A DNA stretch of 64,000 bases from an uncultured Rhodospirillaceae bacterium (GTDB lineage: Bacteria > Pseudomonadota > Alphaproteobacteria > Rhodospirillales > Magnetospirillaceae): contig CAIUSV010000009.1 in NCBI GenBank assembly GCA_903901915.1, positions 1 through 64,000 of the forward strand, in the 5' to 3' direction. A model generated the notes under the pieces. It saw nothing but the letters and a program-made list of their open reading frames with translations. It was not told the origin of the DNA and made no database searches. Position numbers and translations under genes: made by a program. The stretch's first letter is position 1. Every line of letters begins with the position of its first letter. Below, one piece after another: positions 1 through 64,000 of this stretch.

Positions 1-1557
1 CAGCTTGCGCACCTCGGAGGCGACCACGGCGAAGCCCCGGCCGTGTTCGCCGGCCCTGGCCGCCTCGACGGCGGCGTTGAGCGCCAGCAGGTCGGTCTGG
101 CGCGCGATTTCCTGCACCACCAGGATCTTCTCGGCGATGGTGCGCATCGCCGTCACCGCCTTGTCCACCGCCTCGCCCGAGGCCTGGGCATCCTTGGCCG
201 ACTGGCGGGCGATCTTCTCGGTCTGGCTGGCGTTCTCGGCGTTCTGCTTGATGTTGGCCGCCATCTGCTCCATCGAGGCCGATGCCTCCTCGGTTGCCGA
301 CGCCTGTTCGGTGGCGCCCTGGGACAGTTCCTCGGCGCTGGAAGACAGTTCCTCGCTGCCCGACGAGACATTGGCGGCGGCGCTGCCGGCATCGGCGACC
401 ACCAGGCGCAGCTTTCCCAGCATGCTTTCCAGGGCGATGCCCAGGGCATCCTTGTCGGACAGCCGTTTGGCCTGGACGGTCAGGTTGCCCTTGGCGATCT
501 CGTCGGCGACCCGGGTGGTGGCGCGCAGGTTGGCGGTCATGCCGTTGAGGGCATCGACCAGATCGCGGATTTCGTCGCGTGAGGTGACGGCGACGGTGTG
601 GTCCAGGTCGCCGATGGCCACCGCGTTGGCCAGTTCGACCGACTTGCGCAGGCCGTGGTTGACATACCGGGCGATGGCGGCCATTCCCGCCACCAGGGCC
701 GCCGAGACCAGCAGCAGCAGCGACACCATGGTCAGCAGCAGCCGCCGGGTGCCGGCTTCGGTCGCCGCCGCCGCCTTGGTCCGCAGATCGACGACGGCGG
801 CATCGGTGCGATGAACCTCGGCCCGCAACGCGCCGATCATGCCGTCGGAAAGAGTCAGGCCGGCGCGCCTGATTCCGTCGGCGTAATCGTGGAAGCGGGC
901 GATATAGGTGTCCAGCGCCGCCCTGGCGTCGGCCCGGCTCGTCGCGTCGAGGCCGCTGGCCGCGAGGTCGGTCCGCATGTCGGCGGCGCTGGCCTCGAAC
1001 GCCTGGAGGTATTTTTCATTCCGGCGCAGCATGAAGTCCTTCTCGTGGCGCCGAAGCATCAGCATGTCCTTCAGCAGACGATCGCTTCGGCTGTCGGCGA
1101 ACAGCTTTTCGACATGATGGACAGAATCGCGCAGCGCCCCTTGCAACCCCTTGTCCTCGCTGAGACCGATGGCGATTTCGTTGGCGACCAGGCGATCGAA
1201 CGCGGCGCCATAGGTCTTCAACAGGGTCGCCAGGCCGGCGATGCCGCCGTGAAGATCCTCCAGCCCCCCGACCCCGGCGGCCAGGATGTCCAGGCGATCG
1301 AGGTCGGCCAGGGTGGCGGCGGCGCTGTCCCGGAATCCGGCGACGGACGCTTCCTCCCGGCGCCCGAGGAAATCCTTCTCGTGGCGGCGCAGGTCGAGGA
1401 CCCGGCCGGGGATGACGTCGATCCGCCGGCTGATCTCGGCGAGATCGCGCAATGACGTCAGCGAGTAGTATCCAACCCCCGCCAGGGTGACGAGGGCGGC
1501 GACGGTCAATACCGCCAAGGCCATCATCTTGCCCCTGATCGTGCGCAGTGCGGCCAT
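1..1557 (-). CDS. Methyl-accepting chemotaxis protein with HBM-type sensor (3' end outside window)
   Basis: Inner-membrane chemoreceptor; 519 residues are visible and the frame is still open at position 1, just past the signalling hairpin tip, so only the C-terminal part is missing. TM1 lies at about residues 11-33. The periplasmic part carries the motif RRHEKDF twice (about 57-63 and 169-175), the signature of helical bimodular (HBM) sensors, which in characterised McpS-type receptors bind organic acids. A second TM, a HAMP region and the MCP domain with [13 protein letters not shown] follow. The start ATG has an AGGAGG Shine-Dalgarno 8 nt upstream. It is the last visible gene of the STAS-cheY-cheA-cheW-mcp run. 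HBM assignment is from the twin motif; the ligand is unknown. Confidence 0.93.
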
Positions 1558-1591
1558 GATCGCGATCCTCCTGCGATGAGTTCCGGCCCGG

Positions 1592-2050
1592 TCAGCCCGC
1601 GGCGAAAATACGCCCCATGTCCGGGATGATGATGAATTCGCCGTCGCGCTTGGCGATGCCCTTGACGTAATCGGCGCGCCATCGCATGCCGATGGCGGGG
1701 GCCTCCTCGATGGAGGCGGCGCCGATCTCGGTGACCTCGTAGGCCTTGTCGGCCAGCAAGGCGACGATGGTGGGCTCGCCCGCCAATTCGATCTCGACCA
1801 CCACGAAGCGGGTGTCGGTGGTGTGGGGCTGCTGCTCCATGCCGAACTTGACCCGCAGGTCGGCCAGCGGCGCCACCTTGCCGCGCACGTTGATCAGCCC
1901 GCCGACGAAGTCGCCGGCGCCCGGAACCTCGGTGACCGGGATGACGTCGAGGATCTCGCGCACGCTGTCGGCGTCCAGGGCGAAGATTTCGCCCTGCAAG
2001 CCGAAGGTCAGCGCCTGGAAGCTGCTGGTGTCGCTGGTGACGGCGGCCAT
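1592..2050 (-). CDS. cheW: Chemotaxis coupling protein CheW
   Basis: A 152-residue single-domain CheW that links chemoreceptors to the CheA kinase in the cytoplasmic array. The SH3-like fold is recognisable from F.LDA..VREIL (about 22-34), the segment [18 protein letters not shown] (about 48-65) and the C-terminal [18 protein letters not shown]. The start ATG is preceded by AAGGAG at good spacing. It sits between cheA and an MCP and is co-directional with both, so it very likely serves this receptor. A 17-bp tandem repeat fills the short gap to cheA. Confidence 0.95.
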
Positions 2051-2063
2051 GGCGGTCTCCTTG

Positions 2064-2131
2064 GTTTCACGACGCCCGGGGTTTCACGACGCCCGGGGTT
2101 TCACGACGTCTGGGGTTTCACGACGCCTGGC
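2064..2131. repeat. Four tandem 17-bp repeats across the cheA stop codon
   Basis: Four head-to-tail copies of GTTTCACGACGCCCGGG (units start at 2064, 2081, 2098 and 2115; the first two identical, the last two with 1-3 changes). The final copy encodes the last residues of CheA and its TGA stop; the other three form nearly the whole cheA-cheW spacer. It looks like recent slippage or duplication of the cheA 3' end. Because 17 is not a multiple of 3, extra copies would not extend the CheA frame cleanly. Confidence 0.95.
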
Positions 2132-4205
2132 GGGTGGGCTCGACGGTCTGGCCGCGCTCGACCAGATGGCCGACATCGAGGATCAGCGCCACGGTGCCGT
2201 CGCCCAGGATGGTGGCGCCGGAAAAGCTGTCGACGTCGGCATGCAGCTTGGACAGCGACTTGATGACGGTCTGGTGGTCGCCGATGACCTGATCGACCAC
2301 CAGACCGATCCGGCGGTCGCCGGTGGCGACGATCACCACCTTCTGGTAGGGATCGGCGGGTGCCGCCGAGCGGAATTCCTCGCGCAGGCGCAGGAAGGGA
2401 ACGAGATCGCCACGGATGTCGAGGAAGTTACGCCCGGTATGGCGCAGATCGTCCTCGGGCGACAGTTCGACGCATTCCTCCACCGCCGACAGCGGGATGA
2501 CATAGCGGCCCCGGCCCACCCGCACCAGCAGACCGTCGATGATGGCCAGGGTCAGCGGCAGCCGCAGGGTCACCTCGGTACCCTGGCCGGTGTGGCTGGC
2601 GATGTCGATCTGGCCCCGCAGCGCCTCGATGGCGCGCTTGACCACATCCATGCCGACGCCTCGGCCCGAAACGCTGGTCACCGTTTGGGCGGTGGAGAAG
2701 CCGGGCAGGAAGATGCACTGGAACAATTCGCCGTCGCTGAGTTTGGCCCCGGCGGGGATCAGGCCGCGCTCCTCGGCGCGGGCGCGGATGCGGGCGCGAT
2801 CCAGCCCGCCGCCATCGTCCTTGACCGAAATCAGCACCTCGGCGCCGGAATGCACGGCCGAGAGATGGACGGTGCCGTGTTCTGACTTACCGGCGGCCCG
2901 GCGCTGCGCCGCCGGCTCCAGGCCATGATCGACGGAATTGCGGATGAGATGGACCAGCGGGTCGGCAAGCCGTTCGATCACCGTATTGTCGAGTTCGGTA
3001 TCCTCGCCGGCGGTGGTCAGCAGTACGGACTTTCCCAATTCCTGCGACAGGTCGCGCACCAGCCGGCGAAACCGCCCGAACAGCGAGGCGATCGGCACCA
3101 TGCGGATGCCCATGGTGGTATCGCGCAGTTCGTTGGACAGCCGCTCGATCTCCTCGGCGACCGATTTCAGGTGACTGTCGTCGAGGCCCGTCGCCAGTTG
3201 CTTGAGCCGGGCCTGGGCGATCACCAGTTCGCCGACCCGGTCCATCAGGTCGTCGAGGTGCTGGGCCTGGATGCGGATGCTGTCGCTGACTCGCGCCGGG
3301 GCGTGGGCCGAGGTTTCCTCGCGCAGATGCTGTTGTTCCGCCAGGGCCGACGTCAACGCACCGTCGGTGATGGCGCCGTCGGCGACCAGGAGTTCGCCGA
3401 GGCGCGGGATCTGGCCGAGGGCGGCGGCGATGGCGTCCGGTGCCACGTCGCCGCGATTGACCAGGATGTCGCCGATCCGGCTGCTCGCTTCGCCGTCGCT
3501 GACCCGCTGGACCGTCAGTTCCATGTCGTCGATGACGAAAATGAACACATCGTCGATGGCGTTGCGCCGCGCCGCGGTGGTCAGGACCACATCCCAGGCG
3601 ATGTAGCACCCGTCGGACTCCATCTCGTCGAACGGCGGGATGGCGTCGGTCAAGCCGACGACGGTGCAGGCACCCAAATCCCGCAGCTGGTCGAGCAGCA
3701 GCAGCGGGTTGATTCCCCGGCGCAGGGCATCCTGGCCGAGGCGGAAACGCAGACGATAGGTGGTGGTTTCGCCGGGGCCGGCGTCGGCTTCGCTTTCCGG
3801 CGCGGCGGGGCCGCGCATGGCCGCCGAGGCCGCCGCCTCGCCCAGGGTGGCTTCCAGGCTGGCGATCAGACGGGCACCGGCGGGATCGGGGGAACCGGTG
3901 GCGGCGTCCAGCAGGCCTCGCATGTGATCCTTGGCGGCCAGGGCCAGCCCTATCAGCTCGGCGCTGGCGGCGATCTTGCCGCTACGGACCCGGTCGAACG
4001 CCGATTCCAGGTGATGGGCGAAGCCGGCCAGGGCATCGAATCCGAACATCGCCCCCGACCCCTTGATGGTGTGCAAGGCCCGGAAGGCGGTGTCGATCAG
4101 ATCGTGATCGTCGGGAGTCTGTTCCAGGTCCAGCAGGGCGCCTTCCAGCTGCTCGAACAGATCCTGGGCTTCCTGACGGAAGCACTGCGCGGCATCCTGG
4201 GCCAT
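2118..4205 (-). CDS. cheA: Chemotaxis histidine kinase CheA
   Basis: A 695-residue CheA that autophosphorylates and passes phosphate to CheY. Domains in order: HPt with HTIKGSG, phospho-acceptor His45; a P2-like region (about 148-235); a short duplicated segment with RIGDILVNRG (243-252) and RLGELLVADG (268-277); dimerisation helices (about 310-375); ATPase with N box HLIRNSVDHGLE, G1 DDGGGLD and G2 GRGVGMD; and a C-terminal CheW-like domain (about 555-690). The start ATG overlaps the cheY stop (TGATG), indicating translational coupling. All catalytic motifs are intact. The duplicated segment resembles the N-terminal repeats of MshE/GspE-type proteins and is unusual relative to the E. coli layout. 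The stop codon lies inside a 17-bp tandem repeat. Confidence 0.96.
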   Translation of the reverse strand: MAQDAAQCFRQEAQDLFEQLEGALLDLEQTPDDHDLIDTAFRALHTIKGSGAMFGFDALAGFAHHLESAFDRVRSGKIAASAELIGLALAAKDHMRGLLDAATGSPDPAGARLIASLEATLGEAAASAAMRGPAAPESEADAGPGETTTYRLRFRLGQDALRRGINPLLLLDQLRDLGACTVVGLTDAIPPFDEMESDGCYIAWDVVLTTAARRNAIDDVFIFVIDDMELTVQRVSDGEASSRIGDILVNRGDVAPDAIAAALGQIPRLGELLVADGAITDGALTSALAEQQHLREETSAHAPARVSDSIRIQAQHLDDLMDRVGELVIAQARLKQLATGLDDSHLKSVAEEIERLSNELRDTTMGIRMVPIASLFGRFRRLVRDLSQELGKSVLLTTAGEDTELDNTVIERLADPLVHLIRNSVDHGLEPAAQRRAAGKSEHGTVHLSAVHSGAEVLISVKDDGGGLDRARIRARAEERGLIPAGAKLSDGELFQCIFLPGFSTAQTVTSVSGRGVGMDVVKRAIEALRGQIDIASHTGQGTEVTLRLPLTLAIIDGLLVRVGRGRYVIPLSAVEECVELSPEDDLRHTGRNFLDIRGDLVPFLRLREEFRSAAPADPYQKVVIVATGDRRIGLVVDQVIGDHQTVIKSLSKLHADVDSFSGATILGDGTVALILDVGHLVERGQTVEPTRQAS

Positions 4206-4570
4206 CAGCCGAGCACCTTCCTGACCACCGCCAGCAACTGGACCTGCTGGAACGGCTTGGTGATCCAGCCGGTGGCGCCGGCCTCCTTGGCCTGGCGCTT
4301 CTTGTCGTCCTCGCTTTCGGTGGTCAGGAAGACGATGGGGATGCCCTTGTAGGCGGGAAGCTTGCGCAATTCGCGGATCAGGGACAGTCCGTCCATCACC
4401 GGCATGTTGAGGTCGGTCACCACCATGTTGACCGCCTGGCCCTTGGCCACCGTCAGGGCTTCGTCGCCGTTGCTGGCTTCCACCACGTCGTAGCCGGCTC
4501 CGGCCAGGGTCAGCTTCACCATCTGGCGCATGCTGGCCGAATCATCGACGCTGAGGATCTGCTTGTTCAT
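4205..4570 (-). CDS. cheY: CheY-like single-domain response regulator
   Basis: A 121-residue stand-alone receiver with the full phosphorylation set: acidic D9/D10, acceptor D53 in VVTDLNMP, Thr in FLTTES and Lys in ITKPF. It is presumably phosphorylated by the downstream CheA and acts on the flagellar motor or another output. I chose the internal ATG at 4570: it overlaps the STAS stop as ATGA and has GGAGAGG upstream. A longer frame would add six residues without support. It is co-transcribed with STAS, cheA and cheW. Confidence 0.93.
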   Translation of the reverse strand: MNKQILSVDDSASMRQMVKLTLAGAGYDVVEASNGDEALTVAKGQAVNMVVTDLNMPVMDGLSLIRELRKLPAYKGIPIVFLTTESEDDKKRQAKEAGATGWITKPFQQVQLLAVVRKVLG

Positions 4571-4905
4571 GCCGATTCTCCTCTCCAAAAGCCTTCGCCG
4601 GAATAGCTCAGCTCGGGATCGGCGGCGACCAGACCCGCTCGGCGCAGGGTGTCGAGCAAAATGCCCCCGGCGGGCGGCACCAGCCTTACCGATCGTCCCC
4701 GGAGCAAGGCGGTTCGACGCGCGGCCAGCAGCATTTGCAGAAAGCTGATGTCCATGTCGGTGGCGCCCGACGCATCGATTTCCAGTTCTCCGTCGGCCTC
4801 CAGCGCCTGACGAAGCCGGGCATGGACATCCCGATCGACGGCGACCGTCAGCGGTCCGGCGAAGACGAGGCGGATGACTTTTGCGTCAGGATTCGATGTG
4901 GCCAC
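4567..4905 (-). CDS. STAS-domain protein, first gene of the che operon
   Basis: A 112-residue STAS (anti-anti-sigma fold) protein. Visible are the β-strand stretch VIRLVFAGPLTV, LEIDASGATDMDISFLQML (the region that carries the regulatory Ser/Thr in SpoIIAA-type proteins) and a C-terminal GILLDTLRRAGL helix. The central position reads MDISFLQ, so a candidate Ser is present. The start is the GTG at 4905, with AGGAGG 7 nt upstream; an upstream ATG would precede that ribosome site. STAS proteins opening che operons occur in several alphaproteobacteria, but their role is not settled. It may act in a phospho-switch or as a scaffold. Confidence 0.85.
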   Translation of the reverse strand: MATSNPDAKVIRLVFAGPLTVAVDRDVHARLRQALEADGELEIDASGATDMDISFLQMLLAARRTALLRGRSVRLVPPAGGILLDTLRRAGLVAADPELSYSGEGFWRGESA

Positions 4906-5027
4906 GGCACACCCTCCTTTTGGGCGATGAAGATGAGAAATAATGAGGGACAACGGACGGTTGCTACAACTTTCATTAAGGATGACGCCCTATTGCGTGC
5001 GCAGGCCGCCAAAAGGATATTGTCTGT

Positions 5028-5089
5028 CGGTATGAATAGGTATTTCTCGGTATGGCGAAAATGCCGCGATACCGCCGGTATGACGGTAC
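5028..5089. promoter_or_regulatory. CGGTAT box array upstream of the che operon
   Basis: Within the 246-bp gap (4906-5151) before the STAS gene lie CGGTAT at 5028, AGGTAT at 5038 and CGGTAT at 5048, exactly 10 bp apart. Next comes a perfect inverted repeat ATACCGCCGGTAT at 5069-5081 and CGGTAC at 5084. Ten-base phasing puts the first three on one helix face, and the palindrome fits a dimeric regulator. Inferred operator array for the minus-strand che promoter. The regulator is unknown. Confidence 0.55.
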
Positions 5090-5151
5090 GGCGATTTAGG
5101 TGTTATTGCGTATTCGTTCAGACATTTTGTCTTGGTGGCTTGCCGTAATTC

Positions 5152-5562
5152 CTAGATTTCCAGGAAAAGACCACCGGCCCATTGGGCGAACATGCGGTCG
5201 AATTCGACCACATGCCATGGCATCCAGAGATCGGCGATCTGGCGGACCTCGAACATCCCGTCTTCGCAATTCCTGGATAGGGAGCGGCTCTCGATCCTCG
5301 ACAGCAGGTGCCGGTGATCCTCGGCATGGTCGGCCAAACCGGGAAACCCGACCCGGCGCATGATTCTTTCCTCGAAGGCGAATTTGCGCCGCGCGAAGTG
5401 CAGCAGGGATCTGACCCTGCCGCAGTCGGCGCGCGGGCCGCAGCCGACGCGGTCGCCGCACTCGGCATCGGTGTCGAAGATCTGCTGCAAGACGAAAAGC
5501 AGGCACTGATTCGAGGCGTCGAAGCGCTCGTAGCCGCATTCGAGGCTTTGGCTCCAGTTCAT
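5152..5562 (-). CDS. Hemerythrin-like protein lacking two iron ligands
   Basis: A 136-residue hemerythrin-fold protein. Against bacteriohemerythrins it keeps the bridging Glu (E64 in FAFEERIM), the two His of HAEDH (H79, H83), H117 and bridging D122 (WHVVEFD). The other two His positions are Q19 (FDASNQ) and K60 (ARRKF). In the classical numbering these are His25 and His54, the terminal ligands of Fe2, so a normal diiron O2 site is unlikely while the Fe1 site looks intact. The α1-α2 loop has three CG pairs at C35, C41 and C47, spaced by six. The start is an internal ATG with GGGAGG upstream; longer frames lack a ribosome site. It follows a FlaF-like gene and precedes the che operon promoter. 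Function is unproven; metal or redox sensing tied to taxis is a guess. Confidence 0.78.
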   Translation of the reverse strand: MNWSQSLECGYERFDASNQCLLFVLQQIFDTDAECGDRVGCGPRADCGRVRSLLHFARRKFAFEERIMRRVGFPGLADHAEDHRHLLSRIESRSLSRNCEDGMFEVRQIADLWMPWHVVEFDRMFAQWAGGLFLEI

Positions 5563-5606
5563 GTCGTCCTCCCTTGCCGTCCGATCCCGTCGGGATACCG
5601 CAGGGA

Positions 5607-5924
5607 TCAGACGGTGGCGGATTCGGCGATGGCCGCCGATACATGCCGGTCGATTTTGATCAAAAGCTCGATTCGGTGATCGTCCAGGCCGCGCCCGCCC
5701 GAGGGAACGGAAAGGGAGGCCCGCATCAGGCGTTCGGGAACGACGTAGCCGACGCGCTGGGACATGTGGCTCAACCTCAGCCATACCGCCCGGTTGCCCT
5801 CGACGGCGGCGGTGAACGCCTCGGGATTGTCGGCGAACTCCAACCGGTCGGCGGCTTCGGACAGCCGGCTGGAAATTTCCAATGCGAGATCCTGGCGGAT
5901 CGACCGCGAACCGTGGTGGGCCAT
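5607..5924 (-). CDS. Small FlaF-like protein
   Basis: A 105-residue, mostly helical cytoplasmic protein with no membrane segment. The middle, AAVEGNRAVWLRL (about 39-51), and the helix arrangement around it resemble FlaF, the alphaproteobacterial regulator of flagellin synthesis, whose family keeps an N..LW core. Similarity is weak, and no flagellin or flbT is in the window. The start has a strong GGGAGGGAGG upstream. The hemerythrin-like gene starts 44 bp after its stop on the same strand, so the two are probably co-transcribed. Treat FlaF as a tentative call. Confidence 0.55.
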   Translation of the reverse strand: MAHHGSRSIRQDLALEISSRLSEAADRLEFADNPEAFTAAVEGNRAVWLRLSHMSQRVGYVVPERLMRASLSVPSGGRGLDDHRIELLIKIDRHVSAAIAESATV

Positions 5925-6429
5925 GCCTCCCTCCCTTCGTCTTCGACGGAATCGATGTGTCGAGGTAACGATAGTCCGTCGGGCACGGTCTCCGTCAATG
6001 TGACCTTCGTGACGACGCCGGCGTGGTCATGGGCGACCAATGGACCGTGCCGGGAGTGTCGAACTGTACCCTTTGGCGGTTCACCGGACCTTCATATCCC
6101 GGGGTGCCGTGGCTTGCACCGCCATCGACACTTCCCTGCCCTGGCTGATCTATGCCTGACGCGCTATGTGCATATGCCCTAAGTGCTAACCGCTCGGCCG
6201 TTTTGGCGCCTCCTCTTGGTGGTCAAAGCCGCATGCCGTCTTGGCTTCGCCGTCGCAGACTGGCGCCTTTACCCAACCGTTTGCTGTGGCGCACATTTTT
6301 TTATGCGAAAGGATAGGGCCATCACCCGATCATCCTGGATATGGCGTTGGGATAGCCTGATGAACCTCCCGCCCCACAGCCATACGGCGGGAGGCGATAT
6401 ACGCCCGAGGGTGAACGCAGGAGGGTGCC
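5925..6429. other. 505-bp intergenic region between divergent genes
   Basis: No open frame here shows coding character on either strand. It must carry the minus-strand promoter of the FlaF-like/hemerythrin pair and the plus-strand promoter of the NarL-type regulator. It is less GC-rich in places (around 6290-6305) than neighbouring genes. Apart from the hairpin at 6365-6394 I found no clear box, and no convincing sigma-54 element. Confidence 0.6.
6365..6394 (+). repeat. Inverted repeat in the 5' leader of the NarL-type regulator
   Basis: CCTCCCGCC at 6365-6373 pairs perfectly with GGCGGGAGG at 6386-6394 across a 12-nt loop. It ends 35 bp before the regulator's ATG. It could be a leader stem-loop or an operator. 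No T-run follows, so it is a poor terminator. Confidence 0.5.
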
Positions 6430-7131
6430 ATGAGAATCATGCTGATCGAAGACCATTCCCTGGTACGAGAGGGGTATGTCCAGATGCTGCGGCAGGGACT
6501 GTCGGCGGTCGACATCATCGAGTGCACTGCTTTCGACCCGATGTCGGCGTCCGGCGACGACGCCACGCCGCCCGATCTCGTCATTGTCGATTTCGAGATG
6601 GTCGGCGGCGGTTCCCTCTCGCGCCTTCCCGCTTTGGCGAGTCGCTATGCCGATGCGCCGGTCATCATCATCGGCGGTCCGGCAACCGCCGAGGTGGCGG
6701 TGACCGCCCACAATTTCGGCGCCGCCGGCTATATCCCCAGAACCATGCGGGGCGAGGCCATCCTTCAGGCGCTTCGGCTTGTCCTGTCGGGAGAGGAATT
6801 CATGCCGGCGTTTGCCGTTGGTCTGCATGCGGCGGCGGGCGAGGCGGTGTCGCCCCAGTGGGGGGGGGCCGAGCCTTCCGCGCCCATCGCCTCGTTGTCG
6901 CCCCGGCGTCAGCAGATACTGGGGATGGTGGCGGGTGGCGCTCCCAACAAGGTGATTGCCCGCGCCCTTTCGGTGCATGAAGTGACGGTCAAGTCGCACC
7001 TGCGCGCCATCTATCGCACCCTGGGCGTTACCACCCGGACCCAGGCCGCGCGCAAGGCCATGTTCGCCGGCCTCGCGGTGGACGGCATGTCGGCGGCGTC
7101 ATCGGCGCATCATTCCCGCGACATGCAATAG
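6430..7131 (+). CDS. NarL/LuxR-family response regulator with altered receiver
   Basis: A 233-residue DNA-binding regulator. The N-terminal receiver has acidic E7/D8 and a possible acceptor D54 (VIVDFEM), but the conserved Ser/Thr after β4 reads IIIGGP and the β5 Lys is Arg (YIPRTM). The C-terminal LuxR helix-turn-helix is intact (LSPRRQQILGMVAGG, then NKVIARALSVHEVTVKSHL). The start has GGAGGG six nt upstream. With two switch residues changed, phosphorylation may be weak or replaced by another control. No partner kinase is adjacent; the next gene is an HTH-PAS protein. Targets are unknown. Confidence 0.88.
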   Translation: MRIMLIEDHSLVREGYVQMLRQGLSAVDIIECTAFDPMSASGDDATPPDLVIVDFEMVGGGSLSRLPALASRYADAPVIIIGGPATAEVAVTAHNFGAAGYIPRTMRGEAILQALRLVLSGEEFMPAFAVGLHAAAGEAVSPQWGGAEPSAPIASLSPRRQQILGMVAGGAPNKVIARALSVHEVTVKSHLRAIYRTLGVTTRTQAARKAMFAGLAVDGMSAASSAHHSRDMQ

Positions 7132-7145
7132 GACGAGGGATTTCG

Positions 7146-7175
7146 GGGGGCGAGCGGTTCCGGCCGTTCGCCCCC
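7146..7175 (+). terminator. Possible terminator stem-loop after the regulator gene
   Basis: GGGGGCGAGCGG (7146-7157) and CCGTTCGCCCCC (7164-7175) form a 12-bp stem with one G-U pair around a 6-nt loop, 15 bp after the stop. No strong T-tract follows, so the call rests on position and stem strength only. Confidence 0.45.
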
Positions 7176-7300
7176 ATCATTCGTGATCGTGTCCGCCGGC
7201 ATCCTAACCGTTGAGCGCTATTGCCTTCGCCGGAGATATGGCGAACACTTTTTGGGTTGAGCTTCACGATGGGGGCACATCATGGGGCTGGAAATACGTC

Positions 7301-8437
7301 ATGGACTGGCCACACATCGTTCGGCTTCTCCGCAAGACCTATCAGGAGAAGCAATACACCTTCGCGCAGCATCTGGGGGTCGATCAGGCTACCGTTTCCC
7401 GTTGGGAGAACGGCCGGCAGGTTCCGGCATCCCCCTATCGCGAGGTGCTGCTTTATCTGTTTGAAGGCGCCTCCGCTCCCGCCGAAGGCGGCAGGCCGGA
7501 CCTTGGCTCGCGCGCGGCCGAGGCGTTCGGCTCGTTCATGGCATCGGCCGCCTTCGCCGCCGCGCCGGTGGCTCTTTTTCTCCTCGATCTCGATTTCCGC
7601 CTGGTCACCGTCAATGCCCGCCTGTCCGAGATCATCGGTCGGGCGACCGATGGTCATGCCGGGCGCCGCCTGTCCGAAGTTCTGGGCGAGATGGGGACCA
7701 GATTGGAGGCGTGGCTGCCCGGCGTCGTCGCGAGCGGCGTGGGGGCCGACGTCATCGAGCTTGCCGGAATGTCGCCGGTCGGATCGGGCCGGCGGATATG
7801 CCGGTGGACGTGCGGCCTTCAGCCGGTGCGACGCGAGGATGGAACCCTGCTTGGCATCTGTGGGGCGATCACCCCCCATTCGGGACGGGGTGCCGTCGTC
7901 CGGCCGGATGTCGCCGCGCCGAAGGCCCCCTTGGCCGACGACGGCTGGTTGAGTTCGATTGCCGATGTCGCCCCGTATGGCATCGTCGTGCTGCGACGGC
8001 TGAGTCGGCGAGATGGTGCCGCCGACCCCGACGACTTCCGCTGTCTGTTCGCCAATGCCCGGGCGGCCAACTTTCTCGATCTGAGCAAGGACAATCTCGC
8101 CTTGCTGCATCGTCCGCCGCCGCCCCTTGGGGACTGGAGCGTCCTGCGGCGTTGCGCCGAGGTCCTGGGGTCGGGCCGCGGCCGTGACATCATGCTTGCC
8201 CACAAGACCGCGGAAGGCTGCGGCTGGTACCTCTACACCATCAAGCCGCATGGGCGTGGGGTCGTCGTGTTCATGACCGACGTTTCGGGCCACTACCCGT
8301 CGTGCGGCATGAGCGCCGATATGGTTCCCGACGGCGTCGTCATCGTGTCCGAAAGCGATCCGATTCGATCCGCCGATTTCATTTCGGCGGCAGGGGCGGG
8401 ATGGTCGGCCTCGGAAAATCAAGTCCGACCGCTATGA
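7301..8437 (+). CDS. XRE-type HTH protein with two PAS-like domains
   Basis: A cytoplasmic protein of 378 residues from the ATG at 7301. The N-terminal XRE helix-turn-helix is clear (FAQHLGVDQATVSRWENGR). A PAS-like domain follows (FLLDLDFRLVTVNARLSEIIGR), then a second PAS-like region near the C-terminus (NARAANFLDLS, later WYLYTIKPHGRGVVVFMTD). It is probably a ligand- or redox-responsive transcription factor. The frame is open back to a TTG at 7211 and has an ATG at 7238, but neither has a good ribosome site, and XRE domains normally begin near the N-terminus. Its 3' end overlaps the convergent HD-GYP gene by 59 bp. Confidence 0.78.
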   Translation: MDWPHIVRLLRKTYQEKQYTFAQHLGVDQATVSRWENGRQVPASPYREVLLYLFEGASAPAEGGRPDLGSRAAEAFGSFMASAAFAAAPVALFLLDLDFRLVTVNARLSEIIGRATDGHAGRRLSEVLGEMGTRLEAWLPGVVASGVGADVIELAGMSPVGSGRRICRWTCGLQPVRREDGTLLGICGAITPHSGRGAVVRPDVAAPKAPLADDGWLSSIADVAPYGIVVLRRLSRRDGAADPDDFRCLFANARAANFLDLSKDNLALLHRPPPPLGDWSVLRRCAEVLGSGRGRDIMLAHKTAEGCGWYLYTIKPHGRGVVVFMTDVSGHYPSCGMSADMVPDGVVIVSESDPIRSADFISAAGAGWSASENQVRPL

Positions 8438-9461
8438 GGTCGAGGATCTGGCCGATATCCTCCGCCGCCGCGAATAGGGCATCGACGCAGGAGGGGTCGA
8501 AGTGGCGGCCGCGATTGTCGTTGACGTAATCCCAGGCCCGCTCGGGCGGCCATGCCGCCTTGTAGGGGCGGGGAGAGGTCAGGGCATCGAAGACGTCGGC
8601 CAGGGCCACGATCCGTCCGGCCAGGGGGATGTCGTTGCCGCGCAGGCCGCGGGGATAGCCGGTCCCATCCACCCTTTCGTGGTGGCAATGCGCGATTTCC
8701 GCCGCGAGTTGGAGCAGCGGAGACGTACTGCCGTCAAGGATCTCGCGGCCGTAGCGGCTGTGGCGCTTCATCACCTGCAATTCGTCCTCGTCCAGCGGCC
8801 CGGGTTTGAGCAGGATCATATCGGGGATGCCCACTTTGCCGACGTCATGCAACGGCGCGGCGGTGAAGATGAATTCCACCTCCGCGGACGACAGTCCCAG
8901 CCGCTCGGCGATGAGGCGTGAATAGCGGGCCATGCGGACCAGATGGCTGCCTGTCTCGGGGTCGCGATGTTCGGCGGCCCGAGCCAGGAACAAAATGGCC
9001 TCGCGCTCCCGTTCGACCAGTTGGCGGGTGGCCCTGCGGACCTCGGCGGCCAGCCATTGCGACTGGTCGCCGAGCGCTTTGTGGGCCTGATAGGCGCCCA
9101 GCACGTTGCGCACCCGTGCCAGGAACTCCACGGCATCGACCGGCTTGTTGAGAAAGTCGGTCGCTCCCAGTTGCAGGGCCATGTAGCGGACGTCGCGGAC
9201 CTCGGACGACGTCACCATGATGATCGGAATCTCGGATTTGGCCTGATGATCACGAAAGGCTTCGATGAAGTGAAGCCCGTCCGGAGCGGGCATGCAGTAA
9301 TCGACGACGATGAGATCGATATCGTTATCGTTATTGATACACCAGGGCAATGCCACGGCAGATTGGCGAAACGTCACCACATCGCAGTCGGGGATGCTCT
9401 TGACCAGCCCGGCCATGAACGAAAGCGAACTTTCGCTGTCATCGATGATGGCGACCCTCAT
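8379..9461 (-). CDS. Response regulator with HD-GYP c-di-GMP phosphodiesterase domain
   Basis: A 360-residue RpfG-like protein expected to hydrolyse cyclic di-GMP under phosphorelay control. The receiver has D7/D8, acceptor D54 (VVDYCMP) and Lys in LNKPVD. The HD-GYP domain has HDVGKVGIP (H205, D206), HHERVDGTGYP (260-270) and GRIVALADVFDALTS, all intact. The start at 9461 is supported by GAGGCG upstream; the longer frame begins nine codons earlier. The C-terminal 20 codons are read antisense to the end of the HTH-PAS gene. It sits near the che operon and could tune motility. No kinase partner is adjacent. Confidence 0.93.
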   Translation of the reverse strand: MRVAIIDDSESSLSFMAGLVKSIPDCDVVTFRQSAVALPWCINNDNDIDLIVVDYCMPAPDGLHFIEAFRDHQAKSEIPIIMVTSSEVRDVRYMALQLGATDFLNKPVDAVEFLARVRNVLGAYQAHKALGDQSQWLAAEVRRATRQLVEREREAILFLARAAEHRDPETGSHLVRMARYSRLIAERLGLSSAEVEFIFTAAPLHDVGKVGIPDMILLKPGPLDEDELQVMKRHSRYGREILDGSTSPLLQLAAEIAHCHHERVDGTGYPRGLRGNDIPLAGRIVALADVFDALTSPRPYKAAWPPERAWDYVNDNRGRHFDPSCVDALFAAAEDIGQILDLIAVGLDFPRPTIPPLPPK

Positions 9462-9614
9462 GGTCCGCGCCTCATGCGGTTGGTGCACAAGACACGACTC
9501 TAGCCGATCACGGTCGTCACCCCGGCCTTCACTTTGGAAGGAGCCGCCGTTTGCTCATCTCTCCCGGCATTTCCCCCTTTTGGATGAATCGGGGGGGCGC
9601 TTGCCCCTGTCCCG

Positions 9615-10073
9615 TCAGTGGTCTTCGTAGTCGCCCTTGTCGGCCGCGGCATGGCAGGCGGGACAATTGGATCTGGTCACCACATCGGGTCGCTTCCAGA
9701 TACTGGCGGGCAGATCGTGCTTGCGCAGAAACGGGGCGGTTTGGGTAATGCGCAGCGGTGTCGAGCCCGGATCCAGCCGGCGCATCACCTTGGCCCCCAT
9801 CCTGCCGCCGCCGGTATCGGCGGCCCCTTCCATCAGCACCTTGCGGATATGCGCCGCCTTGTCGGGCGCCATGGTGGCGTTGTCGCCGAAATGGTCGGCG
9901 AGCGTGTCCATGATCCCCCCCCATGACCGTGCGGGCAGGAAGGCGGGCTGGAAGACCATGTGGCACTCGCCGCAGGCTTTGACGGTCAGGGGGTCGGTCA
10001 CCGGCGGGGCATATCCGGCGCGGGCGGGACCGGCGAGGAGGGCGAGGCCCAGGGCGAGAACGAGTTTCTTCAT
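9615..10073 (-). CDS. Diheme cytochrome c (DHC family)
   Basis: A 152-residue exported cytochrome with a Sec signal peptide (LALGLALLAGPARA) and two heme-binding sites, CGECH (C34-H38) and CPACH (C137-H141). Size and CXXCH placement match the DHC family, which in Rhodobacter-type clusters accompanies a membrane cytochrome b and the oxygen-binding cytochrome SHP. It lies 12 bp after the fused b561-SHP gene and is surely co-transcribed. It probably passes electrons from the membrane b-type cytochrome to the SHP domain. Start supported by AAGGAA upstream. Confidence 0.9.
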   Translation of the reverse strand: MKKLVLALGLALLAGPARAGYAPPVTDPLTVKACGECHMVFQPAFLPARSWGGIMDTLADHFGDNATMAPDKAAHIRKVLMEGAADTGGGRMGAKVMRRLDPGSTPLRITQTAPFLRKHDLPASIWKRPDVVTRSNCPACHAAADKGDYEDH

Positions 10074-10085
10074 GATGGCGATTCC

Positions 10086-10952
10086 TTATCTGGACGCCAG
10101 GAAGGTGATGTAATCACCCTTTTCCTGGGCGGTGCAGGCACGGCCCAGGACCGTTTGGCAGTCGCGGGCAAAGCGTTCCTCGACCTTGGCCGCGTCGGTG
10201 AAACGTTTGGGATTGGCCGAGACCGCCACCGGGTCGATCAGCCGGCCGGTCTTGGCGTGACGGCCGCTGGCGGTGGGGTTGGTGGTGTGGCAGGTGGCGC
10301 AGGAGGCGAAATCGGGACTGGCGCTGTTCCGGGAGAGATAGAGCGCCTCGCCGCGCGCGGCCGAAAACGGCGCCGGGGCCTGCTGGGCATAGGCGGCCAG
10401 GATCGCCGCGCGGGCCGGGTCGGCGGCCTGGGCCTGCGCCTGCGCCGATGCCGGCAGCATGAGCATGGCCATGATCGCCGCCGCCGCTCCGCCGCTCAGG
10501 TAATCGCGGATACGTTTTCCCTGGAAGATCCAGGCGATGATGGCGGTGTGGGCGATAATCAGCCACAGACCGAGCTGGACCATGCCTTCGTGCAGATCCT
10601 CGGCGGCGGGAAGGCCATCGGCGATCACCCCGGATATCGCCCCCAGCGCCAGCGCCGGCAACAGCAAGGCGGCCATGATGGCGAACAAGGGATTGCGCCC
10701 CGGCTTGCCCGCCAGCTTGGCGCGGATGGCGCTCAACGACGGGCGCGGCAGCCGCAGCGGGCCGGTGGCGGAGCCGAGCAGCGCCAGGATCAGCCTGGAG
10801 GCGAGGGCGGTCAGCACCCAATATCCGGCGAAGACATGCATCCGGTAAGTGTCTTCGTCGCCGGTGACATAGGCGACCACGAAGCCTCCGGCCAAGGCGG
10901 CATGCCACAGCCGCAACAAGGTGAACTCCATCCGCGGAGAGAGGCGAATCAT
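10086..10952 (-). CDS. Cytochrome b561 fused to SHP-type (DUF1924) cytochrome c
   Basis: A 288-residue fusion. Residues 1-150 form a four-helix b561-type domain with candidate heme ligands H17, H39, H121 and H135. A hydrophobic, signal-like stretch ending in Ala-X-Ala (about 155-172) leads to a periplasmic monoheme domain with CATCH (C218-H222). The tail has NPKRFTD and two cysteines (C265, C273) typical of SHP, the sphaeroides heme protein that binds O2 and NO. In the described clusters b-type cytochrome and SHP are separate genes; here one chain would carry quinol oxidation and the SHP heme. Start at 10952: GGAGG upstream and ATGA overlap with the 41-residue gene before it. Electron partner: the DHC downstream. 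Confidence 0.9.
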   Translation of the reverse strand: MIRLSPRMEFTLLRLWHAALAGGFVVAYVTGDEDTYRMHVFAGYWVLTALASRLILALLGSATGPLRLPRPSLSAIRAKLAGKPGRNPLFAIMAALLLPALALGAISGVIADGLPAAEDLHEGMVQLGLWLIIAHTAIIAWIFQGKRIRDYLSGGAAAAIMAMLMLPASAQAQAQAADPARAAILAAYAQQAPAPFSAARGEALYLSRNSASPDFASCATCHTTNPTASGRHAKTGRLIDPVAVSANPKRFTDAAKVEERFARDCQTVLGRACTAQEKGDYITFLASR

Positions 10953-11074
10953 CGCGACGCCTCCGAATAGTTGGTGTCCTGGACGGGGACCTTGGCCGAG
11001 GCGGCGTAACCGAAGGCGAAAATCGCGACGATCACCGTCGCCGCCAGACCCTGTAGTATCATCCTGCCGATCAT
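10949..11074 (-). CDS. 41-residue single-span membrane peptide
   Basis: A short frame with GGGAG 7 nt before its ATG. It encodes one hydrophobic helix (about residues 5-25, MILQGLAATVIVAIFAFGYA) and a short polar tail ending NYSEASR. Its stop overlaps the ATG of the b561-SHP fusion as ATGA, so translation is probably coupled. It may be an accessory or assembly subunit of the cytochrome, as small single-helix subunits are for other respiratory complexes. That role is inferred from position and topology alone; I recognise no family. Confidence 0.7.
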   Translation of the reverse strand: MIGRMILQGLAATVIVAIFAFGYAASAKVPVQDTNYSEASR

Positions 11075-11188
11075 GGAAAATCTCCCGCTTGGGCTGTCCG
11101 TTCACGGCAACCTTAGGAAACGGCGACTGAACCGATGGTGACGAAGCCATTCATGGACCGTTCATCGAAACAAGATCAGGTTGGCCCA

Positions 11189-11485
11189 ATGAAATACGCG
11201 ATCGTCCTTCTTGCTCTGCTGCTGAGCGTCCCGGTTTCGGCCGACGAGCGCCGTGATCACGACGATGTCCGCCGCGCGGTGCAGAGCGGCGAGATTCTGC
11301 CGCTGTCGGCGGTGCTGGAGCGGGTCAACGCCGAATATTCCGGCGACCTGATCGAAGCTGAACTGGAACGCAAGCACGGCCAAGCGGTCTATGAAATCAA
11401 GCTGCTGACCAAGGACGGCCGGCTGTTGAAGCTGTACTATGACGCCCGTACCGCCGGTCGTATTTCGGCAAAGGAGCGGCCATGA
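11189..11485 (+). CDS. Exported PepSY-domain protein
   Basis: A 98-residue periplasmic protein: signal peptide (YAIVLLALLLSVPVSA) then one PepSY domain with VRRAVQSGEILPLSAVL and AVYEIKLLTKDGRLLKLYYDA. PepSY proteins often sit with two-component systems and may modulate the sensor. The chosen ATG has AGGTTGG upstream; a frame starting 54 bp earlier would bury the signal peptide. The stop overlaps the response regulator ATG (ATGA). It is divergent from the cytochrome genes. Confidence 0.85.
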   Translation: MKYAIVLLALLLSVPVSADERRDHDDVRRAVQSGEILPLSAVLERVNAEYSGDLIEAELERKHGQAVYEIKLLTKDGRLLKLYYDARTAGRISAKERP

Positions 11486-12153
11486 AGGTCCTGGTGGTCG
11501 AGGACGAGCCGCAATTGACCCTTCGCCTGCAACAGTCGCTGGAGGCGGCGGGCTTCGCCGTGGATTGCGCCTATGACGGCGAGGAGGGATTCTATCTCGG
11601 CGAGACCGAATCCTATGACGCGGCGGTGCTGGATCTGGGCCTGCCCAAGTTGGACGGCATCAGCGTGCTGGGGCGCTGGCGCGACGCCAGGCGCACCATG
11701 CCGGTGCTGGTGCTGACCGCACGCAACCGGTGGAGCGAGAAATCGGCGGCGTTCGCCGCCGGAGCCGACGACTATGTCACCAAGCCGTTCGAGATGGAGG
11801 AGGTCGTCACCCGCGTCCGCGCGCTGATCCGTCGCGCCGCCGGCCATTCATCGCCGGAAATCCGCTGCGGGCCGCTGCGTCTCGACACCCTGGCCGGCAA
11901 GGTCAGTCTGGACGGCATTCCGGTGCACCTGACCGCCCAGGAGTTCCGCATCCTCTCTTATCTCGCCCATCATCAGGGGCGGGTGGTGGGGCGGGGCGAA
12001 CTGGTCGAGCATGTCTATGACCGCAACGCCGACCCTGACTCCAACGTGCTTGACGTGCTGGTGGCCCGCATTCGCCGCAAGCTGAAGCTCGACATCATCC
12101 ATACCCTGCGTGGCCAGGGCTGGCGCATGGAGCCACCGTCCGATGCCGGCTAG
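11482..12153 (+). CDS. OmpR-family response regulator (QseB/PmrA-like)
   Basis: A 223-residue regulator with a receiver (acidic E7/D8, acceptor D51 in VLDLGLP, Thr in LTARN, Lys in VTKPF) and a C-terminal winged helix (LTAQEFRILSYLAHH, then VLDVLVARIRRKL, then IHTLRGQGWRM). It is paired with the next kinase gene, which starts inside its 3' end. Position across a short divergent gap from the 41-aa / b561-SHP / DHC genes suggests those are its targets. Similar regulator-kinase pairs accompany DHC/SHP genes elsewhere. Confidence 0.93.
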   Translation: MKVLVVEDEPQLTLRLQQSLEAAGFAVDCAYDGEEGFYLGETESYDAAVLDLGLPKLDGISVLGRWRDARRTMPVLVLTARNRWSEKSAAFAAGADDYVTKPFEMEEVVTRVRALIRRAAGHSSPEIRCGPLRLDTLAGKVSLDGIPVHLTAQEFRILSYLAHHQGRVVGRGELVEHVYDRNADPDSNVLDVLVARIRRKLKLDIIHTLRGQGWRMEPPSDAG

Positions 12154-13480
12154 CTCGCTTCGGCGGCGCCTGATCCTGGGGGCGACGCTGTGGCTGACCG
12201 TGGCGTTGGGTACCGGCGCGGTGGTGCTGGGCCATACTTTCCGCGACGCGGTCGAGAACAGCTTTCACGAACGGCTGGGGGCGTATCTGCGGGCGCTGTC
12301 GGCGGTGGTGGAGGTTGCGTCCGACGGCAGCGTCACCGTGGGCCGGCCGGTGGGGGAGCCACGTTTCGAGCAGGCCTATTCCGGTTGGTATTGGCAGGTT
12401 TCCGACGGCACGGAGGTCCGGACGCGGTCACGTTCCCTGTGGGATTTCGCCTTGCCGGTGGGCGGCGAGGCGGCCCTTGGCGGGGTGCGGATCCGTCAGG
12501 ACATGGGGCCGCGCGGCGAAAGATTGGAAATGGTCGAGCGCGATCTGCTGTTTTCCGGTGGCACAAGGCCATTGCACCTGATCATCGCGGCCAGCCGTCA
12601 GGAGATCGACGCCGAGGTCGGCCGCTTCGATCTGCTGCTGGCGGTGGCGCTGGGCGTGCTCGGCCTGGGGCTGCTGGGTGCCATCGCGTTGCAGGTAGGC
12701 TATGGCTTGCGGCCGCTGAAGCGGTTGGTGGGCGAGCTGGAGACGCTGCGGTCGTCGGGCGGGCGTATTCTCGGCGACTACCCCGCCGAGGTCGCGCCGC
12801 TGGTCACGGCCATGAATCAGGTGTTGGATCACGATTCCCAACTGATCGAGCGCGCCCGCGCCCATGTCGGCAATCTCGCCCATGGGCTGAAGACGCCGCT
12901 GGCGGTGCTGGAGGCCGAGCTGGCCAGCGGCGCCCCGGATTCCTTGGTCCTGGGCGGGCAGTTGGAGCGGCTCAACCGGCTGGTCGATATCCACCTCAGC
13001 CGCGCCCGCGCCGCGGCGATGGCGGCGGAGCCCGGAGCGCCGGTAACCGCGGTGGGGGAGGTGGCCTCCGACATCGCCGCCGCCTTGCGCAAGATCTACG
13101 CCGAACGCCGCCTGACCATCGTGGTGGATTGCGCCGCCGCGGCCCGCATTGCCGGCAATTCCGACGATATCGCGGAAATTCTCGGCAATCTCATGGACAA
13201 CGCCTGTAAATGGGCCGCCGGCCGGGTGGTCGTCTCGGCTGACGCGGTGTCCTTTGCCGTCGAGGATGACGGCCCCGGCCTTTCGCCCCAGCAGGCGGAA
13301 GCGGTCATGCGGCGGGGATTTCGCCTGGACGAAAGCGCGCCGGGGTCGGGACTGGGGCTGGCGATCGTCGCCGATCTGGTGGGGATGATGGGGTTGACCC
13401 TGGCGTTCAGCCGCTCCGATCTCGGCGGTCTGCGCGTGCAGGTTTCCCAGCCCCCCGGCCCGCGCCCCGCCGAGGCTTGA
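12143..13480 (+). CDS. Sensor histidine kinase (QseC/PhoQ-like)
   Basis: A 445-residue membrane kinase. TM1 at about 9-31, a periplasmic sensor of about 130 residues, TM2 at about 163-186, a short HAMP-like linker, then the dimerisation helix with LAHGLKTPL (phospho-acceptor H247). The ATPase shows N box GNLMDNACKWA, VEDDGPGL and GSGLGLAIVADL. The start ATG at 12143 lies within the last codons of the response regulator gene, giving tight coupling. With the upstream PepSY protein it forms a likely three-part sensing unit. The signal is unknown. Confidence 0.92.
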   Translation: MPASSLRRRLILGATLWLTVALGTGAVVLGHTFRDAVENSFHERLGAYLRALSAVVEVASDGSVTVGRPVGEPRFEQAYSGWYWQVSDGTEVRTRSRSLWDFALPVGGEAALGGVRIRQDMGPRGERLEMVERDLLFSGGTRPLHLIIAASRQEIDAEVGRFDLLLAVALGVLGLGLLGAIALQVGYGLRPLKRLVGELETLRSSGGRILGDYPAEVAPLVTAMNQVLDHDSQLIERARAHVGNLAHGLKTPLAVLEAELASGAPDSLVLGGQLERLNRLVDIHLSRARAAAMAAEPGAPVTAVGEVASDIAAALRKIYAERRLTIVVDCAAAARIAGNSDDIAEILGNLMDNACKWAAGRVVVSADAVSFAVEDDGPGLSPQQAEAVMRRGFRLDESAPGSGLGLAIVADLVGMMGLTLAFSRSDLGGLRVQVSQPPGPRPAEA

Positions 13481-13562
13481 ACTGCCCAGCGGGCTTCCGC
13501 GCCTCGGCCGCCGATGCTATGCTCCGCGACATCTTGAGGTCGAACGGTAGGGGTGGAACAAC

Positions 13563-14675
13563 GTGTTGACGGAAGCGGCCGCCGAACGGGTCGAATGCGT
13601 CGTCATCGGCGCCGGCGTCGTCGGGCTGGCGGTGGCGCGCCATCTGGCGGGCTCCGGGCGCGAGGTCGTGGTGCTGGAGGCGGCCGGCGCCATCGGCACC
13701 GGCATATCGTCGCGCAATTCCGAGGTCATCCACGCCGGCATGTACTATCCGGAAGGTAGCCTGAAGGCGCGGCTGTGCGTCGCCGGTAACCGGATGCTGC
13801 GTGATTTCGCCGCCGACCGGGGTGTGCCGTTCCGCATGGTGGGCAAGCTGATCGTCGCCACCTCGGCCGAGGAAGAGGCGCAGTTGGCAGCCATCCTTGC
13901 CCGTGGCCGAGCCAACGGCGTCGAGGATCTGGCGGCGATTCCGGCGGCCGAGGCTAGGGCCATGGAACCGCACCTGTCCTGCACCGCCGCGCTGTGGTCG
14001 CCATCCACCGGCATCATCGACAGCCATGCCCTGATGCTGGCCTTGCAGGGCGAGGCCGAGGCGGCGGGAGCCTCGATCGCCTTCAGGTCGCCGGTAACGG
14101 GCGGCCGGTCCGCCGAGGGCGGTGGTACCCTGGTGGCGGTGGGCGGCGCCGAACCCATGACCCTGCTGGCCGGGCGTGTGGTGGTCGCGGCCGGTCTGGC
14201 CGCGCCGGCGGTGGGGGCGGCCCTGGGGCTGGTCAACGTGCCGAAGGGCTATCTGTGCAAGGGCAACTATTTCGGAATGACCGGCCGCTGTCCGTTTTCA
14301 CGGCTGGTCTATCCGGTGCCGGTGGCCGCCGGCCTGGGGGTGCATTTCACCCTCGATCTGGGGGGGCAGGGCCGCTTCGGTCCCGACGTGGAATGGACCC
14401 CGCACGAGGATTACACCGTCGATCCCCGCCGGGGGGAATCGTTCTACGCCGCCATCCGCCGTTATTGGCCGGGTCTGGCCGACGGCGCGCTGGAGCCGGC
14501 CTATGCCGGCATCCGGCCGAAAATTCAGGCGCCGGGCGAGCCCGCGCGCGATTTCGCCATCCACGGTCCCGCCGAGACCGGCGCGGCCGGGGTGGCGGCA
14601 CTTTATGGTATCGAGAGTCCGGGGCTGACGTCCTGCCTTGCCATCGCCCGGCATGTGGGGGAGTTGCTGGCATGA
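13563..14675 (+). CDS. FAD-dependent oxidoreductase, LhgO (L-2-hydroxyglutarate dehydrogenase)-like
   Basis: A 370-residue DAO-fold flavoenzyme. The dinucleotide site is [17 protein letters not shown] with an acidic ribose anchor (VVVLEA). The run [21 protein letters not shown] is the hallmark of the L-2-hydroxyglutarate dehydrogenase family. It likely oxidises an L-2-hydroxy acid and feeds electrons to the respiratory chain. The start is GTG. The stop overlaps the next gene's ATG (ATGA). Substrate is inferred from family, not proven. Confidence 0.88.
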
Positions 14676-15886
14676 AGATGGTTTCCGCCCTGCTGGGGGT
14701 GTTGCTGCTGGCCTCGCCGGCCGTGGCGCTGGATCGGCCACGCGACTTCATCCCGCCGCGCCCTGAACTGATCCCCAATTTCCGCGAACAGACCCGCACC
14801 GTGGTCACCGAACTGGCGAGCTACGCCAAGCGGCGCAATCCCAATTTCCAGGTGCTGATGCGCGGTGGCATCGAGTTGCTGGTCAAGGGCGAGGCCGAGA
14901 TTGCCTGGGACGAACTGCACGACCCCGCCGGGGTCAACTTCATCAAGCGACTGCCGTTGCGCGCGGCGTTCCGGCCGCTGATCAAGGCGCTGGACGGTAT
15001 CGTCATCGACGGCCTGGCGTGTGGCCCCTATCGATTCGACAAGCCGCTGGCCGAGGTGATCCAGGCGCGCAAGGATCTGGACGCCGAACTGGAACACGAA
15101 CGCCTCCAGGGCATCCATCGGCCGGCGGTGCCGTTGCAGATGGGGCCGTTCAGCAATGACCCCAAGGTGGAATTGCGCAAGGCTGCCGAGATCAAGCAGA
15201 TGCAGATGCGGGCCGAATTGCAGCGCCGCGAGATCTATGCCATCGACGCCATGCGCGCCGACGGCCGTAACGTGCTGGCGGTCGAGCGGTGCGCCGACCA
15301 GGCCGAGGTCGAGGCCGCCTATCGCGTCGGCCAACGCGACCGGGTTCCGACCTTCGCCAAGGCCGGCAACGGCCCGCTGGACGAAGCGCCGCGCGCCCAT
15401 CCCGCCTTCGAGAACCCGGTCGAGGTCATGACCGTCGCCAACGCCCGGAACTGGCTGCCGATCCTGCGTTCCGACCGGTTCGGCACCAAGGGCAAGTTCA
15501 TCGAGGCCATCGCCAACACCAATTACGACGTGGTGGTGGTCGATGTCGCCCACCGCAGCGCCGATCTGCTGGTCAAGGCCGACATCGAGCGGCTGAAATT
15601 CAAGAAGCTGGGGCCGCGCCGACTGGTGCTGGCGGTGATGCCCATCGGCCGCGCCTTCGATTGGCGCTGGTACTGGCAGAAGGACTGGGATGTGGGCAAT
15701 CCCCCCTTCCTCTTCGCCCACGACGATAGCCCCGGGGTCTTCATCACCGACCTGGGCAACGCCGACTGGAAGGGCGTCCTGGGCAAGTACCTCGCCGGGG
15801 TGATGGATCTGGGCTTCGACGGGGTGATGTTCGACGACGTCGGGACCTATCTGTGGTTCGAGGAGCTGATGCCGCTGGATGGCTGA
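14672..15886 (+). CDS. Exported TM1410/GH114-like hypothetical protein
   Basis: A 404-residue exported protein with a signal peptide ([17 protein letters not shown]). Two separated segments match the TM1410 / endo-α-1,4-polygalactosaminidase-like barrel: [19 protein letters not shown] near the N-terminus and, near the C-terminus, [12 protein letters not shown] with [18 protein letters not shown]. Between them lies an insert of roughly 150 residues, rich in charged helical sequence. If active, it would cut an amino-sugar polymer in the periplasm or outside. The DD pair in FDDVG is a candidate catalytic site. ATGA overlap with the upstream oxidoreductase implies one operon. Function uncertain. 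Confidence 0.7.
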
Positions 15887-15892
15887 GACCCG

Positions 15893-17545
15893 ATGCTGAA
15901 CAATCCCCGCAGCTACGAGGAGGCGTGCCGGACCTTCCGCTGGCGCATTCCCGATCGCTACAATCTGGCGTTCGACGTCTGCGACCGCCAGACCATGGGC
16001 GGGGCCGACGGCCATCGCACCGCCCTGATCGTCGAGGAAGCCGACGGTTCGGTCGAGCGCTATACCTTCCACGTCCTGCGGCTGCTGTCCAACCGGCTGG
16101 CCAATGTGCTGACCGGACTGGGTGTCACTCCCGGCGATCGGGTCGCGGTGATGCTGCCGGCGGGGGCGGCGGCGGCGGTGGCGTTGCTTGCCATTCCCCG
16201 CATGGGGGCGGCGCTGGTGCCGGTTCCGGTGGAAATGGGGGCCGAGCCGCTGGCCTGGCGCCTGGCCGACAGCGGCGCCCGCGTCGCCGTGGTCGCTCCG
16301 GCGGCGCTGCCGGCGCTGGACGAAGCCCGTCATCGCCTGGCCCATCTCGACGCGGTGCTGGTGGCGGGCGATCCCGGCTCGGGCGGCATCGAATTATGGT
16401 CGGCGCTGGAGGCGGCCTCGGATTCGTTCGCGCCGCTGGTGACGCCGTCGGGCCATCCCGCCTTCCTGTTCTATCCCGGTGACGGCGTCGGCAAGCCGCC
16501 CGGCGCCATCCTGCCTCACCGCGCCATGGCGGGCGGACTACCGGCGGTGGAACTGGCGCTGGGCTGCTTTCCTCAGTTCGGCGACGTGATGTGGACCTCG
16601 GCCGACTGGATGACCGGCGAGGCGCTGTTTCGCGCCGTGCTGCCGGCGTGGCATCACGGCGTGCCGGTGGTGGCGCGGCCGGGGACCATCGATCCCGGTC
16701 AGGCGCTGGAACTGATGTCGCGTCATGGAGTGCGCGCCGCCTACCTGCCGTCCCGGCACCTCGCCTGGCTGACCGAGGCGGCGGCGGGACGCCCCCATGC
16801 CACGCCGCGCGCCCTGGCCAGCGGTCCCGAGCCGCTGGACGCCGCGTTGCATGAACAGGTGCTGAAGGTGTTCGGCATTCACGCCAACGAGGCGTGGGGC
16901 GTATTGGAAAGCGGTGCCGTCGCCGCCAATCTGGCCGGCATGATGGATCTGCGGCCGCCGTCTCCCGGCCGCTCGGCGCCGGGACTGACGGTCGAGGCGG
17001 TGGACGAGCGCGGCCGTATCCTGCCGGCGGGCGAGCGTGGCATCCTGGCGGTGTCGCCCAATGCGCCGGGCAGCTTTCTCGGTTATTGGGGGGACGGCGC
17101 CAGTGGACCGGCGCGCCGCGCCCAGGGGTGGTTGCTGACCGGACGGGCGGGGCGGCGCGACCTGGACAACTACCTGTGGCCCGAGCCGCCGGCGGTGGAG
17201 ACGGGGGTTGTCGTCGTTGGCGGCGTCAGGGTGCGACCCGACGAGATCGAAGCGGCCCTGGCCACCCATCCCGCCGTGGCCGCCGCCGGGGTGGTGGCGC
17301 TGCCATCGGGGGAGCTGCGCGCCTTCGTCGAGACCAGGACCGCCGCCGGCCCCGAATTGGCCCGCGACCTCCGGCAGTGGCTGACGGTTCGCCGTGGTGC
17401 CCCCGAGGTGCCGCGACGGATCGAATTCATCGACGATCTGCCGGTGGCGGTGGATGGCAGCGTCCTGCGCGACCGGTTGCTGACCCGCCCGCTCCGGCTT
17501 GACGCCCCGTTGGCCGAGGATCGGATGGGACGGCAACGAAAATGA
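15893..17545 (+). CDS. AMP-binding (acyl-CoA synthetase-like) protein with degenerate active site
   Basis: A 550-residue member of the ANL adenylating superfamily, closest in look to medium-chain acyl-CoA synthetases. The phosphate loop reads FYPGDGVGKPPG (193-204) instead of the usual YTSGTTGKPKG type, so the Ser/Thr run and the Lys are gone. The C-terminal catalytic Lys of the SGK motif is Ser (DGS, 521-523). VVVVGGVRVRPDEIE, the hinge region, is kept. The TGD-type motif is also missing. It is probably not a working ligase, though the fold seems intact. It is the third gene of the LhgO-like/GH114-like run. It may have a regulatory or binding role. Confidence 0.8.
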   Translation: MLNNPRSYEEACRTFRWRIPDRYNLAFDVCDRQTMGGADGHRTALIVEEADGSVERYTFHVLRLLSNRLANVLTGLGVTPGDRVAVMLPAGAAAAVALLAIPRMGAALVPVPVEMGAEPLAWRLADSGARVAVVAPAALPALDEARHRLAHLDAVLVAGDPGSGGIELWSALEAASDSFAPLVTPSGHPAFLFYPGDGVGKPPGAILPHRAMAGGLPAVELALGCFPQFGDVMWTSADWMTGEALFRAVLPAWHHGVPVVARPGTIDPGQALELMSRHGVRAAYLPSRHLAWLTEAAAGRPHATPRALASGPEPLDAALHEQVLKVFGIHANEAWGVLESGAVAANLAGMMDLRPPSPGRSAPGLTVEAVDERGRILPAGERGILAVSPNAPGSFLGYWGDGASGPARRAQGWLLTGRAGRRDLDNYLWPEPPAVETGVVVVGGVRVRPDEIEAALATHPAVAAAGVVALPSGELRAFVETRTAAGPELARDLRQWLTVRRGAPEVPRRIEFIDDLPVAVDGSVLRDRLLTRPLRLDAPLAEDRMGRQRK

Positions 17546-17595
17546 AAGCTTTCGGGCGATAAAGTCGGACTCCGTAATCGTGGGGGGACCCGGCA

Positions 17596-17976
17596 ATGGC
17601 GGATGCCGTCAGGGATGCCGAGCTTGATCCGGCGCAACAGCGGCTGTTTGACGAACTGGATATGACCGTTGACGCCGCCGCCGACGGGCTGGCGTTGATG
17701 CATGTGGCTCAGAACATCGTCAACCTGCTGCTGAAGCGATCAGAGGATCGCCGCCTGCGCGACGACATGCTGGCCGAGGTGTCGCGTTTCTGCCTCGGTA
17801 TTCTTCAGGCCCCCGAATTGTCCGAGCACTACCGGGTTGCCAAGATCCGGATGTTCGCCAAGGCCATCGTCCGGATCATCATCGCCAAGCGTCCCGAGGT
17901 GACGTCGGCCGAGATGGCTGGCGTCTCCCCGCCGGCCGGGGGGCGGCGGGCGATGGACGCGGGCACGGTGGCGTGA
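17596..17976 (+). CDS. Hypothetical helical protein
   Basis: A 126-residue soluble protein I do not recognise. It is rich in Ala, Leu, Glu and Arg, with helix-forming stretches LALMHVAQNIVNLLLKRSED and YRVAKIRMFAKAIVRIIIAK. There is no signal peptide, membrane span or cysteine cluster. The start is supported by GGGGGGACC upstream. It stands alone between the AMP-binding gene and the convergent mog gene. It may be a small helical-bundle regulatory protein, but nothing in the sequence decides this. Confidence 0.7.
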   Translation: MADAVRDAELDPAQQRLFDELDMTVDAAADGLALMHVAQNIVNLLLKRSEDRRLRDDMLAEVSRFCLGILQAPELSEHYRVAKIRMFAKAIVRIIIAKRPEVTSAEMAGVSPPAGGRRAMDAGTVA

Positions 17977-17992
17977 CGGCGGGCGGGCGGCG

Positions 17993-18529
17993 TTATTTCA
18001 CCTTGGGCCGGAATGCCTTGCATACCGCCGGATCGGTATCGAGGAACGGGCCGCCGATCAGATCGATGCAATAGGGTACCGCCGGCATCACCGCCGCCAG
18101 ACAATCGGCGATGGCCGACGGTTTGCCCGGCAGGTTGACGATCAGGCTGTGGCCGCGGATGCCGGCGGTCTGGCGCGACAGGATGGCGGTGGGAACCACC
18201 TTCAGGCTTTCCTGGCGCATCAGTTCGCCGAAGCCCGGCATCATCTTGTCGCAGACCGCCTCGGTGGCCTCGGGGGTGACGTCGCGCGGCGCCGGGCCGG
18301 TGCCACCGGTGGTGACGATCAGGGCGCAGCCCTCGATATCGGCCAGGTCCCGCAGCGTCGCCTCGATCACGTCGCGTTCGTCGGGAATGACCCGGGCCAC
18401 CGCCCGCCATGGCGTCGAAAGAAAGCGCGTCAGCTCGGCAATCATCGCCGGACCGCCCAGGTCCTGGTAGACGCCCTGGCTGGCGCGGTCCGAGATGGTG
18501 ACGACGCCGATGGGCACGGGCTGGGTCAT
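17993..18529 (-). CDS. mog: Molybdopterin adenylyltransferase
   Basis: A 178-residue MogA-type enzyme that adenylates molybdopterin before molybdate insertion. Diagnostic features are [16 protein letters not shown] (about 73-88), the acidic stretch [12 protein letters not shown] and the C-terminal LPGKPSAI with the substrate-binding Gly-Lys-Pro. Length is normal for Mog rather than for the larger MoeA. It is a single gene, convergent with the hypothetical gene before it. No other molybdenum cofactor gene is in the window. Confidence 0.93.
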
Positions 18530-18621
18530 GGCAAGGGTCCTGTCGCGGTTGGGGGGCTATCTATCGCATTTCGCAGGTCAACGACGATATAGTACCGCAA
18601 CCGCCCGGCAAAGGAGGCCCC

Positions 18622-18945
18622 ATGATCATCACCACCACCGACGGCGTCGATGGGCGCCGCGTCACCGCCTATCTCGGCCTCGTGTCAGGCGACGCCGTGA
18701 TGGGAACCAACATCTTCCGCGACATGCTGGCCAGTGTCCGCGATATCGTCGGCGGCCGCAGCGGCAGCTATGAACAGATTCTGCGTGAAGCCAAGGATGC
18801 CGCCGTCGCCGATCTTCAGGAGCGGGCGGCGCAACTGGGCGCCGATGCCGTGGTCGGCGTCGATCTCGATTACGAGGTGGTGGGGGGCGACAGCAAGACC
18901 ATGCTGATCGTCTCGGCTAACGGCACGGCGGTGAAGCTGGGTTAA
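18622..18945 (+). CDS. YbjQ/UPF0145 family protein
   Basis: A 107-residue YbjQ-type protein. The family signature is visible as [18 protein letters not shown], the middle helix [20 protein letters not shown], and [16 protein letters not shown]. Members are small homopentamer-forming proteins of unknown function, named heavy-metal-binding by older annotation without strong proof. The start ATG has AAAGGAGG at ideal spacing. It stands alone. Confidence 0.9.
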
Positions 18946-18964
18946 GAACTTTTTCACGCTGTTT

Positions 18965-18994
18965 CCGCTAGAACATAGGATTCCGGTCTAGCGG
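18965..18994. repeat. Inverted repeat just upstream of the extensin-like gene
   Basis: CCGCTAGA (18965-18972) and TCTAGCGG (18987-18994) are perfect inverse copies around a 14-nt gap, 20 bp after the ybjQ-like stop and 10 bp before the TTG start of the next gene. It could be a weak terminator or an operator. No further evidence. Confidence 0.4.
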
Positions 18995-19004
18995 ATGAAC
19001 GGAT

Positions 19005-19679
19005 TTGCCCCGTCGCCTTGCCGTCGCAACCCTGATTGTGCTGTCGCTCGGTGCCTGCGCCGCGCCGCCGCCGCTGGTCGCGTCGCGTCCGCCGCCACCG
19101 CCGATACTCGATCCCGACAGCGCCTGCCTCAAGGATCTGCACGACATGCATGTGACGTTCGAGCGTCAGCCGCCGGTCGGCGCGCCGGGGTCGTGCAGCG
19201 TCGCCAATCCGGTCAAGGTGTCGGGCGATTCCCAGGCCGTCTGGAACCGGCCGGGGGTGCTGTCCTGCGCCATGGCCCGGACCGTCGAACGCTTCGAGCA
19301 GCAGGTGGTCCAACCGGTGGCGTTGCGGGTGTTGGGCCAGCGGGTGGCCCGGCTGGTGCACATGGGGACCTACGCCTGCCGTACCCGGCGAACCGACACC
19401 AAGGTCGCCGCCGCCGGCAACGGCGGGGTTGCCGGTGGCCGCCTGTCGGAACACGGCAAGGGGCAGGCCATCGACCTCGGCGGTTTCGAGTTGGCCGACG
19501 GCACCGTCGTTTCGGTCAAGAAGGACTGGAGCGGCGCCGGGAGGAAAAGCGAGTTCCTTCAGGAATTGGCGCGGGCGTCGTGCGAGCATTTCAACGTGGT
19601 GCTGACCCCCAATCACAATGCCCTGCACGCCGATCACCTGCACCTGGACATCGGCCCGCACCGGCTGTGTGGATATTAG
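19005..19679 (+). CDS. Extensin-family lipoprotein (putative D-Ala peptidase-like fold)
   Basis: A 224-residue envelope protein. The N-terminus has a lipobox (LSLGAC), then a Pro-rich stretch and an extensin-like C-terminal domain. Conserved metal-type residues show in SEHGKGQAIDLGGF and HADHLHLD, the H...D...HxH pattern shared with VanY/M15-type peptidases. It may act on cell-wall peptides. The only start giving this frame is TTG at 19005: a stop lies at 18996-18998, and the nearby ATG (18995) is in another frame. The weak start could mean low expression or a small error in the sequence. Confidence 0.8.
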   Translation: MPRRLAVATLIVLSLGACAAPPPLVASRPPPPPILDPDSACLKDLHDMHVTFERQPPVGAPGSCSVANPVKVSGDSQAVWNRPGVLSCAMARTVERFEQQVVQPVALRVLGQRVARLVHMGTYACRTRRTDTKVAAAGNGGVAGGRLSEHGKGQAIDLGGFELADGTVVSVKKDWSGAGRKSEFLQELARASCEHFNVVLTPNHNALHADHLHLDIGPHRLCGY

Positions 19680-19701
19680 ACCGGGGCCGCCGCCGGGATA
19701 G

Positions 19702-20109
19702 CTAGCTCTTCTTGTGCGCCGGCTTTTCACCGGTGGGGCCGCCAGCTTCCTTCCACGCCTTGTATCCGCCCTCGACATGGGCGACCGGGGTAAGGCCCAT
19801 ATCCTGGACCGCCCTGGTGGCCAGGGCCGAGCGCCAGCCCGACTGGCAATAGAACACGAAGCGTCTGCCCGAGCCGAACACCTCCTTGAAATAGGGGCTG
19901 GTGGGATCGACCCAGAATTCCAGCATGCCCCGTGGCGCGTGGAAGGCGCCGGGGATCATGCCTTCGCGCTCCAGCTCGCGCACGTCGCGCAGATCGACGA
20001 ACACCACCTGCGCGTCGTCGTGCAGGGCGATCGCCTGGGCGGTGGGAATGGTCTCGATCGCGGCCATGGCCTCGTCGATCAATTGGCGGTGGGTCTTGAT
20101 CAGGGTCAT
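19702..20109 (-). CDS. Rhodanese-domain protein
   Basis: A 135-residue single rhodanese domain, a sulfur-transfer or redox protein. The active loop FYCQSGWRSALA holds the catalytic Cys, and VFVDLRDVRELEREGMIPGA is the usual N-terminal half. The last residues are Lys-rich. The ATG overlaps the stop of the antiporter gene upstream (ATGA) and has GGGAGAAAG before it, so the two are co-transcribed. No signal peptide; cytoplasmic. The physiological sulfur donor is unknown. Confidence 0.9.
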   Translation of the reverse strand: MTLIKTHRQLIDEAMAAIETIPTAQAIALHDDAQVVFVDLRDVRELEREGMIPGAFHAPRGMLEFWVDPTSPYFKEVFGSGRRFVFYCQSGWRSALATRAVQDMGLTPVAHVEGGYKAWKEAGGPTGEKPAHKKS

Positions 20110-21896
20110 CTCTTTCTCCCGGTAAAACGTTTGATCAGCGCCTTCAATTCGGCGCGGTCCTGGAACAGCGGCAGTTTGGGTTTGTCGATCGGCGTCGGCT
20201 CCACCGCCAAGCCGATTTCGGAAATGCTGTCGTCCCATTCCATGGTGCGGACGATCAGTTCGACCTCCCCCAGCGGTACCCTGTCGCCGATGCCCGGCGC
20301 GTGGCCCAACCGGCGGACCAGCCATTCGGCCACCGTCAGCTCGTGATCGGCTTCGGCCACCGGCAGTCCGTAGGACAACGCCAGTTCGCGCATATGGATA
20401 CCCGGCGTCAACCCGAAATCGCCGAAGAACTGGCGGTCGGCCTCGGCCGCCGGGGCGGGGCTGGCGAACAGGCGGTCGAGGTGGGGCAGCCGCTCGGGCC
20501 GGGCGAACAGATAGGCGGTGTCGCCCGCCCGGATCTGGCCGGCGGCGTGGGCGGAATAGGATTTCTCGCCGCGCAGCACCAGCGACGGTTCGGCCCAGCG
20601 CGGCAGGCGGTGGCCCCGCGCCACCAGCGAATCGGGGGCGACGCGATAGGTGATCAGTTCGTGGCGAGCGCCGGGAATCTCCAGCTCCAGGCGCTCCACC
20701 GGACCGATGCGCCGGGGGACGATCTGTCCGAGGAAGCGGGCGATGGCGCCGATGGTCCAGCCCTGCAAGGCCAGACTGGACAGCACCACCAGGAAGCTGA
20801 CGATGAAATAGGCCCGCCCCTGGGGCAGGCCCACCAGCATCGGCACGATGGACAGCAGCACCGACACCGACCCGCGCAGCCCCACCCAGGCGACGAAGGC
20901 GGTCTCGTTGCGGTTGAAGCGGAACGGCAGCAGGCACAGCCACACCGCCAATGGTCGGGCGACGACCATCAGCACCACCGCCACCGCCAGGGCCGCCGGG
21001 GCGAAGGGGGGAAACTCCGATGGCGTCGCCAGCAGCCCCAGGGTCAGGAACATGACGATCTGGGCCAGCCAGGTCAGCCCGTCCTGGAAGCGGCGCATGG
21101 TGACCGGCGCGGCGATGCTGGCATTGCCGGCGACCAGTCCGGCGACATAGACCGCGAGGAAGCCGCTGCCATGCAGCGTCCCGGCGGCGGCGAACACCAC
21201 CATGGCCAGGCTGAGCGCCGCCAGCGGCTGCAGCCCCCGCTCGAAGCCCATGCGGTTGACCGCCAGCACGATCAAGCCGCCGCCGGCCAGGCCGATCATG
21301 GTGCCGATGCCGAACTGGGCGCCGAATTCGGCGATGACGTGCGCCGCCGAGATCTGGCGCTGTCCGGCCAGCAGGGTGACCAGGGTCAGGGTCAGGAAGA
21401 TCGCCATGGGATCGTTGCTGCCCGATTCCACTTCCAGGGTCGAGCGGACGCGATCGCGGATCTGGATGCCGCCGACCCGCAGCAGGAAGAACACCGCCGC
21501 CGCGTCGGTGGAACTGACGATCGCTCCCATCAGCGCCGATTCCAGCCACCCCAGATCAAGCAGCAAATGGACCGGCACCGCCACCACGGCGGTGGTGACC
21601 AGCACGCCGACACTGGCCAGGGCCATCGCCGGCCAGGCGGCGGCGCGAAAGGCGCGAACGCTGGTGTGGAAGCCGGAATCGAACAGGATCACCGCCAGAG
21701 CCACGCTGCCGATCAGGTAGGCGGCATGGACGTCATCGAACCTGAGGCCGATGCCATCCTCGCCGGCCACCAGCCCGACGCCGAGGAATACCAGCAGCAG
21801 CGGCGCGCCGATGCGCAGCGACAGCAGGCTGGAAAAGATACTGAGCGCCACCAGTCCCGAGACGATCAGGATGGCGGTATTCATGCTGTCGATCAT
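20106..21896 (-). CDS. Potassium/proton antiporter, CPA1 family (CvrA/NhaP2-like)
   Basis: A 596-residue inner-membrane antiporter. About 12 membrane spans fill residues 1-390, with the CPA1 features ILFDSGFHTS and SSTDAAAVFFLLR and the charged GSNDPMAIFLTL ion-binding segment. A cytoplasmic TrkA-C-like region (about 405-485) and a C-terminal CorC/HlyC-type domain follow, as in E. coli CvrA/NhaP2. It probably expels K+ in exchange for H+. Length and domain order fit the family. It forms an operon with the rhodanese gene, an unusual partner. Confidence 0.9.
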   Translation of the reverse strand: MIDSMNTAILIVSGLVALSIFSSLLSLRIGAPLLLVFLGVGLVAGEDGIGLRFDDVHAAYLIGSVALAVILFDSGFHTSVRAFRAAAWPAMALASVGVLVTTAVVAVPVHLLLDLGWLESALMGAIVSSTDAAAVFFLLRVGGIQIRDRVRSTLEVESGSNDPMAIFLTLTLVTLLAGQRQISAAHVIAEFGAQFGIGTMIGLAGGGLIVLAVNRMGFERGLQPLAALSLAMVVFAAAGTLHGSGFLAVYVAGLVAGNASIAAPVTMRRFQDGLTWLAQIVMFLTLGLLATPSEFPPFAPAALAVAVVLMVVARPLAVWLCLLPFRFNRNETAFVAWVGLRGSVSVLLSIVPMLVGLPQGRAYFIVSFLVVLSSLALQGWTIGAIARFLGQIVPRRIGPVERLELEIPGARHELITYRVAPDSLVARGHRLPRWAEPSLVLRGEKSYSAHAAGQIRAGDTAYLFARPERLPHLDRLFASPAPAAEADRQFFGDFGLTPGIHMRELALSYGLPVAEADHELTVAEWLVRRLGHAPGIGDRVPLGEVELIVRTMEWDDSISEIGLAVEPTPIDKPKLPLFQDRAELKALIKRFTGRKR

Positions 21897-22032
21897 TGGG
21901 GGCGGCCCTGCCTATCCATTCCTCATAGAGTGCCACGATTGACGCCGCTGTCGACCCCCCGCGCAATTATCCTTTCGGACCCCACCCGCCTTGGCCTAAT
22001 AATTCCGTCCCGCATTTCTTCGAGGTCCCGCG

Positions 22033-24087
22033 ATGAAGTCCCTGTGGTCAGACGCCGACGCCGAATCCTTCGTTACCCGATACGCCTCCCAGGGGATCAG
22101 CCGGGACGTGGCGCTCAGGGTCTATACCACCCGGCTGCTGGGTGGCGATCCCCGGCTGGTGCTGCACGGCGGCGGCAATACCTCGTGCAAGACCACGCTG
22201 ACCGACCTTTTGGGCGAGGCGGTCGAGGTGCTGTGCGTCAAGGGCTCGGGCTGGGACATGGGCGACATCGAACCGGCGGGGCTGCCGGCGGTGCGGTTGG
22301 CGCCGCTGCTGAAGCTGCGCCGGCTGGAGCGGCTGTCCGACGAGGACATGGTGGATTTCCAGCGCGGCAACCTGATGACCTCGTCCTCGCCCAACCCGTC
22401 GGTCGAGGCGCTGCTGCACGCCTTCCTGCCGCACACGTTCATCGACCACACCCATTCCACCGCGGTGCTGGCGCTGACCGACCAGCCCAATGGCGAGGCG
22501 ATCTGCCGCGAGGTCTATGGCGCCAGGATGGGCTATGTCCCCTACATCATGCCGGGCTTCGCCCTGGCGAAGAAGGCGGCGGAAATCTACGAGCAGGATC
22601 CGTCGGTGGAAGGGCTGATCCTGTTCAAGCACGGTATCTTCACTTTCGCCGAGACCGCGCGTCAGGCCTATGACCGCATGATCGAGATGGTCACCCTGGC
22701 GGAACAGCGGCTGGAAAAGGGGCGCAAGCCGCTGGTGGCCGCCGCCGGCCTGCCCAAGGTCGCGGCAAGCGTGGCCGAGGTGGCACCCATCCTGCGCGGC
22801 CTGCTGGCGCTGGACCGGGGCGACGGCGCCTATCGCCGCTGGGTGATGGATTTCCGTACCGGTCCGGCGATCCGCGCCTATGTGGACGGTGCCGAGCTTG
22901 GGCGCTATTCGCAGGCCGGCGTGGTCACCCCCGATCACACCATCCGCACCAAGAACTGGCCGGTGGTGCTGCCGGCCCCCGAGGCGGGCAGGCTGGACGA
23001 GTGGGCCAAGGCGGCCCAAGCGGCGGTCGATACCTTCGTCAATCGCTACGACGCCTATTTCGCCCGCAACAATCAGCGTCTGGGCGGGATCAAGACCGAA
23101 CTTGACCCCATGCCCCGCGTCGCCCTGGTGCCGGGGCTGGGGCTGTTCGGTATCGGCGCCAGTGCCAAGGATGCGGCCATCGCCGCCGATCTTGCCGTCA
23201 ACACGGTGGAATGCGTCGCCGATGCCGAGGCCATCGGCCGCTTCGAGCCGGTGGGCGAGGCCGATCTGTTCGACCTGGAATACTGGTCGCTGGAACAGGC
23301 CAAGCTGGGCAAGGGCGGCGAGAAGCCGCTGGCCCGTCAGGTGGTGGTGGTGACCGGCGGCGGTTCCGGCATCGGCGCCGCTACCGCCCGGGCGTTCGCC
23401 GCCGAGGGCGCCGAGGTGGCGGTGCTGGATCTGTCGGCCGAGGCCGCTCAGGCGACGGCCAAGGGCTGCGGCGGCAGGGCGATGGGCCTGGGCTGCGACG
23501 TCACCGATGCCGGGGCGGTGCGGGCCGCCGTCGACGCCGTGGTCGCGCGCTTCGGCGGCGTCGATATCGTCGTCAGCAATGCCGGCGCCGCATGGCAAGG
23601 CACGGTGGGCGAGGTCGGTGACGACACGCTGCGCCGGTCGTTCGAGCTGAATTTCTTCGCCCACCAAAGCGTCGCCCAGAACGCGGTCCGGGTGTTCAAG
23701 GCCCAGGGCACCGGGGGCGTGCTGCTGTTCAATGCCTCCAAGCAGGCGGTCAACCCCGGCAAGAACTTCGGCCCCTATGGTCTGCCCAAGGCCTCGACCT
23801 TATTCCTGATGAAGCAGTACGCCCTTGATCACGGTCAGGACGGCATCCGCTCCAACGCGGTCAACGCCGACCGTATCCGTTCGGGCCTGCTGACCGACGA
23901 CATGATCAAAAGCCGCTCGTCGGCGCGCGGCCTGTCGGAAAAGGACTACATGGGCGGCAACCTGCTGGGTCGCGAGGTCACCGCCGCCGATGTCGCCGAT
24001 GCCTTCGTCTGGCTGGCCAAGGCCGGCAAGGTCACCGCCTGCACCGTCACCGTCGATGGTGGCAACATCGAGGCCAGCCTGCGCTGA
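22033..24087 (+). CDS. Bifunctional class II aldolase / short-chain dehydrogenase (RhaD-type)
   Basis: A 684-residue fusion. The N-terminal half (about 1-420) is a zinc class II aldolase, with HGGGNTSCK and the metal-binding HTHSTAVLAL. The C-terminal half (about 430-684) is an SDR with VTGGGSGIGAATARAF and the catalytic Tyr-Lys in YGLPKAS. The family includes rhamnulose-1-phosphate aldolase/lactaldehyde dehydrogenase enzymes. Here there is no rhamnose transport or kinase operon. Instead a glycan biosynthesis island follows 90 bp downstream, so it may make or break down a sugar phosphate for that island. Substrate is unproven. Confidence 0.9.
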   Translation: MKSLWSDADAESFVTRYASQGISRDVALRVYTTRLLGGDPRLVLHGGGNTSCKTTLTDLLGEAVEVLCVKGSGWDMGDIEPAGLPAVRLAPLLKLRRLERLSDEDMVDFQRGNLMTSSSPNPSVEALLHAFLPHTFIDHTHSTAVLALTDQPNGEAICREVYGARMGYVPYIMPGFALAKKAAEIYEQDPSVEGLILFKHGIFTFAETARQAYDRMIEMVTLAEQRLEKGRKPLVAAAGLPKVAASVAEVAPILRGLLALDRGDGAYRRWVMDFRTGPAIRAYVDGAELGRYSQAGVVTPDHTIRTKNWPVVLPAPEAGRLDEWAKAAQAAVDTFVNRYDAYFARNNQRLGGIKTELDPMPRVALVPGLGLFGIGASAKDAAIAADLAVNTVECVADAEAIGRFEPVGEADLFDLEYWSLEQAKLGKGGEKPLARQVVVVTGGGSGIGAATARAFAAEGAEVAVLDLSAEAAQATAKGCGGRAMGLGCDVTDAGAVRAAVDAVVARFGGVDIVVSNAGAAWQGTVGEVGDDTLRRSFELNFFAHQSVAQNAVRVFKAQGTGGVLLFNASKQAVNPGKNFGPYGLPKASTLFLMKQYALDHGQDGIRSNAVNADRIRSGLLTDDMIKSRSSARGLSEKDYMGGNLLGREVTAADVADAFVWLAKAGKVTACTVTVDGGNIEASLR

Positions 24088-24177
24088 CGCGGGCGGAGCG
24101 GATTGCGCCGGACCGGCGAATGGCGTAGCTTCGCGCGCGTCCGGCCGGGGTAACGGCCACATTCGAGGAGGACGGGC

Positions 24178-25176
24178 TTGGCCAAGAAGGTGTGGAACGT
24201 GCTGGTCACCGGCGGCGCCGGCTATGTCGGCAGCGAACTGGTGCCGGCGCTGATCAATGAGGGCCACAAGGTCACGGTGCTGGACCTCTACCTCTATGGC
24301 GAGGTCTTCGCCGATCTGGCCGGTAACCCCAACCTGCGCGAGGTCAAGGGCGATATTCGCGACGTCGCCACGGTCGAGGGGGCGTTGAAGGGCTGCGACT
24401 GCGTCATCCATCTCGCCTGCATCTCCAACGACCCCAGCTACGACCTCGATCCGGCGCTGGGCAAGTCGATCAACCACGACGCCTTCCGCCCGCTGGTCAA
24501 GGCGGCCAAACGGGCCGGGATCCGGCGCTTCATCTACGCCTCGTCGTCGTCGGTCTATGGCGTCAAGGACGAGCCCGAGGTCACCGAGGATCTGGCCCTG
24601 GAGCCGCTGACCGATTATTCCAAGTTCAAGGCGCTGTGCGAGCGGGAACTGGAGGAAGAGCGCCATCCCGGCTTCACCGTCTGCACCATCCGTCCCTCGA
24701 CCGTGTGCGGCTATGGCCGCCGTCAGCGTCTCGACGTGGTGGTCAACATCTTCACCAATCAGGCGGTCAACACCGGCAAGATCCGTGTCACCGGCGGACC
24801 GCAGAAGCGCCCCAACATCCATATCCAGGATATGGTGCGCTGCTATCTTCACCTGCTGCAGCAGGACGATGCCGCCATCGACGGCAAGATCTGGAATGCC
24901 GGCGACACCAATTACCCCATTTCGGAACTGGCCGAGATCGTGCGGCGGGTGGTGGGCGAGCATGTCGCCATCGAGACCCTGCCGACCAACGATCCGCGCT
25001 CGTACCACGTCTCGGGCAAGAAGATCCGCGACGACATCGGTTTCGAGCTGAAATACACCATCGAGGACGCGGTGCGCGGTCTGGCCGAGGCGATGAAGAC
25101 CGGCAAGCTGGTCGATCCGCTGAACAACCCGGACTATTTCAACATCAAGCTGATGCAACAGGTGAAATTGACATAA
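24178..25176 (+). CDS. NAD-dependent epimerase/dehydratase (nucleotide-sugar)
   Basis: A 332-residue extended SDR. The NAD site is VTGGAGYVGSELVP; the catalytic Tyr-Lys is in DYSKFK; SSSSVYG and RPSTVCGYGRRQ are typical of the UDP- or GDP-sugar epimerase/dehydratase group. The start is TTG at 24178 with GAGGAGG at good spacing. It opens a tightly packed run (HAD, kinase, split transketolase) with gaps of 12 bp or less. It probably changes the sugar ring of a nucleotide-linked precursor. Exact reaction cannot be read from sequence. Confidence 0.9.
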   Translation: MAKKVWNVLVTGGAGYVGSELVPALINEGHKVTVLDLYLYGEVFADLAGNPNLREVKGDIRDVATVEGALKGCDCVIHLACISNDPSYDLDPALGKSINHDAFRPLVKAAKRAGIRRFIYASSSSVYGVKDEPEVTEDLALEPLTDYSKFKALCERELEEERHPGFTVCTIRPSTVCGYGRRQRLDVVVNIFTNQAVNTGKIRVTGGPQKRPNIHIQDMVRCYLHLLQQDDAAIDGKIWNAGDTNYPISELAEIVRRVVGEHVAIETLPTNDPRSYHVSGKKIRDDIGFELKYTIEDAVRGLAEAMKTGKLVDPLNNPDYFNIKLMQQVKLT

Positions 25177-25187
25177 GGGACTGGGCC

Positions 25188-25799
25188 TTGCGCATCGGAC
25201 TCGACTTCGACAACACCATCGCCGGCTATGACCGGGTGTTCCGCGCCGCCGCCGCCGGTTTTCCCGGCGCCGCTCGCGCCGTCACCAAGAAGCAGGTGCG
25301 CGATCTGGTGCGGCTGTCGATCGAAGGTGATGTCGCCTGGCAGCGGTTGCAGGCCGAGGTCTATGGCAAGCGGATGCCCGAGGCCGAATTGGTCGATGGT
25401 GTCGGCGATTTCCTTCGACACTGTCGCGAACGTGGCTGGGAGGTGGTGGTGGTCAGTCACAAGACCGAGACCGCGCCCCTGGACCCGGAACGGATCAATC
25501 TGCGCCATGCCGCCATGGCGTGGATGGACGCCCAGGGCTTTTTCGCCGCCGACGGTTTCGCTCTCAAGCGCAAGGACGTGCATTTCTGCGCCACCAGGGC
25601 GGAAAAGATCGCCCGTATCGGCCAACTTGCCCCCGCCGCCTTTGTCGATGACCTGGAAGAGGTGTTCGCCGAACCCGACTTCCCCGTCGGGGTCGAGCGT
25701 TACCTCTATCATCCGGCCAAGCCGCTGCCCTCGGGCGCCTTCCTTCCCTTCGCCGACTGGAGCTCCCTTGGCGCCCACCTGTTCCAGCGGCTCGGCTGA
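25188..25799 (+). CDS. HAD-superfamily hydrolase
   Basis: A 203-residue HAD-fold protein with the nucleophile motif GLDFDNTI (D6, D8), motif II in VVVSHKTE and the acidic motif IV FVDDLEEVF. It probably removes phosphate from a sugar phosphate. The start is TTG at 25188, with AAGGGA upstream. The next gene, an APH-type kinase, begins 32 bp before its stop, so the two may act on the same intermediate, as kinase/phosphatase pairs do in heptose activation. Substrate inferred only from neighbours. Confidence 0.83.
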   Translation: MRIGLDFDNTIAGYDRVFRAAAAGFPGAARAVTKKQVRDLVRLSIEGDVAWQRLQAEVYGKRMPEAELVDGVGDFLRHCRERGWEVVVVSHKTETAPLDPERINLRHAAMAWMDAQGFFAADGFALKRKDVHFCATRAEKIARIGQLAPAAFVDDLEEVFAEPDFPVGVERYLYHPAKPLPSGAFLPFADWSSLGAHLFQRLG

Positions 25800-26736
25800 A
25801 CGTCTGGTCGGCGCGCCGGTGCGGGCGGTCGCGCCCGGCGGGCGGGGCGGCAACAATCGTCTGTCCCGGGTCGAAGCCGTGGACGGGCGGCGCTTCGCGT
25901 TGAAGTCCTATCCCGCCACCGCCGGTGACGATCGCGACCGCCTGGGGGTCGAATTCGCGGCGCTGACCTTCCTGAAGCGCCACGGAGTGGCCGAGGTGCC
26001 GACAGCCCTGGCACGCGACGACCGGACGGGTGAGGCTCTTTACGAATGGATCGAGGGCGAGCCGGTGACGGCGCCGACGGCGGCCGACATCGACGCGGCG
26101 CTTTGCTTTGCCGGCCGGCTGCATCGGCTGCGGCGGTCGGCGGGGGCCGAGGCGCTGGGCTGGGCGTCGGAAGCCTGCACCGGCGGTGCCCGGCTGGTGC
26201 ATCAGACCGAGACCCGGCTGCGGCGCCTGGGCGAGGTGGCGACCCGGCACCGGGGTCTGGGCGAGGTGCTGGACCGGGCTGGTGGCGATCTGGCGACGTA
26301 TCGGGGCGCGGCCCTGGGCTTCGGCGATCTGGCGGACGAGGCGCGCACCCTGTCGCCGGCTGATTTCGGCTTTCATAATGCGCTGCGACGGCCGGATGGC
26401 GGTCTGGTCTTTCTCGATTTCGAGTATTTCGGCTGGGATGATCCGGTGAAGCTGGCGGCCGAGTTCGATCTTCATCCCGGCATGAGTCTGCCGCCGGAGC
26501 TTTCCGCGCGCTGGCGCGACGGCATCGGTGCGGTGTATGACGACGTGCCCGGCTTCGACCGGCGGCTGGCGGCGTTCCGGCCGTTGTTCGCGCTGCGCTG
26601 GGCGTTGATCGTGTTGAACGAGTTCCTGCCCGAACGTTGGGCGCGGCGCCAGGCGGCGGGAGCGACCGATGCCGAGGCCGCCCGTGCCCGGCAGTTGGAC
26701 AAGGCCCGGACCTTGCTGGCGAAAGTGAGTGAGTGA
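25768..26736 (+). CDS. APH-like phosphotransferase
   Basis: A 322-residue protein-kinase-fold small-molecule kinase of the aminoglycoside/choline type. Visible are the nucleotide Lys (FALKSYP), the altered catalytic loop SPADFGFHNAL where many homologues have HGDLHxxN, and the metal-binding LDFEYFGWDDP. It likely phosphorylates a sugar in the island pathway. The start is placed at TTG 25768, where GGAG lies upstream; this overlaps the HAD gene by 32 bp. A later start is possible. Third TTG start in a row. Confidence 0.8.
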   Translation: MAPTCSSGSAERLVGAPVRAVAPGGRGGNNRLSRVEAVDGRRFALKSYPATAGDDRDRLGVEFAALTFLKRHGVAEVPTALARDDRTGEALYEWIEGEPVTAPTAADIDAALCFAGRLHRLRRSAGAEALGWASEACTGGARLVHQTETRLRRLGEVATRHRGLGEVLDRAGGDLATYRGAALGFGDLADEARTLSPADFGFHNALRRPDGGLVFLDFEYFGWDDPVKLAAEFDLHPGMSLPPELSARWRDGIGAVYDDVPGFDRRLAAFRPLFALRWALIVLNEFLPERWARRQAAGATDAEAARARQLDKARTLLAKVSE

Positions 26737-27594
26737 ATGACCAAGATTTCCGCTATCCGTCAGGCCGCCGCCCAAGCCGAGGCGCGGCCGCTCGACAACC
26801 GCTCGAAGCATCTGCGCCGGCTGGTGGTGGAAGGGCTGCTGGGCGGTGGGCGCGGCCATATCGGCTCTTCCATGTCGCCCATCGAGATCCTGCGGGTGCT
26901 TTATGATGAGGTGCTGCGCTTCGACCCCGCCAATCCGAAATGGCCCGAGCGCGACCGCTTCATCCTGTCCAAGGGCCATGGCTGCCTTGCCCAGTACGCC
27001 CTGCTGGCCGACAAGGGCTTTTTCCCCCGCGAGACGCTGAAGACCTTCTGCAAGCGTGACTCGATCCTGGGCGGCCATCCCGAGGCCGGCAAGATCCCCG
27101 GCGTCGAGGCCTCGACCGGCGCGCTGGGTCATGGCTTGTCCATCGGGCTGGGCATGGCGCTGGCGGCAAGGTTGCAAAGCCGCCCGTCCCGCGTGTTCGT
27201 GGTGATGGGCGACGGCGAGATCAATGAGGGCAGCGTGTGGGAAGCGGCCATGAGCGCCGGCAAGCACCGTCTGTCCAATCTGGTCGCCATCGTCGATTAC
27301 AACAAGATCCAGTCCTATGACCAAACCGACGAGGTCCAGCCGCTGGACCCGTTGCCCGAGAAGTGGGCCAGCTTCGGTTTCGCCGCCGTCGAGGTCGATG
27401 GCCACGACGTCGATGCCCTGTCGGCGCTGTTCCGGCGGCTGCCGTTGGAAGACGAGCGGCCGACCGCCATCATCGCCCACACCGTCAAGGGGCGCGGCAT
27501 TCCCTTCGCCGAGCACCAGCCGTCCTGGCATCACAAGAACAAGCTGAGTGAAGACGAAGTGCGCGCCATCGCCGCCGCGCTGGAGGATGTCTGA
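26737..27594 (+). CDS. Transketolase-like enzyme, N-terminal (ThDP-binding) subunit
   Basis: A 285-residue half-transketolase. It holds SKGHGCLAQYALLADKGFF and the thiamine diphosphate motif GDGEINEGSVWEAAMSAG...DYN, with substrate-loop residues GHPE. It lacks the pyrimidine-binding half, which is the next gene. Such split pairs often serve secondary sugar or ketose pathways rather than the pentose cycle. The ATG directly follows the kinase stop. It could transfer a C2 unit to or from the island's sugar phosphate. Confidence 0.9.
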   Translation: MTKISAIRQAAAQAEARPLDNRSKHLRRLVVEGLLGGGRGHIGSSMSPIEILRVLYDEVLRFDPANPKWPERDRFILSKGHGCLAQYALLADKGFFPRETLKTFCKRDSILGGHPEAGKIPGVEASTGALGHGLSIGLGMALAARLQSRPSRVFVVMGDGEINEGSVWEAAMSAGKHRLSNLVAIVDYNKIQSYDQTDEVQPLDPLPEKWASFGFAAVEVDGHDVDALSALFRRLPLEDERPTAIIAHTVKGRGIPFAEHQPSWHHKNKLSEDEVRAIAAALEDV

Positions 27595-28520
27595 TGCGCA
27601 ATACCAGTCTGAACAAGGTCCATGAACTGGCCAAGCACGACCCCAGGGTGGTGTTCATCGGCTCCGACCTCGGCCATGGCACCTTGAAGGCGATGAAGGC
27701 CGAGATGCCCGAGCGCTTCTTCATGGAAGGCGTCGCCGAGCAGAACATCATCGGCATGGCCGCCGGCATGGCGCTGGACGGGCTGATCCCCTACGTCAAC
27801 ACCATCGCCCCCTTCATTACCCGGCGCTGTTACGAGCAGGTGGCGGTGGACCTTTGCGTCCACAACCTGCCGGTCCGCCTGATCGCCAACGGCGGCGGCG
27901 TGGTCTATGCCCCGCTGGGACCGACCCATCTCGCCATCGAGGATTTCGCCATCCTGCGGCCGCTGCCCAACATGGCGGTGGTGGCGGTGTCCGACGCCGA
28001 GGAGATGAAGCGGCTGATGGACGCCTCGCTGGACTGGCCGGGGCCGCTTTACATCCGCCTCGCCAAGGGCGGCGATCCGGTGGTGTCGAGCCCGTCGGAC
28101 GATTTCCGCATCGGCAAGGCCATCCTGCGTCGCGAACCGGGCCGGGTGCTGATGGTGTCCACCGGCGCCACCACCCATCGCTGTCTGCAAGCGGCGGAGT
28201 CGCTGGCGGCGGCCGGAATCGAAAGCGGCGTTCTCCACATGCATACCATCAAGCCGCTGGATGGCGAGGCGCTTCGACGCCTGGTGCCGGGCCGCGATCT
28301 GCTGGTGACGGTCGAGGAACACCTGCTGGCCGGGGGGTTGGGGTCGGCGGTGCTGGAATGCCTGGTGGACGGCGGCATTTCCTTGCCCAAGGTGCTGCGC
28401 CTAGGAATTCCCGATGCCTTCACCAAGGAATACGGCTCGCAGGACACCATGTTCGACACCTTCGGCCTGACGGCGGACAAGATCGCGGCCAGTGTGCGCG
28501 CCGCTCTTTCGCCGGGTTGA
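27594..28520 (+). CDS. Transketolase-like enzyme, C-terminal subunit
   Basis: A 308-residue partner of the preceding subunit. The pyrimidine-binding domain shows the conserved catalytic Glu region EGVAEQNIIGMAAGMALDG and the C-terminal transketolase domain from about 180. The ATG overlaps the upstream stop (TGATG), so the two chains are coupled and form the holoenzyme. Full set of family residues; nothing truncated. Same role caveat as for the N-terminal half. Confidence 0.9.
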   Translation: MRNTSLNKVHELAKHDPRVVFIGSDLGHGTLKAMKAEMPERFFMEGVAEQNIIGMAAGMALDGLIPYVNTIAPFITRRCYEQVAVDLCVHNLPVRLIANGGGVVYAPLGPTHLAIEDFAILRPLPNMAVVAVSDAEEMKRLMDASLDWPGPLYIRLAKGGDPVVSSPSDDFRIGKAILRREPGRVLMVSTGATTHRCLQAAESLAAAGIESGVLHMHTIKPLDGEALRRLVPGRDLLVTVEEHLLAGGLGSAVLECLVDGGISLPKVLRLGIPDAFTKEYGSQDTMFDTFGLTADKIAASVRAALSPG

Positions 28521-28664
28521 CCTCTTTCGGATAAGAACGCCATGCCCCGTCTTTCCGTCGCCATTCCCGTCCGCAAATGCCTTGATCTGGCCGCGTGAGC
28601 CGCTAATCTGTATCCGGATGGCAGCCGACCCCGCGCGCCTTGTACTGATGAGAGTTTCCCTGTC

Positions 28665-29783
28665 ATGCGTATTCCTCTCGTTGATCTGCGGGCCCAATAC
28701 CTCCGCTGCCAGTCCGAGTTCGATCAGGCGGTGGTCCAATGTTTGGACCGGACCAGCTTCATCGGCGGGCCGGATCATGATGCCTTCGCCAAGGAGTTCG
28801 CCTCCTATTGCGGCGGCGGCATCACCGTTCCCTGCGGCAACGGCACCGATGCCCTGTCCATCCTGCTGGTGAACCTGTTGGGGCAGGGGGACGGCACCGG
28901 CGAGATCATCACGGTTTCCCACACCTTCATCGCCACCGTGGAGGCCATCGCCACCGCCGGCTATCGGCCGGTGCTGGTGGATGTGGACGCCGCCACCTAC
29001 ACCATGGACCCGGCGGCGTTCGAGCGGGCCATCACCCCGCGCACGGTGGCGGTGGTGCCTGTACATCTCTACGGTCAGATGGCGGCCATGGATCGCATCG
29101 CCGACATCGCCGGCCGCCATGGACTCAAGGTGGTGGAGGATGCCGCCCAGGCTCACGGAGCCGCTTGGCAGGGCAAGGGACCCGGCCAGTGGGGCGCCGG
29201 CGCCGGCTTCAGCTTCTACCCTGGCAAGAACCTGGGGGCCTGGGGCGATGGTGGCGCCGCGCTGGTTCATGACGCCGACCTCGCCAAGGCCATGGAAAGC
29301 TATTGCTTCCACGGGCGCATCGACAAGTTCCGCCATCGCGTGCTGGCGGTGAACTCGCGCTTGGATGGGCTTCAGGCCGCGGTTCTGCGGGTCAAGCTGC
29401 GCCATCTGCCGACCTGGACCGAGGAGCGTCGGCGCGCCGCCGGCTGGTATGGCGAGGCGTTGGCCAAGACCTGCGGCGACCGCATCGTGTTGCCGGCGGT
29501 GGCCCCCGATGCCTACCATGTCTACCACCTGTTCGTGATCCAGGTGGAAGACCGTGACCGCGTCCTCGCTCGCCTCAACGAGCAGGGGATCGGCGCCAGC
29601 ATTCACTATCCGGTGCCGGTCCACCTACAGCCCGCCTTGGCGGACCGTGCCATCGCCGCCGAGGACCTGCCGGTGACTCACCGTCTGTGTGGCCGCATCC
29701 TGTCCTTGCCCATCTATCCCGAGATCACCCGCGATATGGTGGATCATGTCGCCACCACCTTGGGGAAAATTCTTCAGGAATAG
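28665..29783 (+). CDS. DegT/DnrJ/EryC1 aminotransferase, WbpE/WlbC-like
   Basis: A 372-residue PLP enzyme of the sugar aminotransferase family. The opening IPLVDLRAQY and GNGTDAL recall WbpE/WlbC, which aminate the 3-keto sugar made by WbpB/WlbA. The PLP Lys lies in FSFYPGKNLGAWGDGG and the phosphate-binding region in DAAQAHGA. A Gfo/Idh oxidoreductase follows 91 bp later and a WbpD-like acetyltransferase lies at 38379, completing the same three-step logic. It is preceded by 144 bp with no gene. Substrate is inferred. Confidence 0.9.
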   Translation: MRIPLVDLRAQYLRCQSEFDQAVVQCLDRTSFIGGPDHDAFAKEFASYCGGGITVPCGNGTDALSILLVNLLGQGDGTGEIITVSHTFIATVEAIATAGYRPVLVDVDAATYTMDPAAFERAITPRTVAVVPVHLYGQMAAMDRIADIAGRHGLKVVEDAAQAHGAAWQGKGPGQWGAGAGFSFYPGKNLGAWGDGGAALVHDADLAKAMESYCFHGRIDKFRHRVLAVNSRLDGLQAAVLRVKLRHLPTWTEERRRAAGWYGEALAKTCGDRIVLPAVAPDAYHVYHLFVIQVEDRDRVLARLNEQGIGASIHYPVPVHLQPALADRAIAAEDLPVTHRLCGRILSLPIYPEITRDMVDHVATTLGKILQE

Positions 29784-29874
29784 CTGCCTGGGGTGGCGTG
29801 ACAAATTCCGAGACGGGCTCTATAAACGGCCCACACCCGCTCGCGCGGGGAGTCGGTATCCCGAGGAGTAGGTC

Positions 29875-30891
29875 ATGTCGGTCAGGATCGGTGTCGTCGG
29901 CTACGGCTATTGGGGGCCGAACATCGTGCGCAATTTCGCCGAGGCGAATGGCGCCAAGCTGGTGGCGGTCAGTGACCTGCGCGAGGACAAGCGCGCCCTG
30001 GTGACGCGGCGCTATCCCGGCGTGCGGGCGGTGGCCGATGCCGCCGAGCTGATCAACGCCACCGATATCGACGCGGTGGCCATCGCCACGCCGGTGGGTT
30101 CGCATTACGAACTGGCCCTGGCGGCGCTCCAGGCCGGCAAGCATGTCATGGTGGAAAAGCCCATGACCGCCAGCGCCGAACAGGCCCGTCATCTGATCGA
30201 GGTGGCGGACAAGCGCGGCCTGACCCTGATGGTCGACCACACCTTCTGCTACACCGGCGCGGTGCGCAAGATGAAGGAGTTGGTGGAGCAGGGCGACCTG
30301 GGCGACCTTTACTATTACGACTCGCTCAGGGTGAACCTGGGTCTGTTCCAGCACGACGTCAATGTCATCTGGGATCTGGCGGTTCATGACCTGTCGATCC
30401 TGGAATTCATCGTGCCGCACCGGCCGCAGGCGGTGTCGGCGGTGGGGATGAGCCACGTCCCCGGCTCGCCGGAAAACATCGCCTATATCACCGTATTCTA
30501 CGACACACCCTTCGTCGCCCATATCAACGTCAACTGGCTGGCGCCGGTCAAGGTGCGTCAGACCCTGCTGGGCGGCAGCCGCAAGATGGTGGTTTACGAC
30601 GATCTGGAGCCGTCGGAGAAGATCAAGGTCTACGACAAGGGCATCACCACCACCCCCAGCTCCGAGCAGATCTATCAGATGCTGGTGGGCTATCGCTCGG
30701 GCGACATGTGGGCGCCGCAACTGTCGGGGGCCGAGGCGTTGGGCCTGGAGATCCGCCACTTCATCGAGTGCATAGAAAGCAAGGGCAAGCCGGTGACCGA
30801 TGGCATGATGGGCCTCGGCGTGGTCGAGATCCTGGAAGCCGCCAGCCAGTCCATGGCGTTGCGCGGCCAGCCGGTCGCCTTGGCCGGCTGA
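29875..30891 (+). CDS. Gfo/Idh/MocA oxidoreductase, WbpB/WlbA-like
   Basis: A 338-residue NAD(P)-dependent dehydrogenase. The Rossmann motif is GVVGYGYWGPNIVRNF and the family signature is EKPMTAS; the middle HDVNVIWDLAVHDLSIL holds the usual catalytic His/Asp pair. Neighbouring WbpE-like aminotransferase and distant WbpD-like acetyltransferase suggest it oxidises C3 of a nucleotide-linked sugar acid. The start ATG is preceded by GAGGAG. The next gene runs on the opposite strand with 10 bp between stops. Confidence 0.9.
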   Translation: MSVRIGVVGYGYWGPNIVRNFAEANGAKLVAVSDLREDKRALVTRRYPGVRAVADAAELINATDIDAVAIATPVGSHYELALAALQAGKHVMVEKPMTASAEQARHLIEVADKRGLTLMVDHTFCYTGAVRKMKELVEQGDLGDLYYYDSLRVNLGLFQHDVNVIWDLAVHDLSILEFIVPHRPQAVSAVGMSHVPGSPENIAYITVFYDTPFVAHINVNWLAPVKVRQTLLGGSRKMVVYDDLEPSEKIKVYDKGITTTPSSEQIYQMLVGYRSGDMWAPQLSGAEALGLEIRHFIECIESKGKPVTDGMMGLGVVEILEAASQSMALRGQPVALAG

Positions 30892-30901
30892 CCGCTTTCC
30901 G

Positions 30902-31657
30902 CTACCGCTTGCGCAGGACCAGACCCAGCACCCGGCTGATATCGGGCATATCGTTGCGGATCAGCGCGAGGCGCGCGCCAACCTCGTTGAGGACGCCTTG
31001 GTAATCGGGCTCGGCGGGCCGCACCGCCAGCGGATGCACGATCCGCGAGACGAAGTCGTAGGTTCCGAATGAGATCCTCTCCACGACATCATACTTGTCC
31101 TGGAAGAAAGCGAGGGTCTCGTCCTCATCAAAGTCGAGATTGTGCCAGACCGGCGGCATCGCCGCGAGGCCCGACTGTTCGCGGAGCGCGTTCAAATGGG
31201 TGCGCCCCTGCGCCGAGCCTTCGATAAAGATCAGACGGCCACCGGGCTTGAGCACCGAGCGGATGTTTTCCAGTGCCAGCTTCTGCTTTTCCACATCCAG
31301 GATGTTGATCAGGCAGCGGATGGTCATCACCACATCGAACATGCCGTGAGAGTCGGGGCCAAGCTCCAACACGTCCTGAACCTTGAAATCGGCGTTGGCG
31401 GGGGCGTTCTGGGCCGCGCGGTCAATCATCTCCGGCGAGAAATCGACGCCCCGGATGCGGGTGACCAGGGGGGCCAGCAGCTTGGTCGCGTAGCCGGCGC
31501 CACAGCCGATATCAAGCACCGTGTCCGACGGCTTCAACAGATCTTTGATCCGCTCTATCTCAAGCCAGCGTTGCCAGACATCCCGATGCGTGACGGAAAT
31601 ATCGTCAATGGCGGCATCGGCGGCCCGGCCGGACCAGAAGCTCTTGACGTCGGACAT
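30902..31657 (-). CDS. Class I SAM-dependent methyltransferase
   Basis: A 251-residue soluble methyltransferase. The SAM-binding motif I is VLDIGCGAGYATKLL; motif II acidic residue lies in IRGVDFSPEMID; the post-motif run RSVLKPGGRLIFIEG is standard. It is the only minus-strand gene between the plus-strand blocks of the island. It probably O- or N-methylates a sugar or lipid-linked glycan. The chosen ATG has AGGAG 11 nt upstream; a much longer frame crosses the neighbouring epimerase gene and is a shadow. Confidence 0.88.
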   Translation of the reverse strand: MSDVKSFWSGRAADAAIDDISVTHRDVWQRWLEIERIKDLLKPSDTVLDIGCGAGYATKLLAPLVTRIRGVDFSPEMIDRAAQNAPANADFKVQDVLELGPDSHGMFDVVMTIRCLINILDVEKQKLALENIRSVLKPGGRLIFIEGSAQGRTHLNALREQSGLAAMPPVWHNLDFDEDETLAFFQDKYDVVERISFGTYDFVSRIVHPLAVRPAEPDYQGVLNEVGARLALIRNDMPDISRVLGLVLRKR

Positions 31658-31822
31658 GTGAAACGATCTCCTGCTGGAGTTGATGGTCCCATGCGGTCCC
31701 CGCATATAGCCCAGGTCCAGACATGAGGAAATGGCAAAAGTTTGGATACTCCGGCTTGACATTCCGTTGCCAACAGGCTCTGTCCTTACCATCATACTCA
31801 GTCTCAGAGCGATAGGATCGAC

Positions 31823-32809
31823 ATGGATCTCAGGGGTAAGCGCGTTCTGGTGACCGGTGGTGCCGGCTTCATCGGCTCGGCCATCATCGATCAACTGGCG
31901 GCCGAAGGTACCGGCGAGATCGTCGCCGTCGACAACATGGTACGCGGCCGCGCCGACAACCTGACCTCCGCGCTGAGGCGCGGCAATGTCCGGCTGGTCG
32001 AGGGCGACATTCGCGATCGCGAGCTGATGGCGCGTCTGGTCGAGGGCAGCGATCTGGTGTTCCACATGGCGGCGCTGCGCATCACCCATTGCGCCGCCGA
32101 GCCGCGTCTGGCGCTTCAGGTGATGGTGGATGCGGTGTTCGACCTGCTGGAGCTGTGCGTCGAGCACAAGGTGGAGAAGGTGGTGGCCGCCTCTTCGGCC
32201 TCGGTCTACGGTCTGGCCGAGCACTTCCCCACCACCGAGAAAGAAAATCCCTACGACAACCGCACCTTCTACGGCGCCGCCAAGGTGTTCAACGAGGGCA
32301 TGCTGCGATCCTTCGCCGATATGTACGGCCTCAATTATACCGCCATGCGCTATTTCAACGCCTATGGCCCGCGCATGGACATTCACGGCAAGTATACCGA
32401 GGTGCTGATCCGCTGGATGGAGCGCATCGAAGCGGGCCAACAGCCGTTGATCTTCGGCGACGGCAAGCAGACCATGGATTTCGTGCATGTGGACGATATC
32501 GCCCGGGCCAATGTGCTGGCCGCCAAGGCCAACGTCACCGACGAGGCGTTCAACGTCGCCAGTCAGACCGAGACCAGCCTGCGGCAGTTGTCCGACATGC
32601 TGTGCAAGGTGATGGGCCGCGAGGGGCTGGAACCGGAATACGGCCCCGAACGCGCCGTCAATCCGGTGCCGCGCCGTCTGGCCGACACCGCCAAGGCCCG
32701 GACCCTGCTGGGCTTCGAGGCGAAGGTGACGCTGGAGGACGGCCTGCGCGGTCTGGTGGACTGGTGGCGGGCCGAGCGCAGCCGTTTCGACGCGGCCAAG
32801 AGCGCCTGA
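31823..32809 (+). CDS. NAD-dependent epimerase/dehydratase (second copy)
   Basis: A 328-residue extended SDR with VTGGAGFIGSAIID, SSASVYGLAEH and the catalytic Tyr-Lys in FYGAAKVFNE. The TMDFVHVDD segment is typical of nucleotide-sugar epimerases and 4,6-dehydratases. It overlaps the next aminotransferase gene by one base, so they are likely to act in sequence: dehydratase or epimerase, then transamination, as in PglF/PglE or PseB/PseC type paths. It is not a close copy of the one at 24178. Start supported by AGGA. Confidence 0.9.
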   Translation: MDLRGKRVLVTGGAGFIGSAIIDQLAAEGTGEIVAVDNMVRGRADNLTSALRRGNVRLVEGDIRDRELMARLVEGSDLVFHMAALRITHCAAEPRLALQVMVDAVFDLLELCVEHKVEKVVAASSASVYGLAEHFPTTEKENPYDNRTFYGAAKVFNEGMLRSFADMYGLNYTAMRYFNAYGPRMDIHGKYTEVLIRWMERIEAGQQPLIFGDGKQTMDFVHVDDIARANVLAAKANVTDEAFNVASQTETSLRQLSDMLCKVMGREGLEPEYGPERAVNPVPRRLADTAKARTLLGFEAKVTLEDGLRGLVDWWRAERSRFDAAKSA

Positions 32810-33948
32810 TGATCCCCATCGCCAAACCGCTGCTGGGCGAGGAGGAGGCCGAGGCCGCCCGCGCCGCCGTCCTGTCCGGCTGGGTCACCCAAGGACCGCA
32901 GGTGGCGGCGTTCGAAGCCGAATTCGCCGCCCTGGTCGGCGCGCCGTTCGCCTGCGCCGTCTCCAACTGCACCACCGCGCTGCATCTGGCCCTGCTGGCG
33001 GTGGGGGTGGTGCCGGGCGACGAAGTGATCACCGTCAGCCATTCCTTCATCGCCACCGCCAATGCGGTCCGCTATTGCGGCGCGGCTCCGGTCTTCGTCG
33101 ATATCGATCCGGTCAGCTTCAACATGGATCCCGAGGCGATGGCGGCGGCGATCACGCCTCGGACCAAGGCGGTGCTGCTGGTCCACCAGATCGGCATGCC
33201 CGGCGACATGGCCCGTATCCTGGAGATTGCCCGCGGCCACGGCCTTATGGTGGTCGAGGACGCGGCTTGCGCCATTGGCTCGGAAATCCGGGTGGATGGC
33301 CAGTGGCGAAAGATCGGCGCTCCCCATGGCGATGTCGCCTGCTTCTCGTTCCACCCCCGCAAGGTGATCACCACCGGCGACGGCGGCATGATCACCACCG
33401 CCAATGCCGAGTATGACCGGCTGTTCCGCCTGTGGCGCCAGCATGGCATGAGCGTTCCCGACACGGTGCGGCACGCCTCGGCCAAGGTGGTGAACGAAAG
33501 CTATCCCGTACTGGGCTTCAACTATCGCATGACCGATATCCAGGCGGCGGTGGGGCGCAAGCAACTGGAGCGCCTGCCCATGATCGTGGCGCGCCGACGC
33601 GAGCTGGCCAGCCGCTACGGCCGGCTGCTGGCGGCGATTCCCGGCCTTGCTCCGCCAGCCGAGCCGGACTGGGCCCGCTCCAATTGGCAGAGCTATTGCG
33701 TCCGTCTGCCTGCCGGTGCCGATCAGGGAACGGTGATGCAGGCCATGCTGGACCGTGGCGTCGCCACGCGGCGGGGCATCATGTGCAGCCATCGCGAGGA
33801 GGCCTGTGCCGATCTGGAGTCGCGCCATTGCCTGATCCGGTCCGAGGCGGCCCAGGACCATTGCATCTTGCTGCCGCTCTACGTCCAGATGACCGAGGTG
33901 GAGCAGGACCGGGTGATCGAGGCCCTGGCGGAGGTTTTATGCGGATGA
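32809..33948 (+). CDS. DegT/DnrJ/EryC1 aminotransferase (second copy)
   Basis: A 379-residue PLP sugar aminotransferase. The opening IPIAKPLLGEEEAEAA and SGWVTQGPQVAAFE resemble the PglE/PseC/ArnB group that aminates 4-keto sugars. The PLP Lys lies in FSFHPRKVITTGDGG and the Asp partner in VVEDAAC. The start overlaps the epimerase stop (TGATG) and the end overlaps the GT2 gene by 10 bp. It differs clearly from the WbpE-like enzyme at 28665, so the island may make two different amino groups or two amino sugars. Confidence 0.9.
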   Translation: MIPIAKPLLGEEEAEAARAAVLSGWVTQGPQVAAFEAEFAALVGAPFACAVSNCTTALHLALLAVGVVPGDEVITVSHSFIATANAVRYCGAAPVFVDIDPVSFNMDPEAMAAAITPRTKAVLLVHQIGMPGDMARILEIARGHGLMVVEDAACAIGSEIRVDGQWRKIGAPHGDVACFSFHPRKVITTGDGGMITTANAEYDRLFRLWRQHGMSVPDTVRHASAKVVNESYPVLGFNYRMTDIQAAVGRKQLERLPMIVARRRELASRYGRLLAAIPGLAPPAEPDWARSNWQSYCVRLPAGADQGTVMQAMLDRGVATRRGIMCSHREEACADLESRHCLIRSEAAQDHCILLPLYVQMTEVEQDRVIEALAEVLCG

Positions 33949-34922
33949 TGACCGAAGCGCGTCCCCTGATCAGCGTGGTCACGCCCTCCTATAACGAGGA
34001 ACGCAACCTGCCGGCCCTCTACGAACGGCTGAAGGCGGCGTTTGCCGATCCGGCGCTGACGGCGGTCGACTGGGAATGGATCGTCATCGACGACCACTCC
34101 GCCGACGGCACTTTCGCCGTCGCCGAGGCCATCGCCAAGGCCGATTCCCGGGTAAGGGTGCTGCGGTTTTCGCGCAATTTCGGCAGCCACGTGGGAATCG
34201 CCTGCGGCATCGACCATGCCCGGGGCGATTGCTGCGTCGTCATGGCCGCCGATCTTCAGGACCCTCCCGAAGCCATTTCCGGGCTGGTCGCCAAGTGGCG
34301 GGCCGGGGCTCAGGTGGTCTGGGCGGTTCGGGCCAGCCGGCCGGGCGAGGCGGCGGGAACCCTGGTCTTTGCCGGCCTTTACTACCTGATGATGCGCCGG
34401 GTGGTCGGTCTGAACGCCCTGCCGGCGACCGGAGCGGATTTCGTCCTGCTGGACAAGCGGGTGATGGCGGCGGTGCGCGCCCATGGCGAGCGCAATATGA
34501 GCATCCTGGCCCTGATCGCCTGGATGGGATTCCGCCAGGACGAGATCCGTTATGACAAGCGTGCGCGGACCGAAGGAGAGTCGGGGTGGACCCTGACCAA
34601 GAAGATCAAGCTGGTGGTCGATTCCCTGACCTCCTTCAGCTATCTGCCGATCCGGGCGATGTCGCTGCTCGGTCTTTGCGTCGCCGTCTGCGGCCTGCTG
34701 TATTCCGCCGTCGTGGTGGTCAATGCCCTGTTCGGTCACCCGGCCGAGGGGTGGTCGTCGTTGATGGTCGCTGTTCTGGTGCTGGGCGGGGCGCAGATGC
34801 TGATGCTGGGGGTGCTGGGCGAGTATGTCTGGCGCGGTCTCGATGAATCGCGCCGGCGTCCCCGCTATCTGATCGAGGCGTGTTCATTCGATGACGCTGA
34901 TTCTGCCGACACCGCGGCATAA
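33939..34922 (+). CDS. GT2 glycosyltransferase with C-terminal membrane helices (GtrB/DPM-like)
   Basis: A 327-residue enzyme likely to transfer a sugar from a nucleotide donor to polyprenyl phosphate. The GT-A core shows VVTPSYNEERNLPAL, IVIDDHSADGT and the donor/metal site MAADLQDPPE. Two hydrophobic helices (about 238-262 and 272-297) anchor it in the membrane. The start ATG at 33939 has GCGGAGG upstream and overlaps the aminotransferase. With the polytopic protein that follows it fits a GtrB-plus-GT-C export scheme. Confidence 0.9.
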   Translation: MRMMTEARPLISVVTPSYNEERNLPALYERLKAAFADPALTAVDWEWIVIDDHSADGTFAVAEAIAKADSRVRVLRFSRNFGSHVGIACGIDHARGDCCVVMAADLQDPPEAISGLVAKWRAGAQVVWAVRASRPGEAAGTLVFAGLYYLMMRRVVGLNALPATGADFVLLDKRVMAAVRAHGERNMSILALIAWMGFRQDEIRYDKRARTEGESGWTLTKKIKLVVDSLTSFSYLPIRAMSLLGLCVAVCGLLYSAVVVVNALFGHPAEGWSSLMVAVLVLGGAQMLMLGVLGEYVWRGLDESRRRPRYLIEACSFDDADSADTAA

Positions 34923-34973
34923 GCTCGTCCGTTCATGGCAGCCTGCGCAACCGCATGACTTAAGGTCCTACGA

Positions 34974-36446
34974 ATGTTCGGATCAGAGTCCAAATTCTGG
35001 AACGCCTGCCTGATCCTGGCCGGGGTGTTGCTGGTCGCCGGTATTGGCATCGAGGGAACTCTCTCTGTCAATCGCGATGCCGCCAACCTGACCCATGGCA
35101 CGTCGCGGCTGCTGGCCGGCATGCCGCTGGTGATGCATTTCGCGGAGACGGGCTTCAACACCGCCATTCTGCTGTCCATGGGGTCCAACAACCTGTTGTA
35201 TTTGCCGGCGGCGGCCCTGGCGGTTCTGCCCGGCGTGACCCCGGCGCTGGGCATCAAGACCGAGACGGCGGTTCTACTGGTGGTGGCGGGCTTCGCCCTG
35301 ATCCGCTTCTGCCGCGTCGGGCGGGCCGTCTGGCCGGGACTGCCGCTGCTGCTGCCGGCCGGCGCCTTCGCCTTGGCGGCGTTTCCGGTCGAAATGTACG
35401 CCCAGCGCGAGCACCTGTTCATTCTGTTGGTGCTCCCCTGGATTCTCGCCCGCGTCGCCGAGGCCGAGGGCCGGGAGAACCTGCCGCTACCCAGGGGGAT
35501 TACCTCGGCCATGATGGTTGCCGGGTTTCTGGTCAAACCCTATTTCCTGGTGATATGGGGGCTGGTGGAACTGCACCGGATGGTTGCCGCCCGCAGCCTG
35601 CGGCCGGTGATCCGTTGGGAGAACACGGCGCTGGTCACCGCGTACTGCGTGGTGTACGGCGGATTGCTCGCCACCATTGTGTGGGTGTACCGCATCCCCG
35701 AGTCACAGCTGGAAATCGGGGCGCTGCTGACCCACCGCTTCATGACCCATACCCTGCACGATCAGCTGATCCGCAAGCTGTCCCTGCTGTGGCTTCTGGC
35801 CTTTCCGGTGGTGCTGCTGGTTCGCGGGCCGGGGGTAAGGGTCTGGCTGTTGGCCACTTTCGGCGGCGTGGTGGCGTCCATCGCCCAGATGAGGGGGCAT
35901 GATTACAACTGGTACCCGGCCATCGCCTTCGCCGCCATGACGCTGGCATGGGGAACGGCGACATCCACCGGCTGGCGTAAATGGGCCGTCGGCGCGCTGA
36001 CCGCGGTGCAGGTCCTGCTGGCCGTGGTCCGAGCCGAAATTTTCGCCGAACGCGAATACGGCATGGCGAAGCAGGTCGACATCCTGGCCCCCAGGGTCGC
36101 CGAGCTGGCGCGAGGCGGCAAGGTGCTGTTCCTTTCCGTCAACCACTATCCGTTCTATCCCGTTCTGGCCCAGACCAGGCTTTACAGCGGCCTGAGGTTC
36201 CAGACACTGGGCTTCGTCACCGGCATTCTGGAGCCAAGCCTGCAAGTCCGCTTGATCGGGCCGCTGTCCGAGGCTGTCGCTTACGACATGGCCGCCGCCG
36301 ACGTTAAGGTCGTGGTGGTGGCCGAGGGCCTGGACAAGACACCGATTGTATCGGATCTGTTGGCTCGGCCAGCGGTACGCGAGGCCTTTAGCCACTACCG
36401 TTACGTCGAGACGTTGGTTGCCCACGAGATCTATGTCAAGGAGTAG
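34974..36446 (+). CDS. Polytopic membrane protein, GT-C-like
   Basis: A 490-residue inner-membrane protein with about 9-10 hydrophobic spans through residue 350, followed by a soluble C-terminal domain of about 140 residues (from about KQVDILAPR). The first loop is long and polar, and the C-terminal part sits outside the last span as in GT-C polyprenyl-phosphate sugar transferases. I see no clear DxD-type motif. It directly follows the GtrB-like gene by 51 bp. Probable role: moving the sugar from the lipid to a surface acceptor. No firm family match. Confidence 0.7.
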   Translation: MFGSESKFWNACLILAGVLLVAGIGIEGTLSVNRDAANLTHGTSRLLAGMPLVMHFAETGFNTAILLSMGSNNLLYLPAAALAVLPGVTPALGIKTETAVLLVVAGFALIRFCRVGRAVWPGLPLLLPAGAFALAAFPVEMYAQREHLFILLVLPWILARVAEAEGRENLPLPRGITSAMMVAGFLVKPYFLVIWGLVELHRMVAARSLRPVIRWENTALVTAYCVVYGGLLATIVWVYRIPESQLEIGALLTHRFMTHTLHDQLIRKLSLLWLLAFPVVLLVRGPGVRVWLLATFGGVVASIAQMRGHDYNWYPAIAFAAMTLAWGTATSTGWRKWAVGALTAVQVLLAVVRAEIFAEREYGMAKQVDILAPRVAELARGGKVLFLSVNHYPFYPVLAQTRLYSGLRFQTLGFVTGILEPSLQVRLIGPLSEAVAYDMAAADVKVVVVAEGLDKTPIVSDLLARPAVREAFSHYRYVETLVAHEIYVKE

Positions 36447-36484
36447 ACGGGCTTAACTGTCGCGGGGGCTTGCGCCCACAGGCA

Positions 36485-38164
36485 TCACTCCGCCGGAGCG
36501 GCGGGCCGTTTGGCTTGGAACAGCCGGCCCACCAGAGTAACCGGCAGGGTAAGCGCCGCCATGACGGCGACTTCGCAGAACCGGCTCAGAAGATAGAGGG
36601 CGATGCGCGCGACGCTGAGTGCGTAGCCCGAAGCGATCCAGCCCTTGGGCAGGATGATGACATTGCCGCCGGCCACCTTGCTGGTCAGCATCCGTTTGAT
36701 GCCCGCCGGCCGCAGATAGTAGCCGAGATTGGCGAACATGGTGGTGAACATCAAGGCGTAGCGGTTGGTACCGTCGGGAATATAGGGCAGATCGCTGCCC
36801 TTCCACATGTATTGCACCGAGAAATTGGCCCAATCGGGAGCGATCTTGCACTTGCCCTCGGCCTTGACCTGATCGAACAACGGCGTGCCGGGATAGGGTG
36901 TCAGGATATTGAAGCGAACGCTGTCCAACGGCAGGGCATAGACCAACTTGATGGCGTCCCAGCGGTCCTTCGAAGTCTCGGTGGGAAAACCGAAGATGAT
37001 GGTGGTGCAGACCTTGAAGCCGTAGCTGGTGGCCAGTTCGATGCCGTCAACCACCTGCTGCACGGTTTCGCCCTTCATGATCATCTTCATCAGGCGTTCG
37101 CTTCCCGTCTCCAGTCCATAGGACAAAACCTGGAAATTGGCCTCGCGCAGCTTGGCGAAAATGGACGGGTCGGCGTTGTCGGCCCGCATGGAACCCTCGA
37201 ACGACACCTTCTTGTGCAGTCCCTTGGCGATAATGGCGTCGCACAGACGGTTCAGCCGCTTCTTGTTGACCGCGAAATTATCATCGATCAGGTAGATGGA
37301 TTGAGCGCCGTACTGTTCGACCAGGGTTTCGATCTCCTCGATCACCCGCTCCTCGCTGTGATAGCGATAGCTGAGCGCCGTCATGCTGCGGGTCGAGCAG
37401 AAAGTGCATTTGTAGGGACATCCGCGCGACGACAGAATCGAATAGAATCCGACGTTGTAGCGATGGCGGTTATGGGCGAAATAGTGGAACGGAAACGGCG
37501 GCAGTTCGTCGAGTTCCTTGACCAGCGACCGATTGGGATTGTCGACGATCCTGCCGTTTGCGTCGATCCAACTCAGCCCCGCCCCGCCCCGCCAATCGTC
37601 GCCGGCCAGCACGGCGCGCATGAAGTCGGCGAAGATTTCCTCGCCCTCGCCACGGACCACGACATGGGCGGCCTTTTGCTCCAGCGCCTCGTGCGGCAGC
37701 ACACTGACATGGATGCCGCCCATCACCACCAGCGCATCGGGATCGATCTGCATGACCCGCCGCCCGATATCGAAGGCGGGGCCAACGCTGGCGGTCACCA
37801 CGCCGAGGCCGACGACACGCGGCTTGGGCATGGAGTTGATCAACCGGGCCAGGGTCGCGTCATCAATGTCGTCAAGCATCTCATCGACGATGTAGGTCTT
37901 GCATATCTGCATCTTGTCGAGATAGCTGGCGATGTACCCCAAGCCGGTCGGGAACATGGATCTGATGATTTTCTTCAGGATCGGAGTCTGAGTCCGCCGG
38001 TTGACCGCCGGATTGATCAGCAGGACGTTACATTGGGAAACCGGCGACAACCCGTAGGGCGTGCCTTCACCGACGAGGAAGGTTGACGGCGCCGACGGCG
38101 GCAACGCGACTTCCTTCTGCTGCGCCATGAAGATCGGCTTGGCTGTCGCTTGAGGTTTATCCAT
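36485..38164 (-). CDS. B12-binding radical SAM protein
   Basis: A 559-residue enzyme with an N-terminal cobalamin-binding Rossmann-like domain (about 45-190, PVSQCNVLLINPAV) and a radical SAM core with SRGCPYKCTFCS, so the 4Fe-4S ligands are C249, C253 and C256. The last 45 residues are strongly hydrophobic (ALSVARIALYLLSRF and onward) and may hold it at the membrane. No DxHxxG base-off motif is obvious. Homologues act as methyltransferases or in lipid/antibiotic synthesis. Sitting in the glycan island it may methylate an unactivated carbon of the sugar or lipid. Reaction unknown. Confidence 0.88.
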   Translation of the reverse strand: MDKPQATAKPIFMAQQKEVALPPSAPSTFLVGEGTPYGLSPVSQCNVLLINPAVNRRTQTPILKKIIRSMFPTGLGYIASYLDKMQICKTYIVDEMLDDIDDATLARLINSMPKPRVVGLGVVTASVGPAFDIGRRVMQIDPDALVVMGGIHVSVLPHEALEQKAAHVVVRGEGEEIFADFMRAVLAGDDWRGGAGLSWIDANGRIVDNPNRSLVKELDELPPFPFHYFAHNRHRYNVGFYSILSSRGCPYKCTFCSTRSMTALSYRYHSEERVIEEIETLVEQYGAQSIYLIDDNFAVNKKRLNRLCDAIIAKGLHKKVSFEGSMRADNADPSIFAKLREANFQVLSYGLETGSERLMKMIMKGETVQQVVDGIELATSYGFKVCTTIIFGFPTETSKDRWDAIKLVYALPLDSVRFNILTPYPGTPLFDQVKAEGKCKIAPDWANFSVQYMWKGSDLPYIPDGTNRYALMFTTMFANLGYYLRPAGIKRMLTSKVAGGNVIILPKGWIASGYALSVARIALYLLSRFCEVAVMAALTLPVTLVGRLFQAKRPAAPAE

Positions 38165-38378
38165 AGAGATCAGGCATCCTGAGTGGAAATGTCTGAAGAC
38201 TATAAAGAAATCGCTTCTCGCGATGCAACGCCATTCCCTTTGTGGTCATAAGGTCCTGACGCCAGGGAGCTCACACGCTTTTGCGGACGCCGGACGAGGA
38301 ATGCGCCTGTCCGGCAACATCGATAGCCGCCGCATCGTGGCTGTTGATCCCATGGATCCGGTTTCTCCCCGGCCGCGG

Positions 38379-38867
38379 TCAAATCCGAGACGTCGTGTCG
38401 CGCGCGTCGCCGATCACTCGGGCCGGAACGCCGGCGACGATGGCGTGGTCCGGCACATCCCGGGTAACCACCGCGCCGGCGGCGATCAGGGCACCCTCGC
38501 CGATGGTGATGCCGCAGACGATGGTGGCGTTACTGCCGATGGAGGCCCGCGCCTTGATCCGGGTCGGCACCGTGACCCAGTCCTCGCCCCCTTGCAGCGA
38601 CCCGTCGGGATTGACTGCGCGCGGGTAAAGGTCGTTGGTGAACATGACTCCGTGACCGATAAAGACGCCGTCCTCGATGGTGACGCCGTCGCAGATGAAG
38701 CTGTGCGACGAGATCTTGCAGCGGGCGCCGATGACGGCGCCGCGTTGAATTTCCACGAAAGCGCCGACCTTGGTCTCGTCACCGATGGTGCAGCCATAGA
38801 TGTTGACGAGATCTTTCTGAAAAATCCTGACGTCCTGTCCCAGGACCACGTCGTCGGTGACCGGCAT
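38379..38867 (-). CDS. Hexapeptide-repeat acetyltransferase, WbpD/WlbB-like
   Basis: A 162-residue left-handed β-helix acyltransferase with hexapeptide steps such as IGDETK, IEDGVF and IGEGAL, and the catalytic-type His in IGHGVMFTND. Residue pattern and length fit WbpD/WlbB, which acetylate the 3-amino group of a nucleotide sugar acid. With the WbpE- and WbpB-like genes at 28665 and 29875 it completes a dehydrogenation, amination and acetylation set. It is separated from the radical SAM gene by 214 bp with no gene. Confidence 0.88.
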   Translation of the reverse strand: MPVTDDVVLGQDVRIFQKDLVNIYGCTIGDETKVGAFVEIQRGAVIGARCKISSHSFICDGVTIEDGVFIGHGVMFTNDLYPRAVNPDGSLQGGEDWVTVPTRIKARASIGSNATIVCGITIGEGALIAAGAVVTRDVPDHAIVAGVPARVIGDARDTTSRI

Positions 38868-39033
38868 TGGATTCGCGCTCCACGGTATAATCGAGTGGTT
38901 CTAACCGGATTCATTGAAGGATGAGCGTTTGGGACGGCTAGCCTAGCCTTTCGAATCCATGCTCTATCCTGAAGATATTCGTATTTCATGCTGAGAAAAG
39001 CATAATTGCCGGAGGGGTGCGCCTTTCCTGACG

Positions 39034-39567
39034 TCAGGGGGCCGTCGCCATCGCCCGGGCGATGGGCAGGAACTCGGCCACCACCCGGTCATAAAGCGGG
39101 CGTTTGAACGGCACGATCAGTGGCGGAACCAGATCCAGCGCCATCCATTGCCAGCGACTGAATTCCGGATGGGCGGTGGCGAGGTCGATATCGGCGTCGG
39201 TGCCGGTGAAGCGGGCGCAGAACCATTTCTGCCGCTGGCCGCGAAAGCGGCCCTTCCAACTGATGTCGGCGATATCGGGCGGCAGGTCGTAGGCGATCCA
39301 TTCGGTTGATTCCGCTACGATCTCGGCCTTGTCGGTGCCGATCTCCTCTTCCATTTCGCGCAATGCCGTCCGGCGCGGGTCCTCGCCCTCGTCGATGCCG
39401 CCCTGGGGGAACTGCCAGGCGTCGCCGGGGGTATCGATCCGCTGGGCGACAAAGGCCAGCCCCGCCGGGTTGAGCAGCACCAAGCCGATACCCGGGCGAT
39501 AGGGTCGCTGGTCGTAGGGGAGGCGTTCGACCTTCTTTTTCTTCTTCTTATCCTTGCTTTTGCTCAT
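39034..39567 (-). CDS. rppH: RNA pyrophosphohydrolase (Nudix)
   Basis: A 177-residue RppH that removes pyrophosphate from the 5' end of mRNA and so starts decay. The Nudix box is GGIDEGEDPRRTALREMEEE (59-78 or so). WQFPQGG and the C-terminal FKRPLY are typical. The N-terminus has an extra Lys-rich tail (SKDKKKKKKVE) that could bind RNA. Start overlaps the stop of the deacetylase-like gene upstream (ATGA). The same gene order is common in alphaproteobacteria. Confidence 0.93.
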   Translation of the reverse strand: MSKSKDKKKKKKVERLPYDQRPYRPGIGLVLLNPAGLAFVAQRIDTPGDAWQFPQGGIDEGEDPRRTALREMEEEIGTDKAEIVAESTEWIAYDLPPDIADISWKGRFRGQRQKWFCARFTGTDADIDLATAHPEFSRWQWMALDLVPPLIVPFKRPLYDRVVAEFLPIARAMATAP

Positions 39568-40970
39568 GATTTTCCCGCGGCCGGCGCGGCCGGACTCTGC
39601 ACCAGGGTGGAAACCGGGGCGAGCACCACGCCCTGGCCGTCAAGATCGTTGATCCAGGCCAGCAGGCGGCCGAACGACAGCGGCCGTCCTCCGACCACGG
39701 CGATGGCGCGGCCCTTGGTGCGGGCGGCGATGGAAACCTGATTGAGGCGCATGTCGATGGCCTCGCGGAACAGGTCGCGATCGACGATGGCGGTGATCTG
39801 GGCCAGCGGCGGCGAGCGGTCGGAGCTGGCGGCAGCGCCGTCGCCGAGGTAAAGCAGACCGTGATCCTTGATCGCCGCCAGGGTGGCGGCAATCTGCGGC
39901 GAGGCGCCGTAGACGTCGCCCAGCGACACCAGCCCGGCATAGCCGGCGGCCTTGCTCATCACCGTTTCCAGCCGCCCGAGGTTGGCTTCGGGCGACAGTG
40001 ACGACATCAGGGCATAGGGTCCGGGGTCGCGGGCGGGAAAGCCGGCACCCTCGGCCGGCAGGCCCAGCAACACCTCGTGGCCGAAGTCGCGGGCCTTCTT
40101 GATCCATTTGTCCAGGCTGGGGGCATAGGGGCTGAAGGCCAGCGTCACCTCGGCCGGCAGTTTGGCGATGGCGGCTTCGGTGGCGGTCTTGTCGAGGCCC
40201 AGATCAACCACCACCACCGCGACCTTGCCCTTGTCGGCCGGGCCGGACCACGGCCGGGCATAGGCTTGCCAAGGCTGGCGGCCCTCGGCGTTGGGATAGG
40301 GCAACTCGCCGACCTGGGTCTTGCGCAGCATTTCCTTGACCGGCGCGGCGGGCAACGGCTTGGTCTCGCCGGTGCGGGCCGGCAGGGCCTCGAAGGTGGG
40401 TGGCTTGTCGGCCGACCGCGGCGACGGTTGCAACGGCACGCCCGAGGCATCCACCGAGGGCGCCTTGGCCGCCGGCTTTGCCGGGGATTTGGGCTCCGGC
40501 GGGGCCTCGGCGGGTGGAGCCGATTCCGGCGCCGCCGCCTGCGGCATCTCGGCGGCGGCGGACGGCGCGGTGGGTGCGGCCGGCGGCGGCGTTTCCCCAC
40601 CGGCGGGCGCGGCGGCCTCGCCGTTGCCAGCCGCCCCGGGAACCCCCGGCGGCGTCAGCAGGCCGCCTCCGACCCCCTTGGGGGGCTCTTCGGCCTTTTG
40701 CCCCTCGCCGGCGCCCGGCAGGGCCATGGTCAGACGCGGCGCGGTGTCGGCGACATCAAGCAGCCCGATCAGGTCGCGGGCATCGAAGGCGGTGAAAAGA
40801 TAGACGGCGGTACCAAGACCGCCGCCCAGCACCAGAACCAGCAAGCCGATCAGGAACGGCTTGAGGTTGAACGGCTTGCGTTCGGGCGGTGGCTCGTCCA
40901 CGACGATCTCGAACGACGGCTCTTCGTCAAGCTCGTCGAGATCGTCGTGGCGCTCCTCGTCCATTGCCAT
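39564..40970 (-). CDS. Divergent polysaccharide deacetylase (YibQ/DUF610-like)
   Basis: A 468-residue envelope protein. A cytoplasmic acidic N-terminus (about 1-35) leads to one membrane span (about 38-60), then a long Ala/Pro-rich linker (about 75-210) and the deacetylase-like NodB-fold domain (about 250-450). Domain motifs include VVVVDLGLDKTATEAAI, HEVLLGLPAE and LSPEANLGRLE. The family lacks some NodB metal ligands and is called divergent. It is probably a cell-wall or lipid A-linked factor in the conserved rppH-ctp-envC operon. Confidence 0.88.
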   Translation of the reverse strand: MAMDEERHDDLDELDEEPSFEIVVDEPPPERKPFNLKPFLIGLLVLVLGGGLGTAVYLFTAFDARDLIGLLDVADTAPRLTMALPGAGEGQKAEEPPKGVGGGLLTPPGVPGAAGNGEAAAPAGGETPPPAAPTAPSAAAEMPQAAAPESAPPAEAPPEPKSPAKPAAKAPSVDASGVPLQPSPRSADKPPTFEALPARTGETKPLPAAPVKEMLRKTQVGELPYPNAEGRQPWQAYARPWSGPADKGKVAVVVVDLGLDKTATEAAIAKLPAEVTLAFSPYAPSLDKWIKKARDFGHEVLLGLPAEGAGFPARDPGPYALMSSLSPEANLGRLETVMSKAAGYAGLVSLGDVYGASPQIAATLAAIKDHGLLYLGDGAAASSDRSPPLAQITAIVDRDLFREAIDMRLNQVSIAARTKGRAIAVVGGRPLSFGRLLAWINDLDGQGVVLAPVSTLVQSPAAPAAGKS

Positions 40971-40991
40971 CCGCCCGGGCGCTACGCCGCC

Positions 40992-42353
40992 CTACCGCGT
41001 CGCCGGGCGATAGAGCGCCAGGCCACGCAACAGGTCGAGCGCCCGTGCCAACTGGTAGTCCTGCGCCGGGTCGCCCAGCTTGATCACCGCCGGGGTGTCG
41101 GGCTTGCCGCCGGTGGCGGGGGCCGAGGCTTCCGGTGCCGGCTTGGCGGCATGGGGGTCCGCCGGCTTTTCCTGGTCCTTGACCACCTGGCCGTTGGGGT
41201 TGGGCAGCGCCTTGCGCAACGAGGCCTCGCTGCGGCGTTCCCGTTCGGCCCCGGCGATGGGTTCGACCTTGGACTGCTGCACCTTGATGTCGGGTTCGAT
41301 GCCCACCGCCTGGATCGAGCGGCCCGACGGCGTGTAGTAGCGCGCCGTGGTCAGCCGCAACTGGCCGTGGCCGGGCAGCGGCATCAGGGTCTGCACCGAG
41401 CCCTTGCCGAACGAGCGGGTCCCTAGGATGACGGCGCGGTGATGATCCTGAAGCGCGCCGGCCACGATCTCGGACGCCGAGGCCGAACCGTCGTTGATCA
41501 GCACCACCAGCGGCAGGCCCTCGGCGATATCGCCGGGCCGGGCGTTGAAGCGCTGGGTGTCCTCGGGCCGCCGCGAGCGGGTGGAGACGATCTCGCCCTT
41601 GTCGAGGAAGTCGTCGGACACCGCCACCGCCTGATCCAGCAGGCCGCCGGGGTTGTTGCGCAGGTCGAGGACATAGCCGATCGGCGGCTTGCCGATATCC
41701 TTCTTGAGCTGGGCCAGGATGCGCCGCAGGTCGGTGTCGGTGGTGGCGCTGAACTGGGAAATGCGGATATAGCCGATTTCGCCCTGGGTCTGGCCCTTGA
41801 CGGTCTGGACCTTGATCACCGCCCGCGTCAGCTTGACCTCGAACGGCTCCAGCGCCGCCCGGCGCACGGTGATGCGGATGTCGGTGTTGGGGGCGCCGCG
41901 CATGCGGTCGACCGCGTCGGACAGCGACAATCCCTGCACCGGCTCGCCGTCGAGATGGGTGATGAGGTCGCCCGGCTGCATGCCGGCACGGAAGGCGGGG
42001 GTGTCGTCGATGGGCGAGACCACTTTGACCCAGCCGTTCTCCATGGTGACTTCGAGGCCGAGGCCGCCGAACTCGCCCCTGGTCTGGATGTCCATGTCCT
42101 TCGAGTTCTTCGGGTTGAGGTAACTCGAATGGGGGTCGAGCGAGGTCAGCATGCCGTTCAGCGCCGCCTCGATCAGTTCCTCGTCGTTGACCGGCTCGAC
42201 ATAGTCGGTTCGCACCTTGTCGAAGACCTCGGCGAACAGGTCGAGCAGCTTGTAGGTTTCCTTGCGCTCGGCGGCCGCGACGTTGGCCGGACTCAAAGCG
42301 GTCGTCGACAGCAGGGCGAAGGTACCCGCCGCGATCAGAATCTTGCGAATCAT
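40992..42353 (-). CDS. Carboxy-terminal processing protease, S41 family
   Basis: A 453-residue exported serine protease. A signal peptide (ILIAAGTFALLSTTALS) is followed by a PDZ domain (about 90-170) and the S41 catalytic core with the Ser in NDGSASASEIVAGAL and the Lys in RSFGKGSVQT. A C-terminal tail rich in Lys/Ala/Pro follows. It trims periplasmic and cell-wall proteins. The start overlaps the upstream EnvC-like stop (ATGA), and the pair fits a cell-separation or envelope role. Confidence 0.93.
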   Translation of the reverse strand: MIRKILIAAGTFALLSTTALSPANVAAAERKETYKLLDLFAEVFDKVRTDYVEPVNDEELIEAALNGMLTSLDPHSSYLNPKNSKDMDIQTRGEFGGLGLEVTMENGWVKVVSPIDDTPAFRAGMQPGDLITHLDGEPVQGLSLSDAVDRMRGAPNTDIRITVRRAALEPFEVKLTRAVIKVQTVKGQTQGEIGYIRISQFSATTDTDLRRILAQLKKDIGKPPIGYVLDLRNNPGGLLDQAVAVSDDFLDKGEIVSTRSRRPEDTQRFNARPGDIAEGLPLVVLINDGSASASEIVAGALQDHHRAVILGTRSFGKGSVQTLMPLPGHGQLRLTTARYYTPSGRSIQAVGIEPDIKVQQSKVEPIAGAERERRSEASLRKALPNPNGQVVKDQEKPADPHAAKPAPEASAPATGGKPDTPAVIKLGDPAQDYQLARALDLLRGLALYRPATR

Positions 42354-43828
42354 CCACTAGCCTTATGTTTTTGTGCCGTGAGCCAAGGCAACGGGTTGAC
42401 CGGCTGGCCATTATGGCGCAGCTCGACATAGAGGTTGGGCTTGGTATCGTCCTGCCCCATTACGCCGACGGGCTCCCCAGCAAGCAAACGCTGTCCGACC
42501 GAGCAGTCGATCTGGGCCATCCCCGCCAGCAGCGTATGATAGCCCTCGCTGTGTTCGATGATCAAGAGAAGGCCATAGCCCCGGAACGGTCCGGCGAACG
42601 CCACCTGTCCGTCGTGGGGAGCGATGACCTGGGCCTCCTTGCGGGTCTGGATGGTGATGCCCTTGGCGATGTGGCCGACGTCGTTGGTCTGGCCGAAGGC
42701 TTCGATCACCCGGCCGCGCGCCGGATAGGGCAGTTTGCCGTGGGATTGGCTGAAGGGCCGCTCGGTGTTGGCCGGTCTGGTGGCGGCGGCGACGCGCGAC
42801 GCCTGTTCCGCCTCCTTGATCGCTTGCTGCGCCGCCAATTGCTTTTCCTTGGCCTCGGCCTGGGCCTTGAGTTCGGCCTCGTGGGCGGCGCGGGCCTGGG
42901 CCAGTTCGCGTTGATGGGCTTCGGCGGCGGCCTGTTGCTCGGCCTTGCGGGCGGCAAGTTCGGCTTCGCGGGCGGCCTTTTCGGCCGCCAGTTCCGCCTC
43001 GCGGGCGATGCGTCGGGCAGTGGCCTCGGCCTCGCGGGCGGCCTTTTCGGCGGCGATCTTGGCGGCGGTTTCGGCTAGGCGGCGTTCACGTTCCTGTTCC
43101 AGGCGCACCAGCAGGTCGCGCAAATCCTCGGCCCGTCCGGCCAGATCCTCGACCCGCAGTTCGGCGGCGCGACCCTCCTGCTCGGCTTCCCGCTGCACTT
43201 GGCTTTTGCGGTCGAGCATGTCCTTGAGGCGGAGGTGTTCGTCCTCCAGGCGGCCGGTGGTGGAGGCGATGCGCTTCTTCTGCTCGCCGATGTCGGCCCG
43301 CAGGTGGGTCACGGTATCGATCTCGACCTTGAGTTCGCGCGCCGACTGTTCGATCTGCGGCACGGCGGCGCGCAGCAGGATAGCGGAGCGGACGGTATCG
43401 GCGGGGGTCTGCGGCTGGGCGATCAGGGCTTCGGTCGGGCGCCAGGCCAGGCGTTGCAGCGCGGTCAGCACCCCGACCATCTGCTGCGAGCGTCGTCCCA
43501 GCGCCTCGGACCGGCTGACCTCGCGGGCGCGCAGATCCTCCAACTGGGATTCCAGTTCCGACAGCAGGTCCTCGCTTTCCTGGGCGGCGCGGGCGGCGCG
43601 CACCATGTCGGCGCGCAATTGCGCCGTCTCGCCCGCCAGGGCTGCCGCCTTGCGCTTGATCTCCTCCTGCTCGGCCCGCGACTGTTCCAACTGCCCTTCC
43701 AGTTCGCGCAGGCGCTGGTCGGCATCCACCGGCTGGTTCCATGTCGCCATGGCCGGCGCGATCCCGCCCGCGAGCAGGACGAAGAGGACGCAGAAATCCC
43801 TAAACCGCAGCACGGGGGTCCGACGCAT
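42350..43828 (-). CDS. EnvC-like M23 murein hydrolase activator
   Basis: A 492-residue exported protein. A signal peptide (FCVLFVLLAGGIAPAMA) leads into long coiled coils (about 35-320), including an Ala/Glu-rich KAAREAE repeat stretch near 260-320, then a C-terminal LytM/M23 domain with HIAKGITI, VIAPHDGQVAFAGPF and IIEHSEGYHTLLAGM. EnvC-type proteins activate amidases at the septum and usually lack the full zinc set; here the last His-x-His position reads YHTLLA. Start 29 bp inside the gpmI 3' end, so it is co-transcribed. Confidence 0.9.
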   Translation of the reverse strand: MRRTPVLRFRDFCVLFVLLAGGIAPAMATWNQPVDADQRLRELEGQLEQSRAEQEEIKRKAAALAGETAQLRADMVRAARAAQESEDLLSELESQLEDLRAREVSRSEALGRRSQQMVGVLTALQRLAWRPTEALIAQPQTPADTVRSAILLRAAVPQIEQSARELKVEIDTVTHLRADIGEQKKRIASTTGRLEDEHLRLKDMLDRKSQVQREAEQEGRAAELRVEDLAGRAEDLRDLLVRLEQERERRLAETAAKIAAEKAAREAEATARRIAREAELAAEKAAREAELAARKAEQQAAAEAHQRELAQARAAHEAELKAQAEAKEKQLAAQQAIKEAEQASRVAAATRPANTERPFSQSHGKLPYPARGRVIEAFGQTNDVGHIAKGITIQTRKEAQVIAPHDGQVAFAGPFRGYGLLLIIEHSEGYHTLLAGMAQIDCSVGQRLLAGEPVGVMGQDDTKPNLYVELRHNGQPVNPLPWLTAQKHKASG

Positions 43829-45365
43829 CGGGGAGCAGCAGCGAGCGCCCCCCCATCTCGGCGGGCTGCGCCAGACCCAGCAGCGCCAGCATGGTGGGCG
43901 CCACGTCGGCCAACCGTCCGTCCCTAAGACCGGAAACGCCGGCTGGCGGCGCCACCGCCACCAGCGGCACCGGGCCGGTGGTATGGGCGGTGTGGGGCTC
44001 GCCGGTGACGGGGTCCTTCATCTGTTCGGCATTGCCATGGTCGGCGGTGACCAGCATGGTGCCGCCGGCTCCGACCACCGCTGCCTCCAGCCGGCCCAGG
44101 CAGGCATCCACCGTTTCCACCGCCTTGACGGCGGCGTCCAGGAAGCCGGTGTGGCCGACCATGTCGCCGTTGGCGTAGTTGACCACCACCACGTCGAAGG
44201 TGGCGCCCTCGATGGCGGCGACCAGCTTGTCGGTGACCTCCGTCGCCGACATCTCCGGCTGAAGATCGTAGGTGGCGACCTTGGGGCTGGGCACCAGGAT
44301 ACGTTCCTCGCCGGGGAACACCATCTCGCGGCCGCCGTTGAAGAAGAAGGTGACGTGGGCGTACTTCTCGGTCTCGGCGATGCGCAGTTGCCGCAACCCG
44401 GCCTCGGACAGCACCTCGCCCAGGATGTGGGTCAGCGGTTCCGGCGGGAATATCGTGCCGAGGAAGGCGTTGAGGTCCTTGGAATACTCGGTCAGGCCGA
44501 GGCGGGCGGCGAAAGCGACCTGACGGGGGCGGGCGAAGCCGTCGAAGGCGGAATCGACCAGACAGGCCAGGATCTCGCGGGCGCGGTCGGCGCGGAAATT
44601 GCCCATCAGCAGGCCGTCGCCGTCCTTCATGCCGCCATAGCCGGCTACCACCGAGGGCAGCACGAACTCGTCGGTCTTACCGGCGGCATAGGACTGCGTC
44701 ACCGCCGCGATCGGGTCGGCGGCGGCAATGCCCTTGGCCTCGACCAGGGCGTTCCAGGCCAGCCCGACCCGGTCCCAGCGCTTGTCGCGGTCCATGGCGT
44801 AATAGCGGCCCGACACCGTGGCGATGCGGGCGTCGTGGCCGGCGATGTCGGCCTGGAAGCGTTCGAGGTAATCCTTGGCGCTGCTGGGCGGCACGTCGCG
44901 GCCGTCGAGGAAGGCATGCACCGCCACCGGCACTCCGGCATCGGCGACGGTCCGCGCCAGGGCGGCGAGATGGTCCTGGTGGGAATGGACGCCGCCGGGG
45001 CTGAGCAGGCCCAGCAGGTGGCAGGTGCCGCCACCGGCCTTCACCGCCCCGATCAGCTTGCGCAGTTCGGGATTGACCGCCAGCGAGCCGTCGGCCACCG
45101 CCCGGTCGATGCGGGGCAGATCCTGCATCACCACCCGTCCGGCTCCCAGATTCATGTGGCCGACCTCGGAATTGCCCATCTGGCCGTCGGGCAGGCCGAC
45201 CTCGAGGCCGGAGGTCTGCAACAGGGCATGGGGATAGCCGGTGAGGAAGCGGTTCCAGTTGGGGGTGTTGGCCTGGGCGATGGCGTTGTCGGCCCGCTCG
45301 CGGCGCCAGCCCCAGCCGTCGAGGATGCAGAGCACAAGCGGGCGGGGGCGGTTGGCGCTGGTCAT
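43800..45365 (-). CDS. gpmI: 2,3-bisphosphoglycerate-independent phosphoglycerate mutase
   Basis: A 521-residue glycolytic/gluconeogenic mutase. The metal and Ser sites show in LCILDGWGWR, DGQMGNSEVGHMNLGAGR, HFLDGRDV-like AFLDGRDVPP and TADHGNAEQM. Length and motif order fit the iPGM family. The ATG at 45365 is used; a longer frame adds 54 codons over a 17-bp tandem repeat. First gene of the five-gene run down to rppH. Confidence 0.95.
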   Translation of the reverse strand: MTSANRPRPLVLCILDGWGWRRERADNAIAQANTPNWNRFLTGYPHALLQTSGLEVGLPDGQMGNSEVGHMNLGAGRVVMQDLPRIDRAVADGSLAVNPELRKLIGAVKAGGGTCHLLGLLSPGGVHSHQDHLAALARTVADAGVPVAVHAFLDGRDVPPSSAKDYLERFQADIAGHDARIATVSGRYYAMDRDKRWDRVGLAWNALVEAKGIAAADPIAAVTQSYAAGKTDEFVLPSVVAGYGGMKDGDGLLMGNFRADRAREILACLVDSAFDGFARPRQVAFAARLGLTEYSKDLNAFLGTIFPPEPLTHILGEVLSEAGLRQLRIAETEKYAHVTFFFNGGREMVFPGEERILVPSPKVATYDLQPEMSATEVTDKLVAAIEGATFDVVVVNYANGDMVGHTGFLDAAVKAVETVDACLGRLEAAVVGAGGTMLVTADHGNAEQMKDPVTGEPHTAHTTGPVPLVAVAPPAGVSGLRDGRLADVAPTMLALLGLAQPAEMGGRSLLLPDASDPRAAV

Positions 45366-45376
45366 GACGGTCACTG

Positions 45377-45410
45377 CCAAAGGAAGGATTGGGCCAAAGG
45401 AAGGATTGGA
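45377..45410. repeat. Two tandem 17-bp repeats upstream of gpmI
   Basis: CCAAAGGAAGGATTGGG (45377-45393) and CCAAAGGAAGGATTGGA (45394-45410) are adjacent and differ only at the last base. Lying 12 bp before the gpmI start, they cover its promoter or leader. Same unit length as the cheA repeats but unrelated sequence. Probably slippage. Confidence 0.9.
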
Positions 45411-45418
45411 AAGGCAGA

Positions 45419-46501
45419 CTATACCGAAACCCCGGGCGAGGTCACGGCCCGGATTTCGGTCGCCGGCAGGCGGCTTCGCACTCCCTTGGGCAACACCGCC
45501 ACCACCAGCCGGCGGACGTGATGCCACAGCGCCGACAGCAGCAGCAGTACCGAGCCGATCACCAGCGCGGTGACGGCGAAACTTTCGCCCGCCGAGCCCA
45601 CCGCCTCGAACAGCGTCTTCATGGCGTACAGCAGATAGATCAGCGCCGACACCAGCAGCGCGCGGCGATCCACCGCCAAGGCCACCAGCGCCAATCCCAG
45701 GTAGATCGCCACCGCCGCCATTGCGTGGCCGACGGTGGCGTCACGGGTCGCCAGCATGGAAAAGGCCGGGTGCACGATCAACGGCGCCGCCGTCAGGTGC
45801 AGCCAGAAGGCGACGTCCGACCGCCGCGTCCGGCGCTCGCGGTCGCTGGCATCCCAGCGCAGCGCCAGGGCGAACAGGGCGATGCCGGCCAGGAACACCA
45901 GCGGCAGGACGTGTCCGCGCAGGCCGGGCGCCAGCGTCAACGCCAACGCCAACGCCATGGCCACCGCGGCGGCGGCCCCGGCGGCGACGGTGATGGGCAC
46001 CATGAACCGTCGCCAGTGAGCATAGGCGGCCAGGGCGGCGACCGCGCCGCAGGCGGCGAATTCCAGGCCGACCAGCCTGCCGGCGGTGTCCATATCCCGT
46101 ATCATTCCCCAGAACGACATGGCATCGACATTGTAGCGGACGACCAGCGCCACCCCGGCGGCATACACGCCGCCGACGAAGGCGCACAGCAGCACGATGC
46201 TGGGCAGCGCCATGCGTCGGCGGCGGGTGAAATACTCGGCGAACAGCCAGCTTGCCGCCGCCACCGACGCCCCGCCCAGGACCGATTCGATCCGCGCGCC
46301 TAGCCAGCCCAGCGCCGACAGCAGCAGCACGGCGGCGATGGCGACGAAGATGTCGTTGAAGCCGGTGACCAGACGGAAGCTTTCCTCGTCGGCGGCGGGC
46401 GCCGCCCGCCGCCGTGCCACGAAGTCCCGCAGTCCCTCCGCCGCCTCGGCGCCGATGGCGCCGGCCGCCACCGCCGAATTCAGGTCATCCTCGCTGTACA
46501 T
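45419..46501 (-). CDS. DUF2157-like polytopic membrane protein
   Basis: A 360-residue protein. The N-terminal soluble part (YSEDDLNSAVAAGAIGAEAAEGLRDF) is followed by about ten membrane spans up to residue 330 and a short basic tail. This fits the DUF2157 membrane family, whose function is unknown. The start ATG at 46501 has AAGGGAAGG upstream. It ends 53 bp before the gpmI start on the same strand, so it could share transcription with gpmI. No catalytic motif seen. Confidence 0.8.
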   Translation of the reverse strand: MYSEDDLNSAVAAGAIGAEAAEGLRDFVARRRAAPAADEESFRLVTGFNDIFVAIAAVLLLSALGWLGARIESVLGGASVAAASWLFAEYFTRRRRMALPSIVLLCAFVGGVYAAGVALVVRYNVDAMSFWGMIRDMDTAGRLVGLEFAACGAVAALAAYAHWRRFMVPITVAAGAAAAVAMALALALTLAPGLRGHVLPLVFLAGIALFALALRWDASDRERRTRRSDVAFWLHLTAAPLIVHPAFSMLATRDATVGHAMAAVAIYLGLALVALAVDRRALLVSALIYLLYAMKTLFEAVGSAGESFAVTALVIGSVLLLLSALWHHVRRLVVAVLPKGVRSRLPATEIRAVTSPGVSV

Positions 46502-46651
46502 GCCGTGCCGCCTTCCCTTGGTCCAATCTCCGACAGCATACACCGATCGCGGCCGATGCAACGGAGTTGGCGGCAATTCTCATCGAGGCACAGGTTATTC
46601 ACCACCAAGAACACCAAGAGGCCTCGCGGATGGCGCCGTGGCTCTCGTCGC

Positions 46652-47254
46652 CTACTCCCGCCACCCCACCTCGCGGGCCAGGACGGTCAGCGCCCGCGAG
46701 CCGGCTTCCCATTCTTCGGGCGGCGGGGCGCCGTCGGATTGGGCGGCGGCGCGGGCGGTGGCGACGGTTTCGGCCAGGGGCGACAGGCCGACGGCGGCGC
46801 GGCGCGCGTCCACCTGCCCAGGGGCCTCGATGGGCAGCGGCGACAATACGCCGCCGATCCAGTCCAACTGGGTGCCGAAGCGCTGCGGCCGGCCTTCGAG
46901 GATGCGGATGCGATCTTCCAGCAGGGCGGCCTGGCGTGGCGGCACCTCGCCCCGGTTGGCGGCGGCCTTGAGCAGGCCGAGGCAGCGGCGCATGAAGGAT
47001 GGTCGCGACACCGCGTGCATGGCCACCAGCCATGCCGCCTCGGCGCCGTCGGCGCCCGAGATGTCGTCGCCGTCCACGTCGGCGATCGGCCAGCCGTCGT
47101 CGTCGACGATCAGTTCCAGCTCGCGGGCGTTGGCCTCGTGCAGCCGCCGCAAGCGGGGATGATAGCCGCCATCGGTCTCGCCCGACTGGGCCAGTTCCGC
47201 CCTCAGCGCTAGTTCGGCGTCACGCAGTGCCAGCAGACGGTGACGGAAATGCAT
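46652..47254 (-). CDS. DUF6624-like hypothetical protein
   Basis: A 201-residue soluble protein. Features are a charged N-terminal helix (FRHRLLALRDAELALRAEL), the segment DDGWPIADVDG, AWLVAMHAV and DRIRILEGRPQRFGTQ, which match the DUF6624 family. Function unknown. The start overlaps the mcd stop (TGATG), so it is translated with the ethylmalonyl-CoA genes, although it need not be part of that pathway. Confidence 0.8.
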   Translation of the reverse strand: MHFRHRLLALRDAELALRAELAQSGETDGGYHPRLRRLHEANARELELIVDDDGWPIADVDGDDISGADGAEAAWLVAMHAVSRPSFMRRCLGLLKAAANRGEVPPRQAALLEDRIRILEGRPQRFGTQLDWIGGVLSPLPIEAPGQVDARRAAVGLSPLAETVATARAAAQSDGAPPPEEWEAGSRALTVLAREVGWRE

Positions 47255-48912
47255 CAGCCCCGCGCGCCGCCCAGCAGGCCACGGGCGATGACCTGCGCCT
47301 GAATCTCGGCGGCACCCTCGAAGATGTTGAGGATGCGGGCGTCGCACAGGATGCGGCTGATGGGATATTCCTCGGCATAGCCGTTGCCGCCATGGACCTG
47401 AAGAGCGTTGTCGGCATTGGCCCAGGCGACGCGTGCCGCCAGCAGCTTGGCCATGCCGGCCTCGATGTCGCAGCGGTGGCCCTGGTCCTTCTCGCGGGCC
47501 GAGAAATAGGTAAGCTGGCGGGCGATCATGGTTTCCACCGCCATCCAGGCGATCTTGCCGCCGACACGGGGGAAGTTGTAGATCGCCTTGCCGAACTGGA
47601 CGCGCTCGTTGGCGTATTTAAGGCCGGTCTCCATGGCGCATTGGGCGACGCCGACGGCGCGGGCGGCGGTCTGGATGCGCGCCGACTCGAAGGTCTCCAT
47701 CAACTGCTTGAAGCCCTGGCCCTCGACGCCCCCCAGCAGGTTGGCCGCCGGCACCTTGAAGCCGTCGAAGCCCAGTTCGTATTCCTTCATGCCGCGATAG
47801 CCCAGCACCTTGATCTCGCCGCCGGTCATGCCCTCGGCCGGGAAGGGATCGGCCTCGGTGCCGCGCGGCTTGGGCGCCAGCATCATCGACAGGCCGCGGT
47901 AGTCCTTGGTGGCCGGGTCGGTACGTACCAGCAGCGTCATCACGTCGGTGCGCGCCGCGTGGGTGATCCAGGTCTTGTTGCCGGTGACGACGTAGGACTC
48001 GCCGTCGCGGACGGCGCGGGTGCGCAAGGACCCCAGGTCCGAGCCGGTGTTGGGTTCGGTGAACACGGCGGTGGGCAGGATCTCGCCCGAAGCGATCTTC
48101 GGCAGCCATTCGGCCTTCTGCTCCGGGGTGCCGCCCAAGCGGATCAATTCACCGGCGATTTCGGAGCGGGTGCCGAGCGAGCCGACGCCGATATAGCCCC
48201 GGCTCAGTTCCTCGGTGACGACGCACATCGACATCTTGCCCAGGCCCAGGCCGCCGTATTCCTCGGGCAGGGTCAGGCCGAACACTCCCATCTCGGCGAC
48301 ATGGTTCACCACCTCGATGGGAATCAACTGGTCCTTCAGGTGCCATTCGTGGGCGTGGGGAACCACCTCGTCCTCGGCGAAGCGATGGAACTGATCGCGG
48401 ATCAGCACCAGGGTCTCGTCGTCAAGACCGGCTTCGCCAAAGTGATGGCCGTCGGCGATCAGCTCGGCGATGCGCCCGCGCACCGCCGCCGTGCAGCCCG
48501 ATTTGCCCAGCAGCGAGGTCTCGGCCGACATGAAGCCGTGAACCGTCTTGGAGTCCAGCCCCAGGTCGGCCGGCCGCACGATCTCGCCCTGGCTCATGGG
48601 GATGCCGCCATAGATCTGGGCGAGGTATTCGCCGAACCCGGCCTGAAGGATCAGGGTCTCCAGCTCGCCCAGCCTGCCGGCGTCCGTCAGTCGTTTCGCC
48701 CAGCCCAGCAGCTGTTCCAGCGCCGCCACGTAGGTCGCCAGCCAGGCATAGCCATGGGCGGCGGTCTGATTGGCCTCGAACAGGGCGCCGTCGATCTTGC
48801 CGTTCCGGCTGACCAGGGCGGTGACCGATTCCTTGGCGGCGGCCCGCAGGCGATCGACGACGGCCAGCGCCTTGTCGCAGGTGGGGATCAGGTCGGGAAG
48901 CAGGATGGTCAT
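47254..48912 (-). CDS. mcd: (2S)-methylsuccinyl-CoA dehydrogenase
   Basis: A 552-residue acyl-CoA dehydrogenase of the ethylmalonyl-CoA pathway, oxidising methylsuccinyl-CoA to mesaconyl-CoA with FAD and ETF. The N-terminal extension of about 150 residues over normal acyl-CoA dehydrogenases is typical of Mcd. FAD-binding FTEPNTGSDLGSLRTRA and KTWITHAARTD, and the C-terminal VHGGNGYAEEYPISR, are present. Directly downstream of ccr, which supports this call over a fatty-acid role. Start with GAGGAAAA upstream. Confidence 0.92.
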   Translation of the reverse strand: MTILLPDLIPTCDKALAVVDRLRAAAKESVTALVSRNGKIDGALFEANQTAAHGYAWLATYVAALEQLLGWAKRLTDAGRLGELETLILQAGFGEYLAQIYGGIPMSQGEIVRPADLGLDSKTVHGFMSAETSLLGKSGCTAAVRGRIAELIADGHHFGEAGLDDETLVLIRDQFHRFAEDEVVPHAHEWHLKDQLIPIEVVNHVAEMGVFGLTLPEEYGGLGLGKMSMCVVTEELSRGYIGVGSLGTRSEIAGELIRLGGTPEQKAEWLPKIASGEILPTAVFTEPNTGSDLGSLRTRAVRDGESYVVTGNKTWITHAARTDVMTLLVRTDPATKDYRGLSMMLAPKPRGTEADPFPAEGMTGGEIKVLGYRGMKEYELGFDGFKVPAANLLGGVEGQGFKQLMETFESARIQTAARAVGVAQCAMETGLKYANERVQFGKAIYNFPRVGGKIAWMAVETMIARQLTYFSAREKDQGHRCDIEAGMAKLLAARVAWANADNALQVHGGNGYAEEYPISRILCDARILNIFEGAAEIQAQVIARGLLGGARG

Positions 48913-48954
48913 GGGCGTTTTCCTCGCAGGCGGATGGCGGGGTATTCCCCGTCC

Positions 48955-48991
48955 AGCCCCCCTCCCCCCCGTTACGGGGGGGAGGGGGGCT
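48955..48991. repeat. Perfect GC-rich palindrome between ccr and mcd
   Basis: A 17-bp perfect inverted repeat (48955-48971 and 48975-48991) around a TTA loop, with long runs of C and then G. It fills most of the 86-bp ccr-mcd gap. Elements of this C-run/G-run look are common as dispersed palindromes in alphaproteobacterial genomes. It may stabilise or terminate the ccr transcript. Confidence 0.85.
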
Positions 48992-48998
48992 TTCGGTC

Positions 48999-50285
48999 TT
49001 ATCCCTCGATGCAGTCTTCGATGGTGTAGCGGCCGGGCTTCAACGCCTGGACCAGCACCGCCATGTTGCCGGGCTTGTGCTCGTTTCTCAGCATCTTGAC
49101 GTGGGCCTGGGGGATGTCGTCCCAGGAGTAGACCTCGGACATGCAGGGATCGATGCGGCGTTCGATCACCAGCTGATTGGCCTGGGACGCCTGGAGCAGG
49201 TTGGCGAAGTGGCTGCCCTGGATGCGCTTTTGGCGCATCCACACGAAGCGGGCGTCGAAGGTCAGGTTGTAGCCGGTGGTGCCGGCGCAGAACACCACCA
49301 TGCCGCCGCGCTTGACCACGTTGCACGACACCGGGAAGGTGGCCTCGCCGGGATGCTCGAAGACGAAATCGACATCGTTGCCCTTGCCGGTGATGTCCCA
49401 GATGGCCTTGCCGAATTCGCGGGTCTTCTTCATGTAGTCGGAAAACACCTTGGGGTCGCCGTCCACATCCGGCAACTGACCCCAGCAGTCGAAGTTCTTG
49501 CGGTTGATCACCCCCTTGGCGCCGAGTCCAAGGACGAAATCGCGCTTGTCCTCTTCCGAGATGACGCCGATGGCGTTGGCACCCGACACCGCGACCAGCT
49601 GGATCGCCATGGAGCCGAGGCCGCCGGCGGCGCCCCATACCAACACGTTGTGGCCGGGACGCAGCACATGCGGCCGATGGCCGAACAGCATGCGATAGGC
49701 GGTGGCCAGCGTCAGGGTATAGCAGGCGCTTTCCTCCCAGGTCAGGTGCTTGGGCCGCTCCATCACCTGTTGCGCCTGGACACGGGCGAACTGGGCGAAG
49801 GAACCGTCCGGGGTCTCGTAGCCCCAGATGCGCTGGCTGGGCGAGTTCATCGGGTCGCCGCCGTTGCATTCCTCGTCGTCGCCGTCGGTCTGGTTGCAGT
49901 GGACCACGACCTCGTCGCCGATCTTCCAGCGCTTTACCTTGGAGCCGACCTTGTAGACGATGCCGGCGGCGTCGGACCCGGCGACGTGGTAGTCGGCCTT
50001 GTGATAGTCGAACGGCGAGATCGGCTTGCCCAGGCAGGCCCAGACGCCGTTGTAGTTGACGCCGGCCGCCATCACCATGATCAACACCTCGTGGGGGTCG
50101 ATCTCGGGGGTGGGGACCACCTCGACCTGCATGGCGGTGTCGGGCGAGCCGTGGCGTTCGCGCCGGATGGCCCAGGCGTACATCTGTGCCGGTACGTGTC
50201 CAAGCGGCGGAATCTCGCCCAGCTCATAGAGATCCTTGACCACTTGGCCGGGACGAATATCGACCGGCTTCGCCGCTTCGCTCAT
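48999..50285 (-). CDS. ccr: Crotonyl-CoA carboxylase/reductase
   Basis: A 428-residue MDR-family enzyme that reductively carboxylates crotonyl-CoA to ethylmalonyl-CoA with NADPH and CO2, the key step of the ethylmalonyl-CoA pathway. The nucleotide site is VWGAAGGLGSMAIQL. GSDAAGIVYKVGSKV and CNGGDPMNSPSQRIWGYET are typical of Ccr rather than of other reductases. Neighbours mcd and divergent ecm fix the pathway. Start with AAGGAG upstream. Confidence 0.95.
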   Translation of the reverse strand: MSEAAKPVDIRPGQVVKDLYELGEIPPLGHVPAQMYAWAIRRERHGSPDTAMQVEVVPTPEIDPHEVLIMVMAAGVNYNGVWACLGKPISPFDYHKADYHVAGSDAAGIVYKVGSKVKRWKIGDEVVVHCNQTDGDDEECNGGDPMNSPSQRIWGYETPDGSFAQFARVQAQQVMERPKHLTWEESACYTLTLATAYRMLFGHRPHVLRPGHNVLVWGAAGGLGSMAIQLVAVSGANAIGVISEEDKRDFVLGLGAKGVINRKNFDCWGQLPDVDGDPKVFSDYMKKTREFGKAIWDITGKGNDVDFVFEHPGEATFPVSCNVVKRGGMVVFCAGTTGYNLTFDARFVWMRQKRIQGSHFANLLQASQANQLVIERRIDPCMSEVYSWDDIPQAHVKMLRNEHKPGNMAVLVQALKPGRYTIEDCIEG

Positions 50286-50508
50286 GTGAGAACTCCTTCA
50301 AGACCCCTGGGACGGACGCTTTGCCGCCGACGATCCGGTCCGACCAATCGGCATATCGCCTTTTAGCGTTTTGTTGCTTTCTTCGCAATGCACAAAATGA
50401 TAGTTTGTTTCGTGAAGTCGTTCCTGGGTGAAATTTTAGGTCGCGGGAGGCCCCCCGACCCCCGGCGGAACGGCAGATTTTTTGAAAGAATCCAATGTGG
50501 AGCGTCCC
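50286..50508. promoter_or_regulatory. Divergent promoter region between ccr and ecm
   Basis: The 223-bp gap between divergent ccr and ecm contains an AT-richer patch (about 50355-50415), the likely promoter and operator zone for both. I looked for TTTGCAAA-type PccR boxes and saw only imperfect half-sites (for example TTCGCAAT near 50382). No confident box. Confidence 0.45.
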
Positions 50509-52488
50509 ATGACCGACCAGACCGCCGCCCGCGAGAAGCCCTGGCTGATCCGCACCTATTCGGGCCACAGTTCGGCGGCCGAGTCGAACCGGCTCTACCG
50601 CACCAATCTGGCCAAGGGACAAACCGGCCTGTCCATCGCCTTCGACCTGCCGACCCAGACCGGCTACGACAGCGACCATCCGCTGGCCCGGGGCGAGGTG
50701 GGCAAGGTCGGAGTGCCCGTCTGTCATATTGGCGACATGATGACCCTTTTCGAGGGCATCCCGCTGGAAAAGATGAACACCTCGATGACCATCAACGCGC
50801 CGGCCGCGTGGCTGCTGTCGCTTTATATCGCGGCGGCCGAGCGCCAGGGCGCCAACCGGTCCAGCCTCAACGGCACCACTCAGAACGACGTCATCAAGGA
50901 ATACCTGTCGCGCGGCACCTATATCTTCGCGCCGCAGCCGTCGCTGAAGCTGACCGGCGACGTTATCGCCTTCACCTACCGCGAGGTTCCCAAGTGGAAT
51001 CCCATGAACGTCTGCTCGTACCATCTTCAGGAGGCGGGGGCGACGCCGGAACAGGAACTGGCCTATGCCCTGGCCACCGCCGTCGCCGTGCTCGACACCG
51101 TGCGGCCGACGGTGCCGGACGCCGATTTCGAGCAGGTGGTGGGACGCATCAGTTTCTTCGTCAACGCCGGTATCCGCTTCGTCACCGAGCTGTGCAAGAT
51201 GCGCGCCTTCACCGAACTGTGGGACGAGATCTGCCGTGACCGCTATGGCATCAAGGACGAGAAGGCGCGGCGTTTTCGCTACGGCGTCCAGGTCAACAGC
51301 CTGGGCCTGACCGAGCAGCAGCCCGAGAACAATGTTTATCGTATCCTGATCGAGATGCTGTCGGTGGTTCTGTCGAAGAACGCCCGTGCCCGTGCCGTGC
51401 AACTGCCGGCCTGGAACGAGGCGCTGGGCCTGCCGCGTCCGTGGGACCAGCAATGGTCGCTGCGTCTGCAGCAGATCGTCGCCTACGAGACCGACCTGCT
51501 GGAATACGGTGATATCTTCGACGGCTCCACCGCCATCGCCGCCAAGGTCGAGGCGCTGAAGGCCGGCGCCCGCGACGAGTTGAAGCGTATCGACGACATG
51601 GGCGGCGCCGTCGCCGCAGTGGATTCCAGCTATATGAAACAGAAGCTGGTGGAATCCAATGCCCGGCGCATCGGTGCCATCGAATCGGGCGAGCAGATTG
51701 TGGTCGGCGTCAACAAGTGGACCGAAACCGAGCCAAGTCCGCTGACCACCGCCGACGGCGCCATCCTCACCGTCGATCCGGCGGCCGAGGCCGAACAGAT
51801 CGAGCGTCTGAAGGCCTTCCGCGCCGCCCGCGACCAGGGCGCGGCGGACAAGGCCATCGCCGGGCTGAAGGCCGCCGCCAGCGAGGGCCGCAACATCATG
51901 GAACCGTCCATCGCCTGCGCCCATGCCGGCATCACCACCGGCGAATGGGCACAGACACTGCGCGAGGTGTTCGGCGAATACCGCGCCCCCACCGGGGTTG
52001 CCCGCGCCGCCGCCGGAGTCCGGGGCGGCAGGATGGACGCCGTGCGTGCCCGGGTCGAGCAGGTCTCTGCCAAGCTGGGCCGCCGGGTCAAGATCCTGGT
52101 GGGCAAGCCCGGTCTCGACGGTCATTCCAACGGGGCCGAACAGATCGCGGTACGTGCCCGCGACGCCGGCATGGAGGTGGTTTACGAGGGCATCCGCCTG
52201 ACTCCCGCCCAGATCGTCAATGCCGCGCTGGAGGAAGGCGTCCATGTGGTCGGCCTGTCGATCCTGTCGGGCAGCCACGTGCCGCTGATCACCGAGGTAC
52301 TGGAGCGCATGCGCGCCGCCGGCCTGGGCGATATTCCGGTTGTGGCCGGCGGCATCATTCCGCCCGAGGACGAAAAGACCCTGCTGGCCGCCGGCTGCGC
52401 CCGCATCTATACCCCCAAGGACTACGACATCACCGCCATCATGGGCGATATCGTCGACCTGCTGGACCAAGGGCAGCGGGCGGCCTAA
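50509..52488 (+). CDS. ecm: Ethylmalonyl-CoA mutase (B12-dependent)
   Basis: A 659-residue mutase converting ethylmalonyl-CoA to methylsuccinyl-CoA. The N-terminal barrel has LSIAFDLPTQTGYDSD and SMTINAPAAWLLSLY. The C-terminal cobalamin domain has GLDGHSNGAEQIA (the DGH base-off His). It is shorter than the 700-plus residues usual for methylmalonyl-CoA mutase. Placement divergent from ccr-mcd supports Ecm. The ATG at 50509 has TGGAG upstream; an earlier TTG is less likely. Confidence 0.93.
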   Translation: MTDQTAAREKPWLIRTYSGHSSAAESNRLYRTNLAKGQTGLSIAFDLPTQTGYDSDHPLARGEVGKVGVPVCHIGDMMTLFEGIPLEKMNTSMTINAPAAWLLSLYIAAAERQGANRSSLNGTTQNDVIKEYLSRGTYIFAPQPSLKLTGDVIAFTYREVPKWNPMNVCSYHLQEAGATPEQELAYALATAVAVLDTVRPTVPDADFEQVVGRISFFVNAGIRFVTELCKMRAFTELWDEICRDRYGIKDEKARRFRYGVQVNSLGLTEQQPENNVYRILIEMLSVVLSKNARARAVQLPAWNEALGLPRPWDQQWSLRLQQIVAYETDLLEYGDIFDGSTAIAAKVEALKAGARDELKRIDDMGGAVAAVDSSYMKQKLVESNARRIGAIESGEQIVVGVNKWTETEPSPLTTADGAILTVDPAAEAEQIERLKAFRAARDQGAADKAIAGLKAAASEGRNIMEPSIACAHAGITTGEWAQTLREVFGEYRAPTGVARAAAGVRGGRMDAVRARVEQVSAKLGRRVKILVGKPGLDGHSNGAEQIAVRARDAGMEVVYEGIRLTPAQIVNAALEEGVHVVGLSILSGSHVPLITEVLERMRAAGLGDIPVVAGGIIPPEDEKTLLAAGCARIYTPKDYDITAIMGDIVDLLDQGQRAA

Positions 52489-52832
52489 AGAATCGTCAGC
52501 ACGTTTTCCGGCGGGCGCCCCAGCACCGCCTTGCCGCCCTTGACCACGATGGGGCGTTCGATGGCGATGGGGTTGGCGACCAGGGCGGCGATCAGCGCCG
52601 TGTCGTCCAGCGCGGCCGGATCGATGCCGGCCTCGGCGGCCTCCTTGCGGCGCACGATCTCCACCGGCCGCTTGCCCAGCAGCCCGAGGATGCGGGTCAG
52701 TTCCGCCGCCGAGGGCGGGTGCTTGAGGTATTCGACCACCGTGGGGGCCAAGCCCCGGTCCTCGATCAGCTTTAGGGTATCGCGCGACTTGCCGCAGCGC
52801 GGATTGTGGTAGATGGTCACCTGATCCGACAT
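52485..52832 (-). CDS. ArsC/Spx-family arsenate reductase-like protein
   Basis: A 115-residue thioredoxin-fold protein of the glutaredoxin-type ArsC family. The active Cys lies in YHNPRCGKSRDTL (C12), with the usual KHPPS and the Arg-rich VEIVRRKE and IERPIVV segments. It may reduce arsenate with glutaredoxin, but no other ars gene is nearby and many such homologues are not arsenate-specific. The 3' end overlaps ecm by 4 bp (convergent). Confidence 0.88.
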   Translation of the reverse strand: MSDQVTIYHNPRCGKSRDTLKLIEDRGLAPTVVEYLKHPPSAAELTRILGLLGKRPVEIVRRKEAAEAGIDPAALDDTALIAALVANPIAIERPIVVKGGKAVLGRPPENVLTIL

Positions 52833-52861
52833 GCCTTGTTCCCCGCAATCGTTGGAGAGCC

Positions 52862-53815
52862 ATGAAACGCTTTGCCCACTATGGCCCGGCCGCCGTGGTC
52901 CTGGCCACCCTGATCTCCGCCGTTTCACCCGCCGCTGCCGAGGATGCCGCCACCGGCGCCGCCGGCCTGGTCTGGGCCGAATGGCTGCGCCACGCTCTGT
53001 CCGCCGCCGCCAGCATCGCCATGGTGCTGAGCGCCGCGCTGGTGGCGTGGACGTTGCTGCACCGCTCGATCGAACGTTACCTGACCGCCACCGATGCCGA
53101 CGGCAATCAGGTGCAGCGTTCCGGCCGCGCCCGGACCTTGTTGCCGCTGGTGCGCAACGCCGCGCTGGTGGCGCTGGTGGTGATGGTCGGGCTGATCGTG
53201 CTGTCGGAACTGGGCATCAACATCGCCCCGCTGCTGGCCGGTGCCGGTGTACTGGGCATCGCCATCGGCTTCGGGTCGCAGAAGCTGGTGCAAGACGTTA
53301 TCACCGGTGCCTTCATCTTGTTCGAGGACACCATTGCCGTCGGTGACGCGGTCAAGCTGGGCGAGCATGCCGGCACGGTCGAGGCGATCTCGATCCGCGC
53401 CATCCGCCTGCGTGACGGCAACGGCGCGCTGCACACCGTGCCGTTCAGCGCCGTGACCACCGTGATCAATTCCTCGCGCGGGTTCAATTACGCGGTTTTC
53501 GACATCGGCGTCGGCTATGGCGAGGATATCGACCGGGTGGCGGCGGTGCTGGCCGAGCTGGGGGGCGAATTGCGGGCGGATGCCCATTGGGGAGCGATGA
53601 TGGTCGAGGCCATCGAGGTGCCGGGCATCGAACGCTTCGACCCGTCGGCGGTGGTGATGCGGGCGCGGATCAAGACCACACCGGGCGACCGTCAAGCCTT
53701 GACCTGTGAATTCAACCGCCGCCTCAAGCAGCGGTTCGACGCCCTGGGCATCGAGATGCCGCTGCCCCAGACCAGGGTGTGGATCGGAGACGCCAAGGGG
53801 TCAACCGGAGAATAG
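52862..53815 (+). CDS. Small-conductance mechanosensitive channel (MscS family)
   Basis: A 317-residue channel that opens under osmotic downshock. A signal-like N-terminus (about 5-26), TM segments at about 40-66 and 90-120, and the pore helix LAGAGVLGIAIGFGSQKLVQDVITGAF are followed by the cytoplasmic β-domain (EDTIAVGDAVKLGEHAGTVE). GGAGAG lies just before the ATG. It is a small three-span MscS type. Its 3' end overlaps recX by 15 bp. Confidence 0.92.
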   Translation: MKRFAHYGPAAVVLATLISAVSPAAAEDAATGAAGLVWAEWLRHALSAAASIAMVLSAALVAWTLLHRSIERYLTATDADGNQVQRSGRARTLLPLVRNAALVALVVMVGLIVLSELGINIAPLLAGAGVLGIAIGFGSQKLVQDVITGAFILFEDTIAVGDAVKLGEHAGTVEAISIRAIRLRDGNGALHTVPFSAVTTVINSSRGFNYAVFDIGVGYGEDIDRVAAVLAELGGELRADAHWGAMMVEAIEVPGIERFDPSAVVMRARIKTTPGDRQALTCEFNRRLKQRFDALGIEMPLPQTRVWIGDAKGSTGE

Positions 53816-54346
53816 GGCCTCGACCGAATCGGCCTCGATCACCGCGCGGGCGATTTCCCAGGAGAAGCCGGCGCGCCCCAGGGCGGCAAGATCGCGGGCG
53901 CGGAACTCGGCGCGCTTGTCCGCCGGACGGAACGGCCCCAGCTTGCGCCGTCGCGCCAGTGCCGCGGCGGCGGTGAGGTCGGGGTCGGGCGCGGCCTCGG
54001 CCAGGGTCTCCAGCGCGCGGGCGACCGTTTCGGCCTCGACCCCCCTGGCGGCGAGGCTGGCACGGATGGTGCGCAGCGAGCCGCCCCGCCGGTGCAGGCT
54101 GCGGGCCTTGGTCTCGGCGTAGGCGCCGTCGTCGAGATAGCCCAGGCCGGCCAGCTTGGCGATGACGGCGTCGGCCATGGCGGCGGCTTCGTCGCGGTCG
54201 CCGCCATGGGCGTTGAGCGAACGATCGACCTTGCGCAGCAGTATCCGCCGCAGGTTGGCCCTGGACGAGGCGAAGCGTTCGAGGTAATGCAGCGCGGCAT
54301 TTTCGAGATAGGATGCGGTGAGTCTGGGGGGCGGGCGACGGTTCAT
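53801..54346 (-). CDS. recX: RecX regulatory protein
   Basis: A 181-residue RecX, an inhibitor of RecA filaments. It consists of repeated three-helix modules, seen in YLENAALHYLERF, GLGYLDDGAYAETKARSLHRRGGS and RARDLAALGRAGFSWEIARAVIE. recA is not in this window. The internal ATG at 54346 is preferred, because the longer start (54364) would overlap the divergent permease start. No clear ribosome site for either. Confidence 0.85.
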   Translation of the reverse strand: MNRRPPPRLTASYLENAALHYLERFASSRANLRRILLRKVDRSLNAHGGDRDEAAAMADAVIAKLAGLGYLDDGAYAETKARSLHRRGGSLRTIRASLAARGVEAETVARALETLAEAAPDPDLTAAAALARRRKLGPFRPADKRAEFRARDLAALGRAGFSWEIARAVIEADSVEALFSG

Positions 54347-54362
54347 GGCGATGGAGGATAGC

Positions 54363-55175
54363 ATGAGGGACGAGACCGGTATCCTGCCTCCGGTGCCGCG
54401 CAGCTACGGCGCGGTCAACTGGCTGGGCGCCTGGACCCTGTTCATGAAGGAGGTCCGCCGCTTCCTCAAGGTCTATTTCCAGACGGTGCTGGCGCCGGTG
54501 GTCACCACCTTGCTGTTCCTGGCGGTGTTCGCCCTGGCGCTGGGGCGGGTGGCGGCCGACATCAAGGGCGTGCCCTTCGTCGAATTCCTCGCCCCCGGTC
54601 TGATCATGATGGCCATGGTGCAGAACGCTTTCGCCAATACCTCGTCCTCCATCATCATCGCCAAGGTCCAGGGCAATATCGTCGACATGCTGATGCCGCC
54701 GCTGACCGGTGCCGAGCAGACCGTGGCGGTGGCGGGCGGCGGCGTCGCCCGTGGGCTGACGGTGGGACTGGCGGTCGGGTTGGCCATGGCGCTGTTCGTG
54801 CCCATGCACGTCCACAATGCCGGCCTGATCGTGTATCACGCGGCGATGGGGTCGCTGATGCTGTCACTGCTGGGCATGGTCGGCGGCATCTGGGCGGACA
54901 AGTTCGACCACATGGCGGCGGTGACCAATTTCATTGTCACGCCGCTGTCGTTCCTGTCGGGCACCTTCTATTCCATCGACCGCCTGCCCGAGGGCTTCCA
55001 CGCCTTCGCCCTGGCCAATCCGTTCTTCTACATGATCGATGGCTTCCGCGCCGGCTTCATCGGCCACGCCGACGGGTCGATCGTGGTGGGGGCGGCGGTG
55101 GTGGCGGTGGCCGATCTGCTGTTGCTTGCCGTCACATGGCGGATGCTGGCGACGGGCTACAAGCTGAAGGCGTAA
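54363..55175 (+). CDS. ABC-2 type transporter permease
   Basis: A 270-residue integral-membrane ABC-2 permease with six spans, an amphipathic N-terminal segment (FMKEVRRFLKVYFQ) and the family stretch LSFLSGTFYSIDRLPEGF before the last helices. Such permeases export polysaccharides, drugs or lipids. No ATPase gene is adjacent, so its partner must lie elsewhere. Start ATG with GGAGGATAGC upstream. Confidence 0.88.
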   Translation: MRDETGILPPVPRSYGAVNWLGAWTLFMKEVRRFLKVYFQTVLAPVVTTLLFLAVFALALGRVAADIKGVPFVEFLAPGLIMMAMVQNAFANTSSSIIIAKVQGNIVDMLMPPLTGAEQTVAVAGGGVARGLTVGLAVGLAMALFVPMHVHNAGLIVYHAAMGSLMLSLLGMVGGIWADKFDHMAAVTNFIVTPLSFLSGTFYSIDRLPEGFHAFALANPFFYMIDGFRAGFIGHADGSIVVGAAVVAVADLLLLAVTWRMLATGYKLKA

Positions 55176-55190
55176 GGAGCCTCTTCTTTC

Positions 55191-57698
55191 TCAGGTCAGC
55201 TTCAGCGCCATGCGCACGGCGCCCCAGTGGGTGCCGGCGACGGTGATGGGGGCATCCACCTCCTTGAGCAGGATGAAGGTGCCGCCGCCCATGTCGCGGG
55301 CGTAGGTCTGCGATAGCACCGCCTTGGTGTTGCGCGCCGCCAGAATGCCGGCACGGTCGTCGAATATGCGGCGGTTGCGGCTGTTGGCGGCGTTCCAGAT
55401 CGGGTCGTCCGCCCGCTGGGGGTGCGAATACTTCTTGTTGTGGGCGGCGATATAGCCGCTTCGATCGGTGATGCAGCAAAAGACGATGCGGGCGTCGCGC
55501 TCCAGCGGCGGTTCGATCAGCGGGCGGAACACCCGGTCGGCCAGATCGGTGTGCGGCGCCATGAATTGCTTCGGATCGGTGTTGGGAATGGGTTCGTAGT
55601 CGAGGTTGAACAGGTCTTCCTGGGTGATGCGACCATTCCGCAAGGCCTCCTCGGCGGCTTGCGATGCCTGGGCCGCCACCTCCTGGACGATATCGACATA
55701 AGCCTGATCGGAGGCGCGGGCGACCGCAACCCGTTCGGCGAGTGTCTTGACCGCCTCTTCGTCCAGATTGAGGAAGCGGATATGGATGCCCATGACGCTG
55801 TCGGTGAGGAATTGCACCGCCAGCGGCGCCAGGCCGTCCAGTTCCAAAGTGCCATCACCGCCGTGGGGAAAGTCCTTGGACGGAAACACCAGCAGCGCAC
55901 CGCGGGTGGAGATGTCGCCGGTATATCCGGTAAAGGTCTGGCCATCGAAGCGGGCGACGAAGCTGATGGCGGCGGGGGCCCGCATGGCCTCGCGGCGGTC
56001 GCCGCCGACGGATGCGCGCAAGATGATGCCCAGCCGGCGCTGGAGCGCCTCGATCTCCCGATTGACCATGGCGGACAGATCGTTGACCCGCTGTGCCGTC
56101 GAACTGGTGGCGTCCACGCCTTGCAGCATCGAGCGCATCCGTTCCGCCACCGAACTGGTGTGATCGGCGGCTTGGGCGGCGCTGGCCATGATCTCACCGG
56201 TCGCCTGACGCTGTTGGTCGGCGGCGCGGGCGACTTCGCTGCTGATCGCATCGATGTCGCGGATGGCGGCGGTTACCGATTCCACGGTCTCGACGGTGTC
56301 GTGGGTGGTGCGGCCGATATCGTCGGCCTGGGCGCTGACATCGGCGATGCCGCTTTCGGTCTGACGGGCCAGGCCCTTGACCTCGTCGGCGACGACGGCG
56401 AAGCCCTTGCCCGCCTCGCCGGCCCTGGCGGCTTCGATGGTGGCGTTGAGCGCCAGCATGCGGGTCTGTCCCGCGATGTTCTGGATCAGCTTGACGACGT
56501 TGCCGATGCTGGCCGCCGATTCGGTCAGGCCGGCGACCCGCAGGCTGGCCTCGTCGGCGCGTTGCCGGGCGGTATCGGCCAGACGCGACGAATTGGCGAC
56601 CTGGGACAGGATCTCGCGCGACGATGCTTCCAGTTCCGCCGTGGCGCTGGCCACGGTCTGGACGTTCTGCGACGTGGTTTCGACCGAGTCGCTGACCGCC
56701 CTGGCGGCCTCGTGCAGCGACGTCGCCACCCGCGACAGCTTGGCGGCGCCGTCGCTCAGGCGGTTGGTCTGTGACGATATGTCGCCGACGGTTTCCTGGA
56801 TCTCGCCTTCCAGAACCTCGGTCAGGGTCAGCATCTCGTTGCGCAGATGCTCTTGGGCGTGGCGCTCTTCCTGCTGATGGGTTTGCTTCATCGCCTCGGC
56901 ATCGATGGCGGTTCGGCGAAGAAACTCGACCGAGCGGGCCATCTGGCCCAACTCGTCGCCGGCCTCCTGTCCGGGCACCGTGAGGTCATAGTCACCGTGG
57001 CCGAGGCGGTCGAGGGTCCGGGTCAGCGCGGCAACCGGCGTCGCCACCTTGTTGACCATCACCACCACCAGGATGATGGAGAGAGCCCCGACGACGATGA
57101 TGATGGTCATGAAGGTCATCCGTACGCTGTCCAGCGACTGGATCAGCTCGGACTCGCGCTGGATCTTCAGGGCGCGGTAGCCATCGACCAGATGGGCGAC
57201 CACGGTCTTGACCGTCCGGAAATTCCGCTCGGTCGCCGTCATCATCGTCAGGGCCATGCCGGCATCGGTGTCGGCCATGTCGGCGACACCGGCCGCCGCC
57301 TTGAAGAATTTCGCCAGATCGGGGCCCAGTCCCTCCAGCGATTCCACACCGACCGACCCGGTGGCCAAGGTGTTTCGCACCGCGGTAAACGACTCCTGTC
57401 CCTCCGCGACCTGGGCGGCCACGTCCTTGGCCATGCGGGTTATCTTGGCCTCGTCGCTCTCGTTGGCGGCCACCGAGGTCAGCTGGTAGAGCGACGACAT
57501 GGTGTTGTCGAGCTGGGTATCGAACCGTTCGATCACGTCGAGCCGGGTAATGACCTCGTTTTCCAACGCCTCGATGCTGCGGGCGTTGGCGGCCAGCAGG
57601 ATCGTGGACATCGTTCCCAGTCCCAGCAGGACGACGATAAGAACCGCGGGGGCGATGGCGATCTTGAACCGAACCGAAAGATTCTCAACCACGGACAT
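55191..57698 (-). CDS. Chemoreceptor with PilZ domain and C-terminal sensor-like domain
   Basis: An 835-residue MCP with extra C-terminal domains. TM1 (about 14-36), periplasmic four-helix-type sensor, TM2 (about 194-216), HAMP (214-268), MCP signalling domain with tip [20 protein letters not shown] (411-430), a PilZ domain with intact c-di-GMP motifs RxxxR (R569-R573) and DxSxxG (D595-G600), and a C-terminal cytosolic domain (about 695-835, [30 protein letters not shown]) similar to Cache-like tails of some MCPs. It would link c-di-GMP to taxis. The preceding gene encodes a secreted Cache protein. Confidence 0.92.
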
Positions 57699-57734
57699 GA
57701 TGCCATTATCCTCGTCGTCGTTCGTATTGTCGTG

Positions 57735-57772
57735 CGAAGGCCGGACCGGGGCGTCGCCCGGTCCGGCCTTCG
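57735..57772. terminator. Stem-loop between Cache and MCP genes
   Basis: A perfect 16-bp inverted repeat, CGAAGGCCGGACCGGG at 57735-57750 and its inverse at 57757-57772, loop of 6. It begins 1 bp after the Cache gene stop in transcript direction. No T-run follows, so it may be an attenuating or mRNA-stabilising stem between the two genes rather than a full terminator. Confidence 0.6.
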
Positions 57773-57773
57773 G

Positions 57774-58232
57774 TCAGCGCTTGTAGATGCCGACGCAGAC
57801 CGCGGTATCGTTGAACCGTTCACAATAGGTCGATTTCGGCTCGACCTTGCGGGTCACCGGATCGGTGAACTTGTAATCCTGCCAGAAAGGGGCTCCGGCC
57901 TTGGCTTTTTCCACCCGATCCTTGACGTAGAATTTTCCGTCGGCGTCCTGGTTTTCCAGCAGGTCCTTGCCCACCAGCTTGGGGTTGGCGCCATGGGCGA
58001 GGCATTTGCCTTGCAGGTCGTAGACGATGACGTAGAGATCGCGGTCGGCGAAACGGGGGTCCTTGGCGCTGATCTCGCCATAGGCCTTTTCCGGCCCCGC
58101 CGTCTTGATGTGGGCCACCGCCCGCTTGGCCATGGCCACGGCTTCATCGGCGCTTCCCTGTTCAGCGGCATTGGCCGCGGTCCCCAGTGCCACGGCCACG
58201 AGCACCAGGATCGACCTCATCATCATCATCAT
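57774..58232 (-). CDS. Secreted single-Cache-domain protein
   Basis: A 152-residue exported protein. A signal peptide (SILVLVAVALGTAANA) is followed by a small Cache domain with DRDLYVIVYDLQGKCLAHGANPKLVGKDLL and FWQDYKFTDPVTRKV, as in periplasmic sCache_2 ligand-binding proteins. It lacks any membrane anchor. The gene opens with five consecutive ATG codons (58232-58218); GGGAGG precedes the first by 6 nt. Probably a soluble sensor partner of the following chemoreceptor. Ligand unknown. Confidence 0.85.
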   Translation of the reverse strand: MMMMMRSILVLVAVALGTAANAAEQGSADEAVAMAKRAVAHIKTAGPEKAYGEISAKDPRFADRDLYVIVYDLQGKCLAHGANPKLVGKDLLENQDADGKFYVKDRVEKAKAGAPFWQDYKFTDPVTRKVEPKSTYCERFNDTAVCVGIYKR

Positions 58233-58419
58233 CACCAACCTCCCTTGATTGAGCTCGCAGGACATCAAGTGTATCGCACCCGCACAGCCATACCAAAGGC
58301 CCGTGACTGTAGATATGGGTGAATGTGAACGAGTGATGAATGGGTCGTGTTCGTGATTCAGCCGAAGAGAATGCGGCGGCCAAATGCGGGTGGAAAGGGC
58401 GGAATTTAGGCAAGGGCGG

Positions 58420-58448
58420 TTGACAAGCGCGGGTTTTCCACAGATATT
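58420..58448 (+). promoter_or_regulatory. Candidate sigma-70-type promoter of argD
   Basis: TTGACA (58420-58425), a 17-bp spacer and GATATT (58443-58448) give a perfect -35 and a 4-of-6 -10, 85 bp before the argD start. Inferred from pattern only. Confidence 0.45.
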
Positions 58449-58533
58449 TCGACGCTTTCCATGAGCGCGCCGGTGTCTATCGCTCTTTCAGCGAGGTCTC
58501 CGGCATTTGCGAGAAGCGTTCGGGGGAGCCGTG

Positions 58534-59709
58534 GTGATTCCTGTGGTGATGCCGACTTATGCGCGTGCCGACCTCGCTTTCGAGCGGGGCGAGGGGGCGT
58601 ACCTGTTCGCCACCGACGGTCGGCGCTACCTGGATTTCGCCGCTGGCGTCGCCGTCAATTCGCTGGGACATGGTCATCCTCGTCTGGTGGCGGCGCTGGT
58701 CGAACAGGCCGGCAAACTGTGGCATTGTTCCAACCTCTACCGGGTGCCGGGACAGGAACGGGTGGCGGCCCGGCTGGTCGCCAACAGCTTTGCCGACACC
58801 GCCTTCTTCTGCAATTCCGGCGCCGAGGCGATGGAATGCTGCATCAAGGTGGCGCGCAAGTACCACCATGCCGGCGGTCATCCCGAGCGGTTCCGCGTCA
58901 TCTGCGCCGACGGCGCTTTTCATGGCCGGACGCTGGCGACCATCGCCGCCGGCGGCCAGAAGAAGCATCTGGAGGGCTTCGCGCCGGTGGTCGAGGGCTT
59001 CGACCATGTGCCCTACGGCAATCTCAATGCCCTGCGCGACGCCATTCGTCCCGACACCGCCGCCATCCTGGTGGAGCCGGTCCAGGGCGAGGGCGGCATC
59101 ATTCCCGGCGATCCCGACTATCTGCGCCGATTGCGCGCCGCCGCCGACGAATTCGGTCTGCTGCTGATCCTCGACGAGGTGCAGACCGGGGTCGGGCGTA
59201 CCGGTCGGCTGTTCGCCTACGAACATTCGGGCATCGCCCCCGACATCATGGGCGTGGCCAAGGGCCTTGGCGGCGGCTTCCCGGTCGGCGCCTGCCTCGC
59301 CACCGAGGCGGCGGCACGCGGCATGACCGCCGGCACCCACGGATCGACCTTCGGCGGCAATCCGCTGGCCATGGCCGCCGCCGATGCGGTGCTGGACGTG
59401 GTGCTGGAACCCGGCTTCCTGGACGAGGTGGACCGCATCGGCGCTCTGCTGCGCCGGCGCCTTGACGCGGTCGCCGCCGCATTCCCGGCGATGGTCGAAG
59501 AGGTGCGCGGCCTTGGCCTGATGCTGGGGTTCAAGCCCCGCATGCCCAACACCGAGATGGTGGCGAAACTGCGTGCCAACGGCCTGCTTACGGTCGGTGC
59601 CGGCGATAATGTGGTGCGGCTGGTGCCGCCGCTGACCATTACCGAGACCCAGATTGATGATGCCATGACCATCCTGTCGCATACCCTCGGCGAGGCGGTG
59701 ACACCGTGA
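58534..59709 (+). CDS. argD: Acetylornithine aminotransferase
   Basis: A 391-residue class III PLP aminotransferase of arginine (and possibly lysine) synthesis. Visible are [22 protein letters not shown], the acidic [15 protein letters not shown] and the PLP Lys in [11 protein letters not shown]. The GTG at 58534 follows GGGGGAG at 5 nt; an earlier TTG is possible but gives a longer tail than usual. It overlaps argF by 4 bp. Confidence 0.93.
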
Positions 59710-60611
59710 CCCGGCCGCAACCCCGCCATTTCCTCGACCTCGACCGTTTCGACACCGGGACGTTGCGCCACATCCTCGACCTGGGCGCCGAGTTCAAGAA
59801 GGGCCGTGGCGCCACGGCCCCCCTGGCCGGCAAGATGCTGGCCATGATCTTCGAGAAGCCGTCCACCCGCACCCGGGTGTCGTTCGAAGCGGGGATGAAG
59901 CAGTTGGGCGGCGACGTCATCAATCTGGCGCGCGGCGATACCCAGCTGGGGCGTGGCGAGACCGTGGCCGACACCGCCCGCGTGCTGTCACGCTTCGTCG
60001 ATGCCATCATGATCCGCACCGATACACCCGACAAACTTGCCGATCTGGCCCAATACGCCAGCGTCCCGGTGATCAACGGGCTGACCGACGCCTCGCATCC
60101 CTGTCAGGTGATGGCCGACGTGATGACCTTCGAGGAGCACCGCGGGCCACTGGCCGGCAAGGTGGTGGCCTGGGTGGGCGACGGCAACAATGTCGCCGCC
60201 AGCTGGCTGCATGCCGCCGGCCATTTCGGTTGCGAGATCCGGCTGGCCTGCCCGCCCTCGCTTCGGCCTTCGGCCAAGGCGATGGATTGGGCGCGCGCCC
60301 GCGGCGCCAGGGTGGAACTGACGGACGATCCGGCCAAGGCGGTTACGGGCGCCCATCTGGTGCTGACCGACACCTGGGTATCCATGGGCTGCCGTGACGA
60401 TAACCGCCACGAGCTGCTGGCGCCCTATCAGGTCAACGAGGCGCTGATGGCCGGGGCGGCGCCCGATGCGCTGTTCATGCATTGCCTGCCCGCCCATCGC
60501 GGCGAAGAGGTCACCGACGCGGTGATGGACGGGCCGCAATCGGTGGTCTGGGACGAGGCCGAGAACCGGTTGCACGTCCAGAAGGGCATTCTCTGCTGGT
60601 GCCTGGCTTGA
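59706..60611 (+). CDS. argF: Ornithine carbamoyltransferase
   Basis: A 301-residue OTCase making citrulline from ornithine and carbamoyl phosphate. The carbamoyl-phosphate motif is [12 protein letters not shown] (STRTR), the ornithine loop is [11 protein letters not shown], and HPCQ is intact. The start GTG overlaps the argD stop (GTGA). The order argD-argF-hslO is typical of alphaproteobacteria. Confidence 0.95.
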
Positions 60612-61525
60612 CCGCAGATTTAGATCAGGTCATCGCCTTTTCGGTCGGCGGCGGTAGCGTGCGCGGCCGTCTGGTCCGGCTGGGGCCGGCGCTGGACGCC
60701 ATCCTTGACCGCCGCCACGGTTACCCCGAGCCGGTCGGTGCCCTGCTGGCCGAGACCTTGGCGCTGACGGTGGTGCTGGCGGCGGCGCTGAAATACGACG
60801 GCGTCTTCACCTTGCAGGCCCAGGGCGACGGCCCGGTGTCGCTGCTGGTGGCCGATGTCGGCAGCGACGGCGCGCTTCGCGCCCACGCCCGTTTCGACGC
60901 CGCCCGGCTGGCCGGGGTCGAGACCGGTCTCCGCGCCTCGGTGCCGCGCCTGCTGGGCCGTGGCCACCTTGCCTTCACCGTCGATCAGGGACCCGATACC
61001 GAACGCTATCAGGGTATCGTCGAACTGACCGGCGATACCCTGGAGGAATGTGCCCGCAGCTATTTCCGTCTGTCCGAGCAGTTGGAGACCGCCATCGAGG
61101 CGGCGGTGCGGGTGCCGTCGGCAACGGTGGGCTGGGGCGCCTCGGCGCTGATGATCCAGCGCATGCCCGCCGGGGGCGCCAACGCCCCCATCCTGGTGGC
61201 CGAGGATGCCGAGGACGGCTGGCGCCGTGCCGAGATTCTGCTGGGCAGCGTCACCGCCGCCGAGATGCTTGATCCCGCCCTGACGCCGCCGCAGCTGCTT
61301 TATCGCCTCTATCACGCCGAGCAGCTTCAGGTGTTCGGCCCCAAGGCGCTGGAGGCACGGTGCCGCTGTTCGCGCGCGCGGGTGGCGACGACGCTGCGAT
61401 CGATTCCCCGCGACGACGTGCTGGGGCTGATCGACGACACCGGGCGGGTCATCGTCACCTGCGAATTCTGTCGGACCGAACACATCTTCGGCTCGGCCGA
61501 ATTGGAAACCCTGCACGCATCTTGA
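60608..61525 (+). CDS. hslO: Redox-regulated chaperone Hsp33
   Basis: A 305-residue Hsp33 with the C-terminal zinc redox switch: C252, C254 (RCRCS) and C285, C288 (CEFC). Under oxidation the cysteines release zinc and the protein holds unfolded clients. The TTG at 60608 overlaps the argF stop (TTGA); an in-frame GTG at 60599 is the alternative. Note CxC-CxxC is the standard Hsp33 set. Confidence 0.92.
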
Positions 61526-61586
61526 CGTGGTGCGGCGGCGTGCCAATACTGGCCGCAGCTTTCTCCAGGCAAGGGAACCTTTTCCG

Positions 61587-62189
61587 ATGATCGCACGGCA
61601 TCTTCGCCTGCTGGTGGTGGTCGTGGCCGCGCTCGGCGCCACCGCCTGCCAGAACGCCAAGCCTCCCATGCAGAAGCTGCCCGAGATCAGCTTCGCCGGC
61701 GAAAGGCCCTTCCGGCTCGACGTCGCCGAGCTGGAGATCGTGTCCGAGTATGTGCCGCCCGGCCGCAGTCCCAATATCGAGCATCTGATGCCGGTGTCGC
61801 CGTCCGCCGCCATGGAGCGTTGGGCGCAGGACCGGCTCAAGCCCATGGGCCAGCGCGGCAGCGGATTCGCCCGGGTGGTGATCAAGGATGCGAAGGTGGT
61901 CGAGGTGCCGCTGGCCATCGACAAGGGTCTGACCGGCGCCTTCAAGAAGGAGCAGGAAACCCGCTACGACGCCTCGCTTCAGGTGGCGGTCCAGATTCTC
62001 GATACCCGCCACATGCCGGTGGGTGACGTGGTCGCCGGTGCCAGCCGGTCGCGCACCGTGCCCGAGGGGCTGACCCTCAACGAACGTGATCGCATCCTCT
62101 ACGACATCAGCGAAGGTCTGGCCAAGGATATCGACCAGCAGATGAACCAGCTGATTCCCAACTATCTCGGCCGCTGGATCCTCAACTGA
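61587..62189 (+). CDS. Hypothetical lipoprotein
   Basis: A 200-residue lipoprotein with the lipobox ALGATAC and a hydrophobic start. The soluble part contains IVSEYVPPGRSPNIEHLMPVS and RILYDISEGLAKDIDQQMNQLI. It matches a conserved alphaproteobacterial family of unknown function. It may sit in the outer membrane. AAGGGAA lies upstream of the ATG. Ends 1 bp before the convergent trkH. Confidence 0.82.
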   Translation: MIARHLRLLVVVVAALGATACQNAKPPMQKLPEISFAGERPFRLDVAELEIVSEYVPPGRSPNIEHLMPVSPSAAMERWAQDRLKPMGQRGSGFARVVIKDAKVVEVPLAIDKGLTGAFKKEQETRYDASLQVAVQILDTRHMPVGDVVAGASRSRTVPEGLTLNERDRILYDISEGLAKDIDQQMNQLIPNYLGRWILN

Positions 62190-63638
62190 TCACTCGCGCC
62201 AGAAGGCCGGCACGAACAGCACCAGCACGGTGAACAGTTCGAGCCGGCCCAGCAGCATGCCGGCCGACAGCAGCCACTTGGCGGCGTCGGGCAGGGCGGC
62301 GTAGGAGCCGCCGGGGCCGATTTCGCCGCCCAGGCCAGGCCCCAGATTGGCCAGCGCCGAGGCGGCGCCGCTGATCGCCGAGACGAAATCCAGCCCCAGG
62401 AAGGCCAGCGCCATCGCCAGCAGGGCGAACGACAGGGCGTAGACGAACAGGAAGCCCAGCACCGAGCCCAATACCTCCTCGGGAATCGGGCGGCGGTTGA
62501 AGGTGGGGATCAACACCGCGTGCGGCCGCAGCAGCCGGCGCATCTGCACCAGGGCGTCGGCGAACAGGAACTGGAAGCGGAACACCTTGACCCCGCCGGT
62601 GGTCGATCCGGCACAGCCGCCGACAAAGGCGAGAAAGAACAGAATTGCCGCCGGCATGCCGCCCCAATTGCCGTATTCCAGGGTGAACAGCCCGGTTCCG
62701 GTCATCACCGAAACCACGGTGAAGGCGCCGAAGCGGATGGCGTCGAACGGCGCCAGTCCCCGGCTGGTCGCCAACCAGCCGGCCACTCCGGCGGTTCCCA
62801 GCGCCAGCAGGCCGAAATACCAGCGCAACTGGCCGTCGCGCAGCATCGCCGCCGGATTGCCGCGAGCGAGATGGAAGAACAGCAGGAACGGCATGCCGCC
62901 GATAACCATGCCCAGGGTGACGATGATGTCGATGGTGGCGCTGTCGAAATGGCCGATGGATTCGTCCGAGGTGGAAAAGCCGCCGGTGGAAATGGCGCTC
63001 ATGGCGTGGGCCAGTGCCTCGAAGCCGGTCATTCCGGCCAACCACAACAGCAAGGTCAACACCATGGTGATTCCGGCATAGGCACCCAGCAGGGTGACGG
63101 CGATCCGCCGCAGCCGCGAGGTGGCGCGTTCCGCCGGACCCGGCACTTCGAGGCGAAACATCTGCATGCCGCCCACCGCCAGCTCGGGCAGCACCGCCAC
63201 CGCCATGGCGATGACCCCCAGCCCCCCCAGCCAGTTGAGCAGCACCCGCCACAGCAGCAGGCCGCGCGGCAGGCCGTCCAGCCCCCGGATGACGGTGGCG
63301 CCGGTGGAGGTCAGGCCGCTGATCGCCTCGAAGACCGCGTCGGTGGCGTCGAGTTGCAGGGGGCCGTAGATCAGTGGCAGCGCCGCGAACAGCCCCGGCA
63401 CCGCCCAGCCGAAGGTGGCGGCCAGATAGGTCTGGCGCACGGTGCGGCGGCGTCCCTCGGTGCGGGTGCCCAGCACCAGCGCCAGCCCGAAGAACAGGGT
63501 CAGGCCGGCGGAAACCGCGAACACCCGCCATTCCTCGTTATTGTCGCGCAGATCCACCAGGGCCGGCAACAGCATGGCCAGAGCCAGGACGCTGAGCAGC
63601 GTGCCGACCGCCTGGAACACCGGACGAAGGTCGATCAT
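62190..63638 (-). CDS. trkH: TrkH family potassium uptake protein
   Basis: A 482-residue K+ transporter with about ten spans in four pore repeats. Filter-like loops are GLTSTGATVI, SAISTGGFSTSD, SVMTGTGLFTLEYG and GPGLGGEIGPGGSY. It needs a TrkA NAD-binding subunit, not in this window. The ATG at 63638 follows the upstream trkH stop by 5 bp, so the two are one transcript. It is a paralogue of the gene before it. Confidence 0.92.
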   Translation of the reverse strand: MIDLRPVFQAVGTLLSVLALAMLLPALVDLRDNNEEWRVFAVSAGLTLFFGLALVLGTRTEGRRRTVRQTYLAATFGWAVPGLFAALPLIYGPLQLDATDAVFEAISGLTSTGATVIRGLDGLPRGLLLWRVLLNWLGGLGVIAMAVAVLPELAVGGMQMFRLEVPGPAERATSRLRRIAVTLLGAYAGITMVLTLLLWLAGMTGFEALAHAMSAISTGGFSTSDESIGHFDSATIDIIVTLGMVIGGMPFLLFFHLARGNPAAMLRDGQLRWYFGLLALGTAGVAGWLATSRGLAPFDAIRFGAFTVVSVMTGTGLFTLEYGNWGGMPAAILFFLAFVGGCAGSTTGGVKVFRFQFLFADALVQMRRLLRPHAVLIPTFNRRPIPEEVLGSVLGFLFVYALSFALLAMALAFLGLDFVSAISGAASALANLGPGLGGEIGPGGSYAALPDAAKWLLSAGMLLGRLELFTVLVLFVPAFWRE

Positions 63639-63643
63639 TCCGC

Positions 63644-64000
63644 CTACCCCCGCCAATAGCTGCGCGAGAACAGCACCGCCACGGTGAACAGTTCCAGCCG
63701 TCCCAGCATCATTTCCCCCGCCAACACCCACTTGGCCAGCGCCGGCAATGGGCGATAGCTGCCGGTCGGCCCGATGATGTCGCCGATACCGGGGCCGACA
63801 TTGGCCAGCGCCGAGGCCGAACCCGACAGGGCTGTGACGAAGTCGAGCCCCACCACGGTCAATACCAGGGCGAACAGGGCGAAGGTGAAGAAGTACATCA
63901 CCACGAATCCCAGCACGGAATCGAGCACCTGCGACTCGATCGTCCGCTGGTTGTAATGGATGACGAACACCCCGTGGGGATGCAGCAGCCGCTTGAGATG
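63644..64000 (-). CDS. Second TrkH family protein (5' end outside window)
   Basis: C-terminal 118 codons of another TrkH. The final pore loop reads GPGIGDIIGPTGSY and the ending GRLELFTVAVLFSRSYWRG closely parallels the downstream trkH. The frame is open to the window edge (RLLHPHGVFVIHYNQ visible), so the ATG at 63970 is internal. Tandem paralogues suggest a duplication. Confidence 0.9.
   Translation of the reverse strand, partial: HLKRLLHPHGVFVIHYNQRTIESQVLDSVLGFVVMYFFTFALFALVLTVVGLDFVTALSGSASALANVGPGIGDIIGPTGSYRPLPALAKWVLAGEMMLGRLELFTVAVLFSRSYWRG

Follow-up and report, generated by a model that had tools for sequence, protein, structure and literature searches.

The five-gene cassette EPI1-HAD-KIN-TKN-TKC (24178-28520) of an uncultured Rhodospirillaceae bacterium is a conserved unit, and we put at about 0.5 the probability that it forms the centre of a pathway, dispersed over the genome and parallel to ADP-heptose synthesis, that makes an unusual nucleotide-activated sugar. 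It lies in a window of 64,000 nucleotides, the whole stretch of DNA analysed here, within a block (22033-38867) that a preliminary description had read as one glycan pathway. By co-occurrence and neighbourhood the cassette is tied to the partner genes c3 and c5, and often to c7, c12 and/or c10, all described below. It is widespread and glycan-related, and its probable product is an activated sugar of an unusual kind, destined for the cell surface.

Gene content of the block

Window genes were annotated by Pfam and NCBIfam profile searches, and HAD and KIN additionally by AlphaFold models compared with the PDB by Foldseek. The enzyme types that the preliminary description had listed are present at their positions (Table 1). 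It had also noted, correctly, that the block contains no nucleotidyltransferase; one was found on contig C51. The label GT-C for a 490-aa membrane protein stays a guess, since this protein has no Pfam or NCBIfam family match and seven predicted hydrophobic spans.

Table 1. Genes of the block, with coordinates in the window.
Gene	Position	Strand	Basis and group
ALD, class II aldolase + SDR fusion (bifunctional)	22033-24087	+	NCBIfam NF006192, 1150 bits, cut-off 639
EPI1, NAD-dependent epimerase/dehydratase-type SDR	24178-25176	+	Pfam Epimerase 8.9e-42; cassette gene 1
HAD-fold phosphatase	25188-25799	+	Fold match, invariant motifs; cassette
KIN, APH/choline-kinase-fold kinase	about 25819-26736	+	Fold match, invariant motifs; cassette
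TKN, N-terminal half of split transketolase	26737-27594	+	Pfam Transketolase_N 8.8e-48
TKC, C-terminal half of split transketolase	27594-28520	+	Pfam Transket_pyr + Transketolase_C
DegT1 aminotransferase	28665-29783	+	DegT family
GFO, Gfo/Idh/MocA dehydrogenase	29875-30891	+	GFO_IDH_MocA; neighbour group, outside cassette
MT, methyltransferase	30902-31657	-	Pfam/NCBIfam
EPI2, SDR/NAD-epimerase	31823-32809	+	Family match; neighbour group
DegT2 aminotransferase	32809-33948	+	DegT family; neighbour group
GT2	33939-34922		Glycos_transf_2
B12-binding radical SAM protein	36485-38164	-	B12-binding + Radical_SAM; with CxxxCxxC
HEX, hexapeptide acyltransferase	38379-38867	-	Hexapeptide family; neighbour group

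Conservation of the cassette

How far is this arrangement conserved? A cassette locus was counted if it held at least three of the four core genes, which kept 32 of 41 loci and left out nine (L027, L033 and L044, at contig ends, and L066, L069, L071, L105, L108 and L109). These 32 relatives come from Pseudomonadota, one Nitrospinaceae MAG and two desulfovibrios, and in all of them (32/32) the cassette genes found keep their order. HAD was found in 30 of the 32 and EPI1 in 20. The short loci L005-L023 stand outside the 41-locus set. At 19 short HAD loci from other genomes, KIN adjoins HAD in 15 and not in four (G056, G123, G178 and G274), and TKN comes next after KIN in 12 (roughly 1.5 kb examined); KIN without a transketolase within the stretch examined was seen at three of 12 loci. 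The five-gene arrangement is not universal. In a class sample of 289 alphaproteobacterial genomes, 20 carry the cassette HAD (E<=0.001).

Partner genes on other contigs

The partner c3 encodes an HldE-like cytidylyltransferase-PfkB fusion in which the NT domain precedes the kinase domain, a reversed order seen likewise in L026. It is present in 25 of the 32 cassette loci and, at E<=1e-60, in 24/289 genomes: all 20 HAD-bearing genomes versus 4/269 others (Fisher p 3e-27; the sampled genomes share ancestry, so that p values overstate independence). The organism's own c3 (C51:79841-81376) is 85-87% identical to the cassette-adjoining c3 of L024 and L025. The class I methyltransferase c5 also occurs in 25/32 loci. 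At 238 bits or more, a limit chosen after seeing the list, it is found in 18 of 20 HAD-bearing genomes versus 2 of 269 others, and it is only partly specific, because 39/289 genomes have relatives at the looser E<=1e-30.

Two further partners are c12, a radical SAM protein, and c10, a 2OG-Fe(II) oxygenase-type protein of NCBIfam TIGR04324. Thirteen cassette loci carry c12 only, 13 c10 only, two both and four neither (Fisher two-sided p 0.0005, over 32 loci sharing ancestry); strict mutual exclusion was rejected, L025 and L067 carrying both. The organism's own c12 and c5 lie on contig C78 and are 85% and 82% identical to the cassette-contiguous copies of L025; in one Magnetospirillum these two are contiguous with the cassette. 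A GmhA-like SIS isomerase, c7, occurs in 17/32 loci and is absent from the window; the genome encodes two SIS proteins on C19 (36-37%), which may be ordinary GmhA or DiaA. An SDR, SDR51, lies directly upstream of c3 in several loci and is present in 13/32 at 55% identity or more. Since the three blocks are unlinked in the 93-contig assembly, their joint function in this genome is argued from orthology.

Epimerase, phosphatase and kinase

EPI1, modelled with a TTG start, has the motifs GxxGxxG at 12 and YxxxK at 147, and scores 69.3 bits against the HldD equivalog TIGR02197 (cut-off 274.6). HAD starts at TTG 25188 as modelled and KIN at GTG 25819, the true start of the latter being uncertain. 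Neither has a Pfam or NCBIfam match at E<=0.001, and HAD, recognised by its fold only, does not match as a GmhB phosphatase. The AlphaFold (AF2) model of HAD (pLDDT 95.0) matches 28 PDB chains of HAD-superfamily hydrolases at E<=0.001, with TM-scores mostly of 0.45-0.60, and DFDNT, SHKT and DD are invariant in an alignment of 19 rows. For KIN (AF2 pLDDT 93.7), 220 chains of the APH/choline-kinase fold were matched at E<=0.001, and LS..D.G.HN and F.DFEYFGWDDP are invariant in 20 rows. As modelled, KIN displays the APH/choline-kinase fold, the catalytic Asp/Asn and the distal Asp, and is probably a sugar kinase.

A split transketolase with substituted pocket residues

The closest PDB matches of TKN and TKC are the chains of the Carboxydothermus split transketolase, likewise a two-gene enzyme (6yak, its N-terminal component, 1.6e-75; 6yaj, 9.4e-55). 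The genome has a second transketolase, a 658-aa frame on contig C46 with 34% identity, and TKN/TKC therefore look dedicated. Residues are named by what we take to be the E. coli TktA numbering, with ThDP-binding and catalytic roles presumed likewise. Equivalents of H26, H66, H100, D155, E160, N185, E411 and H473 are kept, including the catalytic Glu and His of TKC. In contrast to the His, Asp and Arg of the Carboxydothermus TKC, the cassette enzyme has Gly, Leu and Lys at the positions of H461 (a column assigned by alignment with E. coli), D469 and R520, so that the canonical pocket is not preserved. This holds in 32/32 cassette TKCs, a count that omits L055 (a copy of the window) and loci with truncated or absent TKC. 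Seven non-cassette split transketolases all keep R520; at D469 they have two Asp, two Leu and three Tyr, and at H461 four His, two Ser and one Gly. We thus rejected D469->L as cassette-specific, Leu being found in two of the seven, and R520->K is the only substitution that fully separates the two sets.

What does this pocket accept? The altered residues suit chain extension and, no less, the addition of a branch to a nucleotide-bound ketosugar. An SDR might generate a keto-NDP-sugar, on whose ketone the split transketolase would place a hydroxyacetyl branch, KIN, HAD and c3 supplying the precursor. The replaced pocket residues and the position of SDR51 just before c3 agree with such a route, and hydroxyacetyl transfer to ketosugars by split transketolases has already been proposed, for instance for miharamycin (PMC12247030, section 9). 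On the other hand, the HldE-like kinase/nucleotidyltransferase, HAD and the GmhA-like isomerase speak for chemistry at an early stage, on sugar phosphates, and the 13 such transketolases cited in that review are all from Streptomycetes and uncharacterised in vitro. We consider this branching route rather unlikely. The miharamycin and amipurimycin clusters also have a two-gene transketolase, whose role in nucleotide-sugar synthesis is proposed and not shown in vitro (PMC12247030, section 9).

Relation to known sugar pathways

The reading that we prefer, a cassette-centred pathway parallel to ADP-heptose synthesis, draws on the roles of GmhA, HldE, GmhB and HldD: isomerase, C1 kinase, phosphatase, nucleotidyltransferase and epimerase are all represented in the wider set. 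The preliminary description had invoked the kinase/phosphatase logic of heptose activation, which suits the cassette. The differences are that the domain order of c3 is reversed and its scores lie below the HldE equivalog cut-offs (TIGR02198, 122.5 bits against 345; TIGR02199, 108.9 against 181.5), that HAD fits no family model, and that the cassette adds a dedicated split transketolase and an APH-fold kinase, KIN, with no counterpart there. Does the cassette simply duplicate transketolase and heptose functions, as an ordinary heptose or pentose-phosphate supply for the LPS core? Its HldE- and GmhA-like relatives would suit this, but all these matches fall below equivalog cut-offs (c7 of two relatives reaches 97.2 and 90.4 bits against 209.45 for the GmhA equivalog TIGR00441), the genome has another HldE-like stretch, on C62, besides the C46 transketolase, and the cassette HAD is confined to its 20 genomes of the sample. 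We regard such a supply role as improbable.

The Lmb/Ccb genes of lincosamide GDP-octose synthesis encode transaldolase, isomerase, kinase, phosphatase and nucleotidyltransferase and lead through a GDP-octose intermediate (PMC12945683); by these gene roles the two sets are alike from isomerase to nucleotidyltransferase, whereas a transaldolase stands in place of the transketolase and the hosts differ.

A further likeness is to the NCBIfam "sporadic carbohydrate cluster" (TIGR04323, the LIC12192 family, and TIGR04324, the 2OG-Fe(II) oxygenase), homologues of both lying downstream of the cassette in 15/32 relatives; in L099-L101 they come after two DegT genes. Two c6 proteins and a single c10 protein were checked for family membership, and each scored above cut-off (c10 of L067, 283 bits against 150 for TIGR04324). 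Across the alphaproteobacterial sample, TIGR04323 exceeds its cut-off in 15 of the 20 genomes that bear HAD and in 6 of the 269 others. The present genome has no TIGR04323 match and carries the radical SAM protein c12, and no TIGR04324-type protein was seen in L051/L052 or among the modelled window genes. The NCBIfam descriptions of the two families name no pathway or product.

Genes beside the cassette

ALD, GFO, MT, EPI2, DegT2, GT2, GTC, the B12 radical SAM protein and HEX occur in 0/32 cassette loci at the identity thresholds used. Homologues of HEX, GFO, DegT1, EPI2 and DegT2 stand together, away from any cassette, in L066, whose source genome (G095) had no HAD match in the class sample search. 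There GFO (58% identical) lies between HEX (69%) and DegT1, directly beside HEX, compared with a HEX-GFO distance of 7.5 kb in the window, and EPI2 (66%) lies beside DegT2 (69%). GFO is found at E<=1e-60 in two of 240 genomes, our own included. DegT1 is a member of either this neighbour group or the cassette: it is 45% identical to the GFO-linked DegT of L066, and DegT1-like genes follow TKC in 4/32 cassette loci (L068 and L099-L101). Its placement by a tree was dropped, support at the deciding node being 0.064. HEX/GFO/DegT1 may resemble the WlbA/WlbB/WlbC (Wbp) enzymes of 2,3-diacetamido-sugars, where a Gfo/Idh dehydrogenase, a DegT and a hexapeptide acyltransferase also come together, as in the adjacent genes of L066. 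The best scores stay below cut-off (GFO, NF040723, 179.9 bits against 450; HEX, TIGR03570, 77.6 against 160.8), and no UDP-GlcNAc 6-dehydrogenase gene is among the modelled genes of 22033-38867.

The preliminary description had included the B12 radical SAM protein in its pathway. Among 240 genomes sampled, this protein is matched at E<=1e-60 in our own alone, and it is missing from the cassette loci at 40% identity or more, with relatives of 22-31% in several; the co-occurring radical SAM protein, c12, is a different one, with no B12 domain match. By conservation, neither ALD nor the B12 radical SAM protein is linked to the cassette. The block thus seems, from sequence, to hold at least two adjacent sugar-making gene groups rather than one pathway.

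That the whole block serves a single pathway, leading to an amino sugar that is branched or of higher carbon number, is disfavoured and very improbable, since its adjacent, mostly same-strand genes and the DegT1-like genes after TKC are set against the nine genes missing from all 32 loci and the recurrence of the neighbour group in L066. Of the single glycan pathway first described, then, the conserved unit with HAD, kinase and split transketolase stands and the wider set does not. That description was to fall if its genes belonged to unrelated pathways elsewhere, as we find for most of the block but not for 24178-28520.

Discussion

How might the cassette pathway run? In the sequence of steps that we infer, KIN would phosphorylate a free aldose or a derivative, the dedicated split transketolase would add a two-carbon unit and the SIS isomerase would convert the ketose phosphate to an aldose phosphate. 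The PfkB domain of c3 could then phosphorylate C1, HAD take off the distal phosphate and the cytidylyltransferase-like domain of c3 form the NDP-sugar. Stereochemistry would be set by EPI1 together with a second SDR, and the sugar would be tailored by the methyltransferase and by either a radical SAM enzyme or an oxygenase before its transfer to a surface glycan. Substrates and product are part of the same proposal.

More tentatively, these genes may represent a new NDP-sugar pathway, found in many Pseudomonadota and in some Nitrospinaceae and desulfovibrios. Its dedicated split transketolase, the acceptor pocket rebuilt, would lead to a C7-or-longer or C2-branched monosaccharide, activation would be of a reversed HldE type, and the finish would fall to an oxygenase that needs oxygen or to a radical SAM enzyme that does not. 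The preliminary description pointed to no described pathway with this combination, and none was found in the literature searched; nor was a description of the cassette among the matches listed in our searches of open-licence papers. Flagellin glycosylation as a destination was dropped: a Solidesulfovibrio plasmid island carries pse genes and an MptE-like gene, which we take to be Maf-like, but no sign of this destination was seen in the parts of the present genome examined.

If the proposed pathway holds true, it would provide a parts list for a widespread, chemically uncharacterised bacterial surface sugar, and would place a split transketolase in nucleotide-sugar synthesis. Scattered blocks let such pathways be missed: here the nucleotidyltransferase, the radical SAM protein and the methyltransferase lie on other contigs.

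Gene content of the block

Do the sugar genes of this block belong to a single pathway? The preliminary description had treated them as one set, and that view holds in part: the HAD phosphatase, the APH-fold kinase (KIN) and the two halves of a split transketolase (TKN and TKC) were rightly singled out, their order being kept in 32/32 cassette loci, whereas most other genes were wrongly joined to them (0/32 loci). The enzyme list itself is borne out by gene models, Pfam and NCBIfam, with two caveats. HAD and KIN match no Pfam or NCBIfam family; their identity rests on conserved motifs and on AlphaFold models (pLDDT 95.0 and 93.7, respectively), whose PDB matches are HAD-superfamily hydrolases for the first and APH/choline-type kinases for the second. 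For the 490-aa membrane protein, 'GT-C-like' may serve as a putative label only. The aldolase/SDR protein exceeds the cut-off set for an NCBIfam equivalog model.

Coordinates of the features discussed (window positions unless a contig, locus or plasmid is named)
Feature	Position	Strand
Cassette (EPI1, HAD, KIN, TKN, TKC)	24178-28520	
HAD phosphatase	25188-25799	
KIN, APH-fold kinase	about 25819-26736	
Candidate separate amino-sugar group, less the methyltransferase	29875-33948 and 38379-38867	
Methyltransferase	30902-31657	-
Another stretch of low G+C	30001-32000	
G+C dip, B12 radical SAM and hexapeptide genes	36001-40000	
Cytidylyltransferase-PfkB fusion (c3)	C51:79841-81376	
GT2/zinc alcohol dehydrogenase fusion	L051 (C51):4376-6307	
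RmlD/cupin fusion	L052:6230-7681	-
Solidesulfovibrio carbinolicus glycan island (L053)	pDCAR1:79605-120414	

Conservation of the cassette

With the HAD protein as bait, matches were obtained in 20 of 289 alphaproteobacterial genomes; a kinase profile (E≤1e-20) matched 32 of 349 Pseudomonadota genomes, the window's own included. We compared 41 loci: 21 from a scan of named genomes (two Magnetospirillum, one Nitrospinaceae MAG and one Humidesulfovibrio MAG among them), the plasmid locus L053, seven further regions, and the regions of 12 of the 32 kinase-positive genomes. A cassette locus was counted when at least three of HAD, KIN, TKN and TKC were present (32/41). In all 32, the order EPI1 (an SDR epimerase), HAD, KIN, TKN, TKC is preserved among the genes found, with HAD present in 30, TKC in 31 and EPI1 in 20; HAD and KIN served as baits, and their own frequencies reflect this selection. 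Outside this count, 19 short loci from other alphaproteobacterial genomes, covering about 1.5 kb on each side of HAD, have KIN adjoining HAD in 15 cases and apart from it in four (L017, L018, L020, L021): HAD is followed directly by TKN and TKC in L018, and by an SDR gene in L020 and L021. In genome G056, some 45 kb separate HAD from c3, and the HAD contig also carries a KIN-TKN-TKC block (L070, L071). The set can therefore be rearranged. Three stretches (L105, L108, L109) contain KIN and lack the transketolase pair, and once KIN directly precedes the methyltransferase gene c5, hinting that these two enzymes may share an intermediate as substrate.

The split transketolase

A second transketolase, a 658-aa open frame, is encoded on contig C46 of the same genome, so that TKN/TKC is an extra one. 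Aligned with E. coli TktA, TKN/TKC keeps the ThDP-binding and catalytic residues. At the positions of TktA H461, D469 and R520, which we take to bind substrate phosphate and hydroxyl, all 32 cassette TKCs carry G, L and K. Seven split transketolases from outside the cassette have Arg at 520 in 7/7, His at 461 in 4/7 and Asp at 469 in 2/7. Because of these replacements, we read the cassette pocket, from sequence, as suited to an altered acceptor or donor.

Partner genes outside the window

Which genes accompany the cassette elsewhere? The CTP_transf_like/PfkB fusion c3 and the class I methyltransferase c5 each occur in 25/32 loci, a GmhA-resembling SIS isomerase (c7) in 17/32, and a radical SAM protein (c12) in 15/32. 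An oxygenase-type protein (c10) is found in 15/32, always with c6. HMM typing was done on representatives of c3, c5, c7 and c12, and assigned c10 of L067 to TIGR04324 and c6 of L031 and L067 to TIGR04323. At E≤1e-60, c3 was detected in 24/289 genomes, namely 20/20 with HAD and 4/269 others. The two genes share a contig in 17 of the 20 genomes, 1.6-9.5 kb apart in 16 and 45 kb apart in one; in the three remaining genomes, the window's own among them, they lie on different contigs.

In the window's genome, c3 is located on contig C51, just after an SDR gene, while C78 carries c12, an ABC exporter and c5. The order in Magnetospirillum VK2 is c3, HAD, KIN, TKN, TKC, c10, c6, c12, ABC, c5, and in Magnetospirillum SS-4 SDR, c3, EPI1, HAD, KIN, TKN, TKC; partner proteins of these two loci share 70-87% identity with their counterparts in the window's genome. 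Mainly because of this contiguity and identity, the window cassette would be predicted to work with the C51 and C78 genes, not with its present neighbours.

Over the 32 loci, c10 occurs without c12 in 13, c12 without c10 in 13, both in two and neither in four. This near-exclusive distribution suggests aerobic and anaerobic routes to a similar modification, a reading weakened by the loci's shared ancestry.

C51 also encodes a 643-aa fusion of a GT2 glycosyltransferase with a zinc alcohol dehydrogenase domain, adjoining Cyclase-family and 2-hydroxyacid dehydrogenase genes; two Magnetospirillum loci have relatives of it (86% identity) upstream of the cassette. In L052, the gene immediately after c5 encodes a fusion of an RmlD-type reductase with a cupin domain, and full or partial relatives are found near c5 in several cassette loci. 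In nine loci (L030-L032, L034-L037, L039, L042), a gene beside c3 and divergent from it encodes a protein of some 920 aa, truncated in L034; the single copy tested has SBBP beta-propeller repeats.

The remaining genes of the block

ALD (aldolase/SDR), GFO (Gfo/Idh oxidoreductase), MT (methyltransferase), EPI2 (a second SDR), DegT2, GT2, GTC (the 490-aa protein), the B12 radical SAM protein and HEX (hexapeptide protein) were found in 0/32 cassette loci at the identity thresholds used; a DegT1-like gene was found in 4/32 at the same thresholds. A GFO relative at E≤1e-60 occurs in one other genome among 240. At locus L066 of that other genome, which lacks a HAD match in the 289-genome search, HEX, GFO, DegT1, a second hexapeptide gene, EPI2 and DegT2 form a single run. 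On this basis, GFO, EPI2, DegT2 and HEX of the window appear to be a distinct group for a nucleotide amino sugar. By enzyme type the HEX/GFO/DegT genes can be likened to Wlb/Wbp, with family scores under the cut-offs. DegT1 may belong either to this group or to the cassette, its tree favouring neither. The window methyltransferase gene between GFO and EPI2 opposes an otherwise plus-strand run and has no counterpart in the L066 run.

At E≤1e-60, none of the other 239 sampled genomes has a match to the B12 radical SAM protein; distant relatives (22-31% identity) do occur in several cassette loci. G+C is 0.61-0.63 over the gene for this protein and the hexapeptide gene, between immediate flanks of 0.65 before and 0.71 after, a dip that could fit recent acquisition; another low stretch, 30001-32000, is at 0.63.

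Proposed pathway and destination of the product

The full set would supply isomerase, C1 kinase, phosphatase, nucleotidyltransferase and epimerase roles, mirroring the ADP-heptose scheme and running parallel to that of lincosamide octose; the transketolase would build the carbon chain, and the APH-fold kinase would be additional. By sequence, the set does not qualify as the ADP-heptose pathway, every relevant equivalog score being under its cut-off. Alternatively, the transketolase may branch a ketosugar, as has been proposed for the split transketolases of miharamycin and amipurimycin (PMC12247030).

The five window genes and their off-contig partners are a real, conserved sugar-nucleotide module. 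Among the matches listed, the literature holds no account of the cassette or of the 'sporadic carbohydrate cluster' of NCBIfam (TIGR04323, TIGR04324), and the module is without an assigned function in the literature and databases searched. From a reading of the proteins, the C51 block of SDR and c3 comes directly after a putative legionaminic-acid-type locus, and C78 holds further putative sugar and radical SAM genes (HMM typing covers the named families only). On the Solidesulfovibrio plasmid, HAD, KIN, TKN and TKC lie within an island whose annotation includes pseB, pseC, pseF, a NeuB-like synthase and an MptE-like protein; two different split-transketolase pairs and several radical SAM and methyltransferase genes are present in this island. 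The product of the module is likely destined for a surface glycan.
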